Assembly: GCF_000429245.1 (NCBI RefSeq)
Contig: NZ_AUBM01000006.1
Location: forward strand, 379,051 to 443,050
Direction: 5' to 3'
Source: Schaalia georgiae DSM 6843
GTDB taxonomy: Bacteria > Actinomycetota > Actinomycetes > Actinomycetales > Actinomycetaceae
Length of the DNA: 64,000 bases
The notes beneath the pieces are model-generated. The model had not been told where the DNA came from. It saw only the letters and a list, made by a program, of their open reading frames with translations, and made no database searches. Positions 1-64,000 of this stretch are shown here, piece by piece; position 1 is the stretch's first letter, and every line of letters begins with the position of its first letter. The translations under genes and the position numbers were made by a program.

Positions 1-2
1 AA

Positions 3-2348
3 GCCCCCGGGACCGTGAAGGGCGCTGGCGGTGCGGAGCCGGAGGACGCGCCACCCGCGCCCGCCACAGGAGGATCCGACCACGACGGGGCGGGCAACGC
101 CCCGAAGGGGACGCCCGACTCCTCCGCACCCGCCACCGAGCCCCCTGCGGCCCCCCGGAGGGTCGACGATGCGCCCGCACCAGCGCCCCAACCCCCCGCG
201 CCTGCTCCGTCTGCGGACGGGGAGCCGCCGGAACCGCCCAGGTCTGCGGCCCAGCCCCCTGCGGCTCCCGAGGGGGCCGATTCCCCCGCGCCCACTACAG
301 AGCCCTCCGCGGGAGCCGACCGAGCACCGGCGCCAGCGGCCCAGCCCCCTGCGGCTTCCGAGGGGGCCGACGAAGCGCCCTCGCCGCACGGGCGCGCCCG
401 GCACGGCATCCCACTGCCCGAGGAGCACGCAGGGGCGCAGCGCCCCAAGCGGCGCTCCTGGCTGTTCTCCTCCCGCGCCGCCCAGGAGCCCCCCGCCCCC
501 GAGGAAGCGGAACACGCCGCCGGGGAACGCGCCGGCGACCGCGCTGAGGAGCCCCCGGCCCCGCCCCTGCCGGAGCAACCGGAAGTCCCGGAACCTCCCG
601 TCGGCACGGGGCCGGCGGAGCCGCCCCGGGCGGATAGTGATGGGGCGCCGAGCGCCCCAGAATCGGAACGCGCCGGCGAACGCGCTGAGGAGCCCCCGGC
701 CCCGCCCCTGCCGGAGGGGCCCAAGTCCGCGGAAAAGCCCAAGGACGAGCACAGGGAGGAGCCGCCGTCCGCTGCGGAGGACGCCCCCTCTGCCTCGCCC
801 TCCCCGTGGTCGGTCCTCCCGCCGGGCGCGCCCCGGCGGTCCCGTCGGCGCGGGGTCAGCGAGGCCCCCGCCAAAGACAGCGAAGAGTCCTCCGCGACCG
901 CTGCGCCGGACGCGGATGCCGAGTCCCCGCGCGCCCCCGGGGGCGCCGGACGGAACAAGCCCCCGACGCCCCCCGCCACCCGTATGTCGAGGCGCGCGCG
1001 CCTCGGATGGGACCGGCCCGCCCCCGCGCCCGCTGACGAGGAGCCCCCAGAGGCAGTCGCGACAGAACCGTCCGTGCCCCGTCCGGAGTCCGCTTCCGCA
1101 CTGCGGTTCCCCGCCGCGCCCGCTGACGAGCCCGCCGCGCCTGCGGAGGAGCCGCCCTCGACCGCCCGCCGCCCGCCCCTGGAGACCCGCAAGTCCCGGC
1201 GCGCGCGCCTCGGATGGGACCAGCCCGCCCCCGCGCCCCGGCCCGCTCCGGAGCCCGCCGCCGAGGAACCCGCCGTGAGCGAGGAGAAGTCGGCGTACCC
1301 CACGGCCGCGTACTCCGACGAGATCCGCTACCCCACCGCGTACTCCGCAGGTGCCGCCTACCCGGGCGCCCGGTCCGACGAGGACTCCGCACAGGCGGAT
1401 GACGCGACCGGCACGGCCGAGGACACGGATTTCCGTGGCGGCGCCGGGGCCGACGACTCCCGCTCCGCACACTCGTCCTGGCCCAGCAGCCCGCTGCCGG
1501 TAGCCGGGTCCCCGGGCGGGCAGTCCTCCTCGTGGAACGACGAGATGACCCGGACCTATTGGCACTCGCCCGAGGAGGTCGAGTCCGAGCCAGTCCGCGC
1601 CGAGCCCGACATCGACGAGACGGGCGTCATCGCGCCCACCCGCCGCTCGCTGCTGTCCTCCGACGAGGAGGAGCCCCCCGCCCCCACCCCCGAGAAAGCT
1701 GAGGAGGAGGCGGAGGAGTTCGAGGAGTCCCCGCGCGCCGCTTCCCTGGACGACGCCATCTTCGAGGGCACGACCGTCAAGGCGGAGCTCCCCAACCGCT
1801 CCCGCGCCCACTGGGTGGGGCTGGTCGCTTTCGCCATCGGGGTTCCGCTGGCCTGGTTCCTGGCCGCCGACGCCGGGGCGCGCATGACTCTGGCGGACAA
1901 CGCGCCCATGGTGACGGGCACGGCGTCGTTCCTCGCGCTCGGCGAGCTACTGGGCGCCCTGGCCTTCTCCGTCCTCCTCATCGCCTCCGCCCGGCAGTCG
2001 TCGCTGGGCGCTTGGGCGGTGGGCGGGCTGTTCACCCTGATCGGCCTGCCGTGGGTACTGGTGCCCGGGCTCACCGCGACCGCCATGTTCCCGGTGATGA
2101 GCGCCCTCCAGTCCTCCGGGGCGGTCGGGGCGAACCTGCAGCACCACCTGCAGGCGTCGGGCTACTCGGGCCGCTTGCTGCTCATCGGCGTCGTCCTGAT
2201 CGGCCTGGGTTACGTGTCCCACACGACCAGGCGCATCGGACGCGCGGAGGAGGCACGGCGCGCCGAGGTCGAGAGGGTCAACCCGTCGGGGGCGCACTTC
2301 ACCTCCCGGGAGCGCCGGCGCGCCCACCGGGCGGAGGGGAAACGATGA
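3..2348 (+). CDS. Pro/Ala/Glu-rich protein with four C-terminal membrane segments (5' end probably outside window)
   Basis: The reading frame is open to the left edge. A GTG at 15 is the first in-window start but has no Shine-Dalgarno, so the gene probably begins upstream. About 590 residues are low-complexity Pro/Ala/Glu/Ser sequence with internal repeats: SRRARLGWD followed by PAPAP occurs twice (about residues 320 and 395) and an ERAGxRAEEPPAPPLPE block occurs twice. The last 180 residues hold about four membrane segments and end in a basic tail, so the long N-terminal part is probably an extended or disordered domain on one side of the membrane. The stop overlaps the next start (ATGA at 2345), which indicates translational coupling. 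The position before an EphE-like hydrolase and crp matches the Rv3669 membrane-protein slot in mycobacteria, but I see no sequence similarity that proves orthology. The function is unknown. Confidence 0.7.
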   Translation, partial: APGTVKGAGGAEPEDAPPAPATGGSDHDGAGNAPKGTPDSSAPATEPPAAPRRVDDAPAPAPQPPAPAPSADGEPPEPPRSAAQPPAAPEGADSPAPTTEPSAGADRAPAPAAQPPAASEGADEAPSPHGRARHGIPLPEEHAGAQRPKRRSWLFSSRAAQEPPAPEEAEHAAGERAGDRAEEPPAPPLPEQPEVPEPPVGTGPAEPPRADSDGAPSAPESERAGERAEEPPAPPLPEGPKSAEKPKDEHREEPPSAAEDAPSASPSPWSVLPPGAPRRSRRRGVSEAPAKDSEESSATAAPDADAESPRAPGGAGRNKPPTPPATRMSRRARLGWDRPAPAPADEEPPEAVATEPSVPRPESASALRFPAAPADEPAAPAEEPPSTARRPPLETRKSRRARLGWDQPAPAPRPAPEPAAEEPAVSEEKSAYPTAAYSDEIRYPTAYSAGAAYPGARSDEDSAQADDATGTAEDTDFRGGAGADDSRSAHSSWPSSPLPVAGSPGGQSSSWNDEMTRTYWHSPEEVESEPVRAEPDIDETGVIAPTRRSLLSSDEEEPPAPTPEKAEEEAEEFEESPRAASLDDAIFEGTTVKAELPNRSRAHWVGLVAFAIGVPLAWFLAADAGARMTLADNAPMVTGTASFLALGELLGALAFSVLLIASARQSSLGAWAVGGLFTLIGLPWVLVPGLTATAMFPVMSALQSSGAVGANLQHHLQASGYSGRLLLIGVVLIGLGYVSHTTRRIGRAEEARRAEVERVNPSGAHFTSRERRRAHRAEGKR

Positions 2349-3268
2349 GAGCCGCCGGGGGCGCCGCAGCCATCGAACTGCCCGGCCCCTGGACCCACCG
2401 CCACATCACGGCGGGCGGCGCCTCGTTCCACGTCGCCGACGCCGGCACGGCGATGGATTACGCGCTCGTGCTCCTGCACGCTTTCCCGGAGCACTGGTGG
2501 AGTTGGAGGGACATCATCCCCCCGCTCGCCGGCACCGGGCGGCGCGTCGTCGCGATGGACATCCGAGGATGCGGCACCTCCGACCTGTCGCGCGGTGCCT
2601 CCGACCTGGTCCAACTCGCACAGGACGTGATCGGCGTGGTACGCGCCCTGGGCATCTCGTCGTTCAGCGTCGCGGGAGCGGGGGTCGGCGGGGCGATCGC
2701 CTGGATGATCGGCGCCCTGGCCCCCTCCGAGCTGCGCTCCCTCATCGCACTGGGCGCGCCCCACCCACTGGGGGTCCAGCCCGTCATCGGACACGCCCCC
2801 TGGTCGGGCGGGCGCCTCCTGCAGGGCAGGCTCGCCCTGCCCACCGGGCGCACCCGGGCGCTGCGCGACGGGCGGATGCTCGACGCCGTCTACCGGTCGT
2901 GGGCGTCCCCGTCCTCGCGCGAGCGCCTCGACTCCCAGTCCGGACCGTTCCGCGCTGCCCTGGCCCGCCCCTTCGCCCCCCACACGGCGCTGAGGGCGCT
3001 GCGCGCTGCGCGCCACCCGTCGCGCGAGGCCCGGCGGATCCTGCGCTCCACCACCATCGCCGTTCCAGTTCTGTCGATCCAGGGCGGCGACGACGGGGCG
3101 TGGTCCCCCATCGACCACGCGCACGACACGACTTTCGTCGACGCCCCCCACTCCTGCGTGGTCATCCGCGAGTCGGGGCACTTCCTACCCGAGGAGGCGC
3201 CCTCACAGGTCGCGCGGGCCCTCACCGCCCATCTCGACGACCTCGCGGACACATCGGACCGTGATTAG
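2345..3268 (+). CDS. alpha/beta hydrolase, EphE-like, nucleophile apparently lost
   Basis: 307 aa, alpha/beta-hydrolase fold. The oxyanion-hole motif LHAFPEHWWSW (about residues 43-53) is typical of epoxide-hydrolase/haloalkane-dehalogenase relatives, and the C-terminal acid/His region (QGGDDG; ESGHFLPEEAP) is present. The nucleophile elbow, normally GHDWGG or GxSxG, reads GAGVGG with Gly at about residue 113, so the usual Asp or Ser is missing. The ATG lies inside the stop of the preceding gene (ATGA), giving a coupled pair. The neighbourhood (membrane protein, hydrolase, then crp) resembles the ephE-crp region of mycobacteria. It may be a non-catalytic member or use another mechanism; no substrate can be inferred. 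Confidence 0.85.
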   Translation: MRAAGGAAAIELPGPWTHRHITAGGASFHVADAGTAMDYALVLLHAFPEHWWSWRDIIPPLAGTGRRVVAMDIRGCGTSDLSRGASDLVQLAQDVIGVVRALGISSFSVAGAGVGGAIAWMIGALAPSELRSLIALGAPHPLGVQPVIGHAPWSGGRLLQGRLALPTGRTRALRDGRMLDAVYRSWASPSSRERLDSQSGPFRAALARPFAPHTALRALRAARHPSREARRILRSTTIAVPVLSIQGGDDGAWSPIDHAHDTTFVDAPHSCVVIRESGHFLPEEAPSQVARALTAHLDDLADTSDRD

Positions 3269-3295
3269 ACACCTCACAAAAAACGGCGGATAAAC

Positions 3296-3324
3296 TTCGT
3301 GATCTCTGTTCGATGGGGCATAAT
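3296..3324 (+). promoter_or_regulatory. candidate promoter of crp
   Basis: TTCGTG (3296-3301), a 17-nt spacer and CATAAT (3319-3324), leaving about 105 nt of leader before the crp ATG at 3436. The -10 is reasonable and the -35 weak. A TGTGA half-site follows at 3327-3331, where self-binding by Crp would be plausible, but no matching second half is visible. Confidence 0.4.
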
Positions 3325-3435
3325 GGTGTGATACGCGGTACCTCTGAGTGATCGATATTACGCACGGGGATGTCGCGTGAATCCCCAATCGGGCCCGACA
3401 ACCGCCGGGCATGAGCAGAACGGAGATCCTCCGAG

Positions 3436-4119
3436 ATGATCGGTGACGGAAACTTCATCAGCCAGGTCCCGCTCTTCGGCGGCCTTGACGACGCTCAGCA
3501 GGTGTCGCTCCAACAGAAAATGGGCCACACCACCCTGCGTCGCGGCGAAACCCTCTTCGACGAGGGCGACCTCGGCGACCGCCTGTACATCGTGACCGAG
3601 GGCAAAGTGAAACTCGGACACACTTCCAACGACGGACGCGAGTCCCTGCTGGCGGTGCTCGGCCCCGGCGAGATCATCGGCGAGCTCACCCTCTTCGACC
3701 CGGGGCCCCGGTCCACGACCGCGACCGCGGTGTCGCCGGCCTCGCTGCTGTTCCTGGAGCACGAGGACCTCATGCACGTCCTCGACACGAACCCGACGCT
3801 GGCCAAGCACATGCTCCGCGCACTCGCCCAGCGCCTGCGCCGCACCAACGAGTCCCTGTCGGATCTGGTCTTCTCCGACGTGCCCGGCCGCGTCGCCAAG
3901 GCACTGCTGGACCTGGCCGACCGCTTCGGGACGTCCACCGACAAGGGCGTGCACGTCCCCCACGACCTCACGCAGGAGGAGCTCGCCCAGCTGGTCGGCG
4001 CCTCGCGCGAGACCGTGAACAAGTCGCTGGCCGACTTCGTCTCCCGGGGCTGGATCCGCCTCGAGGGACGGGCCGTGACTCTGCTCGACGTCGACCGCCT
4101 CGCCAGGCGCGCGCGCTGA
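3436..4119 (+). CDS. crp: Crp/Fnr-family transcriptional regulator (GlxR/Crp type)
   Basis: 227 aa. The N-terminal cyclic-nucleotide-binding beta-roll (about 10-130) includes the phosphate-binding-cassette-like segment PGEIIGELTLFDPGPRSTTA. A dimerisation helix follows (about 115-145), then a winged helix-turn-helix with recognition sequence QLVGASRETVNKSLADF (about 183-200). Length and motifs fit the actinobacterial cAMP-responsive Crp/GlxR regulators, which act globally on carbon metabolism and growth. The ATG at 3436 follows GGAG. It is the first gene of the block that includes whiB and a class A PBP, the same neighbourhood as Rv3676 in Mycobacterium. Ligand binding is inferred from the family. 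Confidence 0.93.
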   Translation: MIGDGNFISQVPLFGGLDDAQQVSLQQKMGHTTLRRGETLFDEGDLGDRLYIVTEGKVKLGHTSNDGRESLLAVLGPGEIIGELTLFDPGPRSTTATAVSPASLLFLEHEDLMHVLDTNPTLAKHMLRALAQRLRRTNESLSDLVFSDVPGRVAKALLDLADRFGTSTDKGVHVPHDLTQEELAQLVGASRETVNKSLADFVSRGWIRLEGRAVTLLDVDRLARRAR

Positions 4120-4159
4120 AGCGCCCGGGCGGAGCGATCAGGGCGCCACAACCGCAGCG

Positions 4160-4191
4160 GAGGGGCCGGGGATGCGCATCCCCGGCCCCTC
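4160..4191. terminator. perfect 32-bp palindrome between convergent crp and DUF4177 gene
   Basis: GAGGGGCCGGGGATGC is followed directly by its exact reverse complement, giving a 16-bp stem without spacer. It lies between convergent genes and has no T-tract on either side. This is best read as a bidirectional terminator or 3'-end stabiliser. Confidence 0.7.
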
Positions 4192-4196
4192 GGCGC

Positions 4197-4358
4197 TCAC
4201 TCCTGGACGGGGCGCTTGAGGTAGGCGACCAGCGAGTCGGAGCCCGTCGGACCGGGAACGACCTGGACGAGCTCCCACCCGTCCGCGCCCCACTGGTCGA
4301 GTATTGCCTTCGTCGCGTGCGTGAGCAGCGGAATCGTCGAGTACTCCCATTTAGTCAT
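4197..4358 (-). CDS. DUF4177-type small protein
   Basis: 53 aa on the reverse strand, starting MTKWEYSTIPLL and ending KRPVQE. It has the DUF4177 pattern: an N-terminal WEY strand, a middle LDQWGADGWELVQVVPG segment and a C-terminal LKR. It lies 4 nt downstream of whiB on the same strand, so the two are very probably co-transcribed. The crp/DUF4177/whiB/PBP order is also found in mycobacteria. The molecular function is unknown. Confidence 0.85.
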   Translation of the reverse strand: MTKWEYSTIPLLTHATKAILDQWGADGWELVQVVPGPTGSDSLVAYLKRPVQE

Positions 4359-4362
4359 GGGA

Positions 4363-4713
4363 TCATCCTACAGCGGACTCCCCGCGCACCATCACGAGCA
4401 CTTTGGGCACCTTGGGCAGCCTGATCTCCCCGGCCAGGGGGTCGTCGGAGTGGCGCAACCAGTCGAGCCAGTCATCGACATCCGGGTAGTGGCGCAGCAT
4501 CGCCCGGCGCTCCCGCTCGGTCAGTCCGCCCCACACCCCGTAGTTGGCCCCCGACTGCAGCGCGTCCGCGAGGCACTCGATCCGCACCTCGCACATGAGG
4601 CAGCGCTGGCGGACCTGCCGCTGCGAGGCGCCCTGGACGAAGAGCGCGTCGGGCTCGTAACCCGCGCACAGGGCGCGCGATACCCAGCTGTGGTCATCAT
4701 CGTGCGTGCTCAT
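4363..4713 (-). CDS. whiB: WhiB-family iron-sulfur regulator (WhiB4-like)
   Basis: 116 aa. The four cluster-ligand cysteines are C16, C38, C41 and C47, in the CxxCxxxxxC arrangement. The GVWGG turn at residues 59-63 is followed by LTERERRAML. The ALFVQGA segment before the second cysteine and the GVWGGLTERERRA block resemble WhiB4 more than WhiB1. WhiB proteins carry a [4Fe-4S] cluster and act as redox- or NO-sensitive transcription factors. The gene is divergent from the PBP gene, as whiB4 is from ponA2 in mycobacteria, and has a good own promoter (4754-4782). Confidence 0.93.
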   Translation of the reverse strand: MSTHDDDHSWVSRALCAGYEPDALFVQGASQRQVRQRCLMCEVRIECLADALQSGANYGVWGGLTERERRAMLRHYPDVDDWLDWLRHSDDPLAGEIRLPKVPKVLVMVRGESAVG

Positions 4714-4753
4714 CGTTCATCTCCAGGTCGCTCGACGCCGAGCCGTACCTGTG

Positions 4754-4782
4754 ATACTACGCACAAGCGAGGGCCTCTGCAA
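4754..4782 (-). promoter_or_regulatory. whiB promoter
   Basis: Read on the reverse strand: TTGCAG (4782-4777), 17-nt spacer, TAGTAT (4759-4754). This is close to the sigma-70-type consensus, with a leader of about 33 nt to the whiB ATG at 4713. Confidence 0.65.
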
Positions 4783-4783
4783 A

Positions 4784-4797
4784 TGTGAACGTTCACA
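4784..4797. promoter_or_regulatory. perfect 14-bp palindromic operator between whiB and PBP genes
   Basis: TGTGAACGTTCACA, extended to 16 bp by flanking A and T, is a perfect palindrome. It sits just upstream of the whiB -35 box, centred about 43 nt before the predicted whiB start. The 4-nt spacing and central AACGTT differ from the TGTGA-N6-TCACA layout of Crp/GlxR and look like a LacI/GalR-family operator, although activator-like placement keeps a Crp-family protein possible. Confidence 0.6.
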
Positions 4798-4871
4798 TCG
4801 CGCACGGCCCCGGAGCAGGGCCGAAAAAGGGCGACCCGTCACCTTCTCCCCCACCACAACCGCAGGGCACG

Positions 4872-4877
4872 TATCCT
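4872..4877 (+). promoter_or_regulatory. -10 box of a leaderless PBP transcript
   Basis: TATCCT lies 6 nt before the ATG at 4884, so transcription would start at or next to the A of ATG. No clear -35 is visible. Confidence 0.5.
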
Positions 4878-4883
4878 TGGAGC

Positions 4884-6908
4884 ATGTCGCATTCGAACCC
4901 CCGCGCCGTCAGGCCCACGCAGTTGTTCGGACTCCTGCTCACCTTCGTGAGCGTCTCCGCGCTCATGGGCGTCGTCGGAGCCGGCATACTGGTCCCCGTC
5001 GTCGGCCCCCTCGCGATCGTGACGAAGTCCGCTCCCACGGTCTTCAACGACATCCCCAGCGACATCCAGGTCGTCGAGCCCGCCGAGGAGTCCCAGCTCC
5101 TCGACGCGTCCGGCGGCGTCATCGCGCGCTTCTACGACAAGCAGCGCATCGTCGTGCCCTCGGCCAACATCGCCGACGTCATGAAGAAGGCGATCGTCGC
5201 GATCGAGGACAAGCGCTTCTACAACCACCACGGCGTCGACCCCACGGGCATGCTCCGCGCGCTCGTGTCGAACCTGGGCGAGTCGGGGACCCAGGGCGCC
5301 TCGACCATCACCCAGCAGTTCGTCCGCAACGCCCTGGCCGAGCGCGGCTACCTCGAGGGCGACGTCGACCAGGTGGCGGCGGCGACCGAGCAGACCACGG
5401 AGCGCAAGCTCCGCGAGGCCAAGTACGCCCTCGCCATCGAGAAGATCATGACGAAGGACGAGGTCCTCACCGGCTACCTCAACATCGCCCCCTTCGGGCC
5501 CATCACCTACGGCGTCGAAGCCGCTTCCCTCAGGTACTTCTCCAAGTCCGCCTCCGAGATCAACTACCTCGAGGCCTCGCTGCTGGCCGGCCTGGTCCAG
5601 TCCCCCGTCCAGTACGACCCGCTGAGCCACCCCGAAGCAGCCCAGGACCGCCGCGACGTCATCCTGTCGGTCATGCTCAACCAGGGCGTCATCACACAGG
5701 AGGAGTACGACAAGGGCATCGCCACGCCCCTGGCGGACATGCTCCACCCGACGGTCACCCCGGAGGGCTGCTCGGGCGCCGACGACTCGCGCGCCTACTT
5801 CTGCGACTACGTGCTCTCCCAGTTCCTGGAGGACCCCACCTTCGGCGAGACCCGCGCCGACCGCGAGCACATGCTCAAGACCTCCGGCATCACCATCAGG
5901 ACCACTTTGGAGCCCGCCAACCAGGACGCGGCCTACTCCGCGCTCACGGGGGCGATCCCAGTCGGCGACGCGTCCGGAGTCAACGACGCGCTCGTGTCCC
6001 TGGACCCCAAGACTGGCAAGATCGTCGCCATGGCGCAGAACACCACCTACGGCGTGGGCGCGGGGGAGACCATGTCGAACTACGCCTCCGACGGCAAGTT
6101 CCAGGTCGGGTCGACGTTCAAGGTCTTCACCCTCATCGAGTGGTTCAAGGAGGGGCACACCGCCAATGAGACCGTCGGGTCGAACAATACGACCTACGGC
6201 TCCAACGCCTTCAGGTGCAACGGCTCGCCCATCTACACCGACACCTACCCCGTCCAGGACCTCGCGGGCAAGACGGGCACCATGAACGTCGTGCGCGCCA
6301 CCGGCCTGTCGGTGAACCAGGCGTTCGTGAACATGGCCAGCCGCGTCGACTTCTGCAAGATCTTCCAGAACGCCTACGACCTGGGGATCACTGAGGACGG
6401 CGAGGTCCCCACCGCCTACCCGGCGAACATCCTCGGCTCCTCCTCGGCCTCGCCCCTGCAGGTCGCCTCCGCGTTCGGGGCCATCGCGAACAGCGGCACC
6501 CAGTGCTCGCCCCAGTCGATCGCCTCCGTGTCCGACCGCGACGAGAACGTGCTCAAGCAGTACGAGCCCACCTGCAAGAGCGTCCTGGAGCCCGATATCG
6601 CGAACAAGACGGCGTCGCTGCTCACGGCCTCGGCGGGGCAGTACTACACGTCGACGAAGCTCGCCGACGGGCGGCCCTACGCCGCGAAGTCGGGAACCAC
6701 GGACTACAGCTCGAACACGTGGCTGACGGGCTTCACTTCCTCGCTGGTCACCTCCGCGTGGGTGGGCCACGGCGAGAACTCCTCGGCACCGGTGTGGGAC
6801 ACCACGATCAACGGGCGCTTCTACCACCAGATCTTCGGCGAGACATTCGTGGGCCAGAACATCTGGGCGCCCTACATGTCCCAGGCACTGGCGGGCACCC
6901 CGCGTTGA
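4884..6908 (+). CDS. ponA: class A penicillin-binding protein (transglycosylase/transpeptidase)
   Basis: 674 aa, bifunctional peptidoglycan synthase. An N-terminal membrane anchor (about 13-40) is followed by a GT51 glycosyltransferase domain with the catalytic Glu in AIEDKRFYNHHGVD (E108) and GASTITQQFVRN. The transpeptidase domain has the SxxK motif STFK (S410, K413), SVN as SxN, and KSGTT as KTG. No PASTA domain follows, so it ends shortly after the transpeptidase. ATG 4884 is chosen over an upstream in-frame start at 4785 because a -10 box lies 6 nt before it and because the upstream start would run through the palindromic operator. It is divergent from whiB and overlaps the metallophosphoesterase gene, as in the ponA2 neighbourhood of mycobacteria. 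Confidence 0.95.
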   Translation: MSHSNPRAVRPTQLFGLLLTFVSVSALMGVVGAGILVPVVGPLAIVTKSAPTVFNDIPSDIQVVEPAEESQLLDASGGVIARFYDKQRIVVPSANIADVMKKAIVAIEDKRFYNHHGVDPTGMLRALVSNLGESGTQGASTITQQFVRNALAERGYLEGDVDQVAAATEQTTERKLREAKYALAIEKIMTKDEVLTGYLNIAPFGPITYGVEAASLRYFSKSASEINYLEASLLAGLVQSPVQYDPLSHPEAAQDRRDVILSVMLNQGVITQEEYDKGIATPLADMLHPTVTPEGCSGADDSRAYFCDYVLSQFLEDPTFGETRADREHMLKTSGITIRTTLEPANQDAAYSALTGAIPVGDASGVNDALVSLDPKTGKIVAMAQNTTYGVGAGETMSNYASDGKFQVGSTFKVFTLIEWFKEGHTANETVGSNNTTYGSNAFRCNGSPIYTDTYPVQDLAGKTGTMNVVRATGLSVNQAFVNMASRVDFCKIFQNAYDLGITEDGEVPTAYPANILGSSSASPLQVASAFGAIANSGTQCSPQSIASVSDRDENVLKQYEPTCKSVLEPDIANKTASLLTASAGQYYTSTKLADGRPYAAKSGTTDYSSNTWLTGFTSSLVTSAWVGHGENSSAPVWDTTINGRFYHQIFGETFVGQNIWAPYMSQALAGTPR

Positions 6909-7891
6909 GCGGGCCGTTAGCGGAGCCGACCGCGCCCCGGGTGGCCGCGCCCCCGGCCAGGGCGGCCGCCGGGGCCGCGCGCGCCGCCGCGGTAGCCGTG
7001 GGCGCGGTCGCGGCACCGGGAGCCGCCGCCCTCGCGTGGGGCGGCGTGGAGAGGCGCCTGCCCGTCGTCCGCCGCTTCGAGGTGCCCGTGGCCAGGCCCG
7101 TCCCCGAGGTGACGATCCTGCAGATCTCCGATCTCCACCTCTTCCCCGGGCAGGAGTTCCTCGTGGACTTCCTGCGCCGTGTCGCCGCCGCGGAGCGCTT
7201 CGACGTGGTCGCCTCCACGGGCGACAACTTCGGCGGCGCCGACGGGGCGGAGCTGGTGCGCGAGGCCTACGCCCCCTTCCTGGACCACCCGGGCTTCTTC
7301 GTGCTCGGATCCAACGACTACTACTCCCCTGTGCGCAAGAACTGGGGCCGCTACCTGACGCGCTCGAAGGCCCCCCACCCCCGCGTCGTCCCCGACCTGC
7401 CGTGGACGCCGATGACGCGCATGATGACGGACGCGGGCTGGGTGGATCTGTCGAACAGGGCCGGGGACCTGGAGGTCCCCGGGGTGGGCGCGCTGTCCCT
7501 GCTGGGCACTGACGACGCGCACATCCACCGGGACCGCTACGTCGATCCCGGCCCGTCGTGGGAGCACGAGGGCGTCCTGCGCCTCGGAGCCACCCACTCC
7601 CCCTACACGCGCGTCGTCTCCGCGCTCACGAGGCGGGGGGCGGACCTCATCGTGGCGGGGCACACCCACGGCGGCCAGATCGGCCTACCCGGTTTCGGCG
7701 CCCTGATCACGAATTGCGACATACCGCGCCGCTACGCGAAGGGCCTGTCCCAGTGGCACTCCCATGGCCGCGCCTCGTGGCTGCACGTGAGCGCAGGACT
7801 GGGCACGTCGCGCTACGCGCGGATCCGCGTTGCAACGAGGCCGGAGATCTCACTGCTGCACGTCTTCCCCGCACTGGGCGCGTGCCTGTGA
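6905..7891 (+). CDS. membrane-anchored metallophosphoesterase (calcineurin-like)
   Basis: About 328 aa. An Ala-rich membrane segment near the N-terminus precedes a calcineurin-like phosphoesterase domain with metal-ligand motifs ISDLHLF, STGDNFGG, LGSNDYY (the GNHD position) and GHTHGGQIGLP. The last motif is typical of the YkuE/YpbG-like branch. The chosen TTG at 6905 overlaps the PBP stop (TTGA), which implies coupled translation; GTG at 6941 is an alternative start. The PBP-phosphoesterase pairing is conserved in actinobacteria. The substrate is unknown; a role at the membrane or envelope is inferred from the anchor and the partner. Confidence 0.88.
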   Translation: MSGPLAEPTAPRVAAPPARAAAGAARAAAVAVGAVAAPGAAALAWGGVERRLPVVRRFEVPVARPVPEVTILQISDLHLFPGQEFLVDFLRRVAAAERFDVVASTGDNFGGADGAELVREAYAPFLDHPGFFVLGSNDYYSPVRKNWGRYLTRSKAPHPRVVPDLPWTPMTRMMTDAGWVDLSNRAGDLEVPGVGALSLLGTDDAHIHRDRYVDPGPSWEHEGVLRLGATHSPYTRVVSALTRRGADLIVAGHTHGGQIGLPGFGALITNCDIPRRYAKGLSQWHSHGRASWLHVSAGLGTSRYARIRVATRPEISLLHVFPALGACL

Positions 7892-7923
7892 CCGATCGGG
7901 CAGCACCGCCCGGTCCGCTGGTT

Positions 7924-7953
7924 TTGGCGTAGAGCGACCAGGGCCGTTATACT
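7924..7953 (+). promoter_or_regulatory. tRNA-Pro promoter
   Basis: TTGGCG (7924-7929), an 18-nt spacer and TATACT (7948-7953) place the start about 6-7 nt before the mature tRNA 5' end region. Confidence 0.6.
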
Positions 7954-7965
7954 TATGCGGTCGCA

Positions 7966-8039
<74 letters not shown>

Positions 8040-8047
8040 CTCGTGCG

Positions 8048-8079
8048 GGAGCCGCCGGGCCGTATGGCCCGGCGGCTCC
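8048..8079. terminator. terminator between tRNA-Pro and the convergent restriction gene
   Basis: GGAGCCGCCGGGCC, loop GTAT, then the exact complementary arm: 14 perfect pairs. T-rich GTCGTTCCTTT follows on the forward strand, so it fits an intrinsic terminator for the tRNA and may serve the reverse-strand operon too. Confidence 0.85.
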
Positions 8080-8089
8080 GTCGTTCCTT

Positions 8090-9007
8090 TCAGGGCCTCC
8101 CGCTGTCGATGAAGGCCAGCATGCGGTCCAGGCTGTGCGCCCAGAAGAGGGTGAGCCCGTCGGACTGCGCGGCCACCAGGTTATGGACCTTGAACACGCC
8201 CGAGAGGACTGCGGCGGGGACGCATGTGGCTGTGCCGAACTCGTGGAGCCAGGTCCGCGCCTTCACCGCGGCGTCGTTGTTGAGGCGCTTGACGGAGTTC
8301 GTCGACGAGTTCGACACCTTGCACTCCGTGGGCATGACGCGTCCGTCCCACAGGCGGATGATGAGGTCCGCTTTACGGCTGCCGAAGAGCGCCTCGGCGC
8401 AGAACTGGCCGCGGTCGGGCAGGTGGGAGACGTTGGCGACCGCGGGCGTGGGGACCTCGGTGAAGCCGGCGTCGAGCAGTGCACGGGCCACTGCGCCCTC
8501 CTGGCGCCGTTTCGCCTCGTTCCTGCGGTCGGTCTGGACCTTCTGCGTGGCGATGAGCGCCGCGGTCGCCACCACTGCGGCCTTCCGCTCCTCCTCGGTG
8601 GCCCGGCGGCCCTGCGCGACCCACGGGAAGCGCTCGCCGTCCAGGCCCAGCAGCACCGTGCCGACGACCCGCCCTGCCATGCCGGGATCCGCTGCGAGGC
8701 GCTTGGGCGTGAGGACCGCGTCAGCCAGGACCTTCAGATCGTCCTCGCTGATCGCCGGCGAGGCCAGGTAGCGCACCGCCGTCAGCCGTTCGGGGTCCGT
8801 CAGCACCCCGACGGCCCGTTCCGCCAGGCGCGCGAGGTCGTCCGTCTGGTCGATGAGGCGCTCGACGAGGCCGCGGTAGTGCGCGAAGTGGTGGAGGTAG
8901 GACTCGAGGGGCTCGTGCACCCGGGTGTCGCGGAACTGGAGGACCGCCGCCGCGGCGTCCTGCTCGAACTGCGCCTCGCTCCACCTCGGTGGGCCCACCG
9001 TCTCCAT
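8090..9007 (-). CDS. XamI-family type II restriction endonuclease
   Basis: 305 aa, resembling the RE_XamI family (the XamI enzyme recognises GTCGAC). A PD-(D/E)xK-like core is visible as SRKADLIIRLWDGRVMPTECKVSNSS, with the Asp of KADLII and the Glu/Lys of ECK as likely catalytic residues. The family's C-terminal VHNLVAAQSDGLTLFWAHSLDRMLAFI follows. It starts at the base after the methyltransferase stop on the same strand, so the two are one operon. The GTCGAC specificity is inferred from family membership and was not observed. Confidence 0.88.
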   Translation of the reverse strand: METVGPPRWSEAQFEQDAAAAVLQFRDTRVHEPLESYLHHFAHYRGLVERLIDQTDDLARLAERAVGVLTDPERLTAVRYLASPAISEDDLKVLADAVLTPKRLAADPGMAGRVVGTVLLGLDGERFPWVAQGRRATEEERKAAVVATAALIATQKVQTDRRNEAKRRQEGAVARALLDAGFTEVPTPAVANVSHLPDRGQFCAEALFGSRKADLIIRLWDGRVMPTECKVSNSSTNSVKRLNNDAAVKARTWLHEFGTATCVPAAVLSGVFKVHNLVAAQSDGLTLFWAHSLDRMLAFIDSGRP

Positions 9008-10633
9008 TCAGACCCCCTCGCTGAGCATCTCGGGACTGGGGATCGCGATGCGCTCCATCTCCTTGGGCTCGAACTTCACCAGTCCGCCCGCGTAGGCCCT
9101 CCCCTGGGAGAGCGAGACCTCGGAGCGCAGCCACTGGGCGAGCCTGTCCAGCACCACCGCGTCCATCTGCTGGCGGGGGTAGAGGCCGTGGGCGATGTTG
9201 ATGTGCCGCGCGCCCGCGTCGTTGCGCACGAAGGCCGGGGGGCGCCTCGCCATGTAGGTCGCGAGGATCGGAGCCGCCTCCCGCAGGCCCACGCTCCACC
9301 ACGCCTTGCGGTTCGACGCGACGTACCCCTTGTCGACTCCCCGCGCCAGCGCGCCGCGCAGGAATCTGTCGACGAGGGCGCGCTCGTCGGCGTCGAGGAC
9401 GTCGAGGTCCACGGGCAGGTCCACGACCCGCCGCAGCTTGTCGAGACTGCCGAGGCGCGCGCCCGCGCCGAAGAGCTCGCGGGCCCGCGTGATGGCGGGG
9501 AAGAGGACGCGTTCGGGCAGGTCCGGGCTGGCGCCGGGCCGGACCCACACGGCGTTGGCCCCGGTGACGGTCCCCCGGTGCACGCGGCAGAGCTCGCCGA
9601 GCTCCACGTAGCCGGCGGGCAGCTTGGGGGCCGGGCGCGTCAGGAGGGACCAGCGGCCCGCGCCCTCGAGGCGCTCGCGCCCTATGGCGCGGCCTTTGTC
9701 CAGCGCGCCCAGGTCGGCGACCGAGCGGACCCTCCTCACCCGCATCGAAGAGGGTGCCGCCCCCATCTGGAAGCAGGTGATCGCGCCCGTCGTGGCCGCG
9801 TCCGCGAAGGGGAGCACGCCGGGGTCGAGCACGTGCAGCGACTCCCCGCCGAGGCCGTCGAGGAGCAGTTGGCGCACCAGTTTCCCGTAGTTCACGTCCA
9901 GCCACTCCGAGGACGTGATGAAGGCCCCGTAGTCCCCGGGCCGTCCGTGCTCGGCGGTGGCGAGGAAGAAGTGGACGTGGAGTCCCGCCAGGGCGCTCGC
10001 GTCCAGGCCCCTGCGGCGCGAGGTGCGGCGCAGCCACGCCTTCCACTCGGGCGAGATCCCGTGGTGCCTGACGTAGGGGGGGTTGCCGATGAACAAAGTG
10101 GTCCCCGCGATGGCGGGCAACCGGAGGCGCCGGTAGTCGCCCAGGTGCACCTGTGAGCGCCCGGCCAGCCCGGAGGCGGCCAGGTTCGCGCGGAGCATCA
10201 GGGTCGCGACCGGGTCGATGTCCGATCCGTGGAGCCTGGCGCCGGGGAAGCGCCTTCCCGCGCCCAGAAGGTACCGGCCCGAGCCCGCGCCCGGATCGAC
10301 GACGCGCGCGGGCGAGCCGTGCTCGTCGGCCCAGCGGAGCATCGCGTCGATGATGGGCCGCGGGGTGTAGGTCTGCCCGAGGGGGCGGCGCTCCTCGGGC
10401 GTGCGCAGCGCGCAGTAGAAGTCGCCCAGGGGGTCCTCCCCCCCGTGTATCCGCTCGCGCAAGGAGCGGACCAGGGCGGAGCCGACGCGCCCCTGCGCCT
10501 GGGCGGCCAGGCGTTTCTCGGCGCTGCTGAGCGGGCCGACCCCGTCGGCGCCGAGCGCGAGGGCCAGCGAGGCGAGGGACTGCAGGGTCGTCGGGGCTTC
10601 CACGTCCCGTATCGTCTCAGACGGCGCCGGCAT
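9008..10633 (-). CDS. N6-adenine DNA methyltransferase of the XamI-type system
   Basis: 541 aa. The SAM-binding motif is VVDPGAGSGRYLLGAG (about 110-125). The catalytic motif NPPY is at residues 184-187, and QTYTPRPIIDAMLRW precedes the SAM motif as in Eco57I/TaqI-like gamma methyltransferases. The long C-terminal half is probably the target-recognition domain. It is expected to methylate the adenine of the site cut by the downstream endonuclease. Its start lies inside the upstream winged-helix gene (17-nt overlap), so the order of synthesis is small regulator, methyltransferase, nuclease. Confidence 0.9.
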   Translation of the reverse strand: MPAPSETIRDVEAPTTLQSLASLALALGADGVGPLSSAEKRLAAQAQGRVGSALVRSLRERIHGGEDPLGDFYCALRTPEERRPLGQTYTPRPIIDAMLRWADEHGSPARVVDPGAGSGRYLLGAGRRFPGARLHGSDIDPVATLMLRANLAASGLAGRSQVHLGDYRRLRLPAIAGTTLFIGNPPYVRHHGISPEWKAWLRRTSRRRGLDASALAGLHVHFFLATAEHGRPGDYGAFITSSEWLDVNYGKLVRQLLLDGLGGESLHVLDPGVLPFADAATTGAITCFQMGAAPSSMRVRRVRSVADLGALDKGRAIGRERLEGAGRWSLLTRPAPKLPAGYVELGELCRVHRGTVTGANAVWVRPGASPDLPERVLFPAITRARELFGAGARLGSLDKLRRVVDLPVDLDVLDADERALVDRFLRGALARGVDKGYVASNRKAWWSVGLREAAPILATYMARRPPAFVRNDAGARHINIAHGLYPRQQMDAVVLDRLAQWLRSEVSLSQGRAYAGGLVKFEPKEMERIAIPSPEMLSEGV

Positions 10634-10859
10634 CTGCGTCCTCGCCCTGGCGCCGGAGGCGGAACACGCCCCGGGAGACCCTCACGAAGTAGCGCTCGTC
10701 CTGCAGGGCGCTGCGGTACGACGAGGCGGGCGCCTCCCCGACTTGGGGCCGTACTCCGTCGCGGATCTGGCTGATCGTGGCACTATCCCCGTCGAGGGTC
10801 GCCAGGAACGCGCGCATGGCGGTCTTCAGCTCATTGTGCGGGCGGCGTTTCCCTCCCAT
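10617..10859 (-). CDS. small winged-helix protein, candidate controller of the restriction operon
   Basis: 80 aa. The sequence SATISQIRDGVRPQVGEAPASSY looks like a helix-turn-helix, and RYFVRVSRGVFRLR at the end is the wing typical of small winged-helix modules attached to restriction systems. GGAAGGGGAG precedes the ATG. It is the first gene of the operon and overlaps the methyltransferase start. It could be a C-protein-like regulator acting on the inverted repeat immediately upstream (10877-10914), or a specificity accessory; neither is proven. It does not look like the classical Xre-type C proteins. Confidence 0.7.
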   Translation of the reverse strand: MGGKRRPHNELKTAMRAFLATLDGDSATISQIRDGVRPQVGEAPASSYRSALQDERYFVRVSRGVFRLRRQGEDADAGAV

Positions 10860-10876
10860 TGCGCTCCCCTTCCGCT

Positions 10877-10914
10877 CCAGGTGGAGTCGACGCTATTACG
10901 TCGACTGCACCTGG
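10877..10914. promoter_or_regulatory. inverted repeat with two GTCGAC sites upstream of the restriction operon
   Basis: A 16-nt left arm (10877-10892) and right arm (10899-10914) match at 15 of 16 positions around a CTATTA loop. Each arm contains one GTCGAC (10886-10891 and 10900-10905). The element begins 18 nt upstream of the first gene of the operon, in the promoter/leader zone, and is a likely operator whose occupancy could depend on methylation. Confidence 0.7.
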
Positions 10915-10954
10915 TCAAGCCGACCCGCCCGCGGGCACGGGCCGCCGAGCGCGC

Positions 10955-11020
10955 AGGGTGCCGGCAAGGTCGCCCCGGGCGGGGCGTAGGGTGCCGGCAA
11001 AGCTGGCCCGGGCGGGGCGC
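10955..11020. repeat. two tandem 33-bp direct repeats
   Basis: Copies at 10955-10987 and 10988-11020 begin AGGGTGCCGGCAA and end CGGGCGGGGCG, differing at a few positions. They replace what should be the continuation of the symporter remnant next to them, so they mark the break in that gene. Confidence 0.8.
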
Positions 11021-11188
11021 AGCCCACCAGGATGACTCCGACCGCGACGGCGTCGGGCAGGCGGAACGCCCAGGCGAGGCCGAATCCCACCAGGGGCATG
11101 ATGACGTACTGGCCGGCGACGAAGGCCGCGATGACGATAAGGGGAAGACCGTGACCGCGATGCGCGCGCCGCGGTCCTCACTGCTCAT
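11012..11188 (-). pseudogene. frameshifted remnant of a bile-acid:sodium symporter (BASS) family gene
   Basis: The reverse strand from ATG 11188 reads MSSEDRGARIAVTVFPL. After loss of one C in a C-run it continues in another frame as IVIAAFVAGQYVIMPLVGFG, then LAWAFRLPDAVAVGVILVGC. This strongly resembles the membrane core of BASS-family transporters up to the VGC(C)PGG motif. The homology stops at the tandem 33-bp repeats (10955-11020) with no C-terminal half. It is therefore a decayed gene fragment. The rest of 10915-11336 shows nothing else coding. Confidence 0.65.
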
Positions 11189-11336
11189 CGCTGCGGGCCC
11201 GTCGAGGGCCTGCGGAGAATCGTGTGTTGGGGACATGCGACCATTCTTTTGCGATCGCACGCCCTCGACCCGCCCGTCTCGCCTAGTGAAGGCGCGGGTA
11301 TTCCATCTCACAGCTTATCCCGGTAGGCTCAGGCCC

Positions 11337-12260
11337 ATGAGCACATCGGATAGCGCGGGCGGCCCCGAGGCGTCGTCCTCCGCGCCCCAGGCCGCCTCGG
11401 GCTCTACGCGCCGGGCGGCCCCCTCGGGCGCCCGGGGCAGGGGGCGGGGCGGCAAGGGCGGCCGACGGCGCCCCTCCCGGTTGCGCGCCCTCGCCCGCGA
11501 CGGGTGGATCCCGGACCAGCACGGCGCCTGGCCGATGACGGTGCTGCCCATTGTGATCGGCGCGGTGCTGGGGGGCCCGACGTGGGAGCACCTGGTGCTG
11601 GGCTTCGCGTGGACCACGGCTTTCGCGTGCTTCAACGCGGTGGAGCACTGGGTGAAGTCCCCCAAGCGGCGCAGGAGCGCCGTCGTCCGGGCGGTCGTGG
11701 CCTCCGGCGCTGTCGCGGCGGCGTCCGGGGGCGCCTACCTCGCCTTCCGCCCCGCTCTGGCGTGGTGGGCGGTGGGGTTCGCGCCGCTGGTCGGCGTGGC
11801 CCTGTGGGAGGTGCGGGCCGGGCGGGAGCGCTCGATCCCGGCGCGCCTCGCGACGATCGCCGCCTCCTCGCTCATGTTGCCCGTGGCGTTCTCCGTGTCG
11901 GCGTCGGGCGGCTTCCCCGGGTCGGTTCCGGCTCGCGTGTGGGTGGCGGCCGGCGTGCTCGGCGCGCAGTTCGCGGGCACCGTGCCGACGGTGCGCTCCA
12001 TGGTGCGCGGACGCGGCGACCACCGGTGGGTGACCGGCTCCGTGCTCTTCCACGCCCTGTGCACAGCGGCGGTGGCGGGCCTGGCGGAGGCCGGCCTCAT
12101 CAGCGCGTGGGCCGTGCCCGTGTGGGTGGCGATGACAGTCCGCGCGTGGGCGATGCCCGCTTGGTCCAAGCGCCGCGCGCGCCCCCTCCCCCCGAAGATC
12201 ATCGGCCCCCTCGAGTTCGTGTGGGTGGGGCTCCTGACCCTCGCCCTCGTCCTGCCGTAG
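11337..12260 (+). CDS. YwiC-like membrane protein
   Basis: 307 aa. An Arg/Gly-rich cytoplasmic N-terminus of about 55 residues is followed by WIPDQHGAWPMTVLPIVIGA, the hallmark start of the YwiC-like family. About eight membrane helices follow, with FNAVEHWVKSPKRR between the second and third, and the protein ends KIIGPLEFVWVGLLTLALVLP. The function of the family is unknown. ATG 11337 is chosen because TAGGCT (11324-11329) lies 7 nt before it, which suggests a leaderless mRNA; longer upstream reading is not supported. It is convergent with the atypical membrane gene that follows. Confidence 0.85.
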   Translation: MSTSDSAGGPEASSSAPQAASGSTRRAAPSGARGRGRGGKGGRRRPSRLRALARDGWIPDQHGAWPMTVLPIVIGAVLGGPTWEHLVLGFAWTTAFACFNAVEHWVKSPKRRRSAVVRAVVASGAVAAASGGAYLAFRPALAWWAVGFAPLVGVALWEVRAGRERSIPARLATIAASSLMLPVAFSVSASGGFPGSVPARVWVAAGVLGAQFAGTVPTVRSMVRGRGDHRWVTGSVLFHALCTAAVAGLAEAGLISAWAVPVWVAMTVRAWAMPAWSKRRARPLPPKIIGPLEFVWVGLLTLALVLP

Positions 12261-12281
12261 GCGCCCAGCGGGGCGCGCCGG
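12259..12281. repeat. 23-bp direct repeat, left copy (second copy 13724-13746)
   Basis: Starts AGGCGCCCAGCGGGGCGCGC and is identical over 23 bp to 13724-13746. Its core GCGCCC-AGCG-GGGCGC can form a hairpin at the 3' end of the YwiC-like gene. The two copies bracket the atypical gene 12304-13545. Confidence 0.9.
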
Positions 12282-12303
12282 CGCGAACCAGAAGCAAGGA
12301 ACC

Positions 12304-13545
12304 TCATCTGTCCTCCCTCTTCGCCGGGGCACTGTCGAGCACCTCCTTGATCCGCCATCTGACAGAAATGCAGATCAGACCATTCACCACGTAGAGGAGG
12401 AAGCACATTGCCTTCATCAAAGGATTCCCCCCATCGTCCGGCGATAGTGCCGCCACCGTCAGTAACACCGATTCGACAGTGAACGAAAAGGCGATGACCT
12501 CTTGGGACAGGTAGGCGTGCTTCATCCGGTTGAACCCGTAAAAACTAGGAGGGTAGTCGCGGAACGACATATAGGTCGTTATAGAGAACGCTATAAACAG
12601 GATGAACACCATCGGCCAGGGGTGGGAGGCACCGAATCCCTCCAGGGCGCGAAACCCCTCCACACGCGCCCCGGCGCCGGTGGACTCGTTCCACATGAGA
12701 TACCCGTTTAACTCATGCGCTAAGAATTTAAGCACCACGAGGATGAACAGGATGGCTCCCACACCTATAGGACGCGAGTGTATGCGGAAGAAAAAGATGC
12801 GCGCGCACTCCGCCATCCTCACATTCGAGACGAATGTGGACAACAGGATATGCGGGCGCACCGAGTTCGGGCTGTTAAACGGACCAAAGCGACTGCGCAT
12901 ATGCGCCTGATACACCGAATCGGCGCACAATTGAACAGGGCTCTCCACAACAGCGCCTTGCTGTAGCGATTTCCAACAGCTCAAGGCTCCTTCGTAGCGG
13001 TTGATCATCCTGCCGAACTCCCGCAGCGCGGCATCCCTATCGAGTTCCAGGCACTCTGGGACCAGCGCGCGGCCCTGCTCCGAATCAGGAGCGCCCTCAC
13101 CAGTTGACGAGCCATTGAAGCGCCACTCGTCCTCGACCCCGTGCCGCAGCCAGTGCTCCCGTCGCCTATAGCACCAATAGTTGATGTCAACGAGAGCCTC
13201 GAGGAACAGCTGGTCTTCCCGGGTGCGCCGAGACCGAATCCACAGCTTCTTCAAGCGACTGTATGAGAAACCATCATCGGCGAGGTACTCCCCCACGCGC
13301 ATCAGATTGTCGACCTGACTGGTTTCGGTGGTCCTATACCCGCGCACATCCCTTCCCATAAACAATCCGAAAAGAGTCCGGAGACCTCCAGCGGCTCCGG
13401 ACACATCCGCGCCGCGCACTCTTCTGCTGAGAGGGCTGCGGCAATACCACAGAACGGACACGCAGTGCGGAATGACAAAAGTCAGGAATAATATGGCGAC
13501 AAAAAGTGCAACTTCAACAGCAGTCACGTCAGCGCAACACCCCAC
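12304..13545 (-). CDS. membrane protein of unknown function, atypical composition
   Basis: 413 aa. An N-terminal membrane segment (ALFVAILFLTFVIPHCVSVLWY) is followed by a long soluble region rich in Arg, Trp and Tyr, with RLKKLWIRSRRTREDQLFLEALVDINYWCYRR and a Cys-containing middle. Four more hydrophobic segments lie in the last 180 residues. I do not recognise a family. The codons and surrounding DNA are clearly less G+C-rich than the neighbours, and an exact 23-bp direct repeat brackets the gene, so recent acquisition is likely. The GTG at 13545 is used (GATGAG just upstream); GTG 13527 is possible. A STAND-alone SLATT- or effector-type membrane protein of an immune system is conceivable but unsupported. 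Confidence 0.75.
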   Translation of the reverse strand: MGCCADVTAVEVALFVAILFLTFVIPHCVSVLWYCRSPLSRRVRGADVSGAAGGLRTLFGLFMGRDVRGYRTTETSQVDNLMRVGEYLADDGFSYSRLKKLWIRSRRTREDQLFLEALVDINYWCYRRREHWLRHGVEDEWRFNGSSTGEGAPDSEQGRALVPECLELDRDAALREFGRMINRYEGALSCWKSLQQGAVVESPVQLCADSVYQAHMRSRFGPFNSPNSVRPHILLSTFVSNVRMAECARIFFFRIHSRPIGVGAILFILVVLKFLAHELNGYLMWNESTGAGARVEGFRALEGFGASHPWPMVFILFIAFSITTYMSFRDYPPSFYGFNRMKHAYLSQEVIAFSFTVESVLLTVAALSPDDGGNPLMKAMCFLLYVVNGLICISVRWRIKEVLDSAPAKREDR

Positions 13546-13607
13546 CTCATCGTAGTTCCGTGCCCAATACTGAAGTCCGAACAGCTATCGGCAGACCGGC
13601 TTCTTTG

Positions 13608-13637
13608 ATTATAGAGTTCTTATCAGCGGATTCGCAA
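13608..13637 (-). promoter_or_regulatory. promoter of the atypical membrane-protein gene
   Basis: Reverse strand: TTGCGA (13637-13632), 18-nt spacer, TATAAT (13613-13608), in an AT-rich stretch. It predicts a leader of about 55 nt. A consensus TATAAT is rare in this window. Confidence 0.6.
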
Positions 13638-13723
13638 CCAGTTCTCCAAACCGCAGGTCCGCTGTGAGCGCCTGCGATGGGCACGAGGCGCTCAGCGCGC
13701 CAATGACAGCAGCAGTTCGTCAG

Positions 13724-13912
13724 AGGCGCCCAGCGGGGCGCGCCGGGCAGGAAACGCACATTGGGGCAGGGAACCACCGTCATCGGTTCGCGATGCGGGC
13801 GCATGAGCGCAGATCCGCCCATTGGGGCAGGTTAGCCCACATTGGGGCAGGTTAATGACCTGCCCCAATGCACCGTTTCCTGCCCCAATGACCCGCCGCC
13901 CGCCCCAATACG
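13724..13912. repeat. composite repeat: 23-bp hairpin unit plus array of 20-bp ATTGGGGCAGG units
   Basis: After the second copy of the 23-bp repeat (13724-13746) come ATTGGGGCAGG at 13760, 13821 and 13841 in forward orientation. Reverse-oriented CCTGCCCCAAT copies follow at about 13859 and 13879, with a diverged one at 13901. Adjacent units are spaced exactly 20 bp. The centre forms a hairpin with 13-bp perfect arms (13840-13852 and 13858-13870) around TAATG. A related array occurs at 50636-50742. The remaining 13546-13723 is AT-rich leader/promoter DNA without a gene. Confidence 0.85.
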
Positions 13913-14002
13913 GGCGCACACCCGCCCCGGACAACGTGACGGCCCAGCACCGCCCGACGACCTGGGCCCGGGGAACTGGGACCGAGAACCAGGGGCGCCC
14001 CA

Positions 14003-15058
14003 TCACCGGGCAGCGGGTGTGCGCCCGCCCGCGGCCGCCAGGAGCGCGTCGTTCTGCTCCGGCGTCCCGACGGTGACCCGCACCCCTTCGGGGAAGGGCC
14101 GCACGACCAGTCCAGCGGCAGCGCACGCCTCGACGAAACCTGCGCCCTCGCCCTTGAGGAAGTAGAAGTTCGCCTGCGAGTCGGGCACGTCGTAGCCCAT
14201 TCGGCGCAGCAGGGGGACGACCCTGTCGCGCTCGCGCGTGACGGCCCGCACCGCCTCGCGCGTGGGGGCGCCGGTGTGCAGGGAGGCCAGGGCGGCCGCC
14301 TGGGCGGGGCCGCTGACCCCGAAGGGGACCAGTAGCGCCTGGACCGCGTCGATGAGCCCCGCGTCGCCCAGCCCGTAGCCGATGCGCAGCCCCGCCAGGG
14401 CGTGGGCTTTGGAGAATGTCCGCATGACGAGGACGTTGGAGTGGGCGCCGACCAGGTCCGTGCACGGGGCGATGGCCGGGTCGGTCGCGAAGTCGATGTA
14501 CGCCTCGTCGATGATGACCAGGACGGAGGGCGGCACGCGCTCCACCATGGCTGCGATGTCGTTGGCCGGGCGGGCCACGCCCGTCGGGTTGTTCGGCGAG
14601 CAGACGATGATGGCCCGGGTCGCCGGCGTGACCGCGTCGGCCAGGGCGCCCAGGTCGGGGCCGGAGTCGGGGGCCAGCGGCACCGGGACGGGGGTGGCGT
14701 GGACCGTTGGGGCGGCGATCGGGTATGACTCGAAGGACCGCCACGGGAAAACGACCTCGCTTCCGGGCGCGCACACGGCGGACAGGGCGGCGACGAGGAC
14801 CGCGGAGGAGCCCGTGCCGACGCACACCTGCCCGGCGGACACGCCGAGGACGCGGGCCAGCTCCTCGCGCACGGGGGCGGCCGTGAGATCCGGGTAGCGG
14901 TTCGCCTCCCCCAGCGCCGCCGCGGCGGCCTCCACGACGCGCTGGTCGGGCGGCCAGGGCATCTCGTTGGAGGAGATCTTCTGCGCGCCCTGGAGCGTCT
15001 TGCCGGGGACGTAGCGGGGCAGGGCGAGCACTTCGGGGCGGATCGGCAGAGTCGTCAT
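14003..15058 (-). CDS. hisC: histidinol-phosphate / aromatic aminotransferase (HisC2/Pat type)
   Basis: 351 aa, class I/II PLP-dependent aminotransferase. Visible motifs are ISSNEMPWPP near the N-terminus, SPNNPTG for PLP positioning, IDEAYIDF, and the Schiff-base lysine K217 in MRTFSKAHALAGLRIGY. VRVTVGTPEQNDALL closes the fold. The stand-alone location away from other his genes fits the actinobacterial Pat/HisC2 branch, which transaminates phenylpyruvate and related aromatic keto acids; pheA lies elsewhere in this window (38492-39505). The Phe versus His substrate choice cannot be settled by eye. Confidence 0.88.
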   Translation of the reverse strand: MTTLPIRPEVLALPRYVPGKTLQGAQKISSNEMPWPPDQRVVEAAAAALGEANRYPDLTAAPVREELARVLGVSAGQVCVGTGSSAVLVAALSAVCAPGSEVVFPWRSFESYPIAAPTVHATPVPVPLAPDSGPDLGALADAVTPATRAIIVCSPNNPTGVARPANDIAAMVERVPPSVLVIIDEAYIDFATDPAIAPCTDLVGAHSNVLVMRTFSKAHALAGLRIGYGLGDAGLIDAVQALLVPFGVSGPAQAAALASLHTGAPTREAVRAVTRERDRVVPLLRRMGYDVPDSQANFYFLKGEGAGFVEACAAAGLVVRPFPEGVRVTVGTPEQNDALLAAAGGRTPAAR

Positions 15059-15122
15059 ATGCCAGTCCTACCGCATCGCCCGCTGCCGTGCACGCCCCGT
15101 CCCGGTGTGCAAGAGTGGGCCC

Positions 15123-15515
15123 ATGGAATTCGTACTCCGACTCATCGCGACGATGGCGGGCCTGTGGGTCTCGACCCGCCTGGTGCCGTCGCTGGAGATC
15201 GCCGAGGGCGCCTCCATGACCGAGTCGCTGCTGTTGCTGGCGGCCATCGCCCTGGTGTTCACGGTGGTGAACTCCCTGGTCAAACCACTGGTGAGCTTCC
15301 TGGCCTTCCCCCTCTACCTGCTCACCTTCGGACTGTTCGCGATCGTGGTGAACTCCGCGATGTTCGCCCTGACGGGATGGCTGTCGACGTCCCTGGGCTT
15401 CCCCTTCCACACGGGCGGCTTCTGGTCGTGCTTCTTCGGCGCGGTCATCACGGCGGTCGTGTCGTCGGCGGTCGTCGCGGTCCTGGACACGGGCGACCGC
15501 AGGGGCGGGCGCTGA
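15123..15515 (+). CDS. small four-helix membrane protein (phage-holin-like family PF04020)
   Basis: 130 aa with about four membrane segments. ALVFTVVNSLVKPLVSFLAFPLYLLTFGLFAIVVNSAMF is the family signature (NxxxKPL...FPxxxLTxGLF..VxN). Despite the family name it is a common bacterial membrane protein and no prophage genes are nearby. ATG 15123 is preferred over an in-frame GTG at 15105. It is convergent with the esterase gene, with only 4 nt between stops. Confidence 0.88.
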   Translation: MEFVLRLIATMAGLWVSTRLVPSLEIAEGASMTESLLLLAAIALVFTVVNSLVKPLVSFLAFPLYLLTFGLFAIVVNSAMFALTGWLSTSLGFPFHTGGFWSCFFGAVITAVVSSAVVAVLDTGDRRGGR

Positions 15516-15519
15516 GGCG

Positions 15520-16842
15520 TCACAGGATCGGCGGGACCTCCTTGGGCGGCTCGAACACGCGCCTGGTCGCGTAGGAGTGGACGGTGGTCCGGGTCGTGTC
15601 GTTGAGGCCGAGGGCCCGGTTCCTCCGCTCCTCGTAGGACGCGATCGGCCCCTGGGCGGACTCGCCGTTGTTCAGGGAGTACTCGAGTTGGTCGCCGTAG
15701 CCGCTCGCGTCGTGGGCGCTGGACCGCTCGATCCCCAACTGCCGGTCGTAGGCGGCATCATGGTAGGTGGCCGTTGTCACGTTCTCCGTGAGCTGGTTGG
15801 GCGAGAGGTCGAGGCCGGGCACGATGTCGCGGTCGTTCTCCAGAGCGAGGACCGGGGTGCCCCTGGGCGCGTAGCCCGCTATGGGCGAGCCCGCGGTGGT
15901 GACATTGGTGATCGCGTACTTGCTGGCGAAAGCCGCGTCGCAGGCGAGCTGGGCGGCGATGATGCCGCCCTGGGAGTGCCCGACGAGTTCGACGGGCTCC
16001 CCCTGGCCGATGCCCGCCATCTCCATCGCCGTTTTCACGGCGTCGAGCTGCTCGGACGCCAGTCCGCCCACCGCCTGGAGGTTCGTCTGGAGGTCCTGGG
16101 GGTTGCGTGAAACCGGGTCCCAGTTCTGCGTCCCCTGGAGAACCACGGTCCACGAGCGCACCTCCTCGCCGTCGACGATGCTGACGTGCTCTTCGATGAC
16201 GACGCGCCCGGCGTCCTCGTCCCGGGAGATCCCATCGAGGGAGCGCAGCACGTCGGCGCTGGGGCGCGCCCCGTCCGGCACGTCGTACTCGTGCGAGGCG
16301 CCCCCCAGGGCGGCGGCGGTCGCGGCGACGCGCTCCGCCGTGTGGTCCTGGGGCTGCGCCGCCCCCCACTGGTTGGCCGTGAAAGCTCGGTTCCCCGCCT
16401 CGTCGACGACCACGACCCCGTAGTTTCCCCTGGTGGCGAATCCGCTGAGTTTCCCGACGGCGCCCGCCAGGCCCCGGGCGGACGAGGCGCCGACCCCCCT
16501 GGAACAGGCTTCCGAATCGGCGGCGGCGTAGTACTCGGCGCTGGACTCCATCGCCTGGCGCATATCGTTGAGGGTCGCGATCACCGCGCGGCTCTGGGCG
16601 TCCGCCTGGTCGATGAACGCCATGACTGAGGCGGCCGTGGCCGGGCGCTCGGCGCTCATGGCCTCCGCCGCGTGGCGGGCGTGCTCCAGCGTGCGCCACA
16701 CGCCGCCGATGCCCGTGGACAAGTCGGCCAAGACGCTGCGGGCCGCCAGCATGTCGTCCGTATTGACGGTGAGGGCGCCCACCACCACCTGCGGCTCGAG
16801 GAACCGGGGGTCGTCCGGGTCCACACGGTGCACGGGGCTCAT
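15520..16842 (-). CDS. lipase/esterase-like serine hydrolase with N-terminal helical domain
   Basis: 440 aa. An N-terminal helical region (about 1-125) is rich in Ala and Glu, like WXG/ESX-associated helical modules. A lipase-like alpha/beta-hydrolase region follows with WTVVLQGTQNW and the nucleophile elbow VELVGHSQGGIIAAQLACD (S290). The later segments NDRDIVPGLDLSP and RSSAHDASGYGDQL may carry the acid and His. No signal peptide is visible. Its ATG overlaps the stop of the WXG100-like gene (ATGA), so the two are coupled. I infer a type VII-type substrate pair or an envelope-acting toxin-like hydrolase; no secretion apparatus is in the window. Confidence 0.75.
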   Translation of the reverse strand: MSPVHRVDPDDPRFLEPQVVVGALTVNTDDMLAARSVLADLSTGIGGVWRTLEHARHAAEAMSAERPATAASVMAFIDQADAQSRAVIATLNDMRQAMESSAEYYAAADSEACSRGVGASSARGLAGAVGKLSGFATRGNYGVVVVDEAGNRAFTANQWGAAQPQDHTAERVAATAAALGGASHEYDVPDGARPSADVLRSLDGISRDEDAGRVVIEEHVSIVDGEEVRSWTVVLQGTQNWDPVSRNPQDLQTNLQAVGGLASEQLDAVKTAMEMAGIGQGEPVELVGHSQGGIIAAQLACDAAFASKYAITNVTTAGSPIAGYAPRGTPVLALENDRDIVPGLDLSPNQLTENVTTATYHDAAYDRQLGIERSSAHDASGYGDQLEYSLNNGESAQGPIASYEERRNRALGLNDTTRTTVHSYATRRVFEPPKEVPPIL

Positions 16843-17114
16843 CGTGCGCCCCCGAAGCCGCCCAGCTCCCGGTCGGTCGTCGATTGGGGCGCCCACTGCG
16901 CCTCGCACCTGGCGGCGTCCATCGCCTGCGAGATGGTGCCGCTCAGCCACATCAGATCGGCCCCCACGCGGGTGACCTTCCCCGAGTAAAGCGCGGCCGC
17001 GCCGCCCCGCCATCCCGGTGGCACCGCGGAGTGCAATTCAGTGCGCGCCTTTTCGACACCCGACAGCGCCTGGCACAAGATCGCGTCCAAATCCTCCCTG
17101 TTCGCGGCGTCCAT
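16839..17114 (-). CDS. WXG100-like small helical protein
   Basis: 91 aa, predicted two-helix hairpin with a central GWRGGAAALYSGKV matching the W-x-G turn of the WXG100 family. It starts MDAANREDLDAIL after a strong AGGAGGAGG. The stop overlaps the start of the lipase-like gene. ESX-type WXG100 proteins commonly chaperone a co-encoded larger substrate, which suits this pair. The C-terminal YxxxD/E secretion signal is not obvious. Confidence 0.65.
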   Translation of the reverse strand: MDAANREDLDAILCQALSGVEKARTELHSAVPPGWRGGAAALYSGKVTRVGADLMWLSGTISQAMDAARCEAQWAPQSTTDRELGGFGGAR

Positions 17115-17407
17115 GGTCCTCCTCCTCTTCCGGCCCCCTTCGGGGCCACGGCTCCGACGGTAGGGGGGCGGCCACGCGCAGCGCACACCGCGTGGCCGCC
17201 CCTGTGGACGGACGGAGGCCGTGCCGCTGGCCTGTGGATGGCGCGCGCACTGGGCCCGCAGCGCCCACGTGCCCGCCCTCACGCAGGCGGCCGTGCGGTC
17301 CGGTTCCTGCCACGCGCCGCCCACACGGTCCAACACGCAGCGCCTCGGAGGGACGACCCGCGCGGACACTGCGGCCACCGGGGGCCGCCGTCTGGGATCA
17401 TGGGAGC

Positions 17408-18868
17408 ATGAGCGCCGATCAGAACACGCTGTTCTCCCCCTCCCACGGATACCAGGACCTCGCGGCCGGGGGCGAGCCCCTCTCCCCACTCGACGGGCGC
17501 TACCGGGCAGCGGTGTCGCCGCTGGCGAACCACCTCAGCGAGGCGGGCCTGAACCGCGCGCGCACGCACGTTGAGGTCGAATGGCTCGTCCACCTGCTCG
17601 ACGGGCGCGTCCTGCCCGGTGCCCCCTCGCTCACCGACGCCGAACGCGACTACCTGCGGGCCCTGCCCCTCTCCTTCGGCCGGCCCCAGATCGAACGGCT
17701 CGCCCAGTTAGAGGCCGTCACCCGCCACGACGTGAAGGCCGTCGAGTACCTGATCGGCGAGCACCTGGAGGCAGCGCCAGCAGCGCTCGGGGAGGGCACG
17801 TGCCTGCCCGGCCTGCGCGAGGCCGTCCACATCTTCTGCACGTCGGAGGACATCAACAACCTCGCCTACGCCCTCACCATCAAGGCCGCGACCGAGCAGG
17901 TGTGGCTGCCCGCGGCCCGCTCCCTCCACGAGCGCCTCATCGGCCTGGCCCGCGCGGGCGCCGACGTCCCCATGCTGGCGCACACGCACGGCCAACCCGC
18001 CACACCCGTGACGATGGGCAAGGAGATGGCGGTGTTCGCCCACCGCTTCGGCCGGCAGATCGCGCGTGTCGGGGCAACCGAGTACCTGGGGAAGATCAAC
18101 GGCGCCACCGGCACGTGGGCCGCCCACGTCGTGGGGGTCCCCGGGGCCGACTGGCCGGCCGTCTCCCGCTCCTTCGTCGAGGGCCTGGGCCTGGCGTGGA
18201 ACCCGCTGACCACCCAGATCGAGTCCCACGACTGGCAGGCCGAGCTCTACGCCGACATGGCCCGAGCGGGGCGCATCGCCCACAACCTGGCGACCGACTG
18301 CTGGACGTACATCTCAATGGGCTACTTCCACCAGAACCTCGCGGCGCAGGGGTCCACCGGCTCGTCGACGATGCCTCACAAGGTCAATCCGATCCGCTTC
18401 GAGAACGCCGAAGCGAACCTGGAGGTGTCCGCGGCGCTCCTCGACTCCCTGGCCGCGACCCTGGTCACCAGCCGAATGCAGCGCGACCTGACCGACTCCA
18501 CGACCCAGCGCAACGTCGGCGTCGCCATGGGGCACGCGGTCCTGGCCTACGACAACCTGGTGCGCGGCCTCGACGGCGTCGACATGGACGCCGACCGCAT
18601 GGCCGCCGACCTCGACGCCAACTGGGCGGTCCTGGGCGAGGCGGTGCAGCAGGCGATGCGCGCCGCCGCGATCGCCGGGGCGACGGGCATGGCGAACCCC
18701 TACGAGCGCCTCAAGGAGCTCACACGCGGCCACGAGGTGGGGGCCGCCGAGATGGGGGACTTCATCGCCGGACTGGGGCTGCCCGCGGAGGTGGAGGAGC
18801 GCCTGCTGGCGCTCACGCCCGCGGCCTACGTGGGCCTGTCCTCGCGCCTGGCCCACTGGGAGCACTGA
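17408..18868 (+). CDS. purB: adenylosuccinate lyase
   Basis: 486 aa. It catalyses two steps of purine synthesis, SAICAR to AICAR and adenylosuccinate to AMP. The fumarase/aspartase-superfamily signature GSSTMPHKVNPIRFENAE carries the catalytic loop; THGQPATPVTMGKEM and CTSEDINN are also present. Length and motifs match the E. coli-type PurB. It begins MSADQNTLFSP at ATG 17408. It sits alone between two esterase-like operons and is divergent from the WXG100-like gene. Confidence 0.97.
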   Translation: MSADQNTLFSPSHGYQDLAAGGEPLSPLDGRYRAAVSPLANHLSEAGLNRARTHVEVEWLVHLLDGRVLPGAPSLTDAERDYLRALPLSFGRPQIERLAQLEAVTRHDVKAVEYLIGEHLEAAPAALGEGTCLPGLREAVHIFCTSEDINNLAYALTIKAATEQVWLPAARSLHERLIGLARAGADVPMLAHTHGQPATPVTMGKEMAVFAHRFGRQIARVGATEYLGKINGATGTWAAHVVGVPGADWPAVSRSFVEGLGLAWNPLTTQIESHDWQAELYADMARAGRIAHNLATDCWTYISMGYFHQNLAAQGSTGSSTMPHKVNPIRFENAEANLEVSAALLDSLAATLVTSRMQRDLTDSTTQRNVGVAMGHAVLAYDNLVRGLDGVDMDADRMAADLDANWAVLGEAVQQAMRAAAIAGATGMANPYERLKELTRGHEVGAAEMGDFIAGLGLPAEVEERLLALTPAAYVGLSSRLAHWEH

Positions 18869-18916
18869 AGAGGCGGGACGGGGCCGATCCTCACAGCGAT
18901 GCCGCACTTTGCAAGC

Positions 18917-18963
18917 GATACCACACTTCGCAAGTGTTATAACGCTTGCAAAGCGCCGGTATC
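18917..18963. repeat. GTTATAAC-centred palindrome downstream of purB
   Basis: GATACC...GGTATC outer arms enclose CGCAAGTGTTATAACGCTTG. The element lies between convergent purB and the 19007-19717 gene. It shares CAAG(T/C)GTTATAAC and the flanking AACTTCGCTTTC context with the element at 50538-50587. A partial arm copy, CACTTTGCAAGCGATACC, precedes it at about 18904. Confidence 0.85.
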
Positions 18964-19006
18964 CCTTTGAGAACTCAACTTCGCTTTCAAAACTCCCCGG
19001 CCAGGG

Positions 19007-19717
19007 TCACGGCCTCCAGGCGGGGTCCGAGGCGGGGGCGCCGTAGCGGGCGAAGAGCTCGTCGGGCCGCGCGATCTCGTCGGCGAAACCGATCGTCGTC
19101 ATATCCGCCAGGCATTCGGACTGGGCGCCGGGCTCCTCCAATTCCCCTCCGGTGGACTGCAGCACGCGGGCGCGCACGTTGACGGGCGCCATCTCGGGGT
19201 TGTCCCACAGCGCGCGGGTGACCCGGTCGAGCATCGGGACTGCCCCGCCGCCTCCGTCGGCGACGATAATGTCGGCGCTGACCAGGCTCGGCCGCCCGAA
19301 ACCCTCGCCGACCTCGACGAGGACGCGGGCAGCACCGCCCCGGGCGCCCTTGCGTTTCCCGCCGTCCGATCCCGCCCCACTGGCGGACAGGGGGGCACCG
19401 CCCGATCGCGGCCCCTTGGTGGCGCGCGATCCACGCCCATGGTGCGCGCCTCCCCCCGGGTGCGGTCCGGCCCCCGCCTCGTCGATCGCGGACCACACGA
19501 TGGCCTCGAAGCGCTGGGCCAGCCCCCCGCCCCGGGTCGTGGCGAGGGCCCGCCAGGCGATGCCCGCGCCCACGGCCCCGACGCCGAGCGCGCCGATGAC
19601 CAGCGGCCCTGCCAGTTGGGGCAGGCGACGGGTCGCTCCACCTGCGCCCGCTTTGTTGACCGGAGTCGATACGCGCATCCAACGCCGGACCTCGCGCCAG
19701 GGGGTCTGCTCGTTCAT
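19007..19717 (-). CDS. single-pass membrane protein of unknown function, coupled to an esterase gene
   Basis: 236 aa. A short cytoplasmic N-terminus precedes one membrane segment (LAGPLVIGALGVGAVGAGIAW, about 30-53). A Gly/Ser/Lys-rich linker (about 85-125) is followed by a C-terminal domain with VLVEVGEGFGRPSLVSADIIVAD and DRVTRALWDNPEMAPVNVRARVL. I do not recognise the family. Its ATG overlaps the stop of the upstream lipase-like gene (TCAT on the forward strand), so the two proteins are probably made together and may interact at the membrane. Confidence 0.7.
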   Translation of the reverse strand: MNEQTPWREVRRWMRVSTPVNKAGAGGATRRLPQLAGPLVIGALGVGAVGAGIAWRALATTRGGGLAQRFEAIVWSAIDEAGAGPHPGGGAHHGRGSRATKGPRSGGAPLSASGAGSDGGKRKGARGGAARVLVEVGEGFGRPSLVSADIIVADGGGGAVPMLDRVTRALWDNPEMAPVNVRARVLQSTGGELEEPGAQSECLADMTTIGFADEIARPDELFARYGAPASDPAWRP

Positions 19718-21204
19718 AGTCCCTTCACTCCTCTCAGAGCCGTGTTGCGAAGCGCCCGCCACGCGGCTCCGATGCCGCGGGCCGTGGCCGAGATCGGCCG
19801 GGCGCCCTCGTAGTCGATGGGGTAGGTGACCGCGCGGGGGTCGGCACGCTCCAGGGAGGCCACGGTGTTCCACGTGCTCACCGCTGTGGGCTCCAGCAGG
19901 TCCTGCCAGATCTCGTGGTGGGTGACGCGCACCTCCTCGCCCGGGGCGGGCAGCATGGCCCGCAGAGAGGCGACCGCCTTTCCGAGGCGGTCCCACGGAG
20001 CGACGGCCGCCCGGCGCTCCATGAGGCGCACGGTCTCGGTGTACGTGGCCGACGAGTGCGCGTAGTAGAGGGGCCGCTTGCGGGGACGCACCAGGGTCCT
20101 CCCGACGGTGACCCTGCGGTCGGGCGAGCGGTCGGGGCTGCCGTCCATACTCGGAACGACGTCCTGGTCGTGCGCGACCGCGATGATGGTGACGTCCGGG
20201 CGCACGGCGACCCGCCTGTTGGGCGCCCCGGTGGACAGGATGCCCACTACGTTGACGCCGGACTCGGAGGGGTCGCGCGAGGCCAGGACCGACGCGACGA
20301 GGCCCCCCTGGGAGTGGCCGCACACCAGGACGGGCTCGCTGCTCCACTGCTCCTCGGGGACGGAGTCGGCGGCCATCGCGCGGTGGAGGGCGGCCACTAG
20401 GCCGACGCCCATCGCCGAGTCGAGGCCCAGCATGAGGCGGATGTTCGCCTCGATGTCAGCGGGGTTGTGGGAGGAGCCGAATTGCATGCTCTCGGTGCCC
20501 ACCATGGACACGAGCCACCGGCGCGCCTCTCCCGTCCCCACGCGGCAGATCTTGATGACCGCCCCGGTGGTGGCCGCCCAGTAGAGCTCGTCGATGTCGG
20601 CGCACAGGTCGGCCAGGCACTCCGGCGGCGCCGCCCGGCGGATCTGCGCCTCTGGGTGCCCCCCGGGGGGCTCGAGCATGGCAGGATCGGCGGTGGAGTC
20701 CCTGATGATCCGCGTGTTGACACCGCCGCCCCTCCAGATCCCCACGGCGGTGCCGACGGTGAGCATCCCGGTCATGAGCGCGTCGAAGCCGCGCCTGGGT
20801 ATGAGCGGCAGGGAGGCGGCCAGGCGCCCATCGCGGTCGCGCCCCACCGCGATGGCGGCGCGCGCCCACAGGCGGCCCAGGAAGGCGAGGCGCCGGGCGG
20901 CGTGGGCCAGGGAGCGGACGACCAGGGTGTCCAGGCCGGGCTGGTCGAAGAACACCTTCTGCGCCTCCTCCGAGATGGCGCCGCCCATCGCGTCGGCCCT
21001 GGCGCGGGCCCGCTGGCGTGCGCCCTCGGGCAGGAACTGGGCGTCGGCGGCGGCTCCGACCGCTATGGTGGCGGCGATCCCGGGGATGATGGGCGCCAGG
21101 CGCAGCCGCAGGTAGATGCCGGAGTAGGCCTGGGGGACCCGGCGCAGGGAGTGGTAGCGGCGGCGTCTGCGGCGCGAGGCGCGCGCCCGTCGCTTTGCGG
21201 CCAT
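19714..21204 (-). CDS. lipase/esterase-like serine hydrolase, larger paralogous type
   Basis: 496 aa. A very basic N-terminus (RRARASRRRRRRYHSLRR) is followed by a hydrophobic segment (LAPIIPGIAATIAVGAAA), then helical sequence. A hydrolase core contains WLVSMVGTES and the nucleophile elbow VLVCGHSQGGLVASVLAS (S298), with AHDQDVVPSMDGSPD as the likely acid region. The sequence order (MVGT/LQGT, GHSQGG, D.D.VP.LD) parallels the 15520-16842 esterase, so the two are distant paralogues. The ATG at 21204 is preceded by GGGAAGGGAG. It forms a two-gene unit with the following membrane protein. Confidence 0.75.
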   Translation of the reverse strand: MAAKRRARASRRRRRRYHSLRRVPQAYSGIYLRLRLAPIIPGIAATIAVGAAADAQFLPEGARQRARARADAMGGAISEEAQKVFFDQPGLDTLVVRSLAHAARRLAFLGRLWARAAIAVGRDRDGRLAASLPLIPRRGFDALMTGMLTVGTAVGIWRGGGVNTRIIRDSTADPAMLEPPGGHPEAQIRRAAPPECLADLCADIDELYWAATTGAVIKICRVGTGEARRWLVSMVGTESMQFGSSHNPADIEANIRLMLGLDSAMGVGLVAALHRAMAADSVPEEQWSSEPVLVCGHSQGGLVASVLASRDPSESGVNVVGILSTGAPNRRVAVRPDVTIIAVAHDQDVVPSMDGSPDRSPDRRVTVGRTLVRPRKRPLYYAHSSATYTETVRLMERRAAVAPWDRLGKAVASLRAMLPAPGEEVRVTHHEIWQDLLEPTAVSTWNTVASLERADPRAVTYPIDYEGARPISATARGIGAAWRALRNTALRGVKGL

Positions 21205-21314
21205 GTGCTCCCTTCCCTCGCGGTGCGTCAATGCCAACTCTAAGGCCTCGGAGCGCGGGCGTCCGCGCTTTACGCGCGTCGGCCCGGGCTGTGCTCAGAA
21301 CCACCGCCCAACCA

Positions 21315-21343
21315 TCGACACGCATACCCCCTAGGGGTATATT
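21315..21343 (+). promoter_or_regulatory. copper-operon promoter with CsoR operator in the spacer
   Basis: TCGACA (21315-21320), 17-nt spacer, TATATT (21338-21343), with the csoR ATG 6 nt later (leaderless). ATACCCC-CTA-GGGGTAT (21324-21340) fills the spacer and overlaps the -10. It matches the pseudo-palindromic operators bound by CsoR repressors, so apo-CsoR would block RNA polymerase directly and Cu(I) would relieve it. Confidence 0.8.
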
Positions 21344-21349
21344 GATCCC

Positions 21350-21655
21350 ATGAGCGGCACGAACACGCACGGGCACCCCGGTTACTCCGCGGACACGGCG
21401 CGCTACCTCGCGCGCCTGCGCCGCATCGAGGGCCAGATCCGGGGCCTGCAGCGCATGGTCGCCCAGGACGAGTACTGCATCGACGTCCTCACCCAGGTCT
21501 CCGCGGTCCAGTCCGCGCTCGACTCCGTGGCCATCGCACTGCTCAAGGACCACATGAACCATTGCGTGGCCGCTGCCGCCCGCGAATCCGACGAGGCGGG
21601 GGCCGCCAAAGTCGAGGAGGCCACCACGGCCATCGCCCGCCTCATCAAGTCCTGA
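21350..21655 (+). CDS. csoR: CsoR copper-sensing repressor
   Basis: 101 aa, all-helical. The Cu(I) ligands C43, H68 and C72 have exactly the spacing of M. tuberculosis CsoR (Cys, +25 His, +4 Cys). ARLRRIEGQIRGLQRMV is the family signature. It is first in an operon with copZ and copA, under its own operator. It represses the copper-export genes until copper binds. Confidence 0.96.
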   Translation: MSGTNTHGHPGYSADTARYLARLRRIEGQIRGLQRMVAQDEYCIDVLTQVSAVQSALDSVAIALLKDHMNHCVAAAARESDEAGAAKVEEATTAIARLIKS

Positions 21656-21691
21656 CCCACTCGAACCAACAACCCACCAGGAGAGAGCACA

Positions 21692-21937
21692 ATGAGCACC
21701 GACATCGACCGCACCATCGAGCTGTCCGTCAACGGGATGACGTGCGGGCACTGCGTCATGAGCGTCACCGAGGAACTCCAGGAGATCCCGGGCGTGAAGA
21801 ACGTCGAGGTGATCCTCAACCCGCAGGGGGCCTCGAAGGTCACCGTTCTCACCGACGTCCCCCTCGACGACGCGGCCCTGTCCGACGCCGTTTCAGAGGC
21901 GGGCTTCGAACTGGCCGGGATCGCCCGGGACTTCTAG
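21692..21937 (+). CDS. copZ: CopZ-type copper chaperone
   Basis: 81 aa, a single heavy-metal-associated domain. GMTCGHC (C18, C21) binds Cu(I), and the ferredoxin-like fold runs to EAGFELAGI. AGGAGAG precedes the ATG. It delivers copper to the ATPase encoded next. A hairpin directly after its stop codon (21938-21961) may reduce read-through into copA. Confidence 0.95.
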   Translation: MSTDIDRTIELSVNGMTCGHCVMSVTEELQEIPGVKNVEVILNPQGASKVTVLTDVPLDDAALSDAVSEAGFELAGIARDF

Positions 21938-21961
21938 CCGAGGGGACCGCGGACCCCTCGG
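21938..21961 (+). terminator. hairpin between copZ and copA
   Basis: CCGAGGGG, 8-nt loop, CCCCTCGG, immediately after the copZ stop. There is no T-tract. A partial terminator or mRNA stabiliser giving more CopZ than CopA is inferred. Confidence 0.55.
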
Positions 21962-22021
21962 GGCACTCGGCCCGCCCAGGGCCCCCCGCGGCCGCGCCCC
22001 GGAACGGACAACACGCTCACT

Positions 22022-24673
22022 ATGACGACTACGACCACCGACCCCGCCGCGGTGCCCACGGCCCGGGCGGCCACCACCCGCATCGACCAGGACGCGCCCC
22101 GCATCGGCCAGGGCGCGCGCCGGACCGCGCGCGAACTCGCCCGCCGACTCACCATCAGCGCCCCCCTGGGACTTTTCGCGATGGCGGTGTCAATGGTGCC
22201 CGCCTGGCAGTTCCCGGGCTGGCAGTGGGCGGTTGCCCTCGCCTCCGTCCCCGTAGTGACGTGGGGGGCCTGGCCCTTCCACCGGGCCGCTTTCGCTGCG
22301 GGGCGCCACGGTTCGACCACGATGGACACCCTGGTTTCCCTGGGGGTCATCGCCTCGACCCTGTGGAGCTGGTGGGCGCTGCTGCTGGGCGGCGCGGGCG
22401 AAGTGGGGATGCGGATGAGCATGTCCCTGGTCCCCCGCGCCTCCCACTCGGGCCACGCCGAGATCTACTTCGAGGGCGCGTGCATGATCGTCGTCTTCCT
22501 GCTCACTGGCAGGTGGATGGAGGCCCGCGCCCGCTACCGCGCCGGCGACGCCCTGCGCGCCCTCCTCGAGCTCGGCGTCACGGAGGCGACTCTGGTCGAG
22601 CAGGGCCCCGACGGCGGGCGCGTCGAGCGGACGGTCCCCGCCTCGTCCCTGTCCGTCGGCGACCTGTTCCTGGTGCGCCCGGGCCAGAAGGTGGCGACCG
22701 ACGGCGTCGTCGTCTCCGGGGCGTCCGCCATCGACGCCTCCCTGCTCACCGGGGAGTCCGTGCCCGTGGACGTGCGCGAGGGGGACGCGGTCACCGGCGC
22801 CACCGTCAACACGTGGGGCGCCCTCACTGTGCGCGCCACCCGTGTCGGCGCCGACACAGCCCTGTCTCAGATCGGCCGTATGGTCGCCGAGGCACAGGCC
22901 GGCAAGGCCCCCGTCCAGCGCCTCGCGGACCGGATCTCCGGGGTCTTCGTGCCCGTCGTCATCGCTGTCTCCCTGCTCACCGCCATCGGGTGGCTGGCGT
23001 CGGGGGCCGCCCTCCAAGTCGCCCTCACCAGCGCCGTCGCCGTCCTGGTAGTCGCGTGCCCGTGCGCGCTGGGCCTGGCTACGCCGACCGCGCTGCTCGT
23101 GGGGTCGGGGCGCGCCTCGCAGCTGGGTATCGTCATCCGCAACGCCGAGGCCCTGGAGCGCACCCGCCGTATTGACACGGCCCTGCTGGACAAGACGGGG
23201 ACGGTGACCACCGGCCGCATGTCCCTGGAGTCGGCGCTGGGCGCCCCGGGGGTGGCCGACTCGGAGCTGCTGCGCATGGCAGCCGGGGCGGAGGCAGCCT
23301 CGGAGCACCCCCTCGCCCGCGCGATCGTAGCGGGGGCGGCCGAGCGCGGCATCGCCCCCGCCGCCACGTCCGCCTTCACGAACCAGGCGGGGCTGGGGGT
23401 GTGCGCCGTCCTCGACTCCGAGGCGGGGGCACTGGCACTCGTGGGCCGCGCCTCGTGGTTGGAGTCCCTGGGCGTCTCCATCGACGGCGCCCTGGCCGAC
23501 CGTCTGCGGGGCGCCGAGGCCTCGGGTGCCTCAGCGGTCGTCGTTGCCGTCGTCGAGGACTGGGAGCATACCCCCGCCGCCCCCGTGCCCGGAGCGCGCA
23601 GGGCTGGGCGGAGCGTCGACGACGGAACAGCACGGAGCGCCGACGACCGGGCCGTTCCGGGCGCCACCACGGTGACGATGAGCGTGGGCGGAATGACCTG
23701 CGCCTCGTGCGTGCGGCGCGTGGAGCGCAAACTCGGGAAACTCCCCGGCGTGTCCGCCTCGGTCAACCTGGCCACCGAGTCCGCGCGCATCACCCTCACC
23801 CGCCCCTATTCCGACCAAGAGTTGGAAGGCGTCGTCGGGGCCGCCGGGTACCAGGGCGCTGTGACCTCCCGCGTGGAGGACGGGGGCCAGGCTGCTGACG
23901 CCGCCACCGCCCGAGTGGACGCCGCAGGGATGTCCGTGGGCGCCATTGCCGGGGTGGACGCCGGGGTGCCCGCAGCGGGCGCCATCGCCCGTCAGATGGG
24001 CACCCGGGAATCCGTGGGATCCGGGGTCGCCCCGCAGGGATCCGGGGACGCCCCGCAGCCCGGACCTGGGCCGGACTCCCCTGTGATCGCCCTGCCCGAG
24101 CGCCTCACGGGAGCGCGGGTCCTGGGGGTCCTGGTCGTGCGCGACACAGTCAAGCCGACCTCCCGCGCCGCCATCGCCCAGTTGCGCTCCCTGGGCATCG
24201 AGCCCGTGCTGCTCACTGGCGACAACGAGGCGGCAGCGCGCCACGTCGCCTCCCAAGTGGGCATCGACCGCGTCATCGCGGGCGTCCTGCCCGACGGGAA
24301 GCGAGCGGCAGTCGCCGAGCTGCAGGAGCGCGGCGCCGTCGTGGCCATGGTGGGCGACGGAGTCAACGACGCAGCCGCACTGGCGCAAGCGTCACTGGGG
24401 ATCGCAATGGGTTCGGGCACGGACGTCGCCATCGAGGCCTCCGACATCACTCTGGCCGGATCCGACCTGGCCAGCGCGGCCACGGCGATCCGCATCTCGC
24501 GGCGCACACTGCACGTCATCAAGGAGAACCTGTTCTGGGCGTTCTTCTACAACGTCGCGATGGTGCCGCTGGCCATCGCGGGGTTGCTCTCCCCCATGCT
24601 CGCCTCCGCCGCCATGGCGTGCTCGTCGGTGTTCGTGGTCCTCAACTCCTTGCGCCTGCGCTCGGCGTCATGA
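22022..24673 (+). CDS. copA: P1B-type copper-exporting ATPase with internal metal-binding domain
   Basis: 883 aa. The membrane CPC motif is C346-P-C348, phosphorylation is at D390 (DKTGTVTTG), the HP motif of the nucleotide-binding domain at H429-P430, and TGDN at 732 and GDGVND at 778-783 complete the P-domain. The N-terminus before the first helix is short and carries no metal-binding domain. Instead a complete heavy-metal-associated domain with GMTCASC (C560, C563; about 548-618) lies within the nucleotide-binding domain. It comes after the VVVAVVED strand and before VLGVLVVRDTVKPTS, followed by a Gly/Ala/Asp-rich linker of about 70 residues. It exports Cu(I); MYxxxx and NSLRLR membrane elements near the end fit copper transport. 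It is third in the csoR-copZ-copA operon. Confidence 0.95.
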   Translation: MTTTTTDPAAVPTARAATTRIDQDAPRIGQGARRTARELARRLTISAPLGLFAMAVSMVPAWQFPGWQWAVALASVPVVTWGAWPFHRAAFAAGRHGSTTMDTLVSLGVIASTLWSWWALLLGGAGEVGMRMSMSLVPRASHSGHAEIYFEGACMIVVFLLTGRWMEARARYRAGDALRALLELGVTEATLVEQGPDGGRVERTVPASSLSVGDLFLVRPGQKVATDGVVVSGASAIDASLLTGESVPVDVREGDAVTGATVNTWGALTVRATRVGADTALSQIGRMVAEAQAGKAPVQRLADRISGVFVPVVIAVSLLTAIGWLASGAALQVALTSAVAVLVVACPCALGLATPTALLVGSGRASQLGIVIRNAEALERTRRIDTALLDKTGTVTTGRMSLESALGAPGVADSELLRMAAGAEAASEHPLARAIVAGAAERGIAPAATSAFTNQAGLGVCAVLDSEAGALALVGRASWLESLGVSIDGALADRLRGAEASGASAVVVAVVEDWEHTPAAPVPGARRAGRSVDDGTARSADDRAVPGATTVTMSVGGMTCASCVRRVERKLGKLPGVSASVNLATESARITLTRPYSDQELEGVVGAAGYQGAVTSRVEDGGQAADAATARVDAAGMSVGAIAGVDAGVPAAGAIARQMGTRESVGSGVAPQGSGDAPQPGPGPDSPVIALPERLTGARVLGVLVVRDTVKPTSRAAIAQLRSLGIEPVLLTGDNEAAARHVASQVGIDRVIAGVLPDGKRAAVAELQERGAVVAMVGDGVNDAAALAQASLGIAMGSGTDVAIEASDITLAGSDLASAATAIRISRRTLHVIKENLFWAFFYNVAMVPLAIAGLLSPMLASAAMACSSVFVVLNSLRLRSAS

Positions 24674-24703
24674 GCTGCGCGCTGTCGGCACCGCGAGGGG
24701 GTC

Positions 24704-24802
24704 GTCGACACGGACGCGAGTTGTCGACATCGTGAGGGGGTTGTCGACACCGCGAGGGGGTTATAACGCGCGTCGGTGTCGACAACGCGCGCTGGTGTCG
24801 AC
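24704..24802. repeat. GTTATAAC-centred palindrome inside a cluster of five GTCGAC sites
   Basis: GTCGAC occurs at 24704, 24723, 24743, 24778 and 24797. TTGTCGACACC (24741-24751) and GGTGTCGACAA (24775-24785) are perfect 11-bp arms around GAGGGGGTTATAACGCGCG. The 32 bp at 24741-24772 recur inverted at 38347-38378 with a single mismatch. The element lies downstream of copA with no gene. The rest of 24674-25100 holds only the 37-bp repeats and the MFS promoter. Confidence 0.88.
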
Positions 24803-24825
24803 AACGCGCGTCGGCGCCGGTTCCG

Positions 24826-24927
24826 GTGGCCATCGTCGGCGGCAGCGACCATCATCGGCGCCCGCGCATGGTCGCCGCCCTGGTGCTCATGTGGCCATCG
24901 TCGGCGGCAGCGACCATCATCGGTGCC
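24826..24927. repeat. two 37-bp direct repeats
   Basis: Copies at 24826-24862 and 24891-24927 begin GTGGCCATCGTCGGCGGCAG and differ at one position. The intervening CATGGTCGCCGCC can pair with the first copy. No coding function is seen. Confidence 0.85.
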
Positions 24928-25041
24928 GTGGGCGCGCACCCTGGGCACAAACACGAGGCGCGCACTCTATCCCCCAACTCGGGAACACAGATGCGCGGTA
25001 CCAACACGACACACAGAACAGCCTGTAACTTTACCATTTAT

Positions 25042-25071
25042 TTGCATTCTCTAGACGAATCAACGTAGGAT
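25042..25071 (+). promoter_or_regulatory. promoter of the MFS gene
   Basis: TTGCAT (25042-25047), 18-nt spacer, TAGGAT (25066-25071), in a locally AT-rich stretch. About 23 nt of leader includes a purine-rich GAGCAGGA before the ATG at 25101. Confidence 0.6.
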
Positions 25072-25100
25072 GGGGCCATCCACGAAGAGCAGGACGCGTC

Positions 25101-26291
25101 ATGAAGCCACTACGCACATGGCTCGCTGTAGCCGGAATCGTCGCCATTGGAGACCAGGCGTTCTTCGTCATCCTGAGCCTTTTCCTCCTCTCCTCCTACG
25201 GATCGGGGATCGCCGCTTCTTTCCTCACTGCCGCGTCGGTCGCGCGCCTGGCGCTCATCCTGGTCGGCGGTTGGACCGCGGACCGGTGGTCGCCCTACCG
25301 CTGCATCCAGGTGGGACTGGTCCTGCGCATCGCCTCGTTCCTCATCGTCGGCCTGGACTCCCTGGGAGGGCCCAGTGTTCCGCTCCTGTCATGCGGCGTG
25401 GTCCTATTCGGAGCGGGCGACGGCCTCTACCTGCCTTCGTCAGGAGCACTGCTGAAACGGCTCACCAACCACGGGGACTTCTCCCGCACCATCTCCTGGG
25501 TCCAAGTCATCACCAGTGTCGCCACGGGGCTCGCTGGCGTGACCAGCGGCTTCAGCTTCGAGGCCGTCCCGCTGCACAGCCTGTTCTTCTCCTTCGCACT
25601 GCTGGCGCTGGCCGCGTTCGCACTGTTCCACGCGATACCGGCCACCCCCTCGGCAGCGCCAGCGGCCGACAAGGCCCCCTCGGACCAGTCCCCTTCCAGC
25701 GCGAAGGCCTCGCTGCGAACCGTCATGATGACAAACGGCGGCACGGTCGCCGTTGGACTCCTCACGGCCCTTCTGATCGACGCGTCGTTATCGGGGGCAT
25801 TGAACATCGTGCTCCCCGCGCGCTACCTGGAACTGGGCTGGGGCGGCGGGAGCTTCGGCGTCGCGGTGTGCCTATTCGCCCTCGGCGGCGTTCTGGGCGG
25901 AACCATCGCCTCACGCATCCCGGCAGACCGTCCGTCACTGCGCAACGCGGTCATCAACGGCGGGATCCTCGTTTTCGCCGCGCTCACCTGCGCATTGTAT
26001 TTCGCGCTTTCGGAGCCGGTGTCGCTGGCGCTGGTGGCCGCTTTGGGGCTGTGCGCGGGAGTGGCCGCGCCGACGTTGATCGGCGACATCATGAACAACA
26101 CGCCCCCCGATTTCGCTGGGCGCGTCTACTCCGCGATCAACCTGGTGACCTACGGTTCAGCGCCCATCGCCTATGCGGCATGCGGGTTCCTCATGGCCCG
26201 CTTCTCGACAGCAGCGCCCTTCCTGGTGGGGGCGGCGCTGCTCGCACTCGGAGGCGCGGTCAGAGCGGCCACGACCTCGAGGTCGGAGTAG
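25101..26291 (+). CDS. major facilitator superfamily exporter
   Basis: 396 aa with about 12 membrane helices in two halves. The loop after helix 2 reads GGWTADRWSPYR, the MFS motif A position. The central cytoplasmic loop is Ala/Pro/Ser-rich (PSAAPAADKAPSDQSPSSAK). It resembles DHA1-type efflux or EntS-like permeases. Codon use is somewhat less G+C-biased than its neighbours and repeats lie directly upstream, so horizontal arrival is possible. The substrate is unknown. The gap to the next convergent gene (26292-26455) holds only a 19-bp imperfect repeat (26301 and 26366). Confidence 0.85.
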   Translation: MKPLRTWLAVAGIVAIGDQAFFVILSLFLLSSYGSGIAASFLTAASVARLALILVGGWTADRWSPYRCIQVGLVLRIASFLIVGLDSLGGPSVPLLSCGVVLFGAGDGLYLPSSGALLKRLTNHGDFSRTISWVQVITSVATGLAGVTSGFSFEAVPLHSLFFSFALLALAAFALFHAIPATPSAAPAADKAPSDQSPSSAKASLRTVMMTNGGTVAVGLLTALLIDASLSGALNIVLPARYLELGWGGGSFGVAVCLFALGGVLGGTIASRIPADRPSLRNAVINGGILVFAALTCALYFALSEPVSLALVAALGLCAGVAAPTLIGDIMNNTPPDFAGRVYSAINLVTYGSAPIAYAACGFLMARFSTAAPFLVGAALLALGGAVRAATTSRSE

Positions 26292-26455
26292 AACACCGCT
26301 GCGGCCAGAGGCGCCCCAGCTGGCGTCGCCCGCCCCCGGCCTGATGGAGCAGTACGCCCAGGAGCGCGGCCAGAGGCGTCCCAGACGAGCATCAGCCCGC
26401 AGGGCCCCATGCCCAGTGAGCCGAGGCGGAGCCGGGCCCGCCGAGCCCACCCGGT

Positions 26456-27976
26456 TCACGAGGTGCGGTGCGCCACCTGGAAGCCATTGCGCTCGAACAC
26501 GAGCTCGTAGGAGTGCCCCGGGTGGGCGTCAGTGGCCCAGCCGACTGCGGTGACATCGCGCCCGCCCCACACGTAGGAGCGCTGATCGACGACCACGTAC
26601 TCCGGCAGCGGGTCCATGTCCTTCGCGGACCCCACCCAGTAGACCTCGTGGTCGGGCACCATGCGCGCCATGAGCGTTATGTCCGTCTCCACGGCGCTTC
26701 CGGCCGGGACCGCGGCCATCGCCTGGTGGGCGGCCTCGGTCCGCGGGCTGTCCTGGCCGAAGCCGGACGAGGTCAGCTGCCACATCGGCAGCAGGGGCGC
26801 GGTCGCGGCCAGCGCGAGCAGCGGAGTCGCGACGCCGACGCTGATGACGCCCGTGCCCCACCAGGAGCTGAGGCGCTCGGCGCGCCACGCGGCGGCCCCC
26901 GCCTCGTCGGCCATGGCCCGCTCCTCGTCGGCGCTGCGCCGGTCGCGCCACTGGGCCGCGCGCCCGAGAACGTCCAGCAGGGCGGCGCTGGCGATGGGGA
27001 CCAGGACCGCGTTGTAGTGCCACGAGCTCCACCCGTAGTAGAAGGCGACCGACCCCATGAACCGCCACGCCAGGGTGGGCACCACCAGTGCGAACCACGG
27101 GGACGCGGCCCCCACGACGCCCGCGCCCAGCACGCACACGAGGACGGTCGCGATCTTCACGGACGGGAAGGTGAGGATCTCGATGACGGAGGGCCACACC
27201 TTCGCCGAGGCGGCGCCCCCGACGGAACTGCCCGCGCCCGTCGCGGACCCGTCCAGCGAGTACGCCCACGTGCCCGCAGGGTTGAGGGCGGGCAGGAGCA
27301 CCTGGGTGGTGATCGCGAAGGCCGCCGCGCCGAAGGCCGCGAAGGCCAGGGACTCCGCGAGCGCGCGCCGCCCCTCCGTTCGCCTGCGCCAGGCGAGGAC
27401 GAGGCCGGCGACCATGATGGTCAGCCCCAGATCCTCCTTGACCAGGACCATCGGCGCCAGCCACGCCATACAGGCGCGGTAGCGCCCCTGGACGAAGGCG
27501 ACACCGCCGTGGGCGAGCATGGGAACCGCGAAGGCGATCTCGTGGAACTGCGCGCCGACAGCGCCCTGCAGGCCCCAACCCAGACCGTAGGCCAGGCCGA
27601 TGACGAACCCCCCGGCACTGCCCGCCAGTCGGGCCGCCGCGCGCGTCACGGGCCAGGCGGACCACGCGAAGAGGGCGTTCTGGACGATGAGCAGGGTCAG
27701 GCCGGATGGGAACACGCGGTAGACGGGACCCAGCAGGGCCAGGATCGGGTGGAAGTGATCGCCGAGCAGGTTGAAGCCGGGCCCTTTGATGGGGACGATG
27801 GGCCAGTGCCCCTGGGAGTAGGATTTGACGGCCTCTGTGAAGATGGCCAGGTCCCAGCTGGGGGAGGCCATCATCCGCCACTGCCCGACGGAGAACAGGC
27901 AGTACACGCCCAGAGTGAGCGCGCAGACCACTACGGGGACGGCCAGTTCGCGCGCGCGGCGGCCGATCATTCCCAC
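26456..27976 (-). CDS. DUF2079 polytopic membrane protein (GT-C-like)
   Basis: 506 aa with about 11-12 helices. SPSWDLAIFTEAVKSYSQG, then IVPIKGPGFNLLGDHFHPIL, is the DUF2079 signature. The acidic pairs after helix 1 and the overall layout suggest a GT-C type polyprenyl-phosphate-sugar transferase or a relative. GTG 27976 is used; ATG 27970 is equally possible because AGGAGG lies 4 nt from one and 10 nt from the other. It follows the GT2 gene by 8 nt on the same strand, suggesting a joint role in lipid-linked sugar or envelope glycan synthesis. Confidence 0.88.
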   Translation of the reverse strand: MGMIGRRARELAVPVVVCALTLGVYCLFSVGQWRMMASPSWDLAIFTEAVKSYSQGHWPIVPIKGPGFNLLGDHFHPILALLGPVYRVFPSGLTLLIVQNALFAWSAWPVTRAAARLAGSAGGFVIGLAYGLGWGLQGAVGAQFHEIAFAVPMLAHGGVAFVQGRYRACMAWLAPMVLVKEDLGLTIMVAGLVLAWRRRTEGRRALAESLAFAAFGAAAFAITTQVLLPALNPAGTWAYSLDGSATGAGSSVGGAASAKVWPSVIEILTFPSVKIATVLVCVLGAGVVGAASPWFALVVPTLAWRFMGSVAFYYGWSSWHYNAVLVPIASAALLDVLGRAAQWRDRRSADEERAMADEAGAAAWRAERLSSWWGTGVISVGVATPLLALAATAPLLPMWQLTSSGFGQDSPRTEAAHQAMAAVPAGSAVETDITLMARMVPDHEVYWVGSAKDMDPLPEYVVVDQRSYVWGGRDVTAVGWATDAHPGHSYELVFERNGFQVAHRTS

Positions 27977-27984
27977 TGTGCCTC

Positions 27985-28821
27985 CTATGAGTCCGTCGTG
28001 CCCGCGCCCCCTTCCCCGCCGCGTTCGCGGGCCGGGCGCGGGTAGGGCTGCCCGATTGCCTGCGCCCGGGCACTCCCGGCTCCCGCAGGCAGTGCCCCGT
28101 GGTGGAACGCCTGGCGCAGCACCGCCATCACATTATCAGCCATGCGGGCGGAGCGGTTCAACGAGCCGAGGGACTTGTCGGCGCCCGAATGCACGAAGTT
28201 GCACGGGATCTCCACCACCGAGAAGCCGGCGCACAGCACGTCGATGGTCATCGCGACCTCCAGGGCGTACCGGTTCAGGAAGGGCATCGCCGCTTTGAGC
28301 GCCTCCCGCGTGATGCACCTCTGGTAGGACATCGGGTTGTGCGAGTTCCACCCGGTCTTGCGGCGGATCAGGGAGCGCGCGATGCGCTGGGCGCGGGCCT
28401 TCTGGGCCTTCGCCTCGCCGGGCGGCACGGAGGAGGCGCAGTCCGCCAGCCCCGAATTGACCGCCTCGACCAGGGCGGTCGCCTCGACAGCCGACTCGCC
28501 CAGGTCCGGGGAGAGGATGAGCAGGTGACGGGCGGGCCAGTCGGCACGGTCGCGCATGGCGGCCACCTTCACCCCTGTTTCGATGGCCGAGGCGCGGCCG
28601 CGTTCCACGGAGTGGCGCACGACGACGGCGCCGGCCGCCCGGGCGGCGCGGCCCGTGTCGTCGGTGGAGCCGTCGTCCACCATGATGAGCAGATCGACTC
28701 CTGGGATCGCGCGGCATGCCCGCACCGTCGCGGCCACGTCATGGCCGACGTTGTGCGCCGGTATGACGGCCGCGATCCTCTGGGGGGCTTTCCTGCCCGC
28801 AGCGCCTCGCGCATGGTTCAC
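27985..28821 (-). CDS. family 2 glycosyltransferase
   Basis: 278 aa. A GT-A fold begins RIAAVIPAHNVGHDVAATVRAC. LIMVDDGSTDDTGRAA carries the nucleotide-sugar-binding Asp pair, and SPDLGESAVEA stands where the DxD metal motif usually lies. GWNSHNPMSYQRCITREAL and LNRYALEVAMTIDVL are later catalytic-region blocks. No C-terminal membrane segments are seen. GTG 28821 is chosen because TACAAT (28829-28834) lies 7 nt before it (leaderless); a TTG at 28827 is an alternative. It is probably co-transcribed with the DUF2079 gene and could prime or transfer a sugar onto a lipid carrier. Confidence 0.88.
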   Translation of the reverse strand: MNHARGAAGRKAPQRIAAVIPAHNVGHDVAATVRACRAIPGVDLLIMVDDGSTDDTGRAARAAGAVVVRHSVERGRASAIETGVKVAAMRDRADWPARHLLILSPDLGESAVEATALVEAVNSGLADCASSVPPGEAKAQKARAQRIARSLIRRKTGWNSHNPMSYQRCITREALKAAMPFLNRYALEVAMTIDVLCAGFSVVEIPCNFVHSGADKSLGSLNRSARMADNVMAVLRQAFHHGALPAGAGSARAQAIGQPYPRPARERGGEGGAGTTDS

Positions 28822-28893
28822 GGACAATATTGTAGGAGCGTTGGACGCTGAAGGCCCGCTGCACTCCCGACGTGTGGCTGATTAAGAAGAGCT

Positions 28894-29775
28894 TCAGCGG
28901 ATCGTCACCTGACGGGAAACGAGCCCCTGGCGGACACGGCGCTCGTCGGCGGTGAGGGCGTCGGTGAGTTTCAGCGCGCGGGCGAGCGCCTCGGCCATGG
29001 CGGCGACGCCTGGCGCAGCGTCCGCCGCGCCCACTCCCTCACCGAGTTCGAAGACGGGGATCGGGATGCCGCAGGCGCGGAAGGCGCCGACGAAACGCGA
29101 GCCCTCGCCCACGTTCGCGCCGCCGTCAACGGCGAGGCGCGCGAGGGCCGTGAAGAGCGCGGACTCGTCGACGGCGGTCACATAGCGCACGAAGTTGCGG
29201 TTCATCTCGCACCAGTAGGCGCCGGGCACGCCGGGGACGGCCTCGGTGGGGATGATCTCCTCGCGGTTGCGCTCCAGGGCGCGCCTGGTCTCGTCGTCGA
29301 CCTCCTCGGAGGGGTCGAACCAGTAGGAGAAGTCGTCCTCCAGGGAGATGGAGGTGAAGCCCTGGGGGTCCAGGATGTCCTGGAGGCGCTCGGAGGGCTC
29401 GCGCACGTCCACGGGGACGACGCCCTCAGTGCCCTTGTCCTTCGCGGCGACGGCGGCCAGGACGGCCGCGCCCGCGTCGTGGGAGAGGTCCGCGGAGTTG
29501 AAGCGGGTCTGCAGGGCGACCAGGATGCGCCCGTCGGGGCGGATCATCGCGGAGTGCCCGTCGGGCAGCAGGGTCACGAAGTCGAACTCGACGCCGCCGT
29601 GGGCAGAGTCGGTGCGCGCGGTGAGCGTGGCGCAGGGGATGATCTCGCGCATCGCGACCAGCTCGACCTCCTTGGCCAGCCCCTCGTAGGGACGCGCCAC
29701 GAAGGGGATCGGCGGCCGGTAGGCGGCGAGTTTGGCGGGATTGGTGACCTTCTTGCGGCGGCTTGCTTTACCCAT
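28894..29775 (-). CDS. DUF5926 family protein
   Basis: 293 aa. It starts MGKASRRKKVTNPAKLAAYR, typical of this actinobacterial family, and continues with RPPIPFVARPYEGLAKEVELV. The middle of the protein is acidic (EDDFSYWFDPSEEVDDETR). No catalytic motif is recognisable and the function is unknown. ATG 29775 is supported by TACGAT on the reverse strand (29788-29783), 7 nt upstream, predicting a leaderless mRNA. Confidence 0.9.
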   Translation of the reverse strand: MGKASRRKKVTNPAKLAAYRPPIPFVARPYEGLAKEVELVAMREIIPCATLTARTDSAHGGVEFDFVTLLPDGHSAMIRPDGRILVALQTRFNSADLSHDAGAAVLAAVAAKDKGTEGVVPVDVREPSERLQDILDPQGFTSISLEDDFSYWFDPSEEVDDETRRALERNREEIIPTEAVPGVPGAYWCEMNRNFVRYVTAVDESALFTALARLAVDGGANVGEGSRFVGAFRACGIPIPVFELGEGVGAADAAPGVAAMAEALARALKLTDALTADERRVRQGLVSRQVTIR

Positions 29776-29978
29776 GGGGGCAATCGTAGCGGCTCCGCCC
29801 ATCCGGCGAGGCGGGGGTGGCCCGCGAGGCGGGGGGCGCCGGGCAGACGTGCGCCCTGCGCCCTACTCACCCCCGCCCAGTGCGCGCAGGTGGATTGCTC
29901 TGTACACAAATTCGATTCGAGCAAAGGTACTTCGATAAAAAATATCTCAATCATTCCTCTTGCATTACGATAGGGGTC

Positions 29979-31301
29979 ATGATCCTGCTGAGATTCACCT
30001 TCCGGAACCACCGGTCCTTCCGCGACGAAGCGGTCTTCGACCTCACGCGCTCCCCCCTGAAGAAGAGGCTGAGCCCTCCCGAGGGGACCCGTTGGGCCGA
30101 TCACATCCACCACGTCGATGGCGTGTACGGCGCGAACGCGTCAGGCAAGTCGAACCTGCTCGACGCCCTCCACTACGCGCTCATCGCCATCAAGAGTTCC
30201 GCGAGCACGTGGCTCGGAGCCCCCGAGTTCCCGAGGGCCCCCTTCGCGCTCGACCCCACGCGCCTCGGCGACCCGGGCGAGTACGAGCTGGAGTTCGTCT
30301 CACGGGGGAGGCGCTACGACTACCGCTTCTCCGCCGACACCGAGGGCATCTGCGACGAGAGCCTCAAAGTCGTGGGAAAGCAGCGGTGGACGACCCTTCT
30401 CAGGCGCACCCGGGACGGGAAGGTCTCACGGGTGGGCGGACTGGCCCGCGTCGCGCGGCGTGAGCTCGCGCTCTCGCGCGCCGCTGAAATGGACCACGAG
30501 GCCCTCGCGCCGATCCGGCGGGACCTCGTGGAGGGCTTCGACGTGTACCGCGTCGGGGACCGCGAGGTGAGGGCGCGCCTGGCGCGGATCGTCGACCTGC
30601 TCGTCGAGGGCGGACTCGAATTCGACGAGCTCGTCGCCCTCGCCCGGATCGCCGATACGGGCATCACCCGCATCCGCGTCGAGGAGCACGAGGCGCCTGA
30701 AGAGGTTCGCAGAGTGTTCCGCGCGTTCATTCAGCAGATGCAGTGGAACGCCCAGGAGTCGACGAACGCCGACGGCGCCCCGGACCAGCAGACCAAAGCG
30801 GAGGACGCGCGCCTGGCCCGGGAGTTCATCGCCCGCAACCTGGCCTTCACCCACGGCCGGAAGGGGGCGGACCTGCGCGAGCGCGACGAGTCCACGGGGA
30901 CGATGGCGTGGCTTGCCCTGGGCACTGCGGTCCTCGACGCCCTGAGGAACGGGAGGGTGCTGGTCGTCGACGAGCTCGGCGCCGCCCTGCACCCCGATCT
31001 CTCCCGGATCATCGTCGACTGGTTCGAGGACCCTGATGTCAACGCCACAGGCGCGCAACTGGTCTTCACCAGCCACGACATGTCCCTGATGGGCGCGGGC
31101 AGTGGCGAGCGGGACAAGCGCGAACAGGTGTGGCTGGTGGAGAAGGACGCGGAGGGCGCCTCGGAGCTCGTCAACCTGGGCGAGTTCGCTCTGCAACCGA
31201 AGAGCAACGTGCCCAAGCAGTACCTGGAGGGGCGTTTCGGAGCGGTGCCCTACACGGTCCCCTCCCTCATCCACAGCCTGCTCGAACGGAAGGGGGAGTG
31301 A
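29979..31301 (+). CDS. RloA/AbiLi-type AAA ATPase of a phage-defence pair
   Basis: 440 aa, an ABC/SMC-like AAA ATPase (AAA_15/21). It starts ILLRFTFRNHRSFRDEAVFDL, the usual N-terminal strand of the family. Walker A is GANASGKS (51-58). The signature/Walker B region is ESTGTMAWLALG...VLVVDELGAALHP (about 310-338), followed by the D-loop/H-loop segment LVFTSHDMSLM. An adjacent RloB gene 6 nt downstream makes this an RloAB or AbiL-like system. Such ATPases usually sense infection and control a TOPRIM-type partner. TACGAT (29966-29971) is 7 nt before the ATG (leaderless). The upstream 29890-29965 is AT-rich with repeated TTCGAT, unlike the genome average. Confidence 0.88.
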   Translation: MILLRFTFRNHRSFRDEAVFDLTRSPLKKRLSPPEGTRWADHIHHVDGVYGANASGKSNLLDALHYALIAIKSSASTWLGAPEFPRAPFALDPTRLGDPGEYELEFVSRGRRYDYRFSADTEGICDESLKVVGKQRWTTLLRRTRDGKVSRVGGLARVARRELALSRAAEMDHEALAPIRRDLVEGFDVYRVGDREVRARLARIVDLLVEGGLEFDELVALARIADTGITRIRVEEHEAPEEVRRVFRAFIQQMQWNAQESTNADGAPDQQTKAEDARLAREFIARNLAFTHGRKGADLRERDESTGTMAWLALGTAVLDALRNGRVLVVDELGAALHPDLSRIIVDWFEDPDVNATGAQLVFTSHDMSLMGAGSGERDKREQVWLVEKDAEGASELVNLGEFALQPKSNVPKQYLEGRFGAVPYTVPSLIHSLLERKGE

Positions 31302-31307
31302 AGCGCA

Positions 31308-31892
31308 GTGGGAAGTCGGAGGAGCAGGCCCCGAAAACAGAAGAAGCCCCAGTACCGGAGGTACCTGGTGGTGACCGAGGGCGTCACCGAGCGGGAGTAC
31401 TTGGAGCGCCTGCGTCAGCGCATCCGCAGCCGCCACGTCGCCCTCGACATCAAAGTCGGCGGCGGAGAGCCCTCGCGGGTGTTGAAGGAATGCAGGAAAG
31501 CACTCCGCGCGGAGAAGTACGACGGCGCCGTCATTGTCGTCGATGTCGATCAACACGCCGCACTCGACGCCGTTCTCACCGAGTGCCGGAGCAGCGGCAT
31601 CACCGCCATCGTCACCAACCCGTGCTTCGAGCTGTGGTTGCTCTGGCACAGCGAGGACCACCACGCCCACATCAACCCCAAAAAAGCGGGCGAACGGTTG
31701 AAGTCCCACAAGCACGGCTCCGGCCGGGACGGGAAGCACCTGGCAAAGGAGTTCCCCATCGAGGGCTACACCGCAGCCGCCGACCGTGCCCACCGCGCGT
31801 GGAACGGGCTCGCAGTCAACGAGCGGGGCCCCAATCCCTCTTCCGCAATGCCCTGGTTGATCGACCTACTGGAGAACGGGCCACAGGAATAG
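31308..31892 (+). CDS. RloB/AbiLii-type TOPRIM-like partner
   Basis: 194 aa. It has a basic N-terminus, then VVTEGVTEREYLERL (Glu at about 24), VIVVDVDQH (D79, D81) and NPCFELWLLWHSEDH (104-118), the RloB/TOPRIM-like motif series. The Glu and DxD positions are likely metal ligands of a nuclease-like centre. GTG 31308 begins 6 nt after the ATPase stop, with GGGGGAG before it. It is the presumed effector of the pair, acting on nucleic acid in infected cells; the target is unknown. Confidence 0.88.
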   Translation: MGSRRSRPRKQKKPQYRRYLVVTEGVTEREYLERLRQRIRSRHVALDIKVGGGEPSRVLKECRKALRAEKYDGAVIVVDVDQHAALDAVLTECRSSGITAIVTNPCFELWLLWHSEDHHAHINPKKAGERLKSHKHGSGRDGKHLAKEFPIEGYTAAADRAHRAWNGLAVNERGPNPSSAMPWLIDLLENGPQE

Positions 31893-32018
31893 TGCCTTGT
31901 CGTGCGCACGGACCTCTGCGCACGAGGTCATGCGGGCTGGCGCCACCTGCCCGCCCGGCCCCCGTCTACCCGGTCACGCGCGGGACCGCGGCGCGCGCTG
32001 CGGGCGTAGCGTTGGGGC

Positions 32019-32381
32019 ATGAGTGTTGTGCTGAAGCGCGTGTACGAGGACCCCTCCCCCGACGACGGCTACCGGGTGCTGGTGGACCGCCTGTGGCCCA
32101 GGGGCGTGCGCAAGGACGAGCTGGACTACGACGAGTGGGCGAAGGATGTGGCGCCATCGGCGGACCTGCGCAGGGCGTGGCACCACGGGGAGATCACCGA
32201 CAGCGCCTTCCGCCAGGAGTACGCCGCGCAGCTCGACGGGAACCCCAGTGTGGCGGCGCTGGCCGAACGGGCCCGCCGTGGGCGGGTCACCCTGTTGTTC
32301 GCCGCGAAGGACACCGCGCGCTCGCACGCGCACGTCCTGAAGGCGGCGATTGAGGCGGCCGGGGCCACAACCGCTGTGTGA
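32019..32381 (+). CDS. DUF488 family protein
   Basis: 120 aa. LKRVYEDPSPDDGYRVLVDRLWPRGV, then KRDE-like KDELDYDEWAKDVAPS, is the DUF488 signature. RRGRVTLLFAAKDTARSHA near the end carries the conserved rhodanese-like loop, here without a cysteine. The function is unknown. TAGCGT lies 6 nt before the ATG, indicating a leaderless mRNA. Confidence 0.9.
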   Translation: MSVVLKRVYEDPSPDDGYRVLVDRLWPRGVRKDELDYDEWAKDVAPSADLRRAWHHGEITDSAFRQEYAAQLDGNPSVAALAERARRGRVTLLFAAKDTARSHAHVLKAAIEAAGATTAV

Positions 32382-32411
32382 ACAGCGGCTCCGCCCGCTT
32401 CGCGGACGACT

Positions 32412-32559
32412 GCCCGCGGTCTCCCCCACCGTCGTGGGGATCCCCAGCGAGTCGGCGAGGATCTGCTGGGCGACGCCCGGGGTCTTGAAGAGCCCGCCAT
32501 GGGCGAAGAGCCTTTCGAGGACCACGCCCTCGCCGCGCAGGACATCCACTCCAACGCGC
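32412..32559 (-). repeat. 148-bp duplicated fragment of the FGGY kinase gene
   Basis: This stretch matches 32808-32955, inside the kinase gene, with only about two mismatches. It corresponds to the kinase segment ending GIPTTVGETAG. It lies just past the kinase stop codon in the same orientation. It encodes nothing complete and is a relic of a tandem duplication or recombination. The remainder of 32382-32597 shows no gene. Confidence 0.9.
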
Positions 32560-32597
32560 CGGGCGGCTGGAGGGCGGCCCCCGCCTCGGAACCCGCC

Positions 32598-34181
32598 TCA
32601 GTCGTGCGCGATAGCCCTCACCGCTCCCAGGCCGGACCGGTAGGACTCCAGGAAGCGCTCGTACCCGGCGACGCCCTGAGCGGTGGGCTCGCAGGTCGAG
32701 GCCCGCTCCTCGGTGAACACGCGGGAAGCCAGGTAGTCCGGCAGGGACAGGCCGTGGGAGTCGGCGGCGTAGCGCGCCAGGACGGCGATGCCCCACGCTC
32801 CGCCCTCGCCCGCGGTCTCCCCCACCGTCGTGGGGATCCCCAGCGAGTCGGCGAGGATCTGCTGGGCGACGCCCGGGGTCTTGAAGAGCCCGCCGTGGGC
32901 GAAGAGCCTTTCGAGGACCACGCCCTCGCCGCGCAGGACATCCACTCCGACGCGCATAGGCGCGAAGACCGTCATGAGTTGGACGCGGAAGGCGTTCGCC
33001 AGGGTGAAGGCCGCGTCCGGTGTGTGGGTGAACAGGGGGCGCGCTGACTCCAGGCCGAGCAGGGGCTCGCCGGAAAGAGTGTTGTAGGCCAGCAGGCCCC
33101 CTCCGTCCGCGTCACCGGTCATCGCATTGCCGTAGAGCAGGTCGTAGGCCCTGGGGACGGGGACCTCCGTGCCCGCCAGGCGCGCGAACTCGACGAACAG
33201 GGAAACCCACGCGTCGATCTCGGAGGAGCCGTTGTTGGAGTGGACCATCGCGACCGGCGAGCCATCGGGGGTGGTCACCATGTCGATCTCCATGTGGAGG
33301 TTGTCCAGCGCCTTCTCCAGGACGACCATGAGGAACACGGAAGTGCCGCAGGAGATGTTGCCGCTCTTGGGGGCGACCGCGTTGGTGGCGACCATTCCCG
33401 TCCCGGCGTCGCCCTCAGGCGGGCACAAGGGGATTCCGGGGAGCAGCGCCCCGGTCGGGTCGATCAGGAGCGCCCCCTCCTCGGTCAGGGCCCCCGCATC
33501 GTCGCCGGCGGACAGGACGGTCGGCAGGAGTTTCTCGAGGTCCCAAGGCACCAGGCGGTCGACCAGGTTCGCGTAGGCGGACAGGCACCGCGCGTCGTAG
33601 GAGCCGGTGGCGGGGTCGATGGGGAACATGCCGGAGGCGTCGCCGACGCCCAGGACGTGGCGGCCGGTGAGCTGCTCGTGGACCCATCCGGCCAGCGTGT
33701 TGATGGAGGCGACGCGCATGACGTGGGTCTCGCCCGAGCAGATCGTCTGGTGGAGGTGGGCGACGGACCAGCGCAGGGGGATGTTGACGCCGAAGAGCTC
33801 GGACAGCTCGGCCGCGGCCTCGGCGGTGTTGGTGTTGCGCCAAGTGCGGAACTGGGCGAGCTGGCGCCCTTCCGCGTCGAAGGCCAGGTAGCCGTGCATC
33901 ATCCCGGAGACGCCGATGGAGCCGTAGGTGGTCGGCGTGAGCCCGTACTTGTCGCGCACTTCGCCGACCAGCGACGCGTAGGCGCCGCGCAGCCCCGCGC
34001 GGACCTCGTCGAGGGAGTAGGACCACAGGCCGTCGTCGAGGCGGCTCTCCCAGCCGTGCGAGCCCGAGGCGAGGACCTGGTGGTCGGGTCCGATCAGAAC
34101 GGCTTTGATGCGGGTGGAGCCGAATTCGATTCCGAGGGCGGTGCCGCCGCCCTCGATGAGCGCTTTCGCGTCGGTGGTCAC
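32598..34181 (-). CDS. FGGY-family carbohydrate kinase
   Basis: 527 aa. The N-terminal ATPase domain starts ALGIEFGSTRIKAVLIGPD, where the phosphate-1 loop has Glu in place of the usual Asp of the DxGT motif. VSGMMHGYLAFD and the C-terminal domain motifs SCGTSVFLMVV and GEGGAWGIAVLARY follow. It is close to a clade often labelled xylulokinase or L-ribulokinase-like; the sugar is not certain. GTG 34181 is chosen because GGAGG sits 5 nt upstream. A LacI-type operator (34238-34251) lies in the upstream region, pointing to sugar-dependent control. No cognate isomerase or transporter is nearby. Confidence 0.88.
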   Translation of the reverse strand: MTTDAKALIEGGGTALGIEFGSTRIKAVLIGPDHQVLASGSHGWESRLDDGLWSYSLDEVRAGLRGAYASLVGEVRDKYGLTPTTYGSIGVSGMMHGYLAFDAEGRQLAQFRTWRNTNTAEAAAELSELFGVNIPLRWSVAHLHQTICSGETHVMRVASINTLAGWVHEQLTGRHVLGVGDASGMFPIDPATGSYDARCLSAYANLVDRLVPWDLEKLLPTVLSAGDDAGALTEEGALLIDPTGALLPGIPLCPPEGDAGTGMVATNAVAPKSGNISCGTSVFLMVVLEKALDNLHMEIDMVTTPDGSPVAMVHSNNGSSEIDAWVSLFVEFARLAGTEVPVPRAYDLLYGNAMTGDADGGGLLAYNTLSGEPLLGLESARPLFTHTPDAAFTLANAFRVQLMTVFAPMRVGVDVLRGEGVVLERLFAHGGLFKTPGVAQQILADSLGIPTTVGETAGEGGAWGIAVLARYAADSHGLSLPDYLASRVFTEERASTCEPTAQGVAGYERFLESYRSGLGAVRAIAHD

Positions 34182-34237
34182 TGTGTCCTCCGTGGTCGTC
34201 GTTGACAAGGCCGGGGCGGGTCCCCGGGAAAGTCTGC

Positions 34238-34251
34238 TGTTAACGATAACA
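34238..34251. promoter_or_regulatory. LacI/GalR-type operator upstream of the sugar kinase
   Basis: TGTTAACGATAACA: TGTTA and TAACA arms around ACGA, 14 bp, with the central CG typical of LacI/GalR-family sites. It lies about 57-70 nt before the kinase start. No LacI-family gene is in the window. Confidence 0.55.
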
Positions 34252-34373
34252 CCAAGAACGCGGCACCGATAGATTCGCGGAAAGCAGCTCAGGGGAGCCC
34301 TGCGGGGGCGGGTCGCACCAGCAGCGCGCACCGGGACACCCGGACCGCGCCTTCACGATCATGGGTGAATGGC

Positions 34374-35297
34374 TCAGCGCTCCCCGTCCGCCCCGCAGCG
34401 CTCCAGGACCACCCGCATGACGGCAGCGGCCCCGTCGTTCTCGACAGCGGCGGTCACATGGTCGGCGCAGGCGCGCACCTCCTCGATGGCACCGCCCATC
34501 GCAGCGCCGAAGAACGCCCACTCGATCATCGCGATGTCGTTGGTCCCGTCCCCCACCGCGACAGTGCCGTCCCGGGGGACTCCCAGCCGCGAGCGCAACC
34601 ACTCCAGAGCGCTGGCCTTCGTGGCGCCCAGGGGGCTGATGTCCGCCCACGAGGTCCATCCGACGAAGACCTCGTAGCGGTCGGCGGCGCTCAGGGAGTG
34701 GATGGCGCGGTCGAACTCCTCGCGCCCCATCCCGGGCGCCCGGACGACGAGCTTGGGGGTCGGGGTGGAGCGCATGCGCTCGAGCGGTATGATCTCGGAC
34801 TCCTGCTCCAGCTCCCCGGGCGGGAAGGGCGCGGACAGCAGGCGCTTGGCCCCGGGGACCGCGGAGTAGAAGACCACTTCCGGCATCGCCTCCAGGGCGG
34901 AGTCGATCAAGGGCGCGGGGTCGAGGAACTCCTGCCGCACCACCTCCACCCCTCCCCCGCTCACCCGCAGGACGGTGGCGCCGTTGTTGCACACGACCCA
35001 TCCGTCGGTGAAGCCGAGCTCGTCGAGCACTTCGAACATCTCGTCCTCGGGGGCACGGCCCGACGCGATGACGACCTGGGCGCCCGCCCCGGCGAGCTCC
35101 CGGATCCCGGCGCGCACGTGGTGGGAGGCCCCCCGGGGGGTGAGGACCGTCCCGTCGATGTCGAGGGCCACCATCACTTTGCCCGCCTCGCGGGGGAAGG
35201 CGGGGGGCAGGGCGCGGCGGGCCTCGTCGACGACCTCGGCGAACGGCCGGGTCGGCTCGTCGGATCCGGGCACCGTCAGGAAGGACGCCTCGGCCAT
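34374..35297 (-). CDS. HAD-superfamily phosphatase (Cof/IIB type)
   Basis: 307 aa. Motif I is VALDIDGTVLTPRG with the nucleophile Asp in DIDGT. Motif II lies near VVIASGR, and motif IV is VAVGDGTNDIAMIEWA. The large C2B cap domain between them marks the Cof subfamily of sugar-phosphate and phosphorylated-cofactor phosphatases. It starts 1 nt after the serS stop, so it shares the serS transcript; the serS-HAD pairing is common in actinobacteria. The substrate is unknown. Confidence 0.92.
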   Translation of the reverse strand: MAEASFLTVPGSDEPTRPFAEVVDEARRALPPAFPREAGKVMVALDIDGTVLTPRGASHHVRAGIRELAGAGAQVVIASGRAPEDEMFEVLDELGFTDGWVVCNNGATVLRVSGGGVEVVRQEFLDPAPLIDSALEAMPEVVFYSAVPGAKRLLSAPFPPGELEQESEIIPLERMRSTPTPKLVVRAPGMGREEFDRAIHSLSAADRYEVFVGWTSWADISPLGATKASALEWLRSRLGVPRDGTVAVGDGTNDIAMIEWAFFGAAMGGAIEEVRACADHVTAAVENDGAAAVMRVVLERCGADGER

Positions 35298-35298
35298 G

Positions 35299-36573
35299 TC
35301 AGCGCACCGGCTCGAGCGCTTCGACGCCGCCCAGGTAGGGGCGCATCGCCTCGGGCACACGGATGGAGCCGTCGGGGCGCTGGTGGTTCTCCAGGAGGGC
35401 GACCAGCCAGCGCGTAGTGGCCAACGTGCCGTTGAGAGTGGCGACGGGGGCCGTGCCGCCCTCGCGGCGCTCGCGGATGCCCAGGCGGCGGGCCTGGAAG
35501 GTCGTGCAGTTCGAGGTCGAGGTGACCTCCATGTAGCGCTCCTGGGTGGGCAGCCACGCCTCGCAGTCGAATTTGCGGGCGGCGGAAGTCCCCAAGTCGC
35601 CGGCGGCCGTGTCGATGACGCGGTAGGGCAGCTCGGCCTTGGCCAGCATCTCCTCCTCCCACGCCAGGAAGCGCATGTGCTCGGCCTCGGCGTCCTCGGG
35701 GCGGCAGTAGCTGAACATCTCGGCCTTGTTGAACTGGTGGACGCGGATGATGCCGCGCGTGTCCTTGCCCGCGGCTCCCGCCTCGCGCCTGTAGCACGTG
35801 GACCATCCGAGGTAGCGCTTGGGGCCGTCGCCCAGGTCCAGGATCTCGTCCGCGTGGTAACCGGCCAGGGCGACCTCGGAGGTGCCCGTCAGGTAGAGGT
35901 CGTCGGCGGGCAGGTAGTAGATCTCGTCGGAGTGCTCGCCCAGGAAGCCCGTGCCGCCCATGATCTGGGGGGACACCAGGGTCGGGGTCATCATCGGGAC
36001 GAACCCGGCCCGGTGGGCCTGGTCGAGGGCCATCGACATGAGCGCGAGCTCCAGGCGGGCGCCGACGCCCTTGAGGTAGTAGAAGCGCGCGCCCGACACC
36101 TTCGCGCCGCGTTTCATGTCGATCGCATCCAGCCCCTCGCCCAGGGCGAGGTGGTCCTTCGGCTCGAAGCCCTCAGCCGCGAAGTCGCGGGGGGCGGGCC
36201 CCTCGTGGCGCAGCACGGCGTAGTCGTCCTCGCCGCCGCGGGGGACGCCGTCGAGCACCAGGTTGGGCAGTTGGCGCGCGAGGCGGTCGGCCTCGGCGTC
36301 GGCGGCGCCCGCCCGGGCCTCGGCGGCCTTGACCTGTTCGGCGAGCTCTTTGGCCTTGGCGAGGATCGCGGGGCGCTCCTCCTTGGAGGCCCGTCCGACG
36401 GACTTGGAGACTTCCTTCTGGGTGGCGCGCAGGGATTCGAACTCCTGCAATGCCCCTCGGCGCTTCGCGTCGGCTTCGATGATCTCATCGACGAGGCCGG
36501 GGTCGGCTCCGCGGGCGCGCTGGGAGTCTCTGGCGGGTTCGGGGTTCTCACGCAGTGCACGCACATCAATCAT
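35299..36573 (-). CDS. serS: seryl-tRNA synthetase
   Basis: 424 aa, class II synthetase. It has an N-terminal coiled-coil arm (about 25-110) for tRNA-Ser binding, then motif 1 region [24 protein letters not shown]. Motif 2 is [24 protein letters not shown], and motif 3 is [25 protein letters not shown] (reverse strand, 36585-36580) is 6 nt before the ATG, predicting a leaderless transcript. It is followed directly by the HAD phosphatase gene. Confidence 0.97.
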
Positions 36574-36847
36574 GCACTCATCCTAGGCCACCCGGCGGCG
36601 ATCCCCGGTGCGGGCCCCTCCGGCCCCGGGGCGCTTGGGCGCCCCGCCGGAGGGGGCGTTCGGATCCCCGCCCCTATGGCTTACCTGCTGGTAACCACGA
36701 GCATTCCGCGAGTTATGGTCAACTCTTGAAACGGTGTGTACTCCGCACCACAGTTATCCACCCTTGGTGTGTAATCCTGTGGACGACGGCCACGCGCCGT
36801 CAGCGGCCATCCCCGCAGGAGGCCCGCCCCACGGCTACTCTGGGCGC
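36574..36847. promoter_or_regulatory. divergent control region of serS and the lipid kinase gene
   Basis: 274 bp between divergent genes. It contains the two leaderless -10 boxes (TAGGAT for serS, TACTCT at 36836-36841 for the kinase). A 12-bp near-repeat, GGTGTGTANTCC, occurs at 36733 and 36766. CCACAG/CTGTGG arms bracket TTATCCACC at 36754. No gene is seen in it. Confidence 0.45.
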
Positions 36848-38245
36848 ATGAACATTCCCAAGTGGTTAGTCGCGGCTGTCCTGGGCGCCGGTGCCGTCGG
36901 GGCCGGGCGCGCGGCCGTTGCCCTGGCGAGACGGGCGAGGAGGCGCTCGGCGCTCTCGGTCCCCTCTCCCCCCGCCGACCCCGCCGAGGGGCTCTTGCGC
37001 CCCTGGATCATCATGAACCCCTCGAAGCACGAGGACCCCGCGGCGTTCCGCGCGCTCGTGGACCGCGCCGCGATGGACCTGGGCGCCGGCCCGCCCCACT
37101 GGTTGGAGACCACGCGGGAGGACCCCGGGGCGGGGCAGGCCGTGGAGGCCGTCTCACGGGGAGCGGCCATCGTGATCGCGGCGGGCGGCGACGGCACGGT
37201 GCGCGCGGTCGCCGCAGGCATGGCGGGGTCGGGCGTGCGCATGGGGATCCTGCCGGTGGGGACGGGGAACGTCCTGGCGGGCAACCTCGGGCTCCCCGAC
37301 GACCCGGCCGCCGCGATGGCGGTCGCCCTGGGCGAGTACCACCGCAACGTCGACCTCACGTGGGTGCGCCTCGACGGGGTCGAGGATGCGTCCCCCCTGC
37401 CCGCCGAGGGCGGCCTCGTGCTCGCGGCCCACGCGGCCCGTCCCCCGGAACCGGAGCCCGCGCCGCTATCCGGCTCCCCCGGCCCCGCGATCGAACCGGA
37501 CGGCCCCGGCCGCCCTTCGGAGGCGGACCCCGCTCCCGGACCGGGGGACGGGGCGCCCGTGCCGGCGCCCGACGGAACCGGGCTCGGTCCCAACGGCGCG
37601 ACGCCCCTGCCCGCACCGGACGAGTACGCGTGCGCCGTCGTGGCGGGCATGGGATTCGATGGGCAGACCATGGCGGGCACGCACGCCGCGCTCAAGAAGC
37701 AGTTCGGGTGGATCGCCTACGTCCTGGCGGGCCTGGGCTCCATCGGAGCGCCCCGCCTGCGCGCCCAGCTCACGCTGCGCAGCCCCGAGGCGCGCGAGAG
37801 CGCGCCCATCGACCCCGGGGACTCCCTGGTCGGCACTCCGAGGGGCGACGATGAGGTGACGCGCGTGGAGGCGCGCTCAGTGATGTTCGCGAACTGCGGG
37901 GAGCTGAAATTCGTGCTGCTGGCCCCTGATGCGAACCTCAGCGACGGTCTGATCGACGTGATCGCAGTCGACGCCCAGGCGGGGCTGCTGGGTTGGGCGG
38001 ATGTCACCTGGAAGTTCTTGGGGCAGCTGGTGGGGCTGCGGCCGCTGAACCTGCCGGTATCGACGGGAACGGTGGCGTTCCGCCAGGCGCGGGGCGCGTC
38101 GGTGGTCGCGCAGACCGCGCAAGCGGTCCAGGTCGATGGTGACGCACTGGGGACCGCGCGCACGATGCGGGTGAGGATTCAGCCCGACGCCCTCGACGTG
38201 GCGGTTCCAGCTGAGAGGACGTGGATGGAGCTCCTCCCCGGATAG
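36848..38245 (+). CDS. diacylglycerol/sphingosine-kinase-like lipid kinase
   Basis: 465 aa. A membrane segment near the N-terminus (WLVAAVLGAGAVGAGRAAVAL) is followed by a DAGK catalytic domain. WIIMNPSKHEDPAAF is its first strand, and AAGGDGTVRAVAAGMAG carries the ATP-binding GGDGT (about 110). LPVGTGNVLAGNLGLP comes next. The domain is interrupted by an insertion of about 70 Pro/Gly/Asp-rich residues (about 185-255), after which it resumes at YACAVVAGMGFDGQTM. The product probably phosphorylates a lipid at the membrane. TACTCT is 6 nt before the ATG (leaderless). Confidence 0.9.
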   Translation: MNIPKWLVAAVLGAGAVGAGRAAVALARRARRRSALSVPSPPADPAEGLLRPWIIMNPSKHEDPAAFRALVDRAAMDLGAGPPHWLETTREDPGAGQAVEAVSRGAAIVIAAGGDGTVRAVAAGMAGSGVRMGILPVGTGNVLAGNLGLPDDPAAAMAVALGEYHRNVDLTWVRLDGVEDASPLPAEGGLVLAAHAARPPEPEPAPLSGSPGPAIEPDGPGRPSEADPAPGPGDGAPVPAPDGTGLGPNGATPLPAPDEYACAVVAGMGFDGQTMAGTHAALKKQFGWIAYVLAGLGSIGAPRLRAQLTLRSPEARESAPIDPGDSLVGTPRGDDEVTRVEARSVMFANCGELKFVLLAPDANLSDGLIDVIAVDAQAGLLGWADVTWKFLGQLVGLRPLNLPVSTGTVAFRQARGASVVAQTAQAVQVDGDALGTARTMRVRIQPDALDVAVPAERTWMELLPG

Positions 38246-38346
38246 GGGGCCGCAGGGCCCGGGGGACGCCACAGGGCCAGGGGGCGTCGCCCTCCGGGCC
38301 GACGGCGGCCACCGGCACGGACGCCGACGCGCGTTATCGGCACCAG

Positions 38347-38378
38347 CGCGCGTTATAACCCCCTCACGGTGTCGACAA
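38347..38378. repeat. GTTATAAC-centred element, inverted copy of the one at 24741-24772
   Basis: CGCGCGTTATAACCCCCTC, A, CGGTGTCGACAA: reverse complement of 24741-24772 with one mismatch over 32 bp. It lies between the convergent lipid kinase gene and pheA and contains one GTCGAC (38371). The rest of 38246-38491 is non-coding. Confidence 0.9.
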
Positions 38379-38439
38379 GGCGCGTCCGCACTCGCACCCG
38401 GGCGCGCCGCCCCGGTAGCGGCCCCCTTATCCGCCGGAT

Positions 38440-38531
38440 GAGCGGCCAGTCGGGGGCGGCACCACCGTCCCCGGGACAGCGCGCCGATCCCCTACCGCGG
38501 CGCGAGCGGCCAGTCGGGGGCGGCACCACCG
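38440..38531. repeat. 28-bp direct repeat across the pheA 3' end
   Basis: GAGCGGCCAGTCGGGGGCGG plus 8 further identical bases occurs at 38440-38467 and 38504-38531. The second copy encodes the GAAPDWPLA tail of PheA; the first lies beyond its stop. Confidence 0.9.
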
Positions 38532-39505
38532 CGTTTGCCTGTGCCGTCCCCTCCGCGCAGCAGGTCTGCCACCCATGCCCGCCCAGCGCGGAAGTCATCG
38601 TCGGCGGTGCCCGGCAGGATCGTGGGCCGTATGGCGTCGATCCGGGGGTAGGAGCCCATGAAGCGCACCTCCGGCGAGTACCTGTGCAGGCCGACCAGGG
38701 CCGCTTGGACGCGCTCCTCGCGGATGTGCCCCACGATGTCGATGCTGAACGTGTAATTCCCCAGTCCGTCCCCGCTGGGGCGCGACTCGATGCGCGACAG
38801 ATCAACGCCCCTCACCGCGAACTGCTCGAGCAGGGTGAGCAGCGCCCCCGACTCGTTGACGGGCAGCGCCACTTGAATGGTCGTCTTGTCGGCACCAGTG
38901 GGGGCGGGCAGGGCGCCGGGGCGCGAGACGAGGACGAAGCGCGTGACCGCTCCGGGGTTGTCGGCGACATCGGTGTGGAGCGCCTCGAGGCCGTAGGTGG
39001 ACACGGAGATCGCATTGCACAGCGCCGCGTCGAAGGAGGCGTCCCCCTCGGAGAGCAGCTGCGCGGCGGCGGCCGTGGACGTGGCGGGAACGTGGACCAC
39101 TCCGGGGAAGGTCTCCTCCAGCCAGTTGCGGCACTGCGCCCACGCGTGGGGGTGGGTGCCGATACGGCTGATGTCCTCGGCGCGCGTGCCGGGCCGGACG
39201 GCCAGTTGGAAGACGACGGAGACCACCATCTCGGCCACGATCACCAGGGGATCCCCGTGCGAGAGGGAGTCGAGGGTGGCGTTGACGCCCCCTTCGATGG
39301 AGTTCTCGATGGGGACGACGGCGCGGTCCGCCTCGCCCCGCCGCACCGCCGTGAGCGCCTGGGGAGCGCTTGTCATGGGGATGAGCTCTGCTCCAGCGGG
39401 GGCGATCTGGTGGACGGCCTGCTCGGTGAAGGTCCCGAAGGGCCCCAGGAACGCGATGGCCATGTTCTCGCCGATGGGGGCCCGGCCCGGGATGAAGGTC
39501 GTCAT
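38492..39505 (-). CDS. pheA: prephenate dehydratase
   Basis: 337 aa, monofunctional. The PDT domain starts IAFLGPFGTFTEQAV and has VVPIENSIEGGVNATLDSL and, later, TRFVLVSRPG, where the catalytic Thr-Arg-Phe (TRF) motif stands. A C-terminal ACT domain begins VALPVNESGALLTLLEQFA and contains GVDLSRIESRPSGDGLGNYTF, the Phe-binding ESRP signature for feedback inhibition. It makes phenylpyruvate from prephenate; the aminotransferase at 14003-15058 could complete Phe synthesis. TACCCT (reverse strand, 39518-39513) is 7 nt before ATG 39505; an internal ATG at 39463 would fit the domain start as well. Confidence 0.96.
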   Translation of the reverse strand: MTTFIPGRAPIGENMAIAFLGPFGTFTEQAVHQIAPAGAELIPMTSAPQALTAVRRGEADRAVVPIENSIEGGVNATLDSLSHGDPLVIVAEMVVSVVFQLAVRPGTRAEDISRIGTHPHAWAQCRNWLEETFPGVVHVPATSTAAAAQLLSEGDASFDAALCNAISVSTYGLEALHTDVADNPGAVTRFVLVSRPGALPAPTGADKTTIQVALPVNESGALLTLLEQFAVRGVDLSRIESRPSGDGLGNYTFSIDIVGHIREERVQAALVGLHRYSPEVRFMGSYPRIDAIRPTILPGTADDDFRAGRAWVADLLRGGDGTGKRGGAAPDWPLAPR

Positions 39506-39679
39506 GGGGCTCAGGGTAGCGAGCGGCCGGGGCGGGTGCGCGGGGGCGTCTGACCCGTGGGCACCGGTCCCAGGAGCAGCCGCACGAGGACACCGGAGCG
39601 CCTGCTCGAGGGCACAGAGGCGGCCCTGCGAGAAGGCGGTGGGGCCGCGCCGCCCGGGGCCGCCCGGAGGCGGGGCCGA

Positions 39680-42049
39680 CTACTTGAAGGCGTCGGGCCC
39701 GCCGCCTGGCGCCACGTCCCCGCAGGCGGTGATCCGGTAGAGCACGGCAGCGTCCCCCCGGTCGATCAACTCGAATCCGGTGGAGGTGTCGACGTTGTAC
39801 AGGCCGGGGAAGCGCGAGGAGCGGGCGAAGTTGTAGTACTGGCCGTCCTGCTCCTGGTAGTAGTGGGTGATGCCGAGTTTGCGCACGACCTCGCACACTT
39901 GCGGATTGGTGTGGATCTCGTTGAAGTGCTTGGTGAGGACGTTCTGGGAGTCTCCGTCCTGGTTGACGGCGGAGAGCTGGGGGAACACCGCTTTGCGCCC
40001 GCCGAGCAGCTCCACGTAGGCCTCGCCGGCGATGGGGTCGCCGACGACCAGGGCGTCCTCGGGGGTGGTGGAGCGCATGCGGCGCAGCATCGCCAACTCG
40101 CCAGTGGTCGCCATCCCCGGTTTGCCGAGGTGGTCGGAGTCGTAGACGTAGTCGACCGCCCATGCGCGCGCGTCGAATGCGCCGAAGCCGCTGACGACCA
40201 AGGCGGCGACTGCCAGCACCGCGGCCACCGTCCACCGGGGGAGCCCGGCGAGGAGGGCCGCTTCCTCGTCCTCGTCGGCGCTGCCGTCCCCGTCCTGGTC
40301 GGCCCCGGCCAGGGTGGAGGCGGGCAGCCCAGTGGGGGCACCGCCAACGGCCGGCGCAGAATCCGGGGCGGGGGCGGGCAGCCCGGCGGGGGCGCCCCCC
40401 TGCGGAGCGGCGCTGGCGGAGGGCCGGCCCTCCGCCAGCGCCCGGCCGTCCTGGTCGGCCCCGGAATCGGCGGCCTGGCTGCTGAACCGGGCCACGGCGC
40501 CGCGCGCCAGCTCGGCGATCCACGCGAAGCCGACGGCGATCAGGACGGACACCATGAGGGACTGCAGGCCCATGATCCGGCGCGAATCCATGTACCAGGG
40601 CGCCAGCAGGAACATCCGCAACTGCGAGGACGGGCTGTACGCCAGGGCGGTGAGGCACCCGGCCACCAGGTACGAGGCGAAGGGCCACACGGGCATGCGG
40701 CCGCCGCCGGGCGAGGCGGGGACGGTGTCCTCGCGCCCCGGCACAGCCAGCCGCGCCAGTCCGGCGACGACGACCAGCCCGGCGACGAGGAACACGAATT
40801 GGACGATGGTCCACCAGGTCATCCCCATCGTCTGGGCGAACGGCGGGAAGGGGACGAACATGTGGGCCAGTCCCTCGCTCCAGCTGACGCCCTGCCTCGG
40901 ATACTTGCCCATGGCGCGGATCTTCGGCGACGCCAGGACGACCAGTGGCACCACGACCACCGCCGCGGCCACCAGCGACCACGCGATGCCCGCGGCGCGC
41001 CCGCGCACGCCCTGCCAGTCGCAGCTCCGAGCGAGGCCCACCAGGGCGGCCATCAGGGGGGCGGCCAGGAGCGCCAGCAGCGAGAAGACCGCACTCGGGT
41101 GGGCTCCGATCAGGCCCAGGGCGCCCACCATCAGGAACACGGTCTGCCCGGCCCTGCGCGCCAGCGCCCTGCCCGGCGGACGGGAGCGCCAGTCATCGGC
41201 GAAACGGCGTCCGACCAGGACCGCCAGGCCCATGAGGCCGGGCAGCAGCGCGGTCCCCGTGGCGTTGGGCCACTGGTTGTACATGGTGAGCGCGTCGGCG
41301 GGCATATTGGGCATGAGGCCCGCCACGACGGGCGCGGCCAGGACCGCTGTTCGCGAGGAGGTGAGCACGGACACCAGAGCCGCTGCGCCGGTGACCCACA
41401 CCGCCATGAGGGCCAGGGAGGAGACGTTCGAGGCGGGGACCACCGTCTGCGGCGTGGCGAAGAGCGCCACGAAGGCGTGCCATCCCGTCGGGTAGTACAC
41501 CTCGCGCCCGCCGTAGAGCTCGTGGAGGCCGCCGAAGGGGCTGGCGTCGCCGCCCAAGAGGATGGCGTGGACGCCGTTCATGTGGAAGGTCGAGTCCCAC
41601 TGCTGCACGGGGTCGGCGGGGTCCGCGCCCGCCAGCATGGGCAGGGCAGCCAACGCGAAGCCGAGGGCGACCGCCCCCCATGTCGCCCCGCGCACCGCCC
41701 TCTGGACGGCGCCCAGGGGGACGCGCGTGCCGATCGCCTCGGCGAGGGGCATTCCCGGCCGCCACGCGCCCCCGCTCGCGCGCCTCACGTGCAGCCCGAA
41801 CCAGGTGAGGGCGCCCAGCAGCGCGCACATCCCCAGGACCGGCAGCACTGTTGCGGCCTCCCACCTGATCGAGGCGCGCGAATAGAGGACGGAGAGCACG
41901 GTGACGACCCCGAAGGTGAAGGCGGGGGCCGCGCCCACGGCCACCAGCGCCGACCTCGTGCCCGCGCGCGTCCAGAACACGCCCGGCAGCACCAGAGCGA
42001 CGAGCATCAGGGCGAATGTGGGCGCCAGGAACCACCACTGTCCGATCAT
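39680..42049 (-). CDS. DUF6541 large polytopic membrane protein
   Basis: 789 aa with about 13-14 helices and an extracytoplasmic C-terminal domain of about 150 residues. QQWDSTFHMNGVHAIL and YYPTGWHAFVAL match the DUF6541 family, which has a GT-C-like layout (an acidic pair after helix 1 and a periplasmic domain). A hydrophilic linker at about 515-590 contains two diverged copies of an ADQDG...PAGLPA block, suggesting internal duplication. It is expected to act in envelope polysaccharide or lipid-sugar transfer. It starts 7 nt after the DedA gene stop on the same strand. Confidence 0.85.
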   Translation of the reverse strand: MIGQWWFLAPTFALMLVALVLPGVFWTRAGTRSALVAVGAAPAFTFGVVTVLSVLYSRASIRWEAATVLPVLGMCALLGALTWFGLHVRRASGGAWRPGMPLAEAIGTRVPLGAVQRAVRGATWGAVALGFALAALPMLAGADPADPVQQWDSTFHMNGVHAILLGGDASPFGGLHELYGGREVYYPTGWHAFVALFATPQTVVPASNVSSLALMAVWVTGAAALVSVLTSSRTAVLAAPVVAGLMPNMPADALTMYNQWPNATGTALLPGLMGLAVLVGRRFADDWRSRPPGRALARRAGQTVFLMVGALGLIGAHPSAVFSLLALLAAPLMAALVGLARSCDWQGVRGRAAGIAWSLVAAAVVVVPLVVLASPKIRAMGKYPRQGVSWSEGLAHMFVPFPPFAQTMGMTWWTIVQFVFLVAGLVVVAGLARLAVPGREDTVPASPGGGRMPVWPFASYLVAGCLTALAYSPSSQLRMFLLAPWYMDSRRIMGLQSLMVSVLIAVGFAWIAELARGAVARFSSQAADSGADQDGRALAEGRPSASAAPQGGAPAGLPAPAPDSAPAVGGAPTGLPASTLAGADQDGDGSADEDEEAALLAGLPRWTVAAVLAVAALVVSGFGAFDARAWAVDYVYDSDHLGKPGMATTGELAMLRRMRSTTPEDALVVGDPIAGEAYVELLGGRKAVFPQLSAVNQDGDSQNVLTKHFNEIHTNPQVCEVVRKLGITHYYQEQDGQYYNFARSSRFPGLYNVDTSTGFELIDRGDAAVLYRITACGDVAPGGGPDAFK

Positions 42050-42056
42050 GCGGCCC

Positions 42057-42740
42057 TTACTCCGCCCCGGCGATGTGCTGCCCGGCGGCGCCCTTGTGGC
42101 GCTTGCCCACGACCTCGATGACGACGGGGAGCACGGAGACCACGATGATGACAGCCAGGATCACACTGAGGTTGTCGTGGATGAAGGGCACGTTGCCCAG
42201 GAGCGCTCCGACGACGAGGAACCCCGCGCCCCACAGGAGGGCGCCGAGGGTGTTGAAGAAGACGAACTTCGTGTACGGGTAGCGCGCGATCCCCGCGGCG
42301 AGGGGGATGAAGGTGCGCACGAAGGGGATGAAGCGCCCGATGACCAGGGAGCGCCCCCCGTAGTTGGTGAAGTAGTGCTCGGCCTTCTCCAGGTGCGCCG
42401 TCTTGAGGATCCTCGCGTCCGGTTTGAAGAAGCGCCTGCCCCATTTGGCCCCCAGGAAGTAGCCGATCTGGGCGCCCACGAAGGCTGCGGCCACCGTCCC
42501 GAGGACGAGGGCCGGCAGGTTCAAGCCGAGTTTGTCGTGCAGCAGTCCCGCCGTGAACAGCAGGGACTCGCCCGGGAGCACGGGGAAGAGGACCCCGGAC
42601 TCGATGAGGACGATGAGCAGCGTCCCCCACAGGACCCAGGGCCCCATGGCGACGAGCAGTGATTCGGGGTCCTTGAACCACCCGATGAATGTGTCCAGCG
42701 CAGAGGGCGCGGAAGCTGCTGCCAGAGTTGACCAGGTCAC
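42057..42740 (-). CDS. DedA/VTT-domain membrane protein
   Basis: 227 aa. FPVLPGESLLFTAGLL near the N-terminus and RFIPFVRTFIPLAAGIARYPYTKFVFFN are the DedA signatures, with the conserved Arg and Pro residues of the VTT domain. About five membrane segments. DedA proteins act as undecaprenyl-phosphate or phospholipid translocases. The GTG start at 42740 follows GGAAGGG. It is the upstream partner of the DUF6541 gene, which fits recycling of a lipid carrier used by a GT-C-like enzyme. Confidence 0.93.
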   Translation of the reverse strand: MTWSTLAAASAPSALDTFIGWFKDPESLLVAMGPWVLWGTLLIVLIESGVLFPVLPGESLLFTAGLLHDKLGLNLPALVLGTVAAAFVGAQIGYFLGAKWGRRFFKPDARILKTAHLEKAEHYFTNYGGRSLVIGRFIPFVRTFIPLAAGIARYPYTKFVFFNTLGALLWGAGFLVVGALLGNVPFIHDNLSVILAVIIVVSVLPVVIEVVGKRHKGAAGQHIAGAE

Positions 42741-42814
42741 GAAGGGCCCTTCCGTCGGGGGAATCGTATCCCCATTACCCTACCTTTCCCACCGGTAAAG
42801 CTAGGATAACCGGC

Positions 42815-45502
42815 ATGGATAAGCGCAGGGATTCACATCCGCGGACCGGCTCCGCGACCGGGGGCGCCTCCCCCTCCGACGAGTGCGCGCCCACCACCCC
42901 TGCGGCCGGAGCCCCGGCGGGGATCGCCGAGCAGGGGGACGGGGCGCCGCAGGGGCGGTCCCCGTCCGGGGAGGAGAGCGCCGACCGGGTTCCCTCCGCA
43001 CCGCGCGCCGCCCGCCTGCGGGGGCCGGTCTACATCGCCGACCGCACGGTCACCACGACCCGCAGGCGCGAGGACCTGGTCGAGGTCGCGGTGTGCGCCC
43101 TCGGCATCATCGCAGTCTGGGCCCTCGGAGTCGTGGCCAGCGCCACAACCCGCGGCGTCACGATGGACGTCATGCAGTTCCAGGTCATCAGGAGGATCCT
43201 GCTTCTGCCCGTCAACTTCATCGAGGGGATGATCGTCCTCACCACGCCCATCGCGGTGGTCTCCTCCCTGGTGCTGCGCCGCCGGCTCCGCTCGATCACC
43301 CAGGCGCTGGCGACGTCCGTCGGTGCGGCCATCGGGGGCATGGCCCTCTCCGCGCTGGCGCGCCTGCTGCCCGAGTCCCTGACGGCTCCGCTCAGCGTCG
43401 ACCGGGCGATCGCGACCCAGGGCACCCTCAGCGGCGTCGTCATCGGGGTCAACATCCTGTTCGTCGTCCTCGCCGCGCTCTTCACAGCCTCGGGCGAAGC
43501 GCAGTCGATGCGCTCGGTGCGCTGGGGGTGGGCCGGGCTGTGGGCGATCGTCTTCCTGTCGGTGATGCGCTCGTCCGTGACGCTGCCAGGCGCGTTCGTC
43601 TCCGTGCTGATCGGCCGCGCCTTCGGCTGCACCGGCCGGTGGTGCTTCGGATTCGGCGGCCAGAGGGCGCGGGGGCGCGCGATCGTGCGCGCCCTGTTGG
43701 ACATCGGCATCGTCCCCACCCACATCGTCCGCACGGACCTGGACACCACGACGGAGCCCCTGCGCACGTGGTCGGTGTCCGAGGACGAGGACGGGTCCCT
43801 GCACTCGGAAGCGACCTGTCCGGGCAATATCGACATCGCTGTGACCCTGCGCCCCGACTCCGGCCACAACCGGCACTACCAGGCGTGGGACACCGAGGGC
43901 CGCAGCCTCGAGCTGGTCGTCGTCGAGCCCGGCCGCGAACTCACCGGCACGCTGGTGGACCTGTGGAACAACTTCCGCCTGCGGGGCATCTCCCGGTGGG
44001 TGTCCCTCTCCGCGAAAGCCAACGTCGAGCGCGCCACGCTGACATCGTTGCAGGCATCGCAGGCCGGGGTGCGCACCCAGGAGCACGTGGGCATCACCGC
44101 CGCCGGGGACTCGATCATCGTCGTCATGGAGGCGCTGGAGCCGACCGCGCCGCTCACGGAGTTGGGCGGTGCCCTGACCGACACGCTCCTCGACGAGGCG
44201 TGGGCACAGTTGGCGGCCGCCCACACCCGGGGCATCGCCCACCGCAACCTCGCCCCCAACTCGGTCGTAGTGGACACGGAGGGACGCGTGTGGCTGCTCG
44301 ACTGGGACCGCGGCGAGGTGGCCACCACGGACCTCAACAGGTCGATCGACGTGGCCCAGATGCTGGTGCTGCAGGCTCTCGCGGCGGGGCCCGAACGGGC
44401 GCTCGCCTCGGGCAGGCGCTGCGTCGGGGACGAGGCGCTGGCCGCCTGCGCCCCCCTCATCCAGAAGCCGGTGCTGCCCACGGCCGTGAACCAGCGGCTG
44501 CGCCGGTCGGACCTGCTGGGGGAGTTGCGCGGCGCGCTCGTGGAGGACTCGGAGGCCGAGGAGGCCGGCACCGCTAACATCCAGCGCTTCCAGCCGCGCA
44601 CGGTCATCACCTTCGCCATCCTCTTCGTCGCCGTGTTCGTGGTCCTGGGCTCTTTGAACTTCTCCGACATCGTCAACGCGCTCACCCGGGCGAACCCGTG
44701 GTGGATACTGGCCTCCGCCCTCCTGGCGTGCCTGATCTGGGTGGGGGCGAGCGTGCCGCTCATGGCCCTGAGCCCGGAGCGGCTGCGCTTCTCCGACACC
44801 CTCATCGCCCAGGTCGCCGCCTCGATCATCACCATCGTGGCGCCCGCTGGGGTCGGCCCCGCGGCCCTCAACCTGCGCTACCTGCGCAAGAAGCGGGTAC
44901 CGACGGCAATGGCGGTCACCACTGTGACCCTCATGCAGCTGTCCCAGGTCCTCATCACGATCACACTGCTGCTCCTGGTCGTGGTGGTGTCGGGCGCCTC
45001 CTTGTCGGTGTCCATCCCCTACGGGACGATCCTGGCCGTCGTCGGCGTCGTCGTCGCCGTGGTGGGCGCGACCCTGGCGGTGCCCCGCGCCCGCGCGTGG
45101 GTGTGGTCCAAGGTCGAGCCCACGTGGCAGCAGGTGTACCCGCGCCTGCTGTGGATCGTCGGCCAGCCGCGCCGCCTCGCGCTGGTGGTGTGCGGCAATC
45201 TGTTGATGAACATCGGCTACGTGGGGGCGTTCTGGTCCGCGCTGACGGCGATGGGGGGCTCCCTGGAGTTCTCGAACGTGGCGCTCACCTACCTGACGTC
45301 GAACGCCCTCGGCTCCGTCATCCCCTCCCCCGGCGGCATCGGGCCCGTTGAGACCGCCCTCACCGCCGGCCTGCAGGTGGCGGGCGTGTCGGTGTCCATC
45401 GGATTGCCGACGGCGATCATCTACCGCCTCGTGACGTTCTACGGGCGCATCCCCTTCGGGTGGGTGGCGATGAAGTACATGGAACGCAAGGACTTGATCT
45501 GA
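42815..45502 (+). CDS. pseudokinase-flippase fusion (UPF0104/LPG_synthase_TM family)
   Basis: 895 aa. A disordered N-terminus of about 75 residues and about six membrane helices (about 90-280) come first. A soluble protein-kinase-like region follows (about 300-560), with RGIAHRNLAPNSVVVD, then RVWLLDWDRGEVA: the catalytic Asp of HRD is Asn and the DFG position reads DWD. Eight further helices form a UPF0104/MprF-type flippase domain, with GVGPAALNLRYLRKKRVPTA and SPGGIGPVETALTAGL. It probably moves a lipid across the membrane, with the kinase-like domain binding or sensing rather than phosphorylating. TAGGAT (42802-42807) is 7 nt before ATG 42815, supporting this start over longer ones. Confidence 0.88.
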   Translation: MDKRRDSHPRTGSATGGASPSDECAPTTPAAGAPAGIAEQGDGAPQGRSPSGEESADRVPSAPRAARLRGPVYIADRTVTTTRRREDLVEVAVCALGIIAVWALGVVASATTRGVTMDVMQFQVIRRILLLPVNFIEGMIVLTTPIAVVSSLVLRRRLRSITQALATSVGAAIGGMALSALARLLPESLTAPLSVDRAIATQGTLSGVVIGVNILFVVLAALFTASGEAQSMRSVRWGWAGLWAIVFLSVMRSSVTLPGAFVSVLIGRAFGCTGRWCFGFGGQRARGRAIVRALLDIGIVPTHIVRTDLDTTTEPLRTWSVSEDEDGSLHSEATCPGNIDIAVTLRPDSGHNRHYQAWDTEGRSLELVVVEPGRELTGTLVDLWNNFRLRGISRWVSLSAKANVERATLTSLQASQAGVRTQEHVGITAAGDSIIVVMEALEPTAPLTELGGALTDTLLDEAWAQLAAAHTRGIAHRNLAPNSVVVDTEGRVWLLDWDRGEVATTDLNRSIDVAQMLVLQALAAGPERALASGRRCVGDEALAACAPLIQKPVLPTAVNQRLRRSDLLGELRGALVEDSEAEEAGTANIQRFQPRTVITFAILFVAVFVVLGSLNFSDIVNALTRANPWWILASALLACLIWVGASVPLMALSPERLRFSDTLIAQVAASIITIVAPAGVGPAALNLRYLRKKRVPTAMAVTTVTLMQLSQVLITITLLLLVVVVSGASLSVSIPYGTILAVVGVVVAVVGATLAVPRARAWVWSKVEPTWQQVYPRLLWIVGQPRRLALVVCGNLLMNIGYVGAFWSALTAMGGSLEFSNVALTYLTSNALGSVIPSPGGIGPVETALTAGLQVAGVSVSIGLPTAIIYRLVTFYGRIPFGWVAMKYMERKDLI

Positions 45503-45559
45503 CACTCCGGCCGCCGCCGGTCCCCGCCGCACCTGCTGACGCGGCCGCCCCGGGGTCTG

Positions 45560-45580
45560 GACGGGGCCGCGCGCCCCGTC
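45560..45580 (+). terminator. hairpin after the flippase fusion gene
   Basis: GACGGGG, 7-nt loop, CCCCGTC, 58 nt after the stop, followed by TATCGT, which may be the -10 of the protease gene. It is a modest stem without a T-tract. Confidence 0.4.
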
Positions 45581-45632
45581 TATCGTGGAGAATGCGCCTG
45601 TTCCTCCTACTATCGAAGCAAAGGAAGATCCC

Positions 45633-46661
45633 ATGACGCATTCAACACGACCGCTCCGCGCGTTCGCGGTGGCGCTCCTCGCCACCGCCTCCTCCCTCGC
45701 CGCCGCCGGCATGGCCCAGGCCGCGCCCGCGGCCCCCACCGACGTCGTCACCTACGACGCCCCCGGATCGGAGTCCGCCGACTGGTCGACGGACAACGAC
45801 CTGGACGCGACCGGTTACTGGACCCCGGAGAGGATGCGCAACGCCATCCCCGTGGACTCGGACCCCGAAGCCGCCCCGGATCCCACTTTCCCCCAGCCCC
45901 CCTCGGGCACTTCCCTGCTGTCGGCGCCCGTGGCGCCCGACTCCGCGCCCGTCGACCTCACCGAGCCCGTGGAGCCCGCGTCGGGCGACAGCCCCACGAT
46001 GCTGCTCGGCAATCAGGTGTACGTGCCCATCACCACGGGCAAGGTGTTCTACTCCGTGGGCAGCAACGACTACGTGTGCTCCGGTTCATCGATCAACACC
46101 CCGGGCAAGTCGATGGTCGCCACCGCCGCCCACTGCCTCCACGCGGGTGCGAAGGGCACCTGGCACTCGCGCATCGCCTACGCGCCCGCCTACTCCAACG
46201 GCACGACCCCCTTCGGCCTATGGCACATGAAGACCGGGACCGCTTTCACCGGGTGGACGGACAGGTCGGACGCCCGGTACGACTACGGTTTCTTCATCGT
46301 CTACCCGCTCAACGGCAGGTACCTGGTGGACCGCGTGGGCGGCAACGGCCTGACCTACAACCGCGGCACGACGAACAAGGGCGTCCGCATCTGGGGCTGG
46401 CCCGCCGCTGCGCCCTTCGACGGGAACCGCCCCTACCACTGCGACGGGGACACCTTCGCCCACAACGCCTGGGGGGACATGGCGATGAATTGCAGGATGA
46501 ACGGCGGTTCCAGCGGCGGCCCGTGGCTGACCGACACCTCCTCGGCCACTGTCGGCCGCGTCTTCGGCGTCACCTCGCGCATGACCACCTCGGGCCCTCC
46601 TCGCCTCATCTCGAGGCCGTTCAACGAGGACGTCGTCAGGCTCTACAAGACGCTGGAGTAA
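45633..46661 (+). CDS. secreted trypsin-like (S1-family) serine protease
   Basis: 342 aa. A signal peptide runs to about MAQAAPA (30). A propeptide-like region carries TGYWTPERMRNAIPVD (about 66-82). The protease domain has the catalytic triad H167 (TAAHC), D217 (RYDYGFF) and S294 (GGSSGGPW). Cysteines around the active-site histidine suggest a disulfide. The type is common among secreted actinobacterial glutamyl-endopeptidase-like proteases. An AAAGGAAG box precedes ATG 45633. Its stop is 3 nt before the start of a small gene that shares the YWTxxRMRNA motif. Confidence 0.92.
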   Translation: MTHSTRPLRAFAVALLATASSLAAAGMAQAAPAAPTDVVTYDAPGSESADWSTDNDLDATGYWTPERMRNAIPVDSDPEAAPDPTFPQPPSGTSLLSAPVAPDSAPVDLTEPVEPASGDSPTMLLGNQVYVPITTGKVFYSVGSNDYVCSGSSINTPGKSMVATAAHCLHAGAKGTWHSRIAYAPAYSNGTTPFGLWHMKTGTAFTGWTDRSDARYDYGFFIVYPLNGRYLVDRVGGNGLTYNRGTTNKGVRIWGWPAAAPFDGNRPYHCDGDTFAHNAWGDMAMNCRMNGGSSGGPWLTDTSSATVGRVFGVTSRMTTSGPPRLISRPFNEDVVRLYKTLE

Positions 46662-46664
46662 CCG

Positions 46665-46925
46665 ATGGGACGGTATCGACACAGCCGCATGGCGGTCCTG
46701 GTCTCGGCGGTGGCCGTAGTGGGCGTCCTCGTCGCCCTGTACGCCTGGAGCACGGCGGTGGGACGCGAACCCGGCACAACGGACCCCAGCCCCTCGGTGT
46801 CCCAGTCCGACCCCTCGTCGGAATCCACCGCGACCCACGTGCCCTACGACCAGAGCGCCCAGTCCTACTGGACGGAGGACCGCATGCGCAATGCGGAGCC
46901 AGCGGAAATGCCATCCGCTCCTTAG
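46665..46925 (+). CDS. membrane-anchored propeptide-like small protein
   Basis: 86 aa. An N-terminal basic stretch and one membrane segment or uncleaved signal (MAVLVSAVAVVGVLVALYAW) precede a Ser/Pro/Thr-rich spacer. The protein ends SYWTEDRMRNAEPAEMPSAP. The YWT(E/P)(D/E)RMRNA element is the same as in the propeptide of the protease encoded 3 nt upstream, but no protease domain follows. It may be a regulator or inhibitor that mimics the propeptide, or the stump of a duplicated protease gene. Confidence 0.75.
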   Translation: MGRYRHSRMAVLVSAVAVVGVLVALYAWSTAVGREPGTTDPSPSVSQSDPSSESTATHVPYDQSAQSYWTEDRMRNAEPAEMPSAP

Positions 46926-46940
46926 CCTCCTGCTGGAAGG

Positions 46941-46980
46941 GGGGTCGGCGCGCCTCGATCATTCGCGGCGCGCCGACCCC
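46941..46980. terminator. bidirectional terminator hairpin
   Basis: GGGGTCGGCGCGCC, 12-nt loop, exact complementary 14-nt arm, between the convergent small gene and the 1043-aa secreted protein gene. TTCATC follows on the forward strand and no long T-run is present. Confidence 0.8.
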
Positions 46981-47009
46981 TTCATCACTGGTTGTGTCCC
47001 GCGCAGGGG

Positions 47010-50000
47010 TCAGTGCCTCAACTCCCCTGTGGGCTCGAAGAAGCGCCAGTACCCGTCGATGTGGCGCCAGCCGGTCGTCATCTTGCCGGAGTCCCCCAGG
47101 TAGTACCAGGATCCCTCGATCTTCTGCCAGCCGGTGGTCATATGGCCCGCGGCGTTCAGGTAGTACCAGGTTCCACCGTCATTGACCCAGCCGATCGCCA
47201 TAGCACCCCAACCGGGGATCAGGTAGTACCAGGCGCCACCATCGACCAACCAACCAGTGGACATCGCACCAGAAGCCCCATGGTGGAACCAGTACCCGCC
47301 ATCACGCACCCAACCAGTGCGCGCATGCCCCGACTCGTCGAAACGGTACGTCGCACCATCGATCACCAGGGCCTGACCACGCGGATACGTCCCATCGCCG
47401 AACCGGTACCACCAACCAACAGAATCCCGCACCCACTGGCCCTCACCAGGCACCGGAGCAGAAGGCACGGCAGAACCCACCACACCAGCGACCACACGGA
47501 ACGTGATATCCCTCGTCTCGACGCGCAACGACGCCCCATCAACCAACGGAACCCACGTGAAGCGCACCCACGAGGAGAGCACTCCCCCGTCGGCGCCGTC
47601 GGGTGACGGATCACTGTCGTAGGCCGAATTCCAGTCGGAGACGACGGTCTCAGCGCCGCCGGGCCCGATCTCGATGGCGCGGGCCTCGCGTCCGACGGAG
47701 ACGCCGCCGGTCAGCGTGGCCGTCACCTCAATGGTCTGGCCCGCCTCCACCTGGACCTTCGAGGCATCCCCCACCTGGTCGATCACAGGCGAGGACAACG
47801 ACAGAGCCGGATCCACATACCGGTGCAGCTGGGACGCCGGATCCAAACCGGCCTTCTCCATAGCCGCCCTGGCCACCGACCACGCGACCGACCCCTCACC
47901 GGCAGCCACGTACACGTGAGAGGCGGCGAGCTGCTCGGCCTTGAGGGCGCCTGTGGTGAGGACGAGCTCCTCGACGGTGGAGGGGAGCACCAGGGTCTGC
48001 GGGAAGTTGCCGTGGGTGTAGGCGATCCGCTTCATGCCCTCGCCGAAGAAGGCGGACGCGGCGTACCTGGGGGTCGTTTCCTCCGGGGATGTGAAGGAGC
48101 CGTCCTTACCGCCGCGCACAATCATGCGGATGGGCAGGGCGCCGGTGAAAGCGGCCTCCCCGATGGTGCGGGTCCGCGCGCCGAACTCGATGGTCCCGAC
48201 CCGGGTCCCCGCGAAGACGTCGGCCACCTCCTCCAGGGAGTCGGGCAATGCCACGTCGGTGAGTTCGGGGATCTCTGCGAAGGCCTCGGCCCCGATGGCC
48301 TTCACGCCCTCGGGGACGACCACTTCGCGCAGCGTTGGAATGCCCTTGAAAGCGGCCTCGTCGATCTGCGCCGTCCCGGGGCGCACCGAGTACGCGGGCG
48401 TGGGGGCGGCGACAGCGGCGTAGACCAAATGGCACCCGTCGTCGCGCTGCTGGTAGAGGACGGAGCCATCCAGCGAGAGCACGGGGTTGGAGGGGGCGAG
48501 GCTCAGGGAGGCGAGCGCGGTGGAGCCGGTGAAAACGCGCGCGCCCACCTCGGTCAGGCCCGAGCCCAAGTGGACATCCTTCAGCTCGGGACTGCGGGCG
48601 AACGCCTGGTCGCCGAGGGAGGCGACGGAGTCGGGTAGAGCGGCCGAGACGAGCCCCGTCTCGGCGAAGGCGTAGGAGCCGATAGCAGTGAGACGGCCCA
48701 GGTCCGCCCTGAAGTCGACCGTTCGCAGGGCGCGCGAGGCGAAGAACGCCTCCTCGCCGATGGTCTTCGTGCCGCCCAAGTCCACCCGGGCCAGCGAGGG
48801 CATCGCCCAGAACGCGGATTCCTCGAGGGCCTGGAAGCCCTTGGGAAGCACCACGGACTCCAGGCCGGAGCCGCTGAAGGCCTTGTTCCCGATGCTGCGC
48901 AGCGAGTCGGGCAGTACGATCCCGGTCAAGGCCGCCCCGAAGACGGCGGAGGGCTCGATGCGGGTCGTCCCGTCGAGCACGGTGTACGTGCCACCACTGC
49001 CCTTCGCGGCCGGGTAGGCGACCAGGCCCGTGCGGTCCTTGGAGTAGAGCACGCCGTCGACCGCCTCGTAGGAGGCGTTGGCGGGGTCGGCCGTGAAGGC
49101 GCCGAGTTGAGGGGATCCGGCGAAGACAGTGGACAATTGCCCGGCGGCCACACCGCGCCCGATGTGGACGCGGGTGAGGGATCCGTTCCCACCGAATGCC
49201 GAGCCCCCGACGGTGGTGACGGAGTCGGGGATGGCGAGTTCACTGATACCAGTGTTGTTGAAGGCGAACTCACCGATGGAGGCCAAGCCCTCATTGAGGC
49301 CCACGTGGGCGAGGTTCGGGGTTTCCGCGAACGCGCCGTAGCCGACGGAGCGCACGGAGGCGGGCAGGTCGATGGAGCGCAGTCCCGACTCGGTGAACGC
49401 GTCTCGCCCAATGGTCACGAGGGAGAAGGGGAATCCCGCAGCGGCCGAGCCGTCGGCCTGGCGGACACCCAGTCCTCTGAGTTCGCGCGCACTGCGGAAA
49501 GCGGAGTCGCCGATCTCGGTGACCCCGTCGCCCACGACCACTTCCTCGAGCAGTCCGGTGCCTTGCGCCATGCGAGCGGGGAGCGAGGTGAGGGAGTCGG
49601 GCAGCGACAAGCGGGTGATGCCGGAGCTCGCGAAGGCTCCCTCGCCGAGGGAGGCAGTCTTCGCCGGCACGGTGATCTCCGTGAGGGCGAGCGTGTTCAA
49701 GGCCACTTCGGCGCCGAGGGCGGTGAGCTGGGAGGGGTGATCGGCGGTGTCCTCGAAGACCAAGGTCTTCAGCTGCCGGGCATCGGCGAACGCCCTGTCG
49801 CCGATGGTGCGGACGGTGGAGGGGACGGTGATGCGCTCGGCGGTGGTGCCGCGCATCGCCTCGTCGGCGATCGCCGTGACCTTGCCGGGGATCCTGACGT
49901 CGCTGGCGGAGCCGGTGTAGCGCAGGAGCACGCCGTTGGCGTCGATCTCGAAGCCGTCTTCGTTGGTTGTGGCGCCGACGGCGGGTTTGAGCGCGGACGA

Positions 50001-50141
50001 GGCGGGGCTGGACGAGGCGGGGGCCGCGGCCTGGTCGCGGCCGCCTGGAAGCGCTTGTGCTGGTGCTGCGAAAGCTGCGCCCCCGATTAACGCTCCTGTG
50101 AGCGCGATCGCGAGCGCGCCGCGTGGCATATGGGGAGTCAT
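47010..50141 (-). CDS. secreted BspA-type leucine-rich-repeat protein with cell-wall-binding repeats
   Basis: 1043 aa. The signal peptide ends near AFAAPAQA (about 32). BspA-like LRR_5 repeats span about 60-727, with units such as LPDSLTSLP and IGDRAFADA. A paralogous beta-rich module (about 735-870, including YVDPALSLSSPVIDQVGD) follows. The C-terminus has about six 20-residue aromatic/Gly repeats of the GWxxDGGxWYY type (about 905-1043) resembling choline/glucan-binding cell-wall repeats. There is no LPxTG or membrane anchor, so surface attachment is through the C-terminal repeats. BspA-type proteins are adhesins for host matrix and other bacteria. The C-terminal third is nearly identical in DNA to the end of the 2403-aa neighbour. 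Confidence 0.9.
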   Translation of the reverse strand: MTPHMPRGALAIALTGALIGGAAFAAPAQALPGGRDQAAAPASSSPASSALKPAVGATTNEDGFEIDANGVLLRYTGSASDVRIPGKVTAIADEAMRGTTAERITVPSTVRTIGDRAFADARQLKTLVFEDTADHPSQLTALGAEVALNTLALTEITVPAKTASLGEGAFASSGITRLSLPDSLTSLPARMAQGTGLLEEVVVGDGVTEIGDSAFRSARELRGLGVRQADGSAAAGFPFSLVTIGRDAFTESGLRSIDLPASVRSVGYGAFAETPNLAHVGLNEGLASIGEFAFNNTGISELAIPDSVTTVGGSAFGGNGSLTRVHIGRGVAAGQLSTVFAGSPQLGAFTADPANASYEAVDGVLYSKDRTGLVAYPAAKGSGGTYTVLDGTTRIEPSAVFGAALTGIVLPDSLRSIGNKAFSGSGLESVVLPKGFQALEESAFWAMPSLARVDLGGTKTIGEEAFFASRALRTVDFRADLGRLTAIGSYAFAETGLVSAALPDSVASLGDQAFARSPELKDVHLGSGLTEVGARVFTGSTALASLSLAPSNPVLSLDGSVLYQQRDDGCHLVYAAVAAPTPAYSVRPGTAQIDEAAFKGIPTLREVVVPEGVKAIGAEAFAEIPELTDVALPDSLEEVADVFAGTRVGTIEFGARTRTIGEAAFTGALPIRMIVRGGKDGSFTSPEETTPRYAASAFFGEGMKRIAYTHGNFPQTLVLPSTVEELVLTTGALKAEQLAASHVYVAAGEGSVAWSVARAAMEKAGLDPASQLHRYVDPALSLSSPVIDQVGDASKVQVEAGQTIEVTATLTGGVSVGREARAIEIGPGGAETVVSDWNSAYDSDPSPDGADGGVLSSWVRFTWVPLVDGASLRVETRDITFRVVAGVVGSAVPSAPVPGEGQWVRDSVGWWYRFGDGTYPRGQALVIDGATYRFDESGHARTGWVRDGGYWFHHGASGAMSTGWLVDGGAWYYLIPGWGAMAIGWVNDGGTWYYLNAAGHMTTGWQKIEGSWYYLGDSGKMTTGWRHIDGYWRFFEPTGELRH

Positions 50142-50220
50142 GGCCGTTCCAATGGTCGAGGGGGCGGGGAGTGGGGACGGCCATGGACGGCAGTCCCTGA
50201 TTCCATTAACGGTATTGGTT

Positions 50221-50280
50221 ATTCATTACCACTTCAAGCAATTTATCATACGGCATTATAAATAGCGCGTATTCATTACC
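50221..50280 (-). promoter_or_regulatory. AT-rich promoter region of the 1043-aa surface protein gene
   Basis: A reverse-strand TATAAT lies at 50260-50255, about 115 nt before the ATG, in an exceptionally AT-rich stretch. ATTCATTACC is repeated exactly at 50221-50230 and 50271-50280, one copy on either side of the -10, a possible operator pair. No convincing -35 is seen. Confidence 0.5.
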
Positions 50281-50418
50281 GCTTAATCGTTCGATTGAGC
50301 AACTAGTCGTCCGGCGGACTGAGCCGCCTTCTCATTGGAGTCCGGGGCACCGGGCGCCTCCGGTCCGGGCTCGCCCCTGGCCTGCCGACAGTGGCGTTCC
50401 GCATAGTTGTGCAATCGC

Positions 50419-50521
50419 TTGGCGGTCGGGGCGGAGCACGGGCTGTTTTGCAAGCGTTGCCCGACTGCGTGCGGCCGAGCTCCTTGGTGGTCGGGGCGGA
50501 GCACGGGCTGTTTTACAAGCG
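50419..50521. repeat. two 38-bp direct repeats
   Basis: Copies at 50419-50456 and 50484-50521 (TTGG(C/T)GGTCGGGGCGGAGC and on to CAAGCG) differ at two positions. They lead directly into the GTTATAAC palindrome. They are part of the 951-bp gene-free interval 50142-51092. Confidence 0.88.
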
Positions 50522-50537
50522 AAGTTGAGTTTTCAAA

Positions 50538-50587
50538 GGGCTACCACACTTTGCAAGCGTTATAACACTTGCAAAGTGTGGTAGCCC
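50538..50587. repeat. 50-bp GTTATAAC-centred palindrome
   Basis: GGGCTACCACACTTTGCAAG and its exact reverse complement flank CGTTATAACA; only the two bases beside the GTTATAAC core break the symmetry. It is the most perfect member of the family (others at 18917, 24741 and 38347). Confidence 0.93.
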
Positions 50588-50635
50588 TGTAAAAGCGGAG
50601 GTACCGCTGTGAGAACAGCCCACCGCGCGCCCCGC

Positions 50636-50742
50636 GGCGCCCGGCGGGGCGCATCGGGGCAGGAAACCACCTACTGGGGCAGGTTAACCCCCATTGGGGC
50701 AGGTTAATAACCTACCCCAATGCACCGTAACCTACCCCAATG
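50636..50742. repeat. second composite array: hairpin unit plus 20-bp ATTGGGGCAGG units
   Basis: GGCGCCCGGCGGGGCGC (50636) is followed by ATCGGGGCAGG, ACTGGGGCAGG and ATTGGGGCAGG at 50653, 50673 and 50693 (exact 20-bp steps). Reverse copies CCTACCCCAAT lie at about 50711 and 50731. The order and spacing match 13724-13912. The central hairpin has arms 50692-50704 and 50710-50722 with one mismatch. Confidence 0.88.
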
Positions 50743-50875
50743 CGGACGCGCACCGACGCCGAACAGCATGGCGGCTCAACAGTGCCCAATGACCCGGAGA
50801 CACGGGCCGGCTCGTCACCGGGCAGCGGGAGCACGCCACAGGGCACCGCTGCGGGAACAGACCCCGCTCCGCCCC

Positions 50876-51036
50876 GCATTGCGCAGAAAAGGGCCCCACG
50901 GACGAGCGGTCCGATCAGACGGGTAGTCCGATCAGGCGGCACTGCCCCGCCCAGCATTACGCGGAGAAGGGTGTCCCACGGACGGCTGGTCCGATCAGAC
51001 AGCGCTACTCCACCCCCGCATTGCACAGAGAAGGGG
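50876..51036. repeat. three partial copies of a 45-47-bp repeat
   Basis: Units starting GCATTRCGCRGARAAGGG begin at 50876, 50954 and 51018. The first two continue through CCCACGGACG to GGTCCGATCAGAC; the third is cut off by the terminator hairpin. There is no coding capacity. Confidence 0.8.
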
Positions 51037-51072
51037 CTGGCGCGCAGCGATTCCTCGCTGCGCGCCAGCCCC
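51033..51072 (-). terminator. terminator of the 2403-aa surface protease gene
   Basis: GGGGCTGGCGCGCAGCGA, loop TTCC, and the exact complementary 18-nt arm, starting 20 nt after the reverse-strand stop. Very stable, without a T-run. Confidence 0.8.
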
Positions 51073-51092
51073 GGAGCGGTTCGCTCAGGGGA

Positions 51093-54000
51093 TCACCCTT
51101 TCAGCGCACCGGATGGGCCGAACTCGTACCACTTGCCGCCGATCTGCTGCCAGCCCGTGGCCATGCGGCCGGAGGCATCCAGGTAGTACCAGTACCCGCC
51201 GTCGACAACCCAACCGGTCACCATGGCGCCCGAGGGAGCGAGGTAGTACCAGTACCCGCCGTCGGCAACCCAGCCGGTGGCCATGCGGCCCGAGGAGCCC
51301 ATGTAGTACCAGGTTCCACCGTCATTGACCCAGCCGGTCGCCATAGCGCCCCAACCGGGGATCAGGTAGTACCAGGCGCCACCATCGACCAACCAACCAG
51401 TGGACATCGCACCAGAAGCCCCATGGTGGAACCAGTACCCGCCATCACGCACCCAACCAGTGCGCAGGTATCCCGACTCGTCGAAACGGTACGTCGCACC
51501 ATCGATCACCAGGGCCTGACCACGCGGATACGTCCCATCGCCGAACCGGTACCACCAACCAACAGAATCCCGCACCCACTGGCCCTCACCAGGCACCGGA
51601 GCAGAAGGCACGGCAGAACCCACCACACCAGCGACCACACGGAACGTGGCATCACGCGCCTCGACGCGCAACGACGCCCCATCAACCGACGGAACCCACG
51701 TGAAGGCAGCCGACGACGAGGGCACGCGCCCGTCCCCAGTGGGTCCGTCAGCCGCCCCGGCCGCCTGGCCGGAGGCAACGGACTGCGTGGGCGCGGCCTG
51801 GCCCGCGGGCGCTGCCTGGCCGGAGCCGGACTGGGCTTGGCCTGAGCCGGACTGGGCTTGGCCTGAGCCGGACTGGGCTTGATCCGAGCCGGACTGGGCC
51901 CCGCCCTCGTCCGCGCCTGCGGGCGCCTGCGCACCCGGCTCCGCCCCGGCGTTCGCGCCCGGCGCGGGGGAGGGCTGGGCGGCGCCCATGGCGGCCCAGT
52001 CGGAGACGACGGTCTCAGCGCCGCCGGGCCCGATCTCGATGGCGCGGGCCTCGCGTCCGACGGAGACGCCGCCGGTCAGCGTGGCCGTCACCTCAATGGT
52101 CTGGCCCGCCTCCACCTGGACCTTCGAGGCATCCCCCACCTGGTCGATCACAGGCGAGGACAACGACAGAGCCGGATCCACATACCGGTGCAGCTGGGAC
52201 GCCGGATCCAAACCGGCCTTCTCCATAGCCGCCCTGGCCACCGACCACGCGACCGACCCCTCACCAGCGGCCACGTACACGTGAGAGGCGGCGAGCTGCT
52301 CGGCGCTGAGCGCGTAGGTCCCCAGCGCGAGTACCTCGACGGTGGAGGGGAGCACCAGCGTCTGCGGGAAGGAACCCCCGTAGCCGTAATTGATCCGTTT
52401 CATGCCCTCGCCGAAGAACGCGGCCGTAGCGCGGGCGCCCGTGGAGTCCGTCGACCCGGTGAAGGAGCCGCCGACGCCACCGCGCACGATCATGCGGTCC
52501 GGCACGTTGCCCTTGAAGGCGTTCTCGTCGATGGTGTGGATCCGCGTGCCGAACTCGATGAACTCGATCGCCGTGGAGTACAGGCCATCGACCGTCTCCA
52601 GGGAGTCGGGCAGGACGATCTCAGTCAGTGACGACGCGTTGTTGAAGGACCCGGCCTTGAGGACCTTCAGGCCCTCGGGCAGGACGACGCGCTGGAGCGC
52701 CTTGTTGTTGCGGAACGCCTGCGCGTCGATCTGCACGGTCCCGGGGCGCACCGAGTACTCGGTGAACGTGTTCGTCGGCAGGGACAGCACCAGGTGCGTC
52801 CCGTCCTGCCGTTTCGCGTACAGGACGTTGTTCTCCGCCGAGTACACGGGGTTGTCCGGGCTGACGGTCAGTGCCCGCAGCACATCCGAACCGGCGAGGA
52901 AGCCCGTGTCCAGATCCGTCAGCGCCGCCCCGATGCGGACCTCCTCCAGGTGCGGGTTGTTCTCGAAGGCGAAGGCGCCGACCGACTTCAGCGAGTCCGG
53001 GAAGACGAGGACACGGACGGGGACGCCGGAGAACGCCATAGAGCCCACCGCCTCCAGCCGGTTCAGGTCGGTCCTGAAGTCCACTGATGTGAGCGAGGAG
53101 GAGTCGAAGGCGGAGTCGCCGATCGTCACCGTGCCACCCAGGTTGGCGCTGGCCAGGTTCGCCGTCGACTGGAAGGCGTGCGCCTCCAGCGTCTCGAACT
53201 GGTCGGGCAGCACCACATCGGTCAGTTGCGCGTTCGCGAAGGCGCACACGCCGATGGACCGCAGCGACGCCGGGAAGCTGATCTGACGCAGGGGGGCCTG
53301 CTGGAACGCCTCGTCGTCGATGCGGGCGGTCCCATCGACCACCGTGTAGGACCCGCCGCTGTTCTTCGCCATGGGGTAGGCGACCAGGTGCGTGTGGTCC
53401 TTCGTGTACAGGACTCCGTCGACGCTCTCGTAGGAGGCGTTCGCCGAGTCCACCGTGATGGACGAGAGCTTGGGCGAGAGCGTGAAAGCGGAGACCAGTT
53501 GGTCCGGGGCCACATTCGGGCCCAGGTGGGCCTTCGTCAGCTCGGGCATCGCCTTGAAGGCGCCCTTTCCGACTGTGGTCACCGAGTCGGGCAGCTCGAC
53601 CTCGGTGAGCAGCGTTCCTGAGAACGCCTGCTCGCCCACGGAGACGAGGCCTTTGTTGAGGCCCAGGTGGGTGAGCGGCGCCTTCATGAAGGCGCTGTCG
53701 CCGATGGTGCTCACGGAGGCCGGCAGGTCCAACGAGGCGAAACGGGTGCCGCTGAACGCGCTCGCCCCGATGGTCGTCAGGGCCGAGGGCAGTCCTGCCT
53801 TGGTGGAGCCGTCGGCCTGGCGGATGCGCAGCTCGCCGAGCGAGGTGTTCTCCGAGAAGGCGGACGCCCCGATCTGCGTGACCGCGTCGCCGATGGTCAC
53901 CTCGTTGAGCTGGGAACTGCGTTCGGCAAGATCCGAGGGGATCGCCGTCAGCGAATCAGGCAGGGACAGGCGCTTGATCGTGGAGTTCGAGAACGCGCCG

Positions 54001-57000
54001 CCTCCCAGCTTGACGACCTTCGACGGCAGGAGGATCTCGTCGAGGCTGTAGTCGTTATCGACCAGGGCGCCCCCGAGCTCGGTGAGCTGGGAGGGGTGTG
54101 CGGCGGTGTCCTCGAAGACCACTGCCGTCAGCCTGCGCGCGTCGGCGAACGCCCGGTTCCCGATCGTGCGGACGGTGGCGGGGATGGTGATGCGCTCGGC
54201 GTTGACGCCCCGCAGCGCCTCGTCGGCGATCGCGGTGACCGTGTCGGGCACGCTGATGGTGCTGCCCGAGCCGCGGTACTGCGTGAGCACGCCGTCCGCG
54301 TCGATGACGAAGTCGTCGTAGTCGCCCTGGTGCACCTCGACTGGGGCGGTCGCCGTCTTATCACCGGCGGGGGTCGCCACCGTGGCGGTGACGGTGCCGC
54401 GCGCGGAGCGGTCCCCCGCTGTAATGGTGGCGCTCAGGGTGTCGGCGGAGGGCTGGATGGATGCGCCCTCCACGTCCAGGGCCCACGTCACCGAGGATCC
54501 CCGCAGCGAGGGGGCCAGCAGCGCCGAGACGCCCGCCTGCCCGCTGGTGGGGATGATGATCGGGGAGTCGGAGAGGGCGATCCCGGTCTCGTCGGAGACG
54601 GGGGCGACCTTCACATGGGCCGTTGCGCTGACCGCCGGATCCGCGGCCGACGCCACGACGATGTCCGCCTCCCCCTGGCCGACGCCCGTCACCACGCCGG
54701 AGTCGCTGACCGTGGCCACCGCCTGGTCGCTGGAGGACCACGTGACGTCGGTCATGTTGGCTTCGGCGGGCTCGTGGCTCACGCCCAGCTTCGCGTTCTG
54801 GCCGGGCACCAGCGACAGCGACGACTGGTCCAGGGTGAGCGAGGTCATCGGAATGGACTCGACGACGACGCGGTGGCTCTTCGAGGCATTGATCCCGAAG
54901 TCCCACGCGTGCAGCAGCGGGGTGGAGGGGAGTTTGCCCTTGCCGCCCTGCTCCGTCCAGCTCTTCTGCAGATCGGAGGCGCGCACGTCGAAGTGGTAGC
55001 GGTGGGTCCCGTCCGCTTCGACCGTGCCGTCGTCGGCCACCAGGATGCGGTGGAACCAGCCGCCGCTGTCCGGGTCGGCGAAGTCGACCGCTGCCAGGGG
55101 CGAGGAGTCGGCCACGTCGAAGGAAATGGTCTTCTCCGCGCCTTCGCCCGTGGTGGCGAGGTTGGAGATCTCAGGCGCCACGGTGTCCATCGTGAAGTCG
55201 TAGGACAGCTCCTGGTGGGAGGAGTCCGGGCCATCGGTGTCCGTCGAGATCGTCAGCTTGTAGGCGCCGTCGGGCACGAGGTCGCCCTGCTCATCGCGCC
55301 CGTCGAAGATCGGCGAGCCGATCCGGGCCTCGGCGTAGAGGACCTCCATCCTCCGGGGGTTGAACAGCGACTTGTGGGCGCCGTCGAAGGTGTAGGAGCG
55401 CACCGTCTCGCCCGCCTCGTTGGTGTACGTGTACGTCATCTTCGCGGTGGAGCGCAGTGTGCCGGTCACGGGCTGGATCGAGTTGGGCGACACCGACCAT
55501 CCACTGTTCGACACGATGTAGCGCGACGGGTCGGGCTTCACCTGGTCGAGGGAGCCGATCTTCTGCAGCGGGTTGACTCCCAGCGGCATCCCGGTCGTCG
55601 TCGAGGCGAGGGCCGACTTGTAGATGTGGGCCTTCTGGGCGCCCTCGTCGGACCACTTCGTGTCGAACACGTTCGCGGCGCCCCAGTTCCCGTAGAAGCC
55701 CAGGAAGGGCACCGTCAGGCCGGGCTCCCCCTCGGTCTGCGAGGCGAACTCGACGAATCCGTCGATGAAGGTCCCCTTGGGCAGGTTCGCGCCGACGTAG
55801 TCGGCGAAGGACTGCTCGACGGCGATGGCGATGCCCACCCGCGCCGTGCCCCCGGCGGGGACGGTGATGGTGGCGCCCTCGGAGGTGCCCGAGACGCCCT
55901 CGCCCGAGTAGGACACGGTGATGCCCTCACTGCGGAAGTTCTTCGAGTGCTCGCAGATCAGACCGCTCTCGTTGACCAGCTCGGACAGGGCCTGGCTGGA
56001 CAGCGCGTAGGAGCGCGCCTCGGAGTCCACGTTGCGCAGGGTGATGCCGAAGGTCCAGCCGCTGGTGCCATCACCCAGGTCGGCCTTGGGGCGCGACGGG
56101 GAGCGGGCCCCATCGACCGTGGGGTAGACGGTGGCCGTCGTGGCCGCCAGGGCGTCGGCGATCCCAGCGCCCTGCTTGCGCGGGGAGTAGTAGGCGCCCG
56201 TGCCCTGGTGGGCGTCGACGACCGGGTGCGCCGTGCCCATCAGCAAATTGGTGACGACGTCGTGTTTGTCGGAGTCCGAGAAGGACGAGAAGCGCTTGTC
56301 CGAGGCGACCCGCTGGCGCACCTGCGCGGCGATGCCCGCCATCTGCGGGGTCGCCATCGACGTGCCCGACATATAGCCGTACTTGTCACCGGGGAGCGCC
56401 GAGTAGATGTTGCCACCGGGCGCGGAGATCTCGGGCTTGAGGGTCAGATCGGGCGAGACGCCCCAGGACGAGAAGTCGGACATCGCGTAGTCGGTGGAGG
56501 GGGCCAGGCGCGCGCCCTTCTCGATGACCAGGTTGTGGTCGGCCGCGGCCAGCATCGCCTCGCCGTTCGCCTTGGAGATGAAGGCGACGGGGATGGTGGT
56601 GGTCTGGACGGCGGGGCGCGTCAGCGAGTCCGAGTCCTCGTTGTCGTAGATGACGACCGCAGTCGGTTTGTAGGGCGCCAGGGCCTTGACCTTGTCCTCG
56701 AAGGTCATGGGCTTGCCTGCGTCGGAGGTCCCGCCCCTGCGGACCAGGGCGAAGGCGCCCTCGATCCCGTCGGGATTCGCCTGGACCATGGCCGCGATAT
56801 CAGCGGCCTTGCCCTCGCCCGCGTCCACGTAGCGGTACGTCCCCGACTCGATGTCGCCGAAGGACGCCATGCCCTCCTCCAAGGGGTTGTGGCCCTCCAT
56901 GTACCCGATCTGCCGACCCGCTGCGGTGAAGCAGGGCAGGCCCTCCTGGGTGTTGTCGACCGAGGCCACGGACAGGGACGTCTGGAACGTCGAGGGCTCG

Positions 57001-58304
57001 TCCACTGTGGAGGAGTCGGGATCCGAGGCGTAGGGAAGGTTCACCCCGGAGGTGTTGCCATGGGCCGAGGAGTACGAGTTGCCCGCTGCGACATTGAGGG
57101 TGATGCCCTTCTCGCGCAGGACCTTGTAGGCGTCGGCGTAGATGGAGGCGGCCTCGTCGCTCATGCCCGCGTCGGATCCGAAGGACATGTTGACCGAGTC
57201 GGGCTCCAGCACGCCCACGTCGTCGAGGGCGCCCAGGATCGCGGAGTCGGGTAGGGCGCCATCGGAGTCGCGCGCCACCTTGAGGGCCATGAGCTGGGCG
57301 TTCGGCGCAGTGCCGCGGATCGTGCCGCCGTTGCCGGTGGCGATGCCCGACACGTGGGTGCCGTGCGAGAGGTCGGCGCTGGAGTGGGGCACCACGTCCG
57401 CGTCGTTGTCCGCGTAGTCGTAGGCGAAGGCGATCTTCTCAGAGACGTAGACGCCCTCCTTGCCGACGGCGAGCTTCGACTTCAAGGAGGAGACGTCGCC
57501 TTCGTGGAGTTTGACGGTGGAGTCGTCCAGGTCGCCGCTGAATGCGGGGTGGCCCACCTCGAGGCCGGTGTCGATGACCGCGATCACCTGGCCGTCGCCC
57601 TTGTAGGCGGTGGAGTCCGCGTGGGTCATCGCCAGTGAGGACGCGTTGGCGGGGGGCTCGACTGTGTCGAGGGCGGGGGTCTCGATGTCGCGCTGGTGGA
57701 GCTCCTCCACGAACGCCGCCTTGACCCCCTCTACGCCGCGGACCGCCTCGAGCGCCCCACGGGGGATCTCGATGGCGAATCCGTCGATGACGGTGGAGTA
57801 GTCCTTGATGTCGGTGATGGGAGTACCGCCGGAGGTGCTCACGCCGGGCAGCGCGCCCGAGACGGCGGAGGTGATGCGGTCTTTGACGACCTCGTGCTTC
57901 GTGGAGGAGGAGAGGCCGAAGATCCGCCTGTACCACGGGACTCCCACAGTGCCCTCGTCGAGTTGGACGATGACTGTGACCGGCGTGGTGCCGCCGGTGC
58001 GGTCCTCGTCGGCGAGCAGGCCGCCGTCCGGCGCCTTGGCGCCGCCACCGGCCAGTTCGGACATCGAACTGAGCCCGGTCTCGAGGCTGCGGCCGCTCTG
58101 CGAGTCGTCGCCGGCACCCGTCCCGGACTGAGCCGCAGCGCCCGACGGCTCCGCGGGGGCCGGAGCGGACGGGCGGGCCGCGTGGGAGGCCGACGGAGCG
58201 GGTGGGGGCGCGGCCGCCGTGGGTGATGCCAGCGCCACCGCGCTGGCGACGAGCGCGCTTGAGAGCGTGAGCGTGAGAGTCGCGCGTGGAATGTGTCGTT
58301 TCAT
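51093..58304 (-). CDS. giant secreted subtilase fused to BspA-type LRR and cell-wall-binding repeats
   Basis: 2403 aa. Signal peptide about 1-31, then an Ala/Pro-rich stretch and an I9-like propeptide (VTVIVQLDEGTVGVPW...). The S8 protease domain has D245 (VIAVIDTGLEVGHP), H314 (SHGTHVSGIATG) and S649 (GTSMATPQMAG), with a PA-type insert at about 465-555. Fn3-like domains as in C5a peptidases/lactocepins follow (about 760-1120), then a bacterial Ig-like domain (about 1150-1230) and BspA LRR_5 repeats (about 1325-1998). Next come a module shared with the 1043-aa neighbour, a repeated QSGSGQA linker (about 2135-2165), and aromatic/Gly wall-binding repeats (about 2250-2403). All three catalytic residues are present, so it should be active at the cell surface against host or bacterial proteins. 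No LPxTG is seen. Confidence 0.93.
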   Translation of the reverse strand: MKRHIPRATLTLTLSSALVASAVALASPTAAAPPPAPSASHAARPSAPAPAEPSGAAAQSGTGAGDDSQSGRSLETGLSSMSELAGGGAKAPDGGLLADEDRTGGTTPVTVIVQLDEGTVGVPWYRRIFGLSSSTKHEVVKDRITSAVSGALPGVSTSGGTPITDIKDYSTVIDGFAIEIPRGALEAVRGVEGVKAAFVEELHQRDIETPALDTVEPPANASSLAMTHADSTAYKGDGQVIAVIDTGLEVGHPAFSGDLDDSTVKLHEGDVSSLKSKLAVGKEGVYVSEKIAFAYDYADNDADVVPHSSADLSHGTHVSGIATGNGGTIRGTAPNAQLMALKVARDSDGALPDSAILGALDDVGVLEPDSVNMSFGSDAGMSDEAASIYADAYKVLREKGITLNVAAGNSYSSAHGNTSGVNLPYASDPDSSTVDEPSTFQTSLSVASVDNTQEGLPCFTAAGRQIGYMEGHNPLEEGMASFGDIESGTYRYVDAGEGKAADIAAMVQANPDGIEGAFALVRRGGTSDAGKPMTFEDKVKALAPYKPTAVVIYDNEDSDSLTRPAVQTTTIPVAFISKANGEAMLAAADHNLVIEKGARLAPSTDYAMSDFSSWGVSPDLTLKPEISAPGGNIYSALPGDKYGYMSGTSMATPQMAGIAAQVRQRVASDKRFSSFSDSDKHDVVTNLLMGTAHPVVDAHQGTGAYYSPRKQGAGIADALAATTATVYPTVDGARSPSRPKADLGDGTSGWTFGITLRNVDSEARSYALSSQALSELVNESGLICEHSKNFRSEGITVSYSGEGVSGTSEGATITVPAGGTARVGIAIAVEQSFADYVGANLPKGTFIDGFVEFASQTEGEPGLTVPFLGFYGNWGAANVFDTKWSDEGAQKAHIYKSALASTTTGMPLGVNPLQKIGSLDQVKPDPSRYIVSNSGWSVSPNSIQPVTGTLRSTAKMTYTYTNEAGETVRSYTFDGAHKSLFNPRRMEVLYAEARIGSPIFDGRDEQGDLVPDGAYKLTISTDTDGPDSSHQELSYDFTMDTVAPEISNLATTGEGAEKTISFDVADSSPLAAVDFADPDSGGWFHRILVADDGTVEADGTHRYHFDVRASDLQKSWTEQGGKGKLPSTPLLHAWDFGINASKSHRVVVESIPMTSLTLDQSSLSLVPGQNAKLGVSHEPAEANMTDVTWSSSDQAVATVSDSGVVTGVGQGEADIVVASAADPAVSATAHVKVAPVSDETGIALSDSPIIIPTSGQAGVSALLAPSLRGSSVTWALDVEGASIQPSADTLSATITAGDRSARGTVTATVATPAGDKTATAPVEVHQGDYDDFVIDADGVLTQYRGSGSTISVPDTVTAIADEALRGVNAERITIPATVRTIGNRAFADARRLTAVVFEDTAAHPSQLTELGGALVDNDYSLDEILLPSKVVKLGGGAFSNSTIKRLSLPDSLTAIPSDLAERSSQLNEVTIGDAVTQIGASAFSENTSLGELRIRQADGSTKAGLPSALTTIGASAFSGTRFASLDLPASVSTIGDSAFMKAPLTHLGLNKGLVSVGEQAFSGTLLTEVELPDSVTTVGKGAFKAMPELTKAHLGPNVAPDQLVSAFTLSPKLSSITVDSANASYESVDGVLYTKDHTHLVAYPMAKNSGGSYTVVDGTARIDDEAFQQAPLRQISFPASLRSIGVCAFANAQLTDVVLPDQFETLEAHAFQSTANLASANLGGTVTIGDSAFDSSSLTSVDFRTDLNRLEAVGSMAFSGVPVRVLVFPDSLKSVGAFAFENNPHLEEVRIGAALTDLDTGFLAGSDVLRALTVSPDNPVYSAENNVLYAKRQDGTHLVLSLPTNTFTEYSVRPGTVQIDAQAFRNNKALQRVVLPEGLKVLKAGSFNNASSLTEIVLPDSLETVDGLYSTAIEFIEFGTRIHTIDENAFKGNVPDRMIVRGGVGGSFTGSTDSTGARATAAFFGEGMKRINYGYGGSFPQTLVLPSTVEVLALGTYALSAEQLAASHVYVAAGEGSVAWSVARAAMEKAGLDPASQLHRYVDPALSLSSPVIDQVGDASKVQVEAGQTIEVTATLTGGVSVGREARAIEIGPGGAETVVSDWAAMGAAQPSPAPGANAGAEPGAQAPAGADEGGAQSGSDQAQSGSGQAQSGSGQAQSGSGQAAPAGQAAPTQSVASGQAAGAADGPTGDGRVPSSSAAFTWVPSVDGASLRVEARDATFRVVAGVVGSAVPSAPVPGEGQWVRDSVGWWYRFGDGTYPRGQALVIDGATYRFDESGYLRTGWVRDGGYWFHHGASGAMSTGWLVDGGAWYYLIPGWGAMATGWVNDGGTWYYMGSSGRMATGWVADGGYWYYLAPSGAMVTGWVVDGGYWYYLDASGRMATGWQQIGGKWYEFGPSGALKG

Positions 58305-58376
58305 GACTGCCCCATGGTTGACGGATATTGGATAAGCGCACCCTTTTCGGGGAATAAGGCCACTCCTATTTCTGCC

Positions 58377-58406
58377 ACCCTATTGGCGAACTGTCCTTCG
58401 CATCAA
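58377..58406 (-). promoter_or_regulatory. promoter of the giant subtilase gene
   Basis: Reverse strand: TTGATG (58406-58401), 18-nt spacer, TAGGGT (58382-58377), leaving a leader of about 65 nt before ATG 58304. It is divergent from the ABC transporter. Confidence 0.55.
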
Positions 58407-58466
58407 GTGTGTTGTGGCGCGAAACACCGCGCCCCTCCCACAGCGTGAGACTACTACGATCCCAAT

Positions 58467-60200
58467 ATGCTCATTCGACTATTAGGGGCGCACCTGCGCC
58501 CATACACATGGCTTCTCATAGGGGTTGTCGTCCTCCAATTCGCGGAAGTGATGGCCTCCCTCTACTTGCCCACCCTCAACGCCGACATCATCGACAAGGG
58601 CGTGGCCACCGGCGACACCGGCTACATCTGGCGCACCGGCGCCTTCATGCTGGCGGTGAGCGCCCTCCAGGGGATCTGCTCGGTCCTGGCGACCTACCTG
58701 GCTGCCCGGGCCTCGATGGGCATGGGGCGCGACCTGCGCGGCGCAGTCTTCGAGCGCGTCAGCGGCTTCTCCGAACGGGAGATCACCCGTTTCGGCGCCG
58801 GATCCCTGATCACCCGCAACACGAACGATATCCAGCAGGTCCAGACGCTCGTCATGATGAGCTGCACGATAGCAGTGACCGCGCCGATCATGGCCATCGG
58901 CGGGATCATCATGGCCGTCAGCAAAGCACCCGCCCTCTCGTGGCTCATCGCGGTCTCGGTCCCCCTCCTGCTGGTCGTGGTCGCCCTCATCGTCAGCCGC
59001 ATGGTCCCGTTGTTCCGCTCCTACCAGGACAAGCTCGACGGCATCAACCGCGTAATGCGCGAACAGCTCGCCGGAATCCGCGTCATCCGGGCCTTCGTCC
59101 GCGAGCGCGCTGAGACCGGCCGCTTCGAGGAGGCGAACAGCTCCATCACCCGCGTCAGCGAACGCGTCGGACAGCTCTTCGTCCTCCTCTTCCCCCTGGT
59201 GATGCTCATGCTCGACGTCACCATCGTCGGCGTCATCTGGTTCGGCGGGCACCGCGTCGGCGACGGCGACGTCGAGATCGGCACCCTCATCGCCTTCATG
59301 GCCTACCTCATGCAAATCCTCATGGGCATCGTCATGGCCTCCTTCATGACCATCATGATCCCCCGCGCCGCAGTCTGCGCCGAGCGCATCAGCGAGGTCC
59401 TGGCCACCCCGCCCACGATCACCGCCCCCGACGGCGCGACGACCGTCTTCCCCTCGCCCGGCACCGTCGAAATGCGGGACGTGGGCTTCACCTACCCCGA
59501 CGCCGACGAGCGCGTGCTCGAAGGCGTGAGCTTCACCGCGGCGCCCGGGACCACGACCGCCATCGTCGGCTCCACAGCCTCCGGCAAGTCCACGGTGGTG
59601 CGCCTGCTGACCCACCTGCTCGACGCGTCCGAAGGGCGGATCCTCATCGGCGGCACGGACGTGCGCGAAGCCGATCCCGAGGCGCTGTGGGCGCAGATCG
59701 GCCTCATCCCCCAGCACCCCTTCCTCTTCGCCGGCACCGTCGCCTCGAACCTGCGCCTGGGCCGCGAGGACGCCACCGACGAGGAGCTGTGGGAGGCCCT
59801 CGGGGTCGCCCAAGCCAAGGGCTTCGTGTCCGAGATGGACGGCGGCCTCGACGCCACCGTCGCACAGGGCGGCACGAATGTCTCGGGCGGCCAACGCCAG
59901 AGACTCGCCATCGCCCGCGCCCTCGTGCGCAGGCCCCCCATTCTCATTTTCGACGACTCCTTCTCCGCCCTCGACGTCGCCACCGACGCGCGCCTGCGCG
60001 CAGCCCTGGGGCCCGCCACCGCAGGGACCACGAAGATCGTCGTCGCCTCCCGGGTGTCCACCATCGTCGATGCGGACCAGATCCTGGTCCTCGACGCTGG
60101 GCGCCTGGTCGCCAGCGGCACCCACGAGCAGCTGCTCGCGGCCTCGGAGGTCTACAAGGAAATCGTCACCTCCCAATTCGGAGCGGAGGCCCTCTCATGA
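58467..60200 (+). CDS. ABC exporter half-transporter with degenerate Walker B (subunit 1)
   Basis: 577 aa. Six membrane helices (about 1-300) precede a nucleotide-binding domain with Walker A GSTASGKST, Q-loop IGLIPQHPFLFAG, signature NVSGGQRQRLAIARAL and Walker B ILIFDDSFSALD. The catalytic Glu after the Walker B Asp is Asp, as in the degenerate-site subunits of TM287/LmrC-type exporters. TACGAT (58455-58460) is 6 nt before the ATG (leaderless). Its stop overlaps the start of subunit 2 (ATGA). With subunit 2 it should form a heterodimeric multidrug- or lipid-type exporter. Confidence 0.93.
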   Translation: MLIRLLGAHLRPYTWLLIGVVVLQFAEVMASLYLPTLNADIIDKGVATGDTGYIWRTGAFMLAVSALQGICSVLATYLAARASMGMGRDLRGAVFERVSGFSEREITRFGAGSLITRNTNDIQQVQTLVMMSCTIAVTAPIMAIGGIIMAVSKAPALSWLIAVSVPLLLVVVALIVSRMVPLFRSYQDKLDGINRVMREQLAGIRVIRAFVRERAETGRFEEANSSITRVSERVGQLFVLLFPLVMLMLDVTIVGVIWFGGHRVGDGDVEIGTLIAFMAYLMQILMGIVMASFMTIMIPRAAVCAERISEVLATPPTITAPDGATTVFPSPGTVEMRDVGFTYPDADERVLEGVSFTAAPGTTTAIVGSTASGKSTVVRLLTHLLDASEGRILIGGTDVREADPEALWAQIGLIPQHPFLFAGTVASNLRLGREDATDEELWEALGVAQAKGFVSEMDGGLDATVAQGGTNVSGGQRQRLAIARALVRRPPILIFDDSFSALDVATDARLRAALGPATAGTTKIVVASRVSTIVDADQILVLDAGRLVASGTHEQLLAASEVYKEIVTSQFGAEALS

Positions 60201-62245
60201 GCACCCCGGACAAAACCCCCACCACCCAGACGAGCGCCGAGGAGGAGCTGGCAGCCGAGGCCCTCGCCTCGTCCGGCAACTGGCACGACGGGCCGCCGCC
60301 CGGCAAGGCGAAGGCGTTCTGGCCCTCGTTCAAGCGCATGATCGGGCTGCTGACCGCCCACCGCAACTGGATCGGGGCGATCCTGGTCGCCACGGCGGCC
60401 TCCGTCGCCCTCGCGGTCATCGCGCCGAAGGTCCTCGGTCGGGCGACGAACGTGGTCTTCGAGGGCGTCGTCTCACAGGCCCTGCCGGCCGGGTCCACGA
60501 AGGAGCAGGCCATCGAGGCCCTGCGCGCCCAGGGGATGGACGACTTCGCCACGATGCTCTCCGCCATGGACATCGTGCCCGGCACTGGGATCGACTTCCC
60601 GCGCCTGGCGGGGATCCTCGCCCTCGTCCTGGGCCTGTACGTGGGCTCCGCCTTCCTCAACTGGTTCCAGGGGCACATGCTCAACCGGATCACCGCCCGC
60701 GCGCTCTACCGCCTGCGGCGCCGGGTCGAGCAGAAGATCCATCGCCTGCCTCTGAGCCACTTCGATCGGATGCGCCGCGGTGATGTGCTCTCGCGCCTCA
60801 CCAACGACGTGGACAACGTGAACAACACGCTCCAGCAGGCCCTCTCCACCGCGCTGACCTCCGTCCTCACAGTGGTCGGGGTGCTCGCCATGATGTTCTC
60901 CATCTCGTGGAAACTGGCGCTGGTCGCGCTCATCACCGTGCCGCTGTCGGGCGTCGTCTTCGGTTTCATCGGCCCCCGCTCGCAGAAGGCGTTCACCGCA
61001 CAGTGGGCCCGGACCGGGGCCCTCAACACGCGCGTGGAGGAGTCCTTCTCCGGGCACGCCCTGGTGCGCGTCTACGGGCGCACCGACTCGGTGCGCCGGG
61101 CGTTCGCCGAGGAGAACGAGCAGCTCTACCGCACGGCGCTGCGCGCCCAGTTCCTCTCGGGGATCATGATGCCGATCATGCTGGTCATCGGGAACATCGT
61201 GTACGTCGCCATCGCCGTGGTCGGCGGCGCCATGGTGGCCTCGGGGGCGCTGCTGCTCGGCGACGTGCAGGCGTTCATCCAGTACTCGCAGCAGTTCTCG
61301 CAGCCGCTGGGCCAATTGGGCGCCATGGCTACCGCCGTCCAGTCGGGCACCGCCAGTGCGGAGCGCATCTTCGAGCTCCTGGACGCCGAGGAGGAGGGGG
61401 ACGACGCGCCTTCGGCCGCGGGGGCGGACGCCCCGGCCCGCGCCTCGTCGGCCACGGGCGGGCACAGCGCGGCAGTGGACTCCCCCGCCCTGTCGGACGG
61501 GGAGGGGGCCGGCGCCATTGAGATGCAGCACGTGCGCTTCTCCTACTCGCCGGACACCGAGCTGATCCGCGATCTCACGCTGCGCGTCGACCCCGGGAAC
61601 ACGGTGGCGGTCGTGGGACCGACAGGCGCGGGCAAGACCACTCTGGTCAACCTGCTCATGCGCTTCTACGAGCTCGACTCCGGGCGGATCACCATCGACG
61701 GCCGCGACATCGCCGCCATGGACCGCCAGGAGGTCCGGCGCCGCACCGGCATGGTCCTCCAGGACCCGTGGCTCTTCGCGGGCACCGTGCGCGAGAACAT
61801 CCGCTACGGCCGTCCCGGCGCCTCGGACGCCGAGGTGGAGGAGGCCGCCAGGGCGTGCTTCGTCGACCACATCATCCGCGCGCTCCCCCACGGCTACGAC
61901 ACGGTCCTGGAGGAGGACGCGGAGAACATCTCCGCGGGCGAGCGCCAGTTGCTCACCATCGCGCGCGCGTTCGTGGCGAACCCCTCGGTGCTGATCCTCG
62001 ACGAGGCGACCAGCTCGGTCGACACTCGCACTGAGCTGCTGGTCCAGCGCGCCATGAACGCGCTGCGCCAGGGGCGCACGAGCTTCATCATCGCCCACCG
62101 CCTCTCCACGATCCGCGACGCCGACACGATCCTGGTCATGGAGGACGGCGACATCGTGGAGCAGGGCGGCCACGCGGAGCTCCTCGCCAAGGGCGGGGCC
62201 TACGCGCGCCTGCACGCCGCCCAGTTCGCGAGCGCCTCCCACTGA
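60197..62245 (+). CDS. ABC exporter half-transporter with intact Walker B (subunit 2)
   Basis: 682 aa. A hydrophilic N-terminal extension of about 45 residues and six helices come first. The NBD has Walker A GPTGAGKTT, Q-loop MVLQDPWLFAGTV, signature NISAGERQLLTIARAF (GG of LSGGQ changed to AG) and Walker B LILDEATSSVD with the catalytic Glu. A Gly/Ala/Asp-rich linker (about 400-440) joins the TMD and NBD. The altered signature here and the altered Walker B in subunit 1 together make one weak and one strong ATP site, typical of asymmetric exporters such as TM288/LmrD. Translation is coupled to subunit 1. Confidence 0.94.
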   Translation: MSTPDKTPTTQTSAEEELAAEALASSGNWHDGPPPGKAKAFWPSFKRMIGLLTAHRNWIGAILVATAASVALAVIAPKVLGRATNVVFEGVVSQALPAGSTKEQAIEALRAQGMDDFATMLSAMDIVPGTGIDFPRLAGILALVLGLYVGSAFLNWFQGHMLNRITARALYRLRRRVEQKIHRLPLSHFDRMRRGDVLSRLTNDVDNVNNTLQQALSTALTSVLTVVGVLAMMFSISWKLALVALITVPLSGVVFGFIGPRSQKAFTAQWARTGALNTRVEESFSGHALVRVYGRTDSVRRAFAEENEQLYRTALRAQFLSGIMMPIMLVIGNIVYVAIAVVGGAMVASGALLLGDVQAFIQYSQQFSQPLGQLGAMATAVQSGTASAERIFELLDAEEEGDDAPSAAGADAPARASSATGGHSAAVDSPALSDGEGAGAIEMQHVRFSYSPDTELIRDLTLRVDPGNTVAVVGPTGAGKTTLVNLLMRFYELDSGRITIDGRDIAAMDRQEVRRRTGMVLQDPWLFAGTVRENIRYGRPGASDAEVEEAARACFVDHIIRALPHGYDTVLEEDAENISAGERQLLTIARAFVANPSVLILDEATSSVDTRTELLVQRAMNALRQGRTSFIIAHRLSTIRDADTILVMEDGDIVEQGGHAELLAKGGAYARLHAAQFASASH

Positions 62246-62251
62246 GCCCGT

Positions 62252-62296
62252 CCGGCCACGGGGTCCGTACCGCCTCCGGGCGGCCCCCGTGGCCGG
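62252..62296 (+). terminator. terminator after the ABC exporter
   Basis: CCGGCCACGGGG (62252-62263) pairs exactly with 62285-62296; the 21-nt loop contains a smaller CCGCC/GGCGG stem. It begins 7 nt after the stop codon. No T-run. Confidence 0.7.
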
Positions 62297-62410
62297 GCGC
62301 TGCGCCTGGCGGCGCGCCCGTCACCGACTGGATGGTCCACGAGTGGGCGCCCCGGAAGAACGCGAGTACGGTATCGGAGTACTGGGAGAGCGGGGAGGAG
62401 TGTATCCGCC

Positions 62411-63316
62411 ATGGGCATCGCAACGCTGCTGGAGGAGCACTCGATCGACCTGCCCAGTTATTCGGAGGTCTCGATCGAATCGGGCCGTGCCCCCATCACC
62501 CTGTCCATCTGGGAGGCGGAGCAAGACACGGCGCCGACGGTCGTGTTCGTCCCGGGCACCATGACCCACCCCCTGTTCTACAGCCCCTTCCTGGACGCTC
62601 TCAGCCGGCACGGCTACCACGTGATTGGCGTCCACCCGCTGTCCCACGGGCGCAGCCCCCGGGTCATCCGCCGGTTCACCCTCGACGACATGATCGGGAA
62701 CGTCCGGGACGCGGTGGGCTACGCCTGCGCCCGTTTCCCCGGCGCCGTCGGGCTAATGGGGTCGAGTCAGGGCGGCGTCCTCACCCTGCTGACCGCCGGC
62801 GCCGAGCACCGCATCCGGGCCGCCTTCCCGCACAACGTCCTATTCACGCCCCTGCGTGAATCCCTATCGGTCACACGCTTCCCCAACGCGCTCGGCGCGG
62901 TGTACCCGGCGGTCCGCAGGATCATCGCCGTGGTTGGCCGGGTGCTTCCCGGGCTGCAGGTGCCGCCGGGCTTCTACCTCGACATCGACAAAGTCTTCTC
63001 AGAGCGGCAGTGGCGCGACGCGTTCTTCCAGGATCCCATGCGGCTCGAATCCTACCCGATGAGTTTTCTGTCCAGCCTGTTCACGACTGATATGTCGGCC
63101 CTCGTCGATGGCAGTATCACCTGTCCGGTGGTGGCGTTCGTGTCGACGGGCGATCCCCTGTTCACCCTCGAGTACAGCCGCTTGGTCTACGAGCGGCTGG
63201 TGGCGCCCGAGAAGCGGTTGGTCGAGTTGCCCGCCGACCACCACCTGGTCCTCAACGAGAAAGCCGAGCGCGTTATCCCAACGGTACTGGCCGCCCTGGA
63301 CGACTACCTCAAGTAG
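62411..63316 (+). CDS. alpha/beta hydrolase (lysophospholipase-like)
   Basis: 301 aa. VVFVPGTMTHPLFYSPFLDAL provides the oxyanion-hole strand, and the nucleophile elbow is VGLMGSSQGGVLTLL (Ser in GSSQG). A lid-like helical region (about 150-215), then VVAFVSTGDPLF (acid) and LPADHHLVLNE (His), complete the triad. There is no signal peptide. GGGGAGGAG lies upstream of the ATG. It is downstream of the exporter but separated by a terminator, so it is probably independent. The substrate is unknown. Confidence 0.85.
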   Translation: MGIATLLEEHSIDLPSYSEVSIESGRAPITLSIWEAEQDTAPTVVFVPGTMTHPLFYSPFLDALSRHGYHVIGVHPLSHGRSPRVIRRFTLDDMIGNVRDAVGYACARFPGAVGLMGSSQGGVLTLLTAGAEHRIRAAFPHNVLFTPLRESLSVTRFPNALGAVYPAVRRIIAVVGRVLPGLQVPPGFYLDIDKVFSERQWRDAFFQDPMRLESYPMSFLSSLFTTDMSALVDGSITCPVVAFVSTGDPLFTLEYSRLVYERLVAPEKRLVELPADHHLVLNEKAERVIPTVLAALDDYLK

Positions 63317-63461
63317 CCCGCGCTGCCCTGTGGATAGCCCCGGGGCCGGCACCGATCCCCGCATTGGGCCCGGCAGAGCCACCCGGCAGTGCGACGGAGT
63401 CCGATTCCGCGGTGACGCCCCCCAGTTCCAGCGGCTATTGCGACGATGAAGCGGCCCGCCC

Positions 63462-64000
63462 TCACTGCCGCTCGGACAGCGCCAGGTTGGCGCGCACGGC
63501 CGCGCCGATGCGGTCCAGCGCCTCGGCGGTCGCCCAGCTGCCGTCGAGTCCGGCCAGGCGCGCGACGGGGACGGACTCGCCCTCCTCCAAGTCGAAGCCC
63601 AGCAGGGCCCGCCACAGGGGCACCAGCTCCTCGTTGTAGGTGTGCCCGTGGCCGGCGGGGGCGGTGCCGGCGACGGGCAGATCCGCCATGATCTGCAGGT
63701 AGGTCACTCCCCGGGTGAACTCGACGTTCTTCGACACGTCCCGCCCAGCGCGCTCGCGCAACCAGTCGGGCTGGCGCCACAGCAGCCGGGGGTTCCACCA
63801 CACGACAGGGTCCGAGGCGTGCTGGGCGTAGACGATCCGCGGGAAGGACCAGCGGCCCAGTTCCCGCCCGTACAGGTCCTGGCGCAGGTCCTCGGGGGCG
63901 TTGACGAAGCGCACATTGCGGCCGTTATCGACGACGGGAGCCACCTCGGGGCTCCCCCGGTGGCGCGAGGCCGTGAGCACCCGGTGCATCGGGGTGAAGG
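63462..64000 (-). CDS. alpha/beta-hydrolase family protein (Abhydrolase_9/DUF2319 type), C-terminal part only
   Basis: About 179 codons are visible and the frame is open through the window edge, so the N-terminal part is missing. RNVRFVNAPEDLRQDLYGRELGRW, IVYAQHASDPVVWWNPRLLW and the segment YLQIMADLPVAGTAPAGHGH match the C-terminal catalytic domain of this family, whose full members have N-terminal membrane helices. HASDP and GHGH probably carry the acid and His. The in-frame ATG at 63989 is internal. The function is unknown; the family is typical of actinobacterial envelopes. Confidence 0.85.
   Translation of the reverse strand, partial: FTPMHRVLTASRHRGSPEVAPVVDNGRNVRFVNAPEDLRQDLYGRELGRWSFPRIVYAQHASDPVVWWNPRLLWRQPDWLRERAGRDVSKNVEFTRGVTYLQIMADLPVAGTAPAGHGHTYNEELVPLWRALLGFDLEEGESVPVARLAGLDGSWATAEALDRIGAAVRANLALSERQ

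Follow-up and report, generated by a model that had tools for sequence, protein, structure and literature searches.

Palindromes centered on the octamer GTTATAAC are dispersed through the intergenic DNA of Schaalia georgiae DSM 6843, are present in some gaps and absent from the orthologous gaps of the sister species Pauljensenia hongkongensis, occur there in different versions, and lie in part within blocks of sequence common to different loci. With about as much doubt as confidence, we consider these palindromes to be the centers of non-coding, non-autonomous BIME/MITE-like dyad elements, which were copied between gaps and whose core is read by a putative factor.

The window, i.e., the whole 64,000-nucleotide stretch that was analyzed, contains four copies of GTTATAAC, whereas 100 dinucleotide shuffles averaged 0.01, which bears out the sequence-only reading that the octamer is improbable by chance at these four loci. 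All four lie, as had been proposed, between called genes (gaps 18868-19007, 24673-25101, 38245-38492, and 50129-51093, as defined with a simple in-house gene caller). The same reading had named a background genome-wide count, or equal frequency outside palindromes, as the outcome that would overturn it; the count was run and placed the octamer at 37 sites and the reversed control pattern at 6 (2,498,023 bp, 23 contigs), with no octamer outside palindromes. In 34 congeners, the octamer occurs 0-7 times per genome (median 2, total 72), and the reversed control outnumbers it in many of them. All 37 copies are palindrome centers, 24 of family A (one, on contig C15, being a weak match with an E value of 1.8e-5), 12 of family B, and one of neither family, which is a probable operator.

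Table. Coordinates of the repeat features in the window.
Feature	Positions	Strand	Details
Family C element	13815..13890	.	Two CATTGGGGCAGGTTA units opposite two in inverted orientation; center TTAATGA
Family A element	18879..18997	-	Octamer 18936-18943; R1 match 107.1 bits; convergent 138-bp gap
Family B element	24680..24812	+	R2 core 24743-24787, 57.7 bits; octamer 24760-24767
Repeat-filler-repeat, 37 + 28 + 37 nt	24826..24927	+	Spacing 65; adjoins the 24.7-kb B element
Family B element	38320..38400	-	Octamer 38352-38359; R2 61.8 bits at 38332-38378; convergent gap
Repeat-filler-repeat, 37 + 27 + 37 nt	38431..38531	+	Spacing 64; repeat present once in the sister
Two 39-nt repeats (family D18)	50418..50521	+	65-bp spacing; terminate in the left-arm unit of A; upstream of the 50.5-kb A element
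Family A element	50506..50624	+	Octamer 50559-50566; R1 128.2 bits
Family C element	50667..50742	.	Center GTTAATAAC; close to the 50.5-kb A element

The two subtypes distinguished earlier proved real, with family A at 18.9 and 50.5 kb and family B at 24.7 and 38.3 kb, and the identity of 31 of 32 bases between the two B copies was correct. Family A is a palindromic element of ~120 bp, the arms of which are almost continuous next to the octamer. Family B consists of direct repeats of 20 bp that converge head to head; its arms start ~9 bases from the octamer, and the spacers between are conserved and non-complementary. At 24.7 kb, for example, GTTGTCGACAC-type units with a 20-bp spacing flank GTTATAAC on both sides. 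A third family, C, with the center GTTAATAAC, is present in some gaps that also hold other families. Dyad arms in A and B are features of the MITE type, as is the lack of any called gene across the 39 elements examined, whose exact ends are not fixed. The 50.5-kb A element is flanked by two genes for leucine-rich-repeat surface proteins, and arrays at 61-65 bp like the one upstream of it are also present at other A loci.

The proposal that the arms vary while the core stays constant failed, since within families the arms are conserved equally with the octamer. The invariance of the octamer in the A and B alignments arises by construction, as these were selected by it, and across all intact B copies its second base is polymorphic. 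Evidence that the core is special comes from the comparison of families and species rather than from arm variation. Families with unrelated arms (A and B, and, with one extra base, C) have this core in common, as would suit a factor by which the core is read.

Among 35 genomes of the genus, families A, B, and C were found only in this one and in P. hongkongensis. Family A occupies 26 places here, 13 in the sister, and none in the 33 others (among the candidates scored), the exact core of family C was found 21, 19, and 0 times, respectively, and family B occurs in 2 of 213 genomes of the bacterial family. The expected intergenic enrichment was confirmed, as 39 of 39 examined elements lie between genes, 20 of them in convergent gaps, for which gap length predicts 22% (p 8e-5). 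Blocks of 593-1081 bp with 91-93% identity are common to different loci.

Comparison with the sister genome by ortholog alignment confirmed presence/absence at orthologous gaps. Family B is missing from the sister, with no N in the sequence, at window positions 24760 (where a different inverted-repeat array takes its place) and 38352 (where the gap is nearly empty) and at one further locus, L031. At the A loci of the window, the sister has an ortholog of the 18.9-kb element, centered on GTGATAAC on the + strand, and a degenerate copy (50 bits) at 50.5 kb. The extra DNA at the two cleanest filled/empty sites, window 38352 and L031, is larger than the element itself, and no target-site duplication was visible there. 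Where both species carry an intact B element, 4 of 6 gaps have GTTATAAC here and GATATAAC in the sister. Overall, intact B centers comprise 12 GTTATAAC and 10 GATATAAC here and only GATATAAC (8/8) in the sister (Fisher p 0.01, assuming independent copies, which copied elements are not). Likewise, family C at orthologous gaps often has GTTAATAAC here and GCAATTTGC in the sister; with a search pattern derived from the two centers already seen and under the same assumption of independence, the center TTAATAA was found in 20 of 21 copies here vs 2 of 19 in the sister (p 4e-8, or 3e-5 when TTATTAG types are counted too). This difference in the current version at the same places suggests a copying or DNA-binding system.

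In all six B pairs, the best paralog here is more alike than the ortholog. Some orthology signal is nevertheless kept: orthologous B copies (identity 0.60-0.81) are more alike than the cross-species mean (0.70) in 4 of 6 pairs, and orthologous A copies lie above the own-paralog mean in 3 of 9, the margin being clear for the 18.9-kb window copy. Much of the dispersal is old, since 9, probably 10, of the 13 sister A places share a gap with A copies here.

In the proposed mechanism, each element would consist of direct repeats running toward a central dyad and mirrored on its other side. We infer a recombinase-like DNA-binding protein that would act in trans and recognize the phased half-sites together with the GTTA/TAAC core. 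Elements may be copied from gap to gap by transposition or gene conversion, at times as composite blocks, with insertion tolerated mainly downstream of genes, and new copies may partly overwrite older ones; such copying and overwriting would give each genome its own prevailing version. Gene conversion without mobility could also homogenize the copies. A bolder form of this idea, to which we give a slim chance, is that a single undescribed recombination factor acting in trans serves several intergenic dyad families of unrelated sequence via a common GTTA(0-1 nt)TAAC core, that a change in this factor or in its preference lets the matching subfamily spread through the genome and overwrite the old one at existing sites, and that the repeat-filler-repeat insertions of 59-66 bp in this lineage, most of whose fillers match nothing in the sampled part of the chromosome, are the raw material for new arms.

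The strongest competitor, unlikely but deserving some weight, is that the palindromes are fixed multi-site operators for at least one chromosomal DNA-binding protein (nucleoid or regulatory), with selection for binding keeping them similar and changed protein specificity accounting for the species differences. Repeat spacings of 20, 32, 52, and ~62 bp, all near whole helical turns, the GTTA/TAAC centers common to three families here, and the conservation of sequence rather than pairing would suit such operators. They would not be expected to be rare in divergent promoter gaps (4/39) or to share blocks that include non-dyad DNA, nor would the sister be expected to lack them at L031 and in two of the window's four gaps.

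We regard as rather improbable that the elements are 3' UTR RNA hairpins, i.e., terminators, mRNA stabilizers, or processed RNAs. The bias to convergent gaps and the very high stability of the folds (z -11.1 and -5.3; -68.5 kcal/mol for the 50.5-kb A element, the former of the two) agree with this. However, the A stem showed no covariation beyond shuffles (2 pairs changed on both sides vs 2.1; 21 sequences, young copies limiting the power), B spacers are conserved yet non-complementary, nothing in the window but a tRNA reaches an Rfam gathering score, and gene ends are hundreds of bases away from most A copies. A conserved RNA structure was rejected, the deep fold having no covariation support.

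Dispersal, intergenic placement, palindromes, and occasional composite clusters also recall REP/REPIN elements, which a RAYT (Y1 tyrosine) transposase mobilizes, and the elements are REP-like to this extent. This identity is very improbable and was rejected along with the suspected RAYT link: PF01797 has no match in the genome, with 5 of 14 control genomes positive, and a search for the Y1 family in the 23-contig assembly tied no transposase to the elements. The arrangement differs as well, and the units exceed the 20-40 bp given for REPs, which are also defined by a tag, GTAG (or CGTC), on one side (PMC3733652). Finally, the idea that an AT-rich octamer recurs by chance in GC-rich DNA, to which we give practically no credence, is refuted by the excess over the control, the low congener counts, and the restriction to palindromes.

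A separate observation concerns a sharp class of repeat-filler-repeat insertions (51 events), with repeat lengths of 17 to 55 nt and a steady period of 59-66 bp. The peak at 59-66 is weaker in a 400-kb tiled sample of the genome than in element-rich loci, and the own/sister indel spectrum, of 66 indels only, has a modest cluster at 50-70 bp. Of the fillers from 53 events, set against about one-third of this genome plus sister DNA, five exceeded the best shuffled control, matching B-family DNA, surface-protein repeats, the CRISPR repeat, and, in two cases, sister DNA (the L199/L209 match there being probably the orthologous site). The genome carries one type I-E CRISPR system with a 61-bp array. 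Type I-E arrays resemble the insertions in combining repeat and insert at a period near 61, but the insertions have repeats of 17-55 nt, and only the L012 filler carries the CRISPR repeat, between perfect 28-nt repeats. Off-target Cas1-Cas2 integration was rejected as the source because repeat and filler lengths are too variable; I-E integration would keep duplications and inserts at fixed lengths (about 28 and 33, respectively), and here the period alone is constant. We know of no cause for these insertions, which represent a separate mutational signature.

Discussion of intergenic palindromic repeats mostly links them to RAYT transposases or treats them as orphan families. Judged by titles and the beginnings of abstracts, none of the papers that combine this octamer with palindromes deals with these elements, and nothing on them was among the matches listed for Actinomyces/Actinomycetaceae repeats, concerted evolution, non-canonical spacer integration, or P. 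hongkongensis (under its old name). A term search of the genome paper on P. hongkongensis (PMC5383905) gave no hit for "repeat," "CRISPR," "transpos," "intergenic," or "insertion sequence." The species pair offers a clean system, with gap-by-gap orthologous comparison, different prevailing cores, and unrelated families with one core, and so makes directly testable how elements spread and stay alike, whether by transposition, conversion, or selection for binding.

Among known systems, MITEs are likewise non-coding dispersed elements with inverted ends, and a MITE reported from Porphyromonas gingivalis, with an internal minisatellite (PMC4596501), has internal direct repeats as well; the elements here differ in that no target-site duplication was seen (two sites) and no parent transposon was found (Y1 family searched). 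BIMEs and REP-REPIN systems are alike in their short intergenic palindromic repeats, clustering with inverted partners, and lineage-specific sequence types, whereas the present elements have no Y1/RAYT match, 20-bp direct-repeat arrays that meet at the core, and units of 48-120 bp. ERIC is an imperfect palindrome in intergenic DNA, similar in size to family A, and BOX is modular with a variable internal repeat number, as in family B. Alike by description, the elements reported here differ from both in being unrelated families that have a common core and species-specific versions at orthologous gaps.

The octamer GTTATAAC, judged very unlikely to occur by chance in the sequence-only reading, is present four times in the window, compared to 0.01 expected from shuffles. 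The 2.50-Mb genome of S. georgiae contains it 37 times, compared to 6 for a reversed control pattern. The 34 other genomes of the genus contain 0-7 copies each (median 2, total 72). The proposed confinement to palindromes was confirmed for all 37 sites. Of these, 24 belong to family A (one, on contig C15, matches weakly) and 12 to family B, and the remaining site is a separate perfect palindrome. The latter lies outside the repeat families and is probably an ordinary-looking regulator operator. The suggestion that the arms vary around a constant core was not upheld by alignments and model searches: within A and B, the octamer is no more constant than the arms. An alignment of 21 A copies, all picked by the octamer, has 55 invariant columns out of 122, the arm CTTTGCAAG among them; that of 10 B copies picked in the same way has 39 of 48. 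Model searches that did not require the octamer for a match identified 26 A places in S. georgiae and 22 intact B copies, of which 24 and 12, respectively, have the octamer. What stands out is that the octamer is common to unrelated arms.

Elements of family A are oriented, imperfect palindromes ~120 bp long, typically with TTTTGCAAGCGAAG..TTTTCAAAGGGATACC in one half and GGTATCGCTGTGAAAGCGGAGGTATCGCTGTGAAAAC in the other, and extra copies of the first-half unit often adjoin the first half at 61-65-bp spacing. In family B, GTTGTCGACAC-type units with a 20-bp period are directed inwards from both sides, and the spacers flanking the octamer are conserved and non-complementary (one is CGTGAGGGG, the opposite one GCGCG(CT/TC)GG). 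Family C, found in several of the same gaps as the octamer elements, consists of CATTGGGGCAGGTTA units with a 20-bp period opposite inverted units. The usual centres in S. georgiae are GTTATAAC for A, GTTATAAC for about half of B, and GTTAATAAC for C. Families D and F have a similar plan without the GTTA core. In intergenic DNA from the window and the octamer loci, the spacings of exact direct repeats peak at 20, 32, 39-40, 52 and 59-65 bp. Noncoding blocks of 593-1081 bp bearing A and C are common to three loci (L025, L026, L030) with 91-93% identity, and the longest also contains D.

Coordinates of the elements and neighbouring features (L, fetched loci; G000, S. georgiae)
Feature	Location	Description
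Octamer starts, family A	window 18936, 50559	
Octamer starts, family B	window 24760, 38352	
Dispersed dyad families D (GTGGTCCAAAAAGCGTCTGAGT, 52-bp spacing) and F (CCGCACACAAGGG, 34-bp spacing)	L025:1266-1451, L030:2588-2760; L016:3203, L019:2204; sister L084, L123	two-facing-two plan
Repeat-filler-repeat examples	L027:1602, L022:1723, L051:1679, L012:1148; window 24826-24927, 38431-38531	
Perfect palindrome	L016:1987-2024	15-bp arms around GTTATAAC (site L016:2002)
Type I-E CRISPR-Cas locus	G000:C2:284627-295130 (L143)	18 exact repeats, 61-bp period; matches to cas2e, cas1e, cas6e, cas5e, cas7e, cse2, cse1, cas3
Solo type I-E-like CRISPR repeat	L012:1148-1237 (G000:C2:313.7 kb)	flanked by perfect 28-nt direct repeats; one base off the array in a 24-nt pattern; near a family A element
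Two neighbouring surface-protein genes	window 47010-50141, 51093-58304	BspA-type leucine-rich and choline-binding-like repeats; subtilase domain in the larger; near the 3' ends, two 300-nt stretches 95 and 99% identical, another 68%

All four window copies lie in gaps separating called genes, as first described, with gap limits that are approximate for a simple codon-usage gene caller trained on the window. An intergenic position was found for all 39 elements examined (24 of the 26 A and 15 of the 22 intact B places). Their gaps are convergent in 20 cases, tandem in 15 and divergent in 4, two elements on contig C3, 0.35 kb apart, occupying one gap. Convergent gaps are overrepresented compared to the 22% expected by gap length (p 8e-5), and divergent gaps are depleted, at borderline significance by length (p 0.055) and more clearly by count (p 0.005).

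The families are narrowly distributed. The A model matched 13 places in the closest sequenced relative (the sister), taken to be Pauljensenia hongkongensis HKU8, and none in 33 other genus genomes, with ~100 candidates scored per genome; a scan of one contig database with the A core pattern, which may not cover S. georgiae itself, matched P. hongkongensis HKU8 only. Under stricter filters the B core model matched 2 of 213 genomes of the taxonomic family; of 35 genomes of the genus, two carry the exact C core, with 21 copies in one and 19 in the other. The suggested link to a Y1/RAYT transposase was not supported, with zero PF01797 matches in S. georgiae.

Sister stretches were matched to S. 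georgiae gaps by synteny. Degenerate A copies occupy the sister gaps of both window A elements, the gap corresponding to window 24760 carries a different inverted-repeat array of the CGCACACAAGGG type, and that of window 38352 is almost empty. The sister stretch compared with L031 is 240 bp shorter. Searched with the A model at E up to 1, six mapped sister gaps contain no A: those of L012, L013, L023, L025, L027 and L030. Three of these gaps (L013, L025, L030) each contain 50 N. Nine, probably ten, of the 13 sister A places share gaps with A in S. georgiae.

Centres also differ between the species. Four of six intact B pairs have GTTATAAC in S. georgiae versus GATATAAC in the sister (L016, L019, L028, L029), and two have GATATAAC in both (L018, L167); the L014 sister stretch is largely N. 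Overall, GTTATAAC is at the centre of 12 of 22 intact B copies in S. georgiae versus none of 8 in the sister, which has two more B places in non-intact form. Over 113 nt, identity between B orthologs is 60-81% (flanks, 83-97%); the orthologs are less similar than the best S. georgiae paralog in all six pairs and than the best sister paralog in five, and somewhat above the 70% cross-species mean in four. Two sister B paralogs share 98% identity over 113 nt and 81% over 558 bp. Mean identity among A copies is 84% in S. georgiae and 66% in the sister; the A ortholog falls below the own-paralog mean in six of nine pairs and above it in three, clearly so for the window 18.9-kb copy. With a C pattern built from two centres already seen (other centres exist), TTAATAA accounts for 20 of 21 matches in S. 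georgiae. Of the 19 sister matches, 2 have TTAATAA and 13 CAATTTG, and three gaps pair TTAATAA in S. georgiae with CAATTTG in the sister (L020/L068, L021/L069, L024/L072). These differences amount to partial, species-specific turnover, which could have run in either direction.

A further class consists of repeat-filler-repeat places. With known-family motifs excluded and each place counted once, S. georgiae has 51 at spacing 59-66 in 0.80 Mb, or 6.4 per unit distance versus ~0.8 at 41-58 and 67-85. The sister has 15 in 0.53 Mb (1.9 versus ~0.5), and two other congeners, G006 and G016, have 2 and 1 in 0.2 Mb each; G006 is richer at 67-85, an excess taken to be putative CRISPR arrays. Tiled stretches not chosen by the octamer contributed 21 of the 51, and a few of the 51 represent surface-protein repeats with units of 20-21 codons. 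In three cases compared to the sister, S. georgiae carries an insertion, of 60 bp (L027), 65 bp (L022) and 64 bp (window 38431). The filler is mostly unmatched in the sampled DNA of both species.

The predicted fold is very stable for A (z -11.1) and less so for B (z -5.3). Because A-stem covariation among 21 sequences was not above that of shuffled columns, in copies that are young, selection on pairing is unsupported.

As no enzyme was found in a search for the Y1 family and no target duplication was seen at two clean filled/empty sites, we do not claim membership of the MITE or REP classes. The results are most economically explained by non-autonomous elements of intergenic DNA, which would be copied from gap to gap and partly homogenised per genome, with insertions tolerated chiefly downstream of genes. 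The phased half-sites and common core suggest that a trans-acting DNA-binding protein may recognize them.
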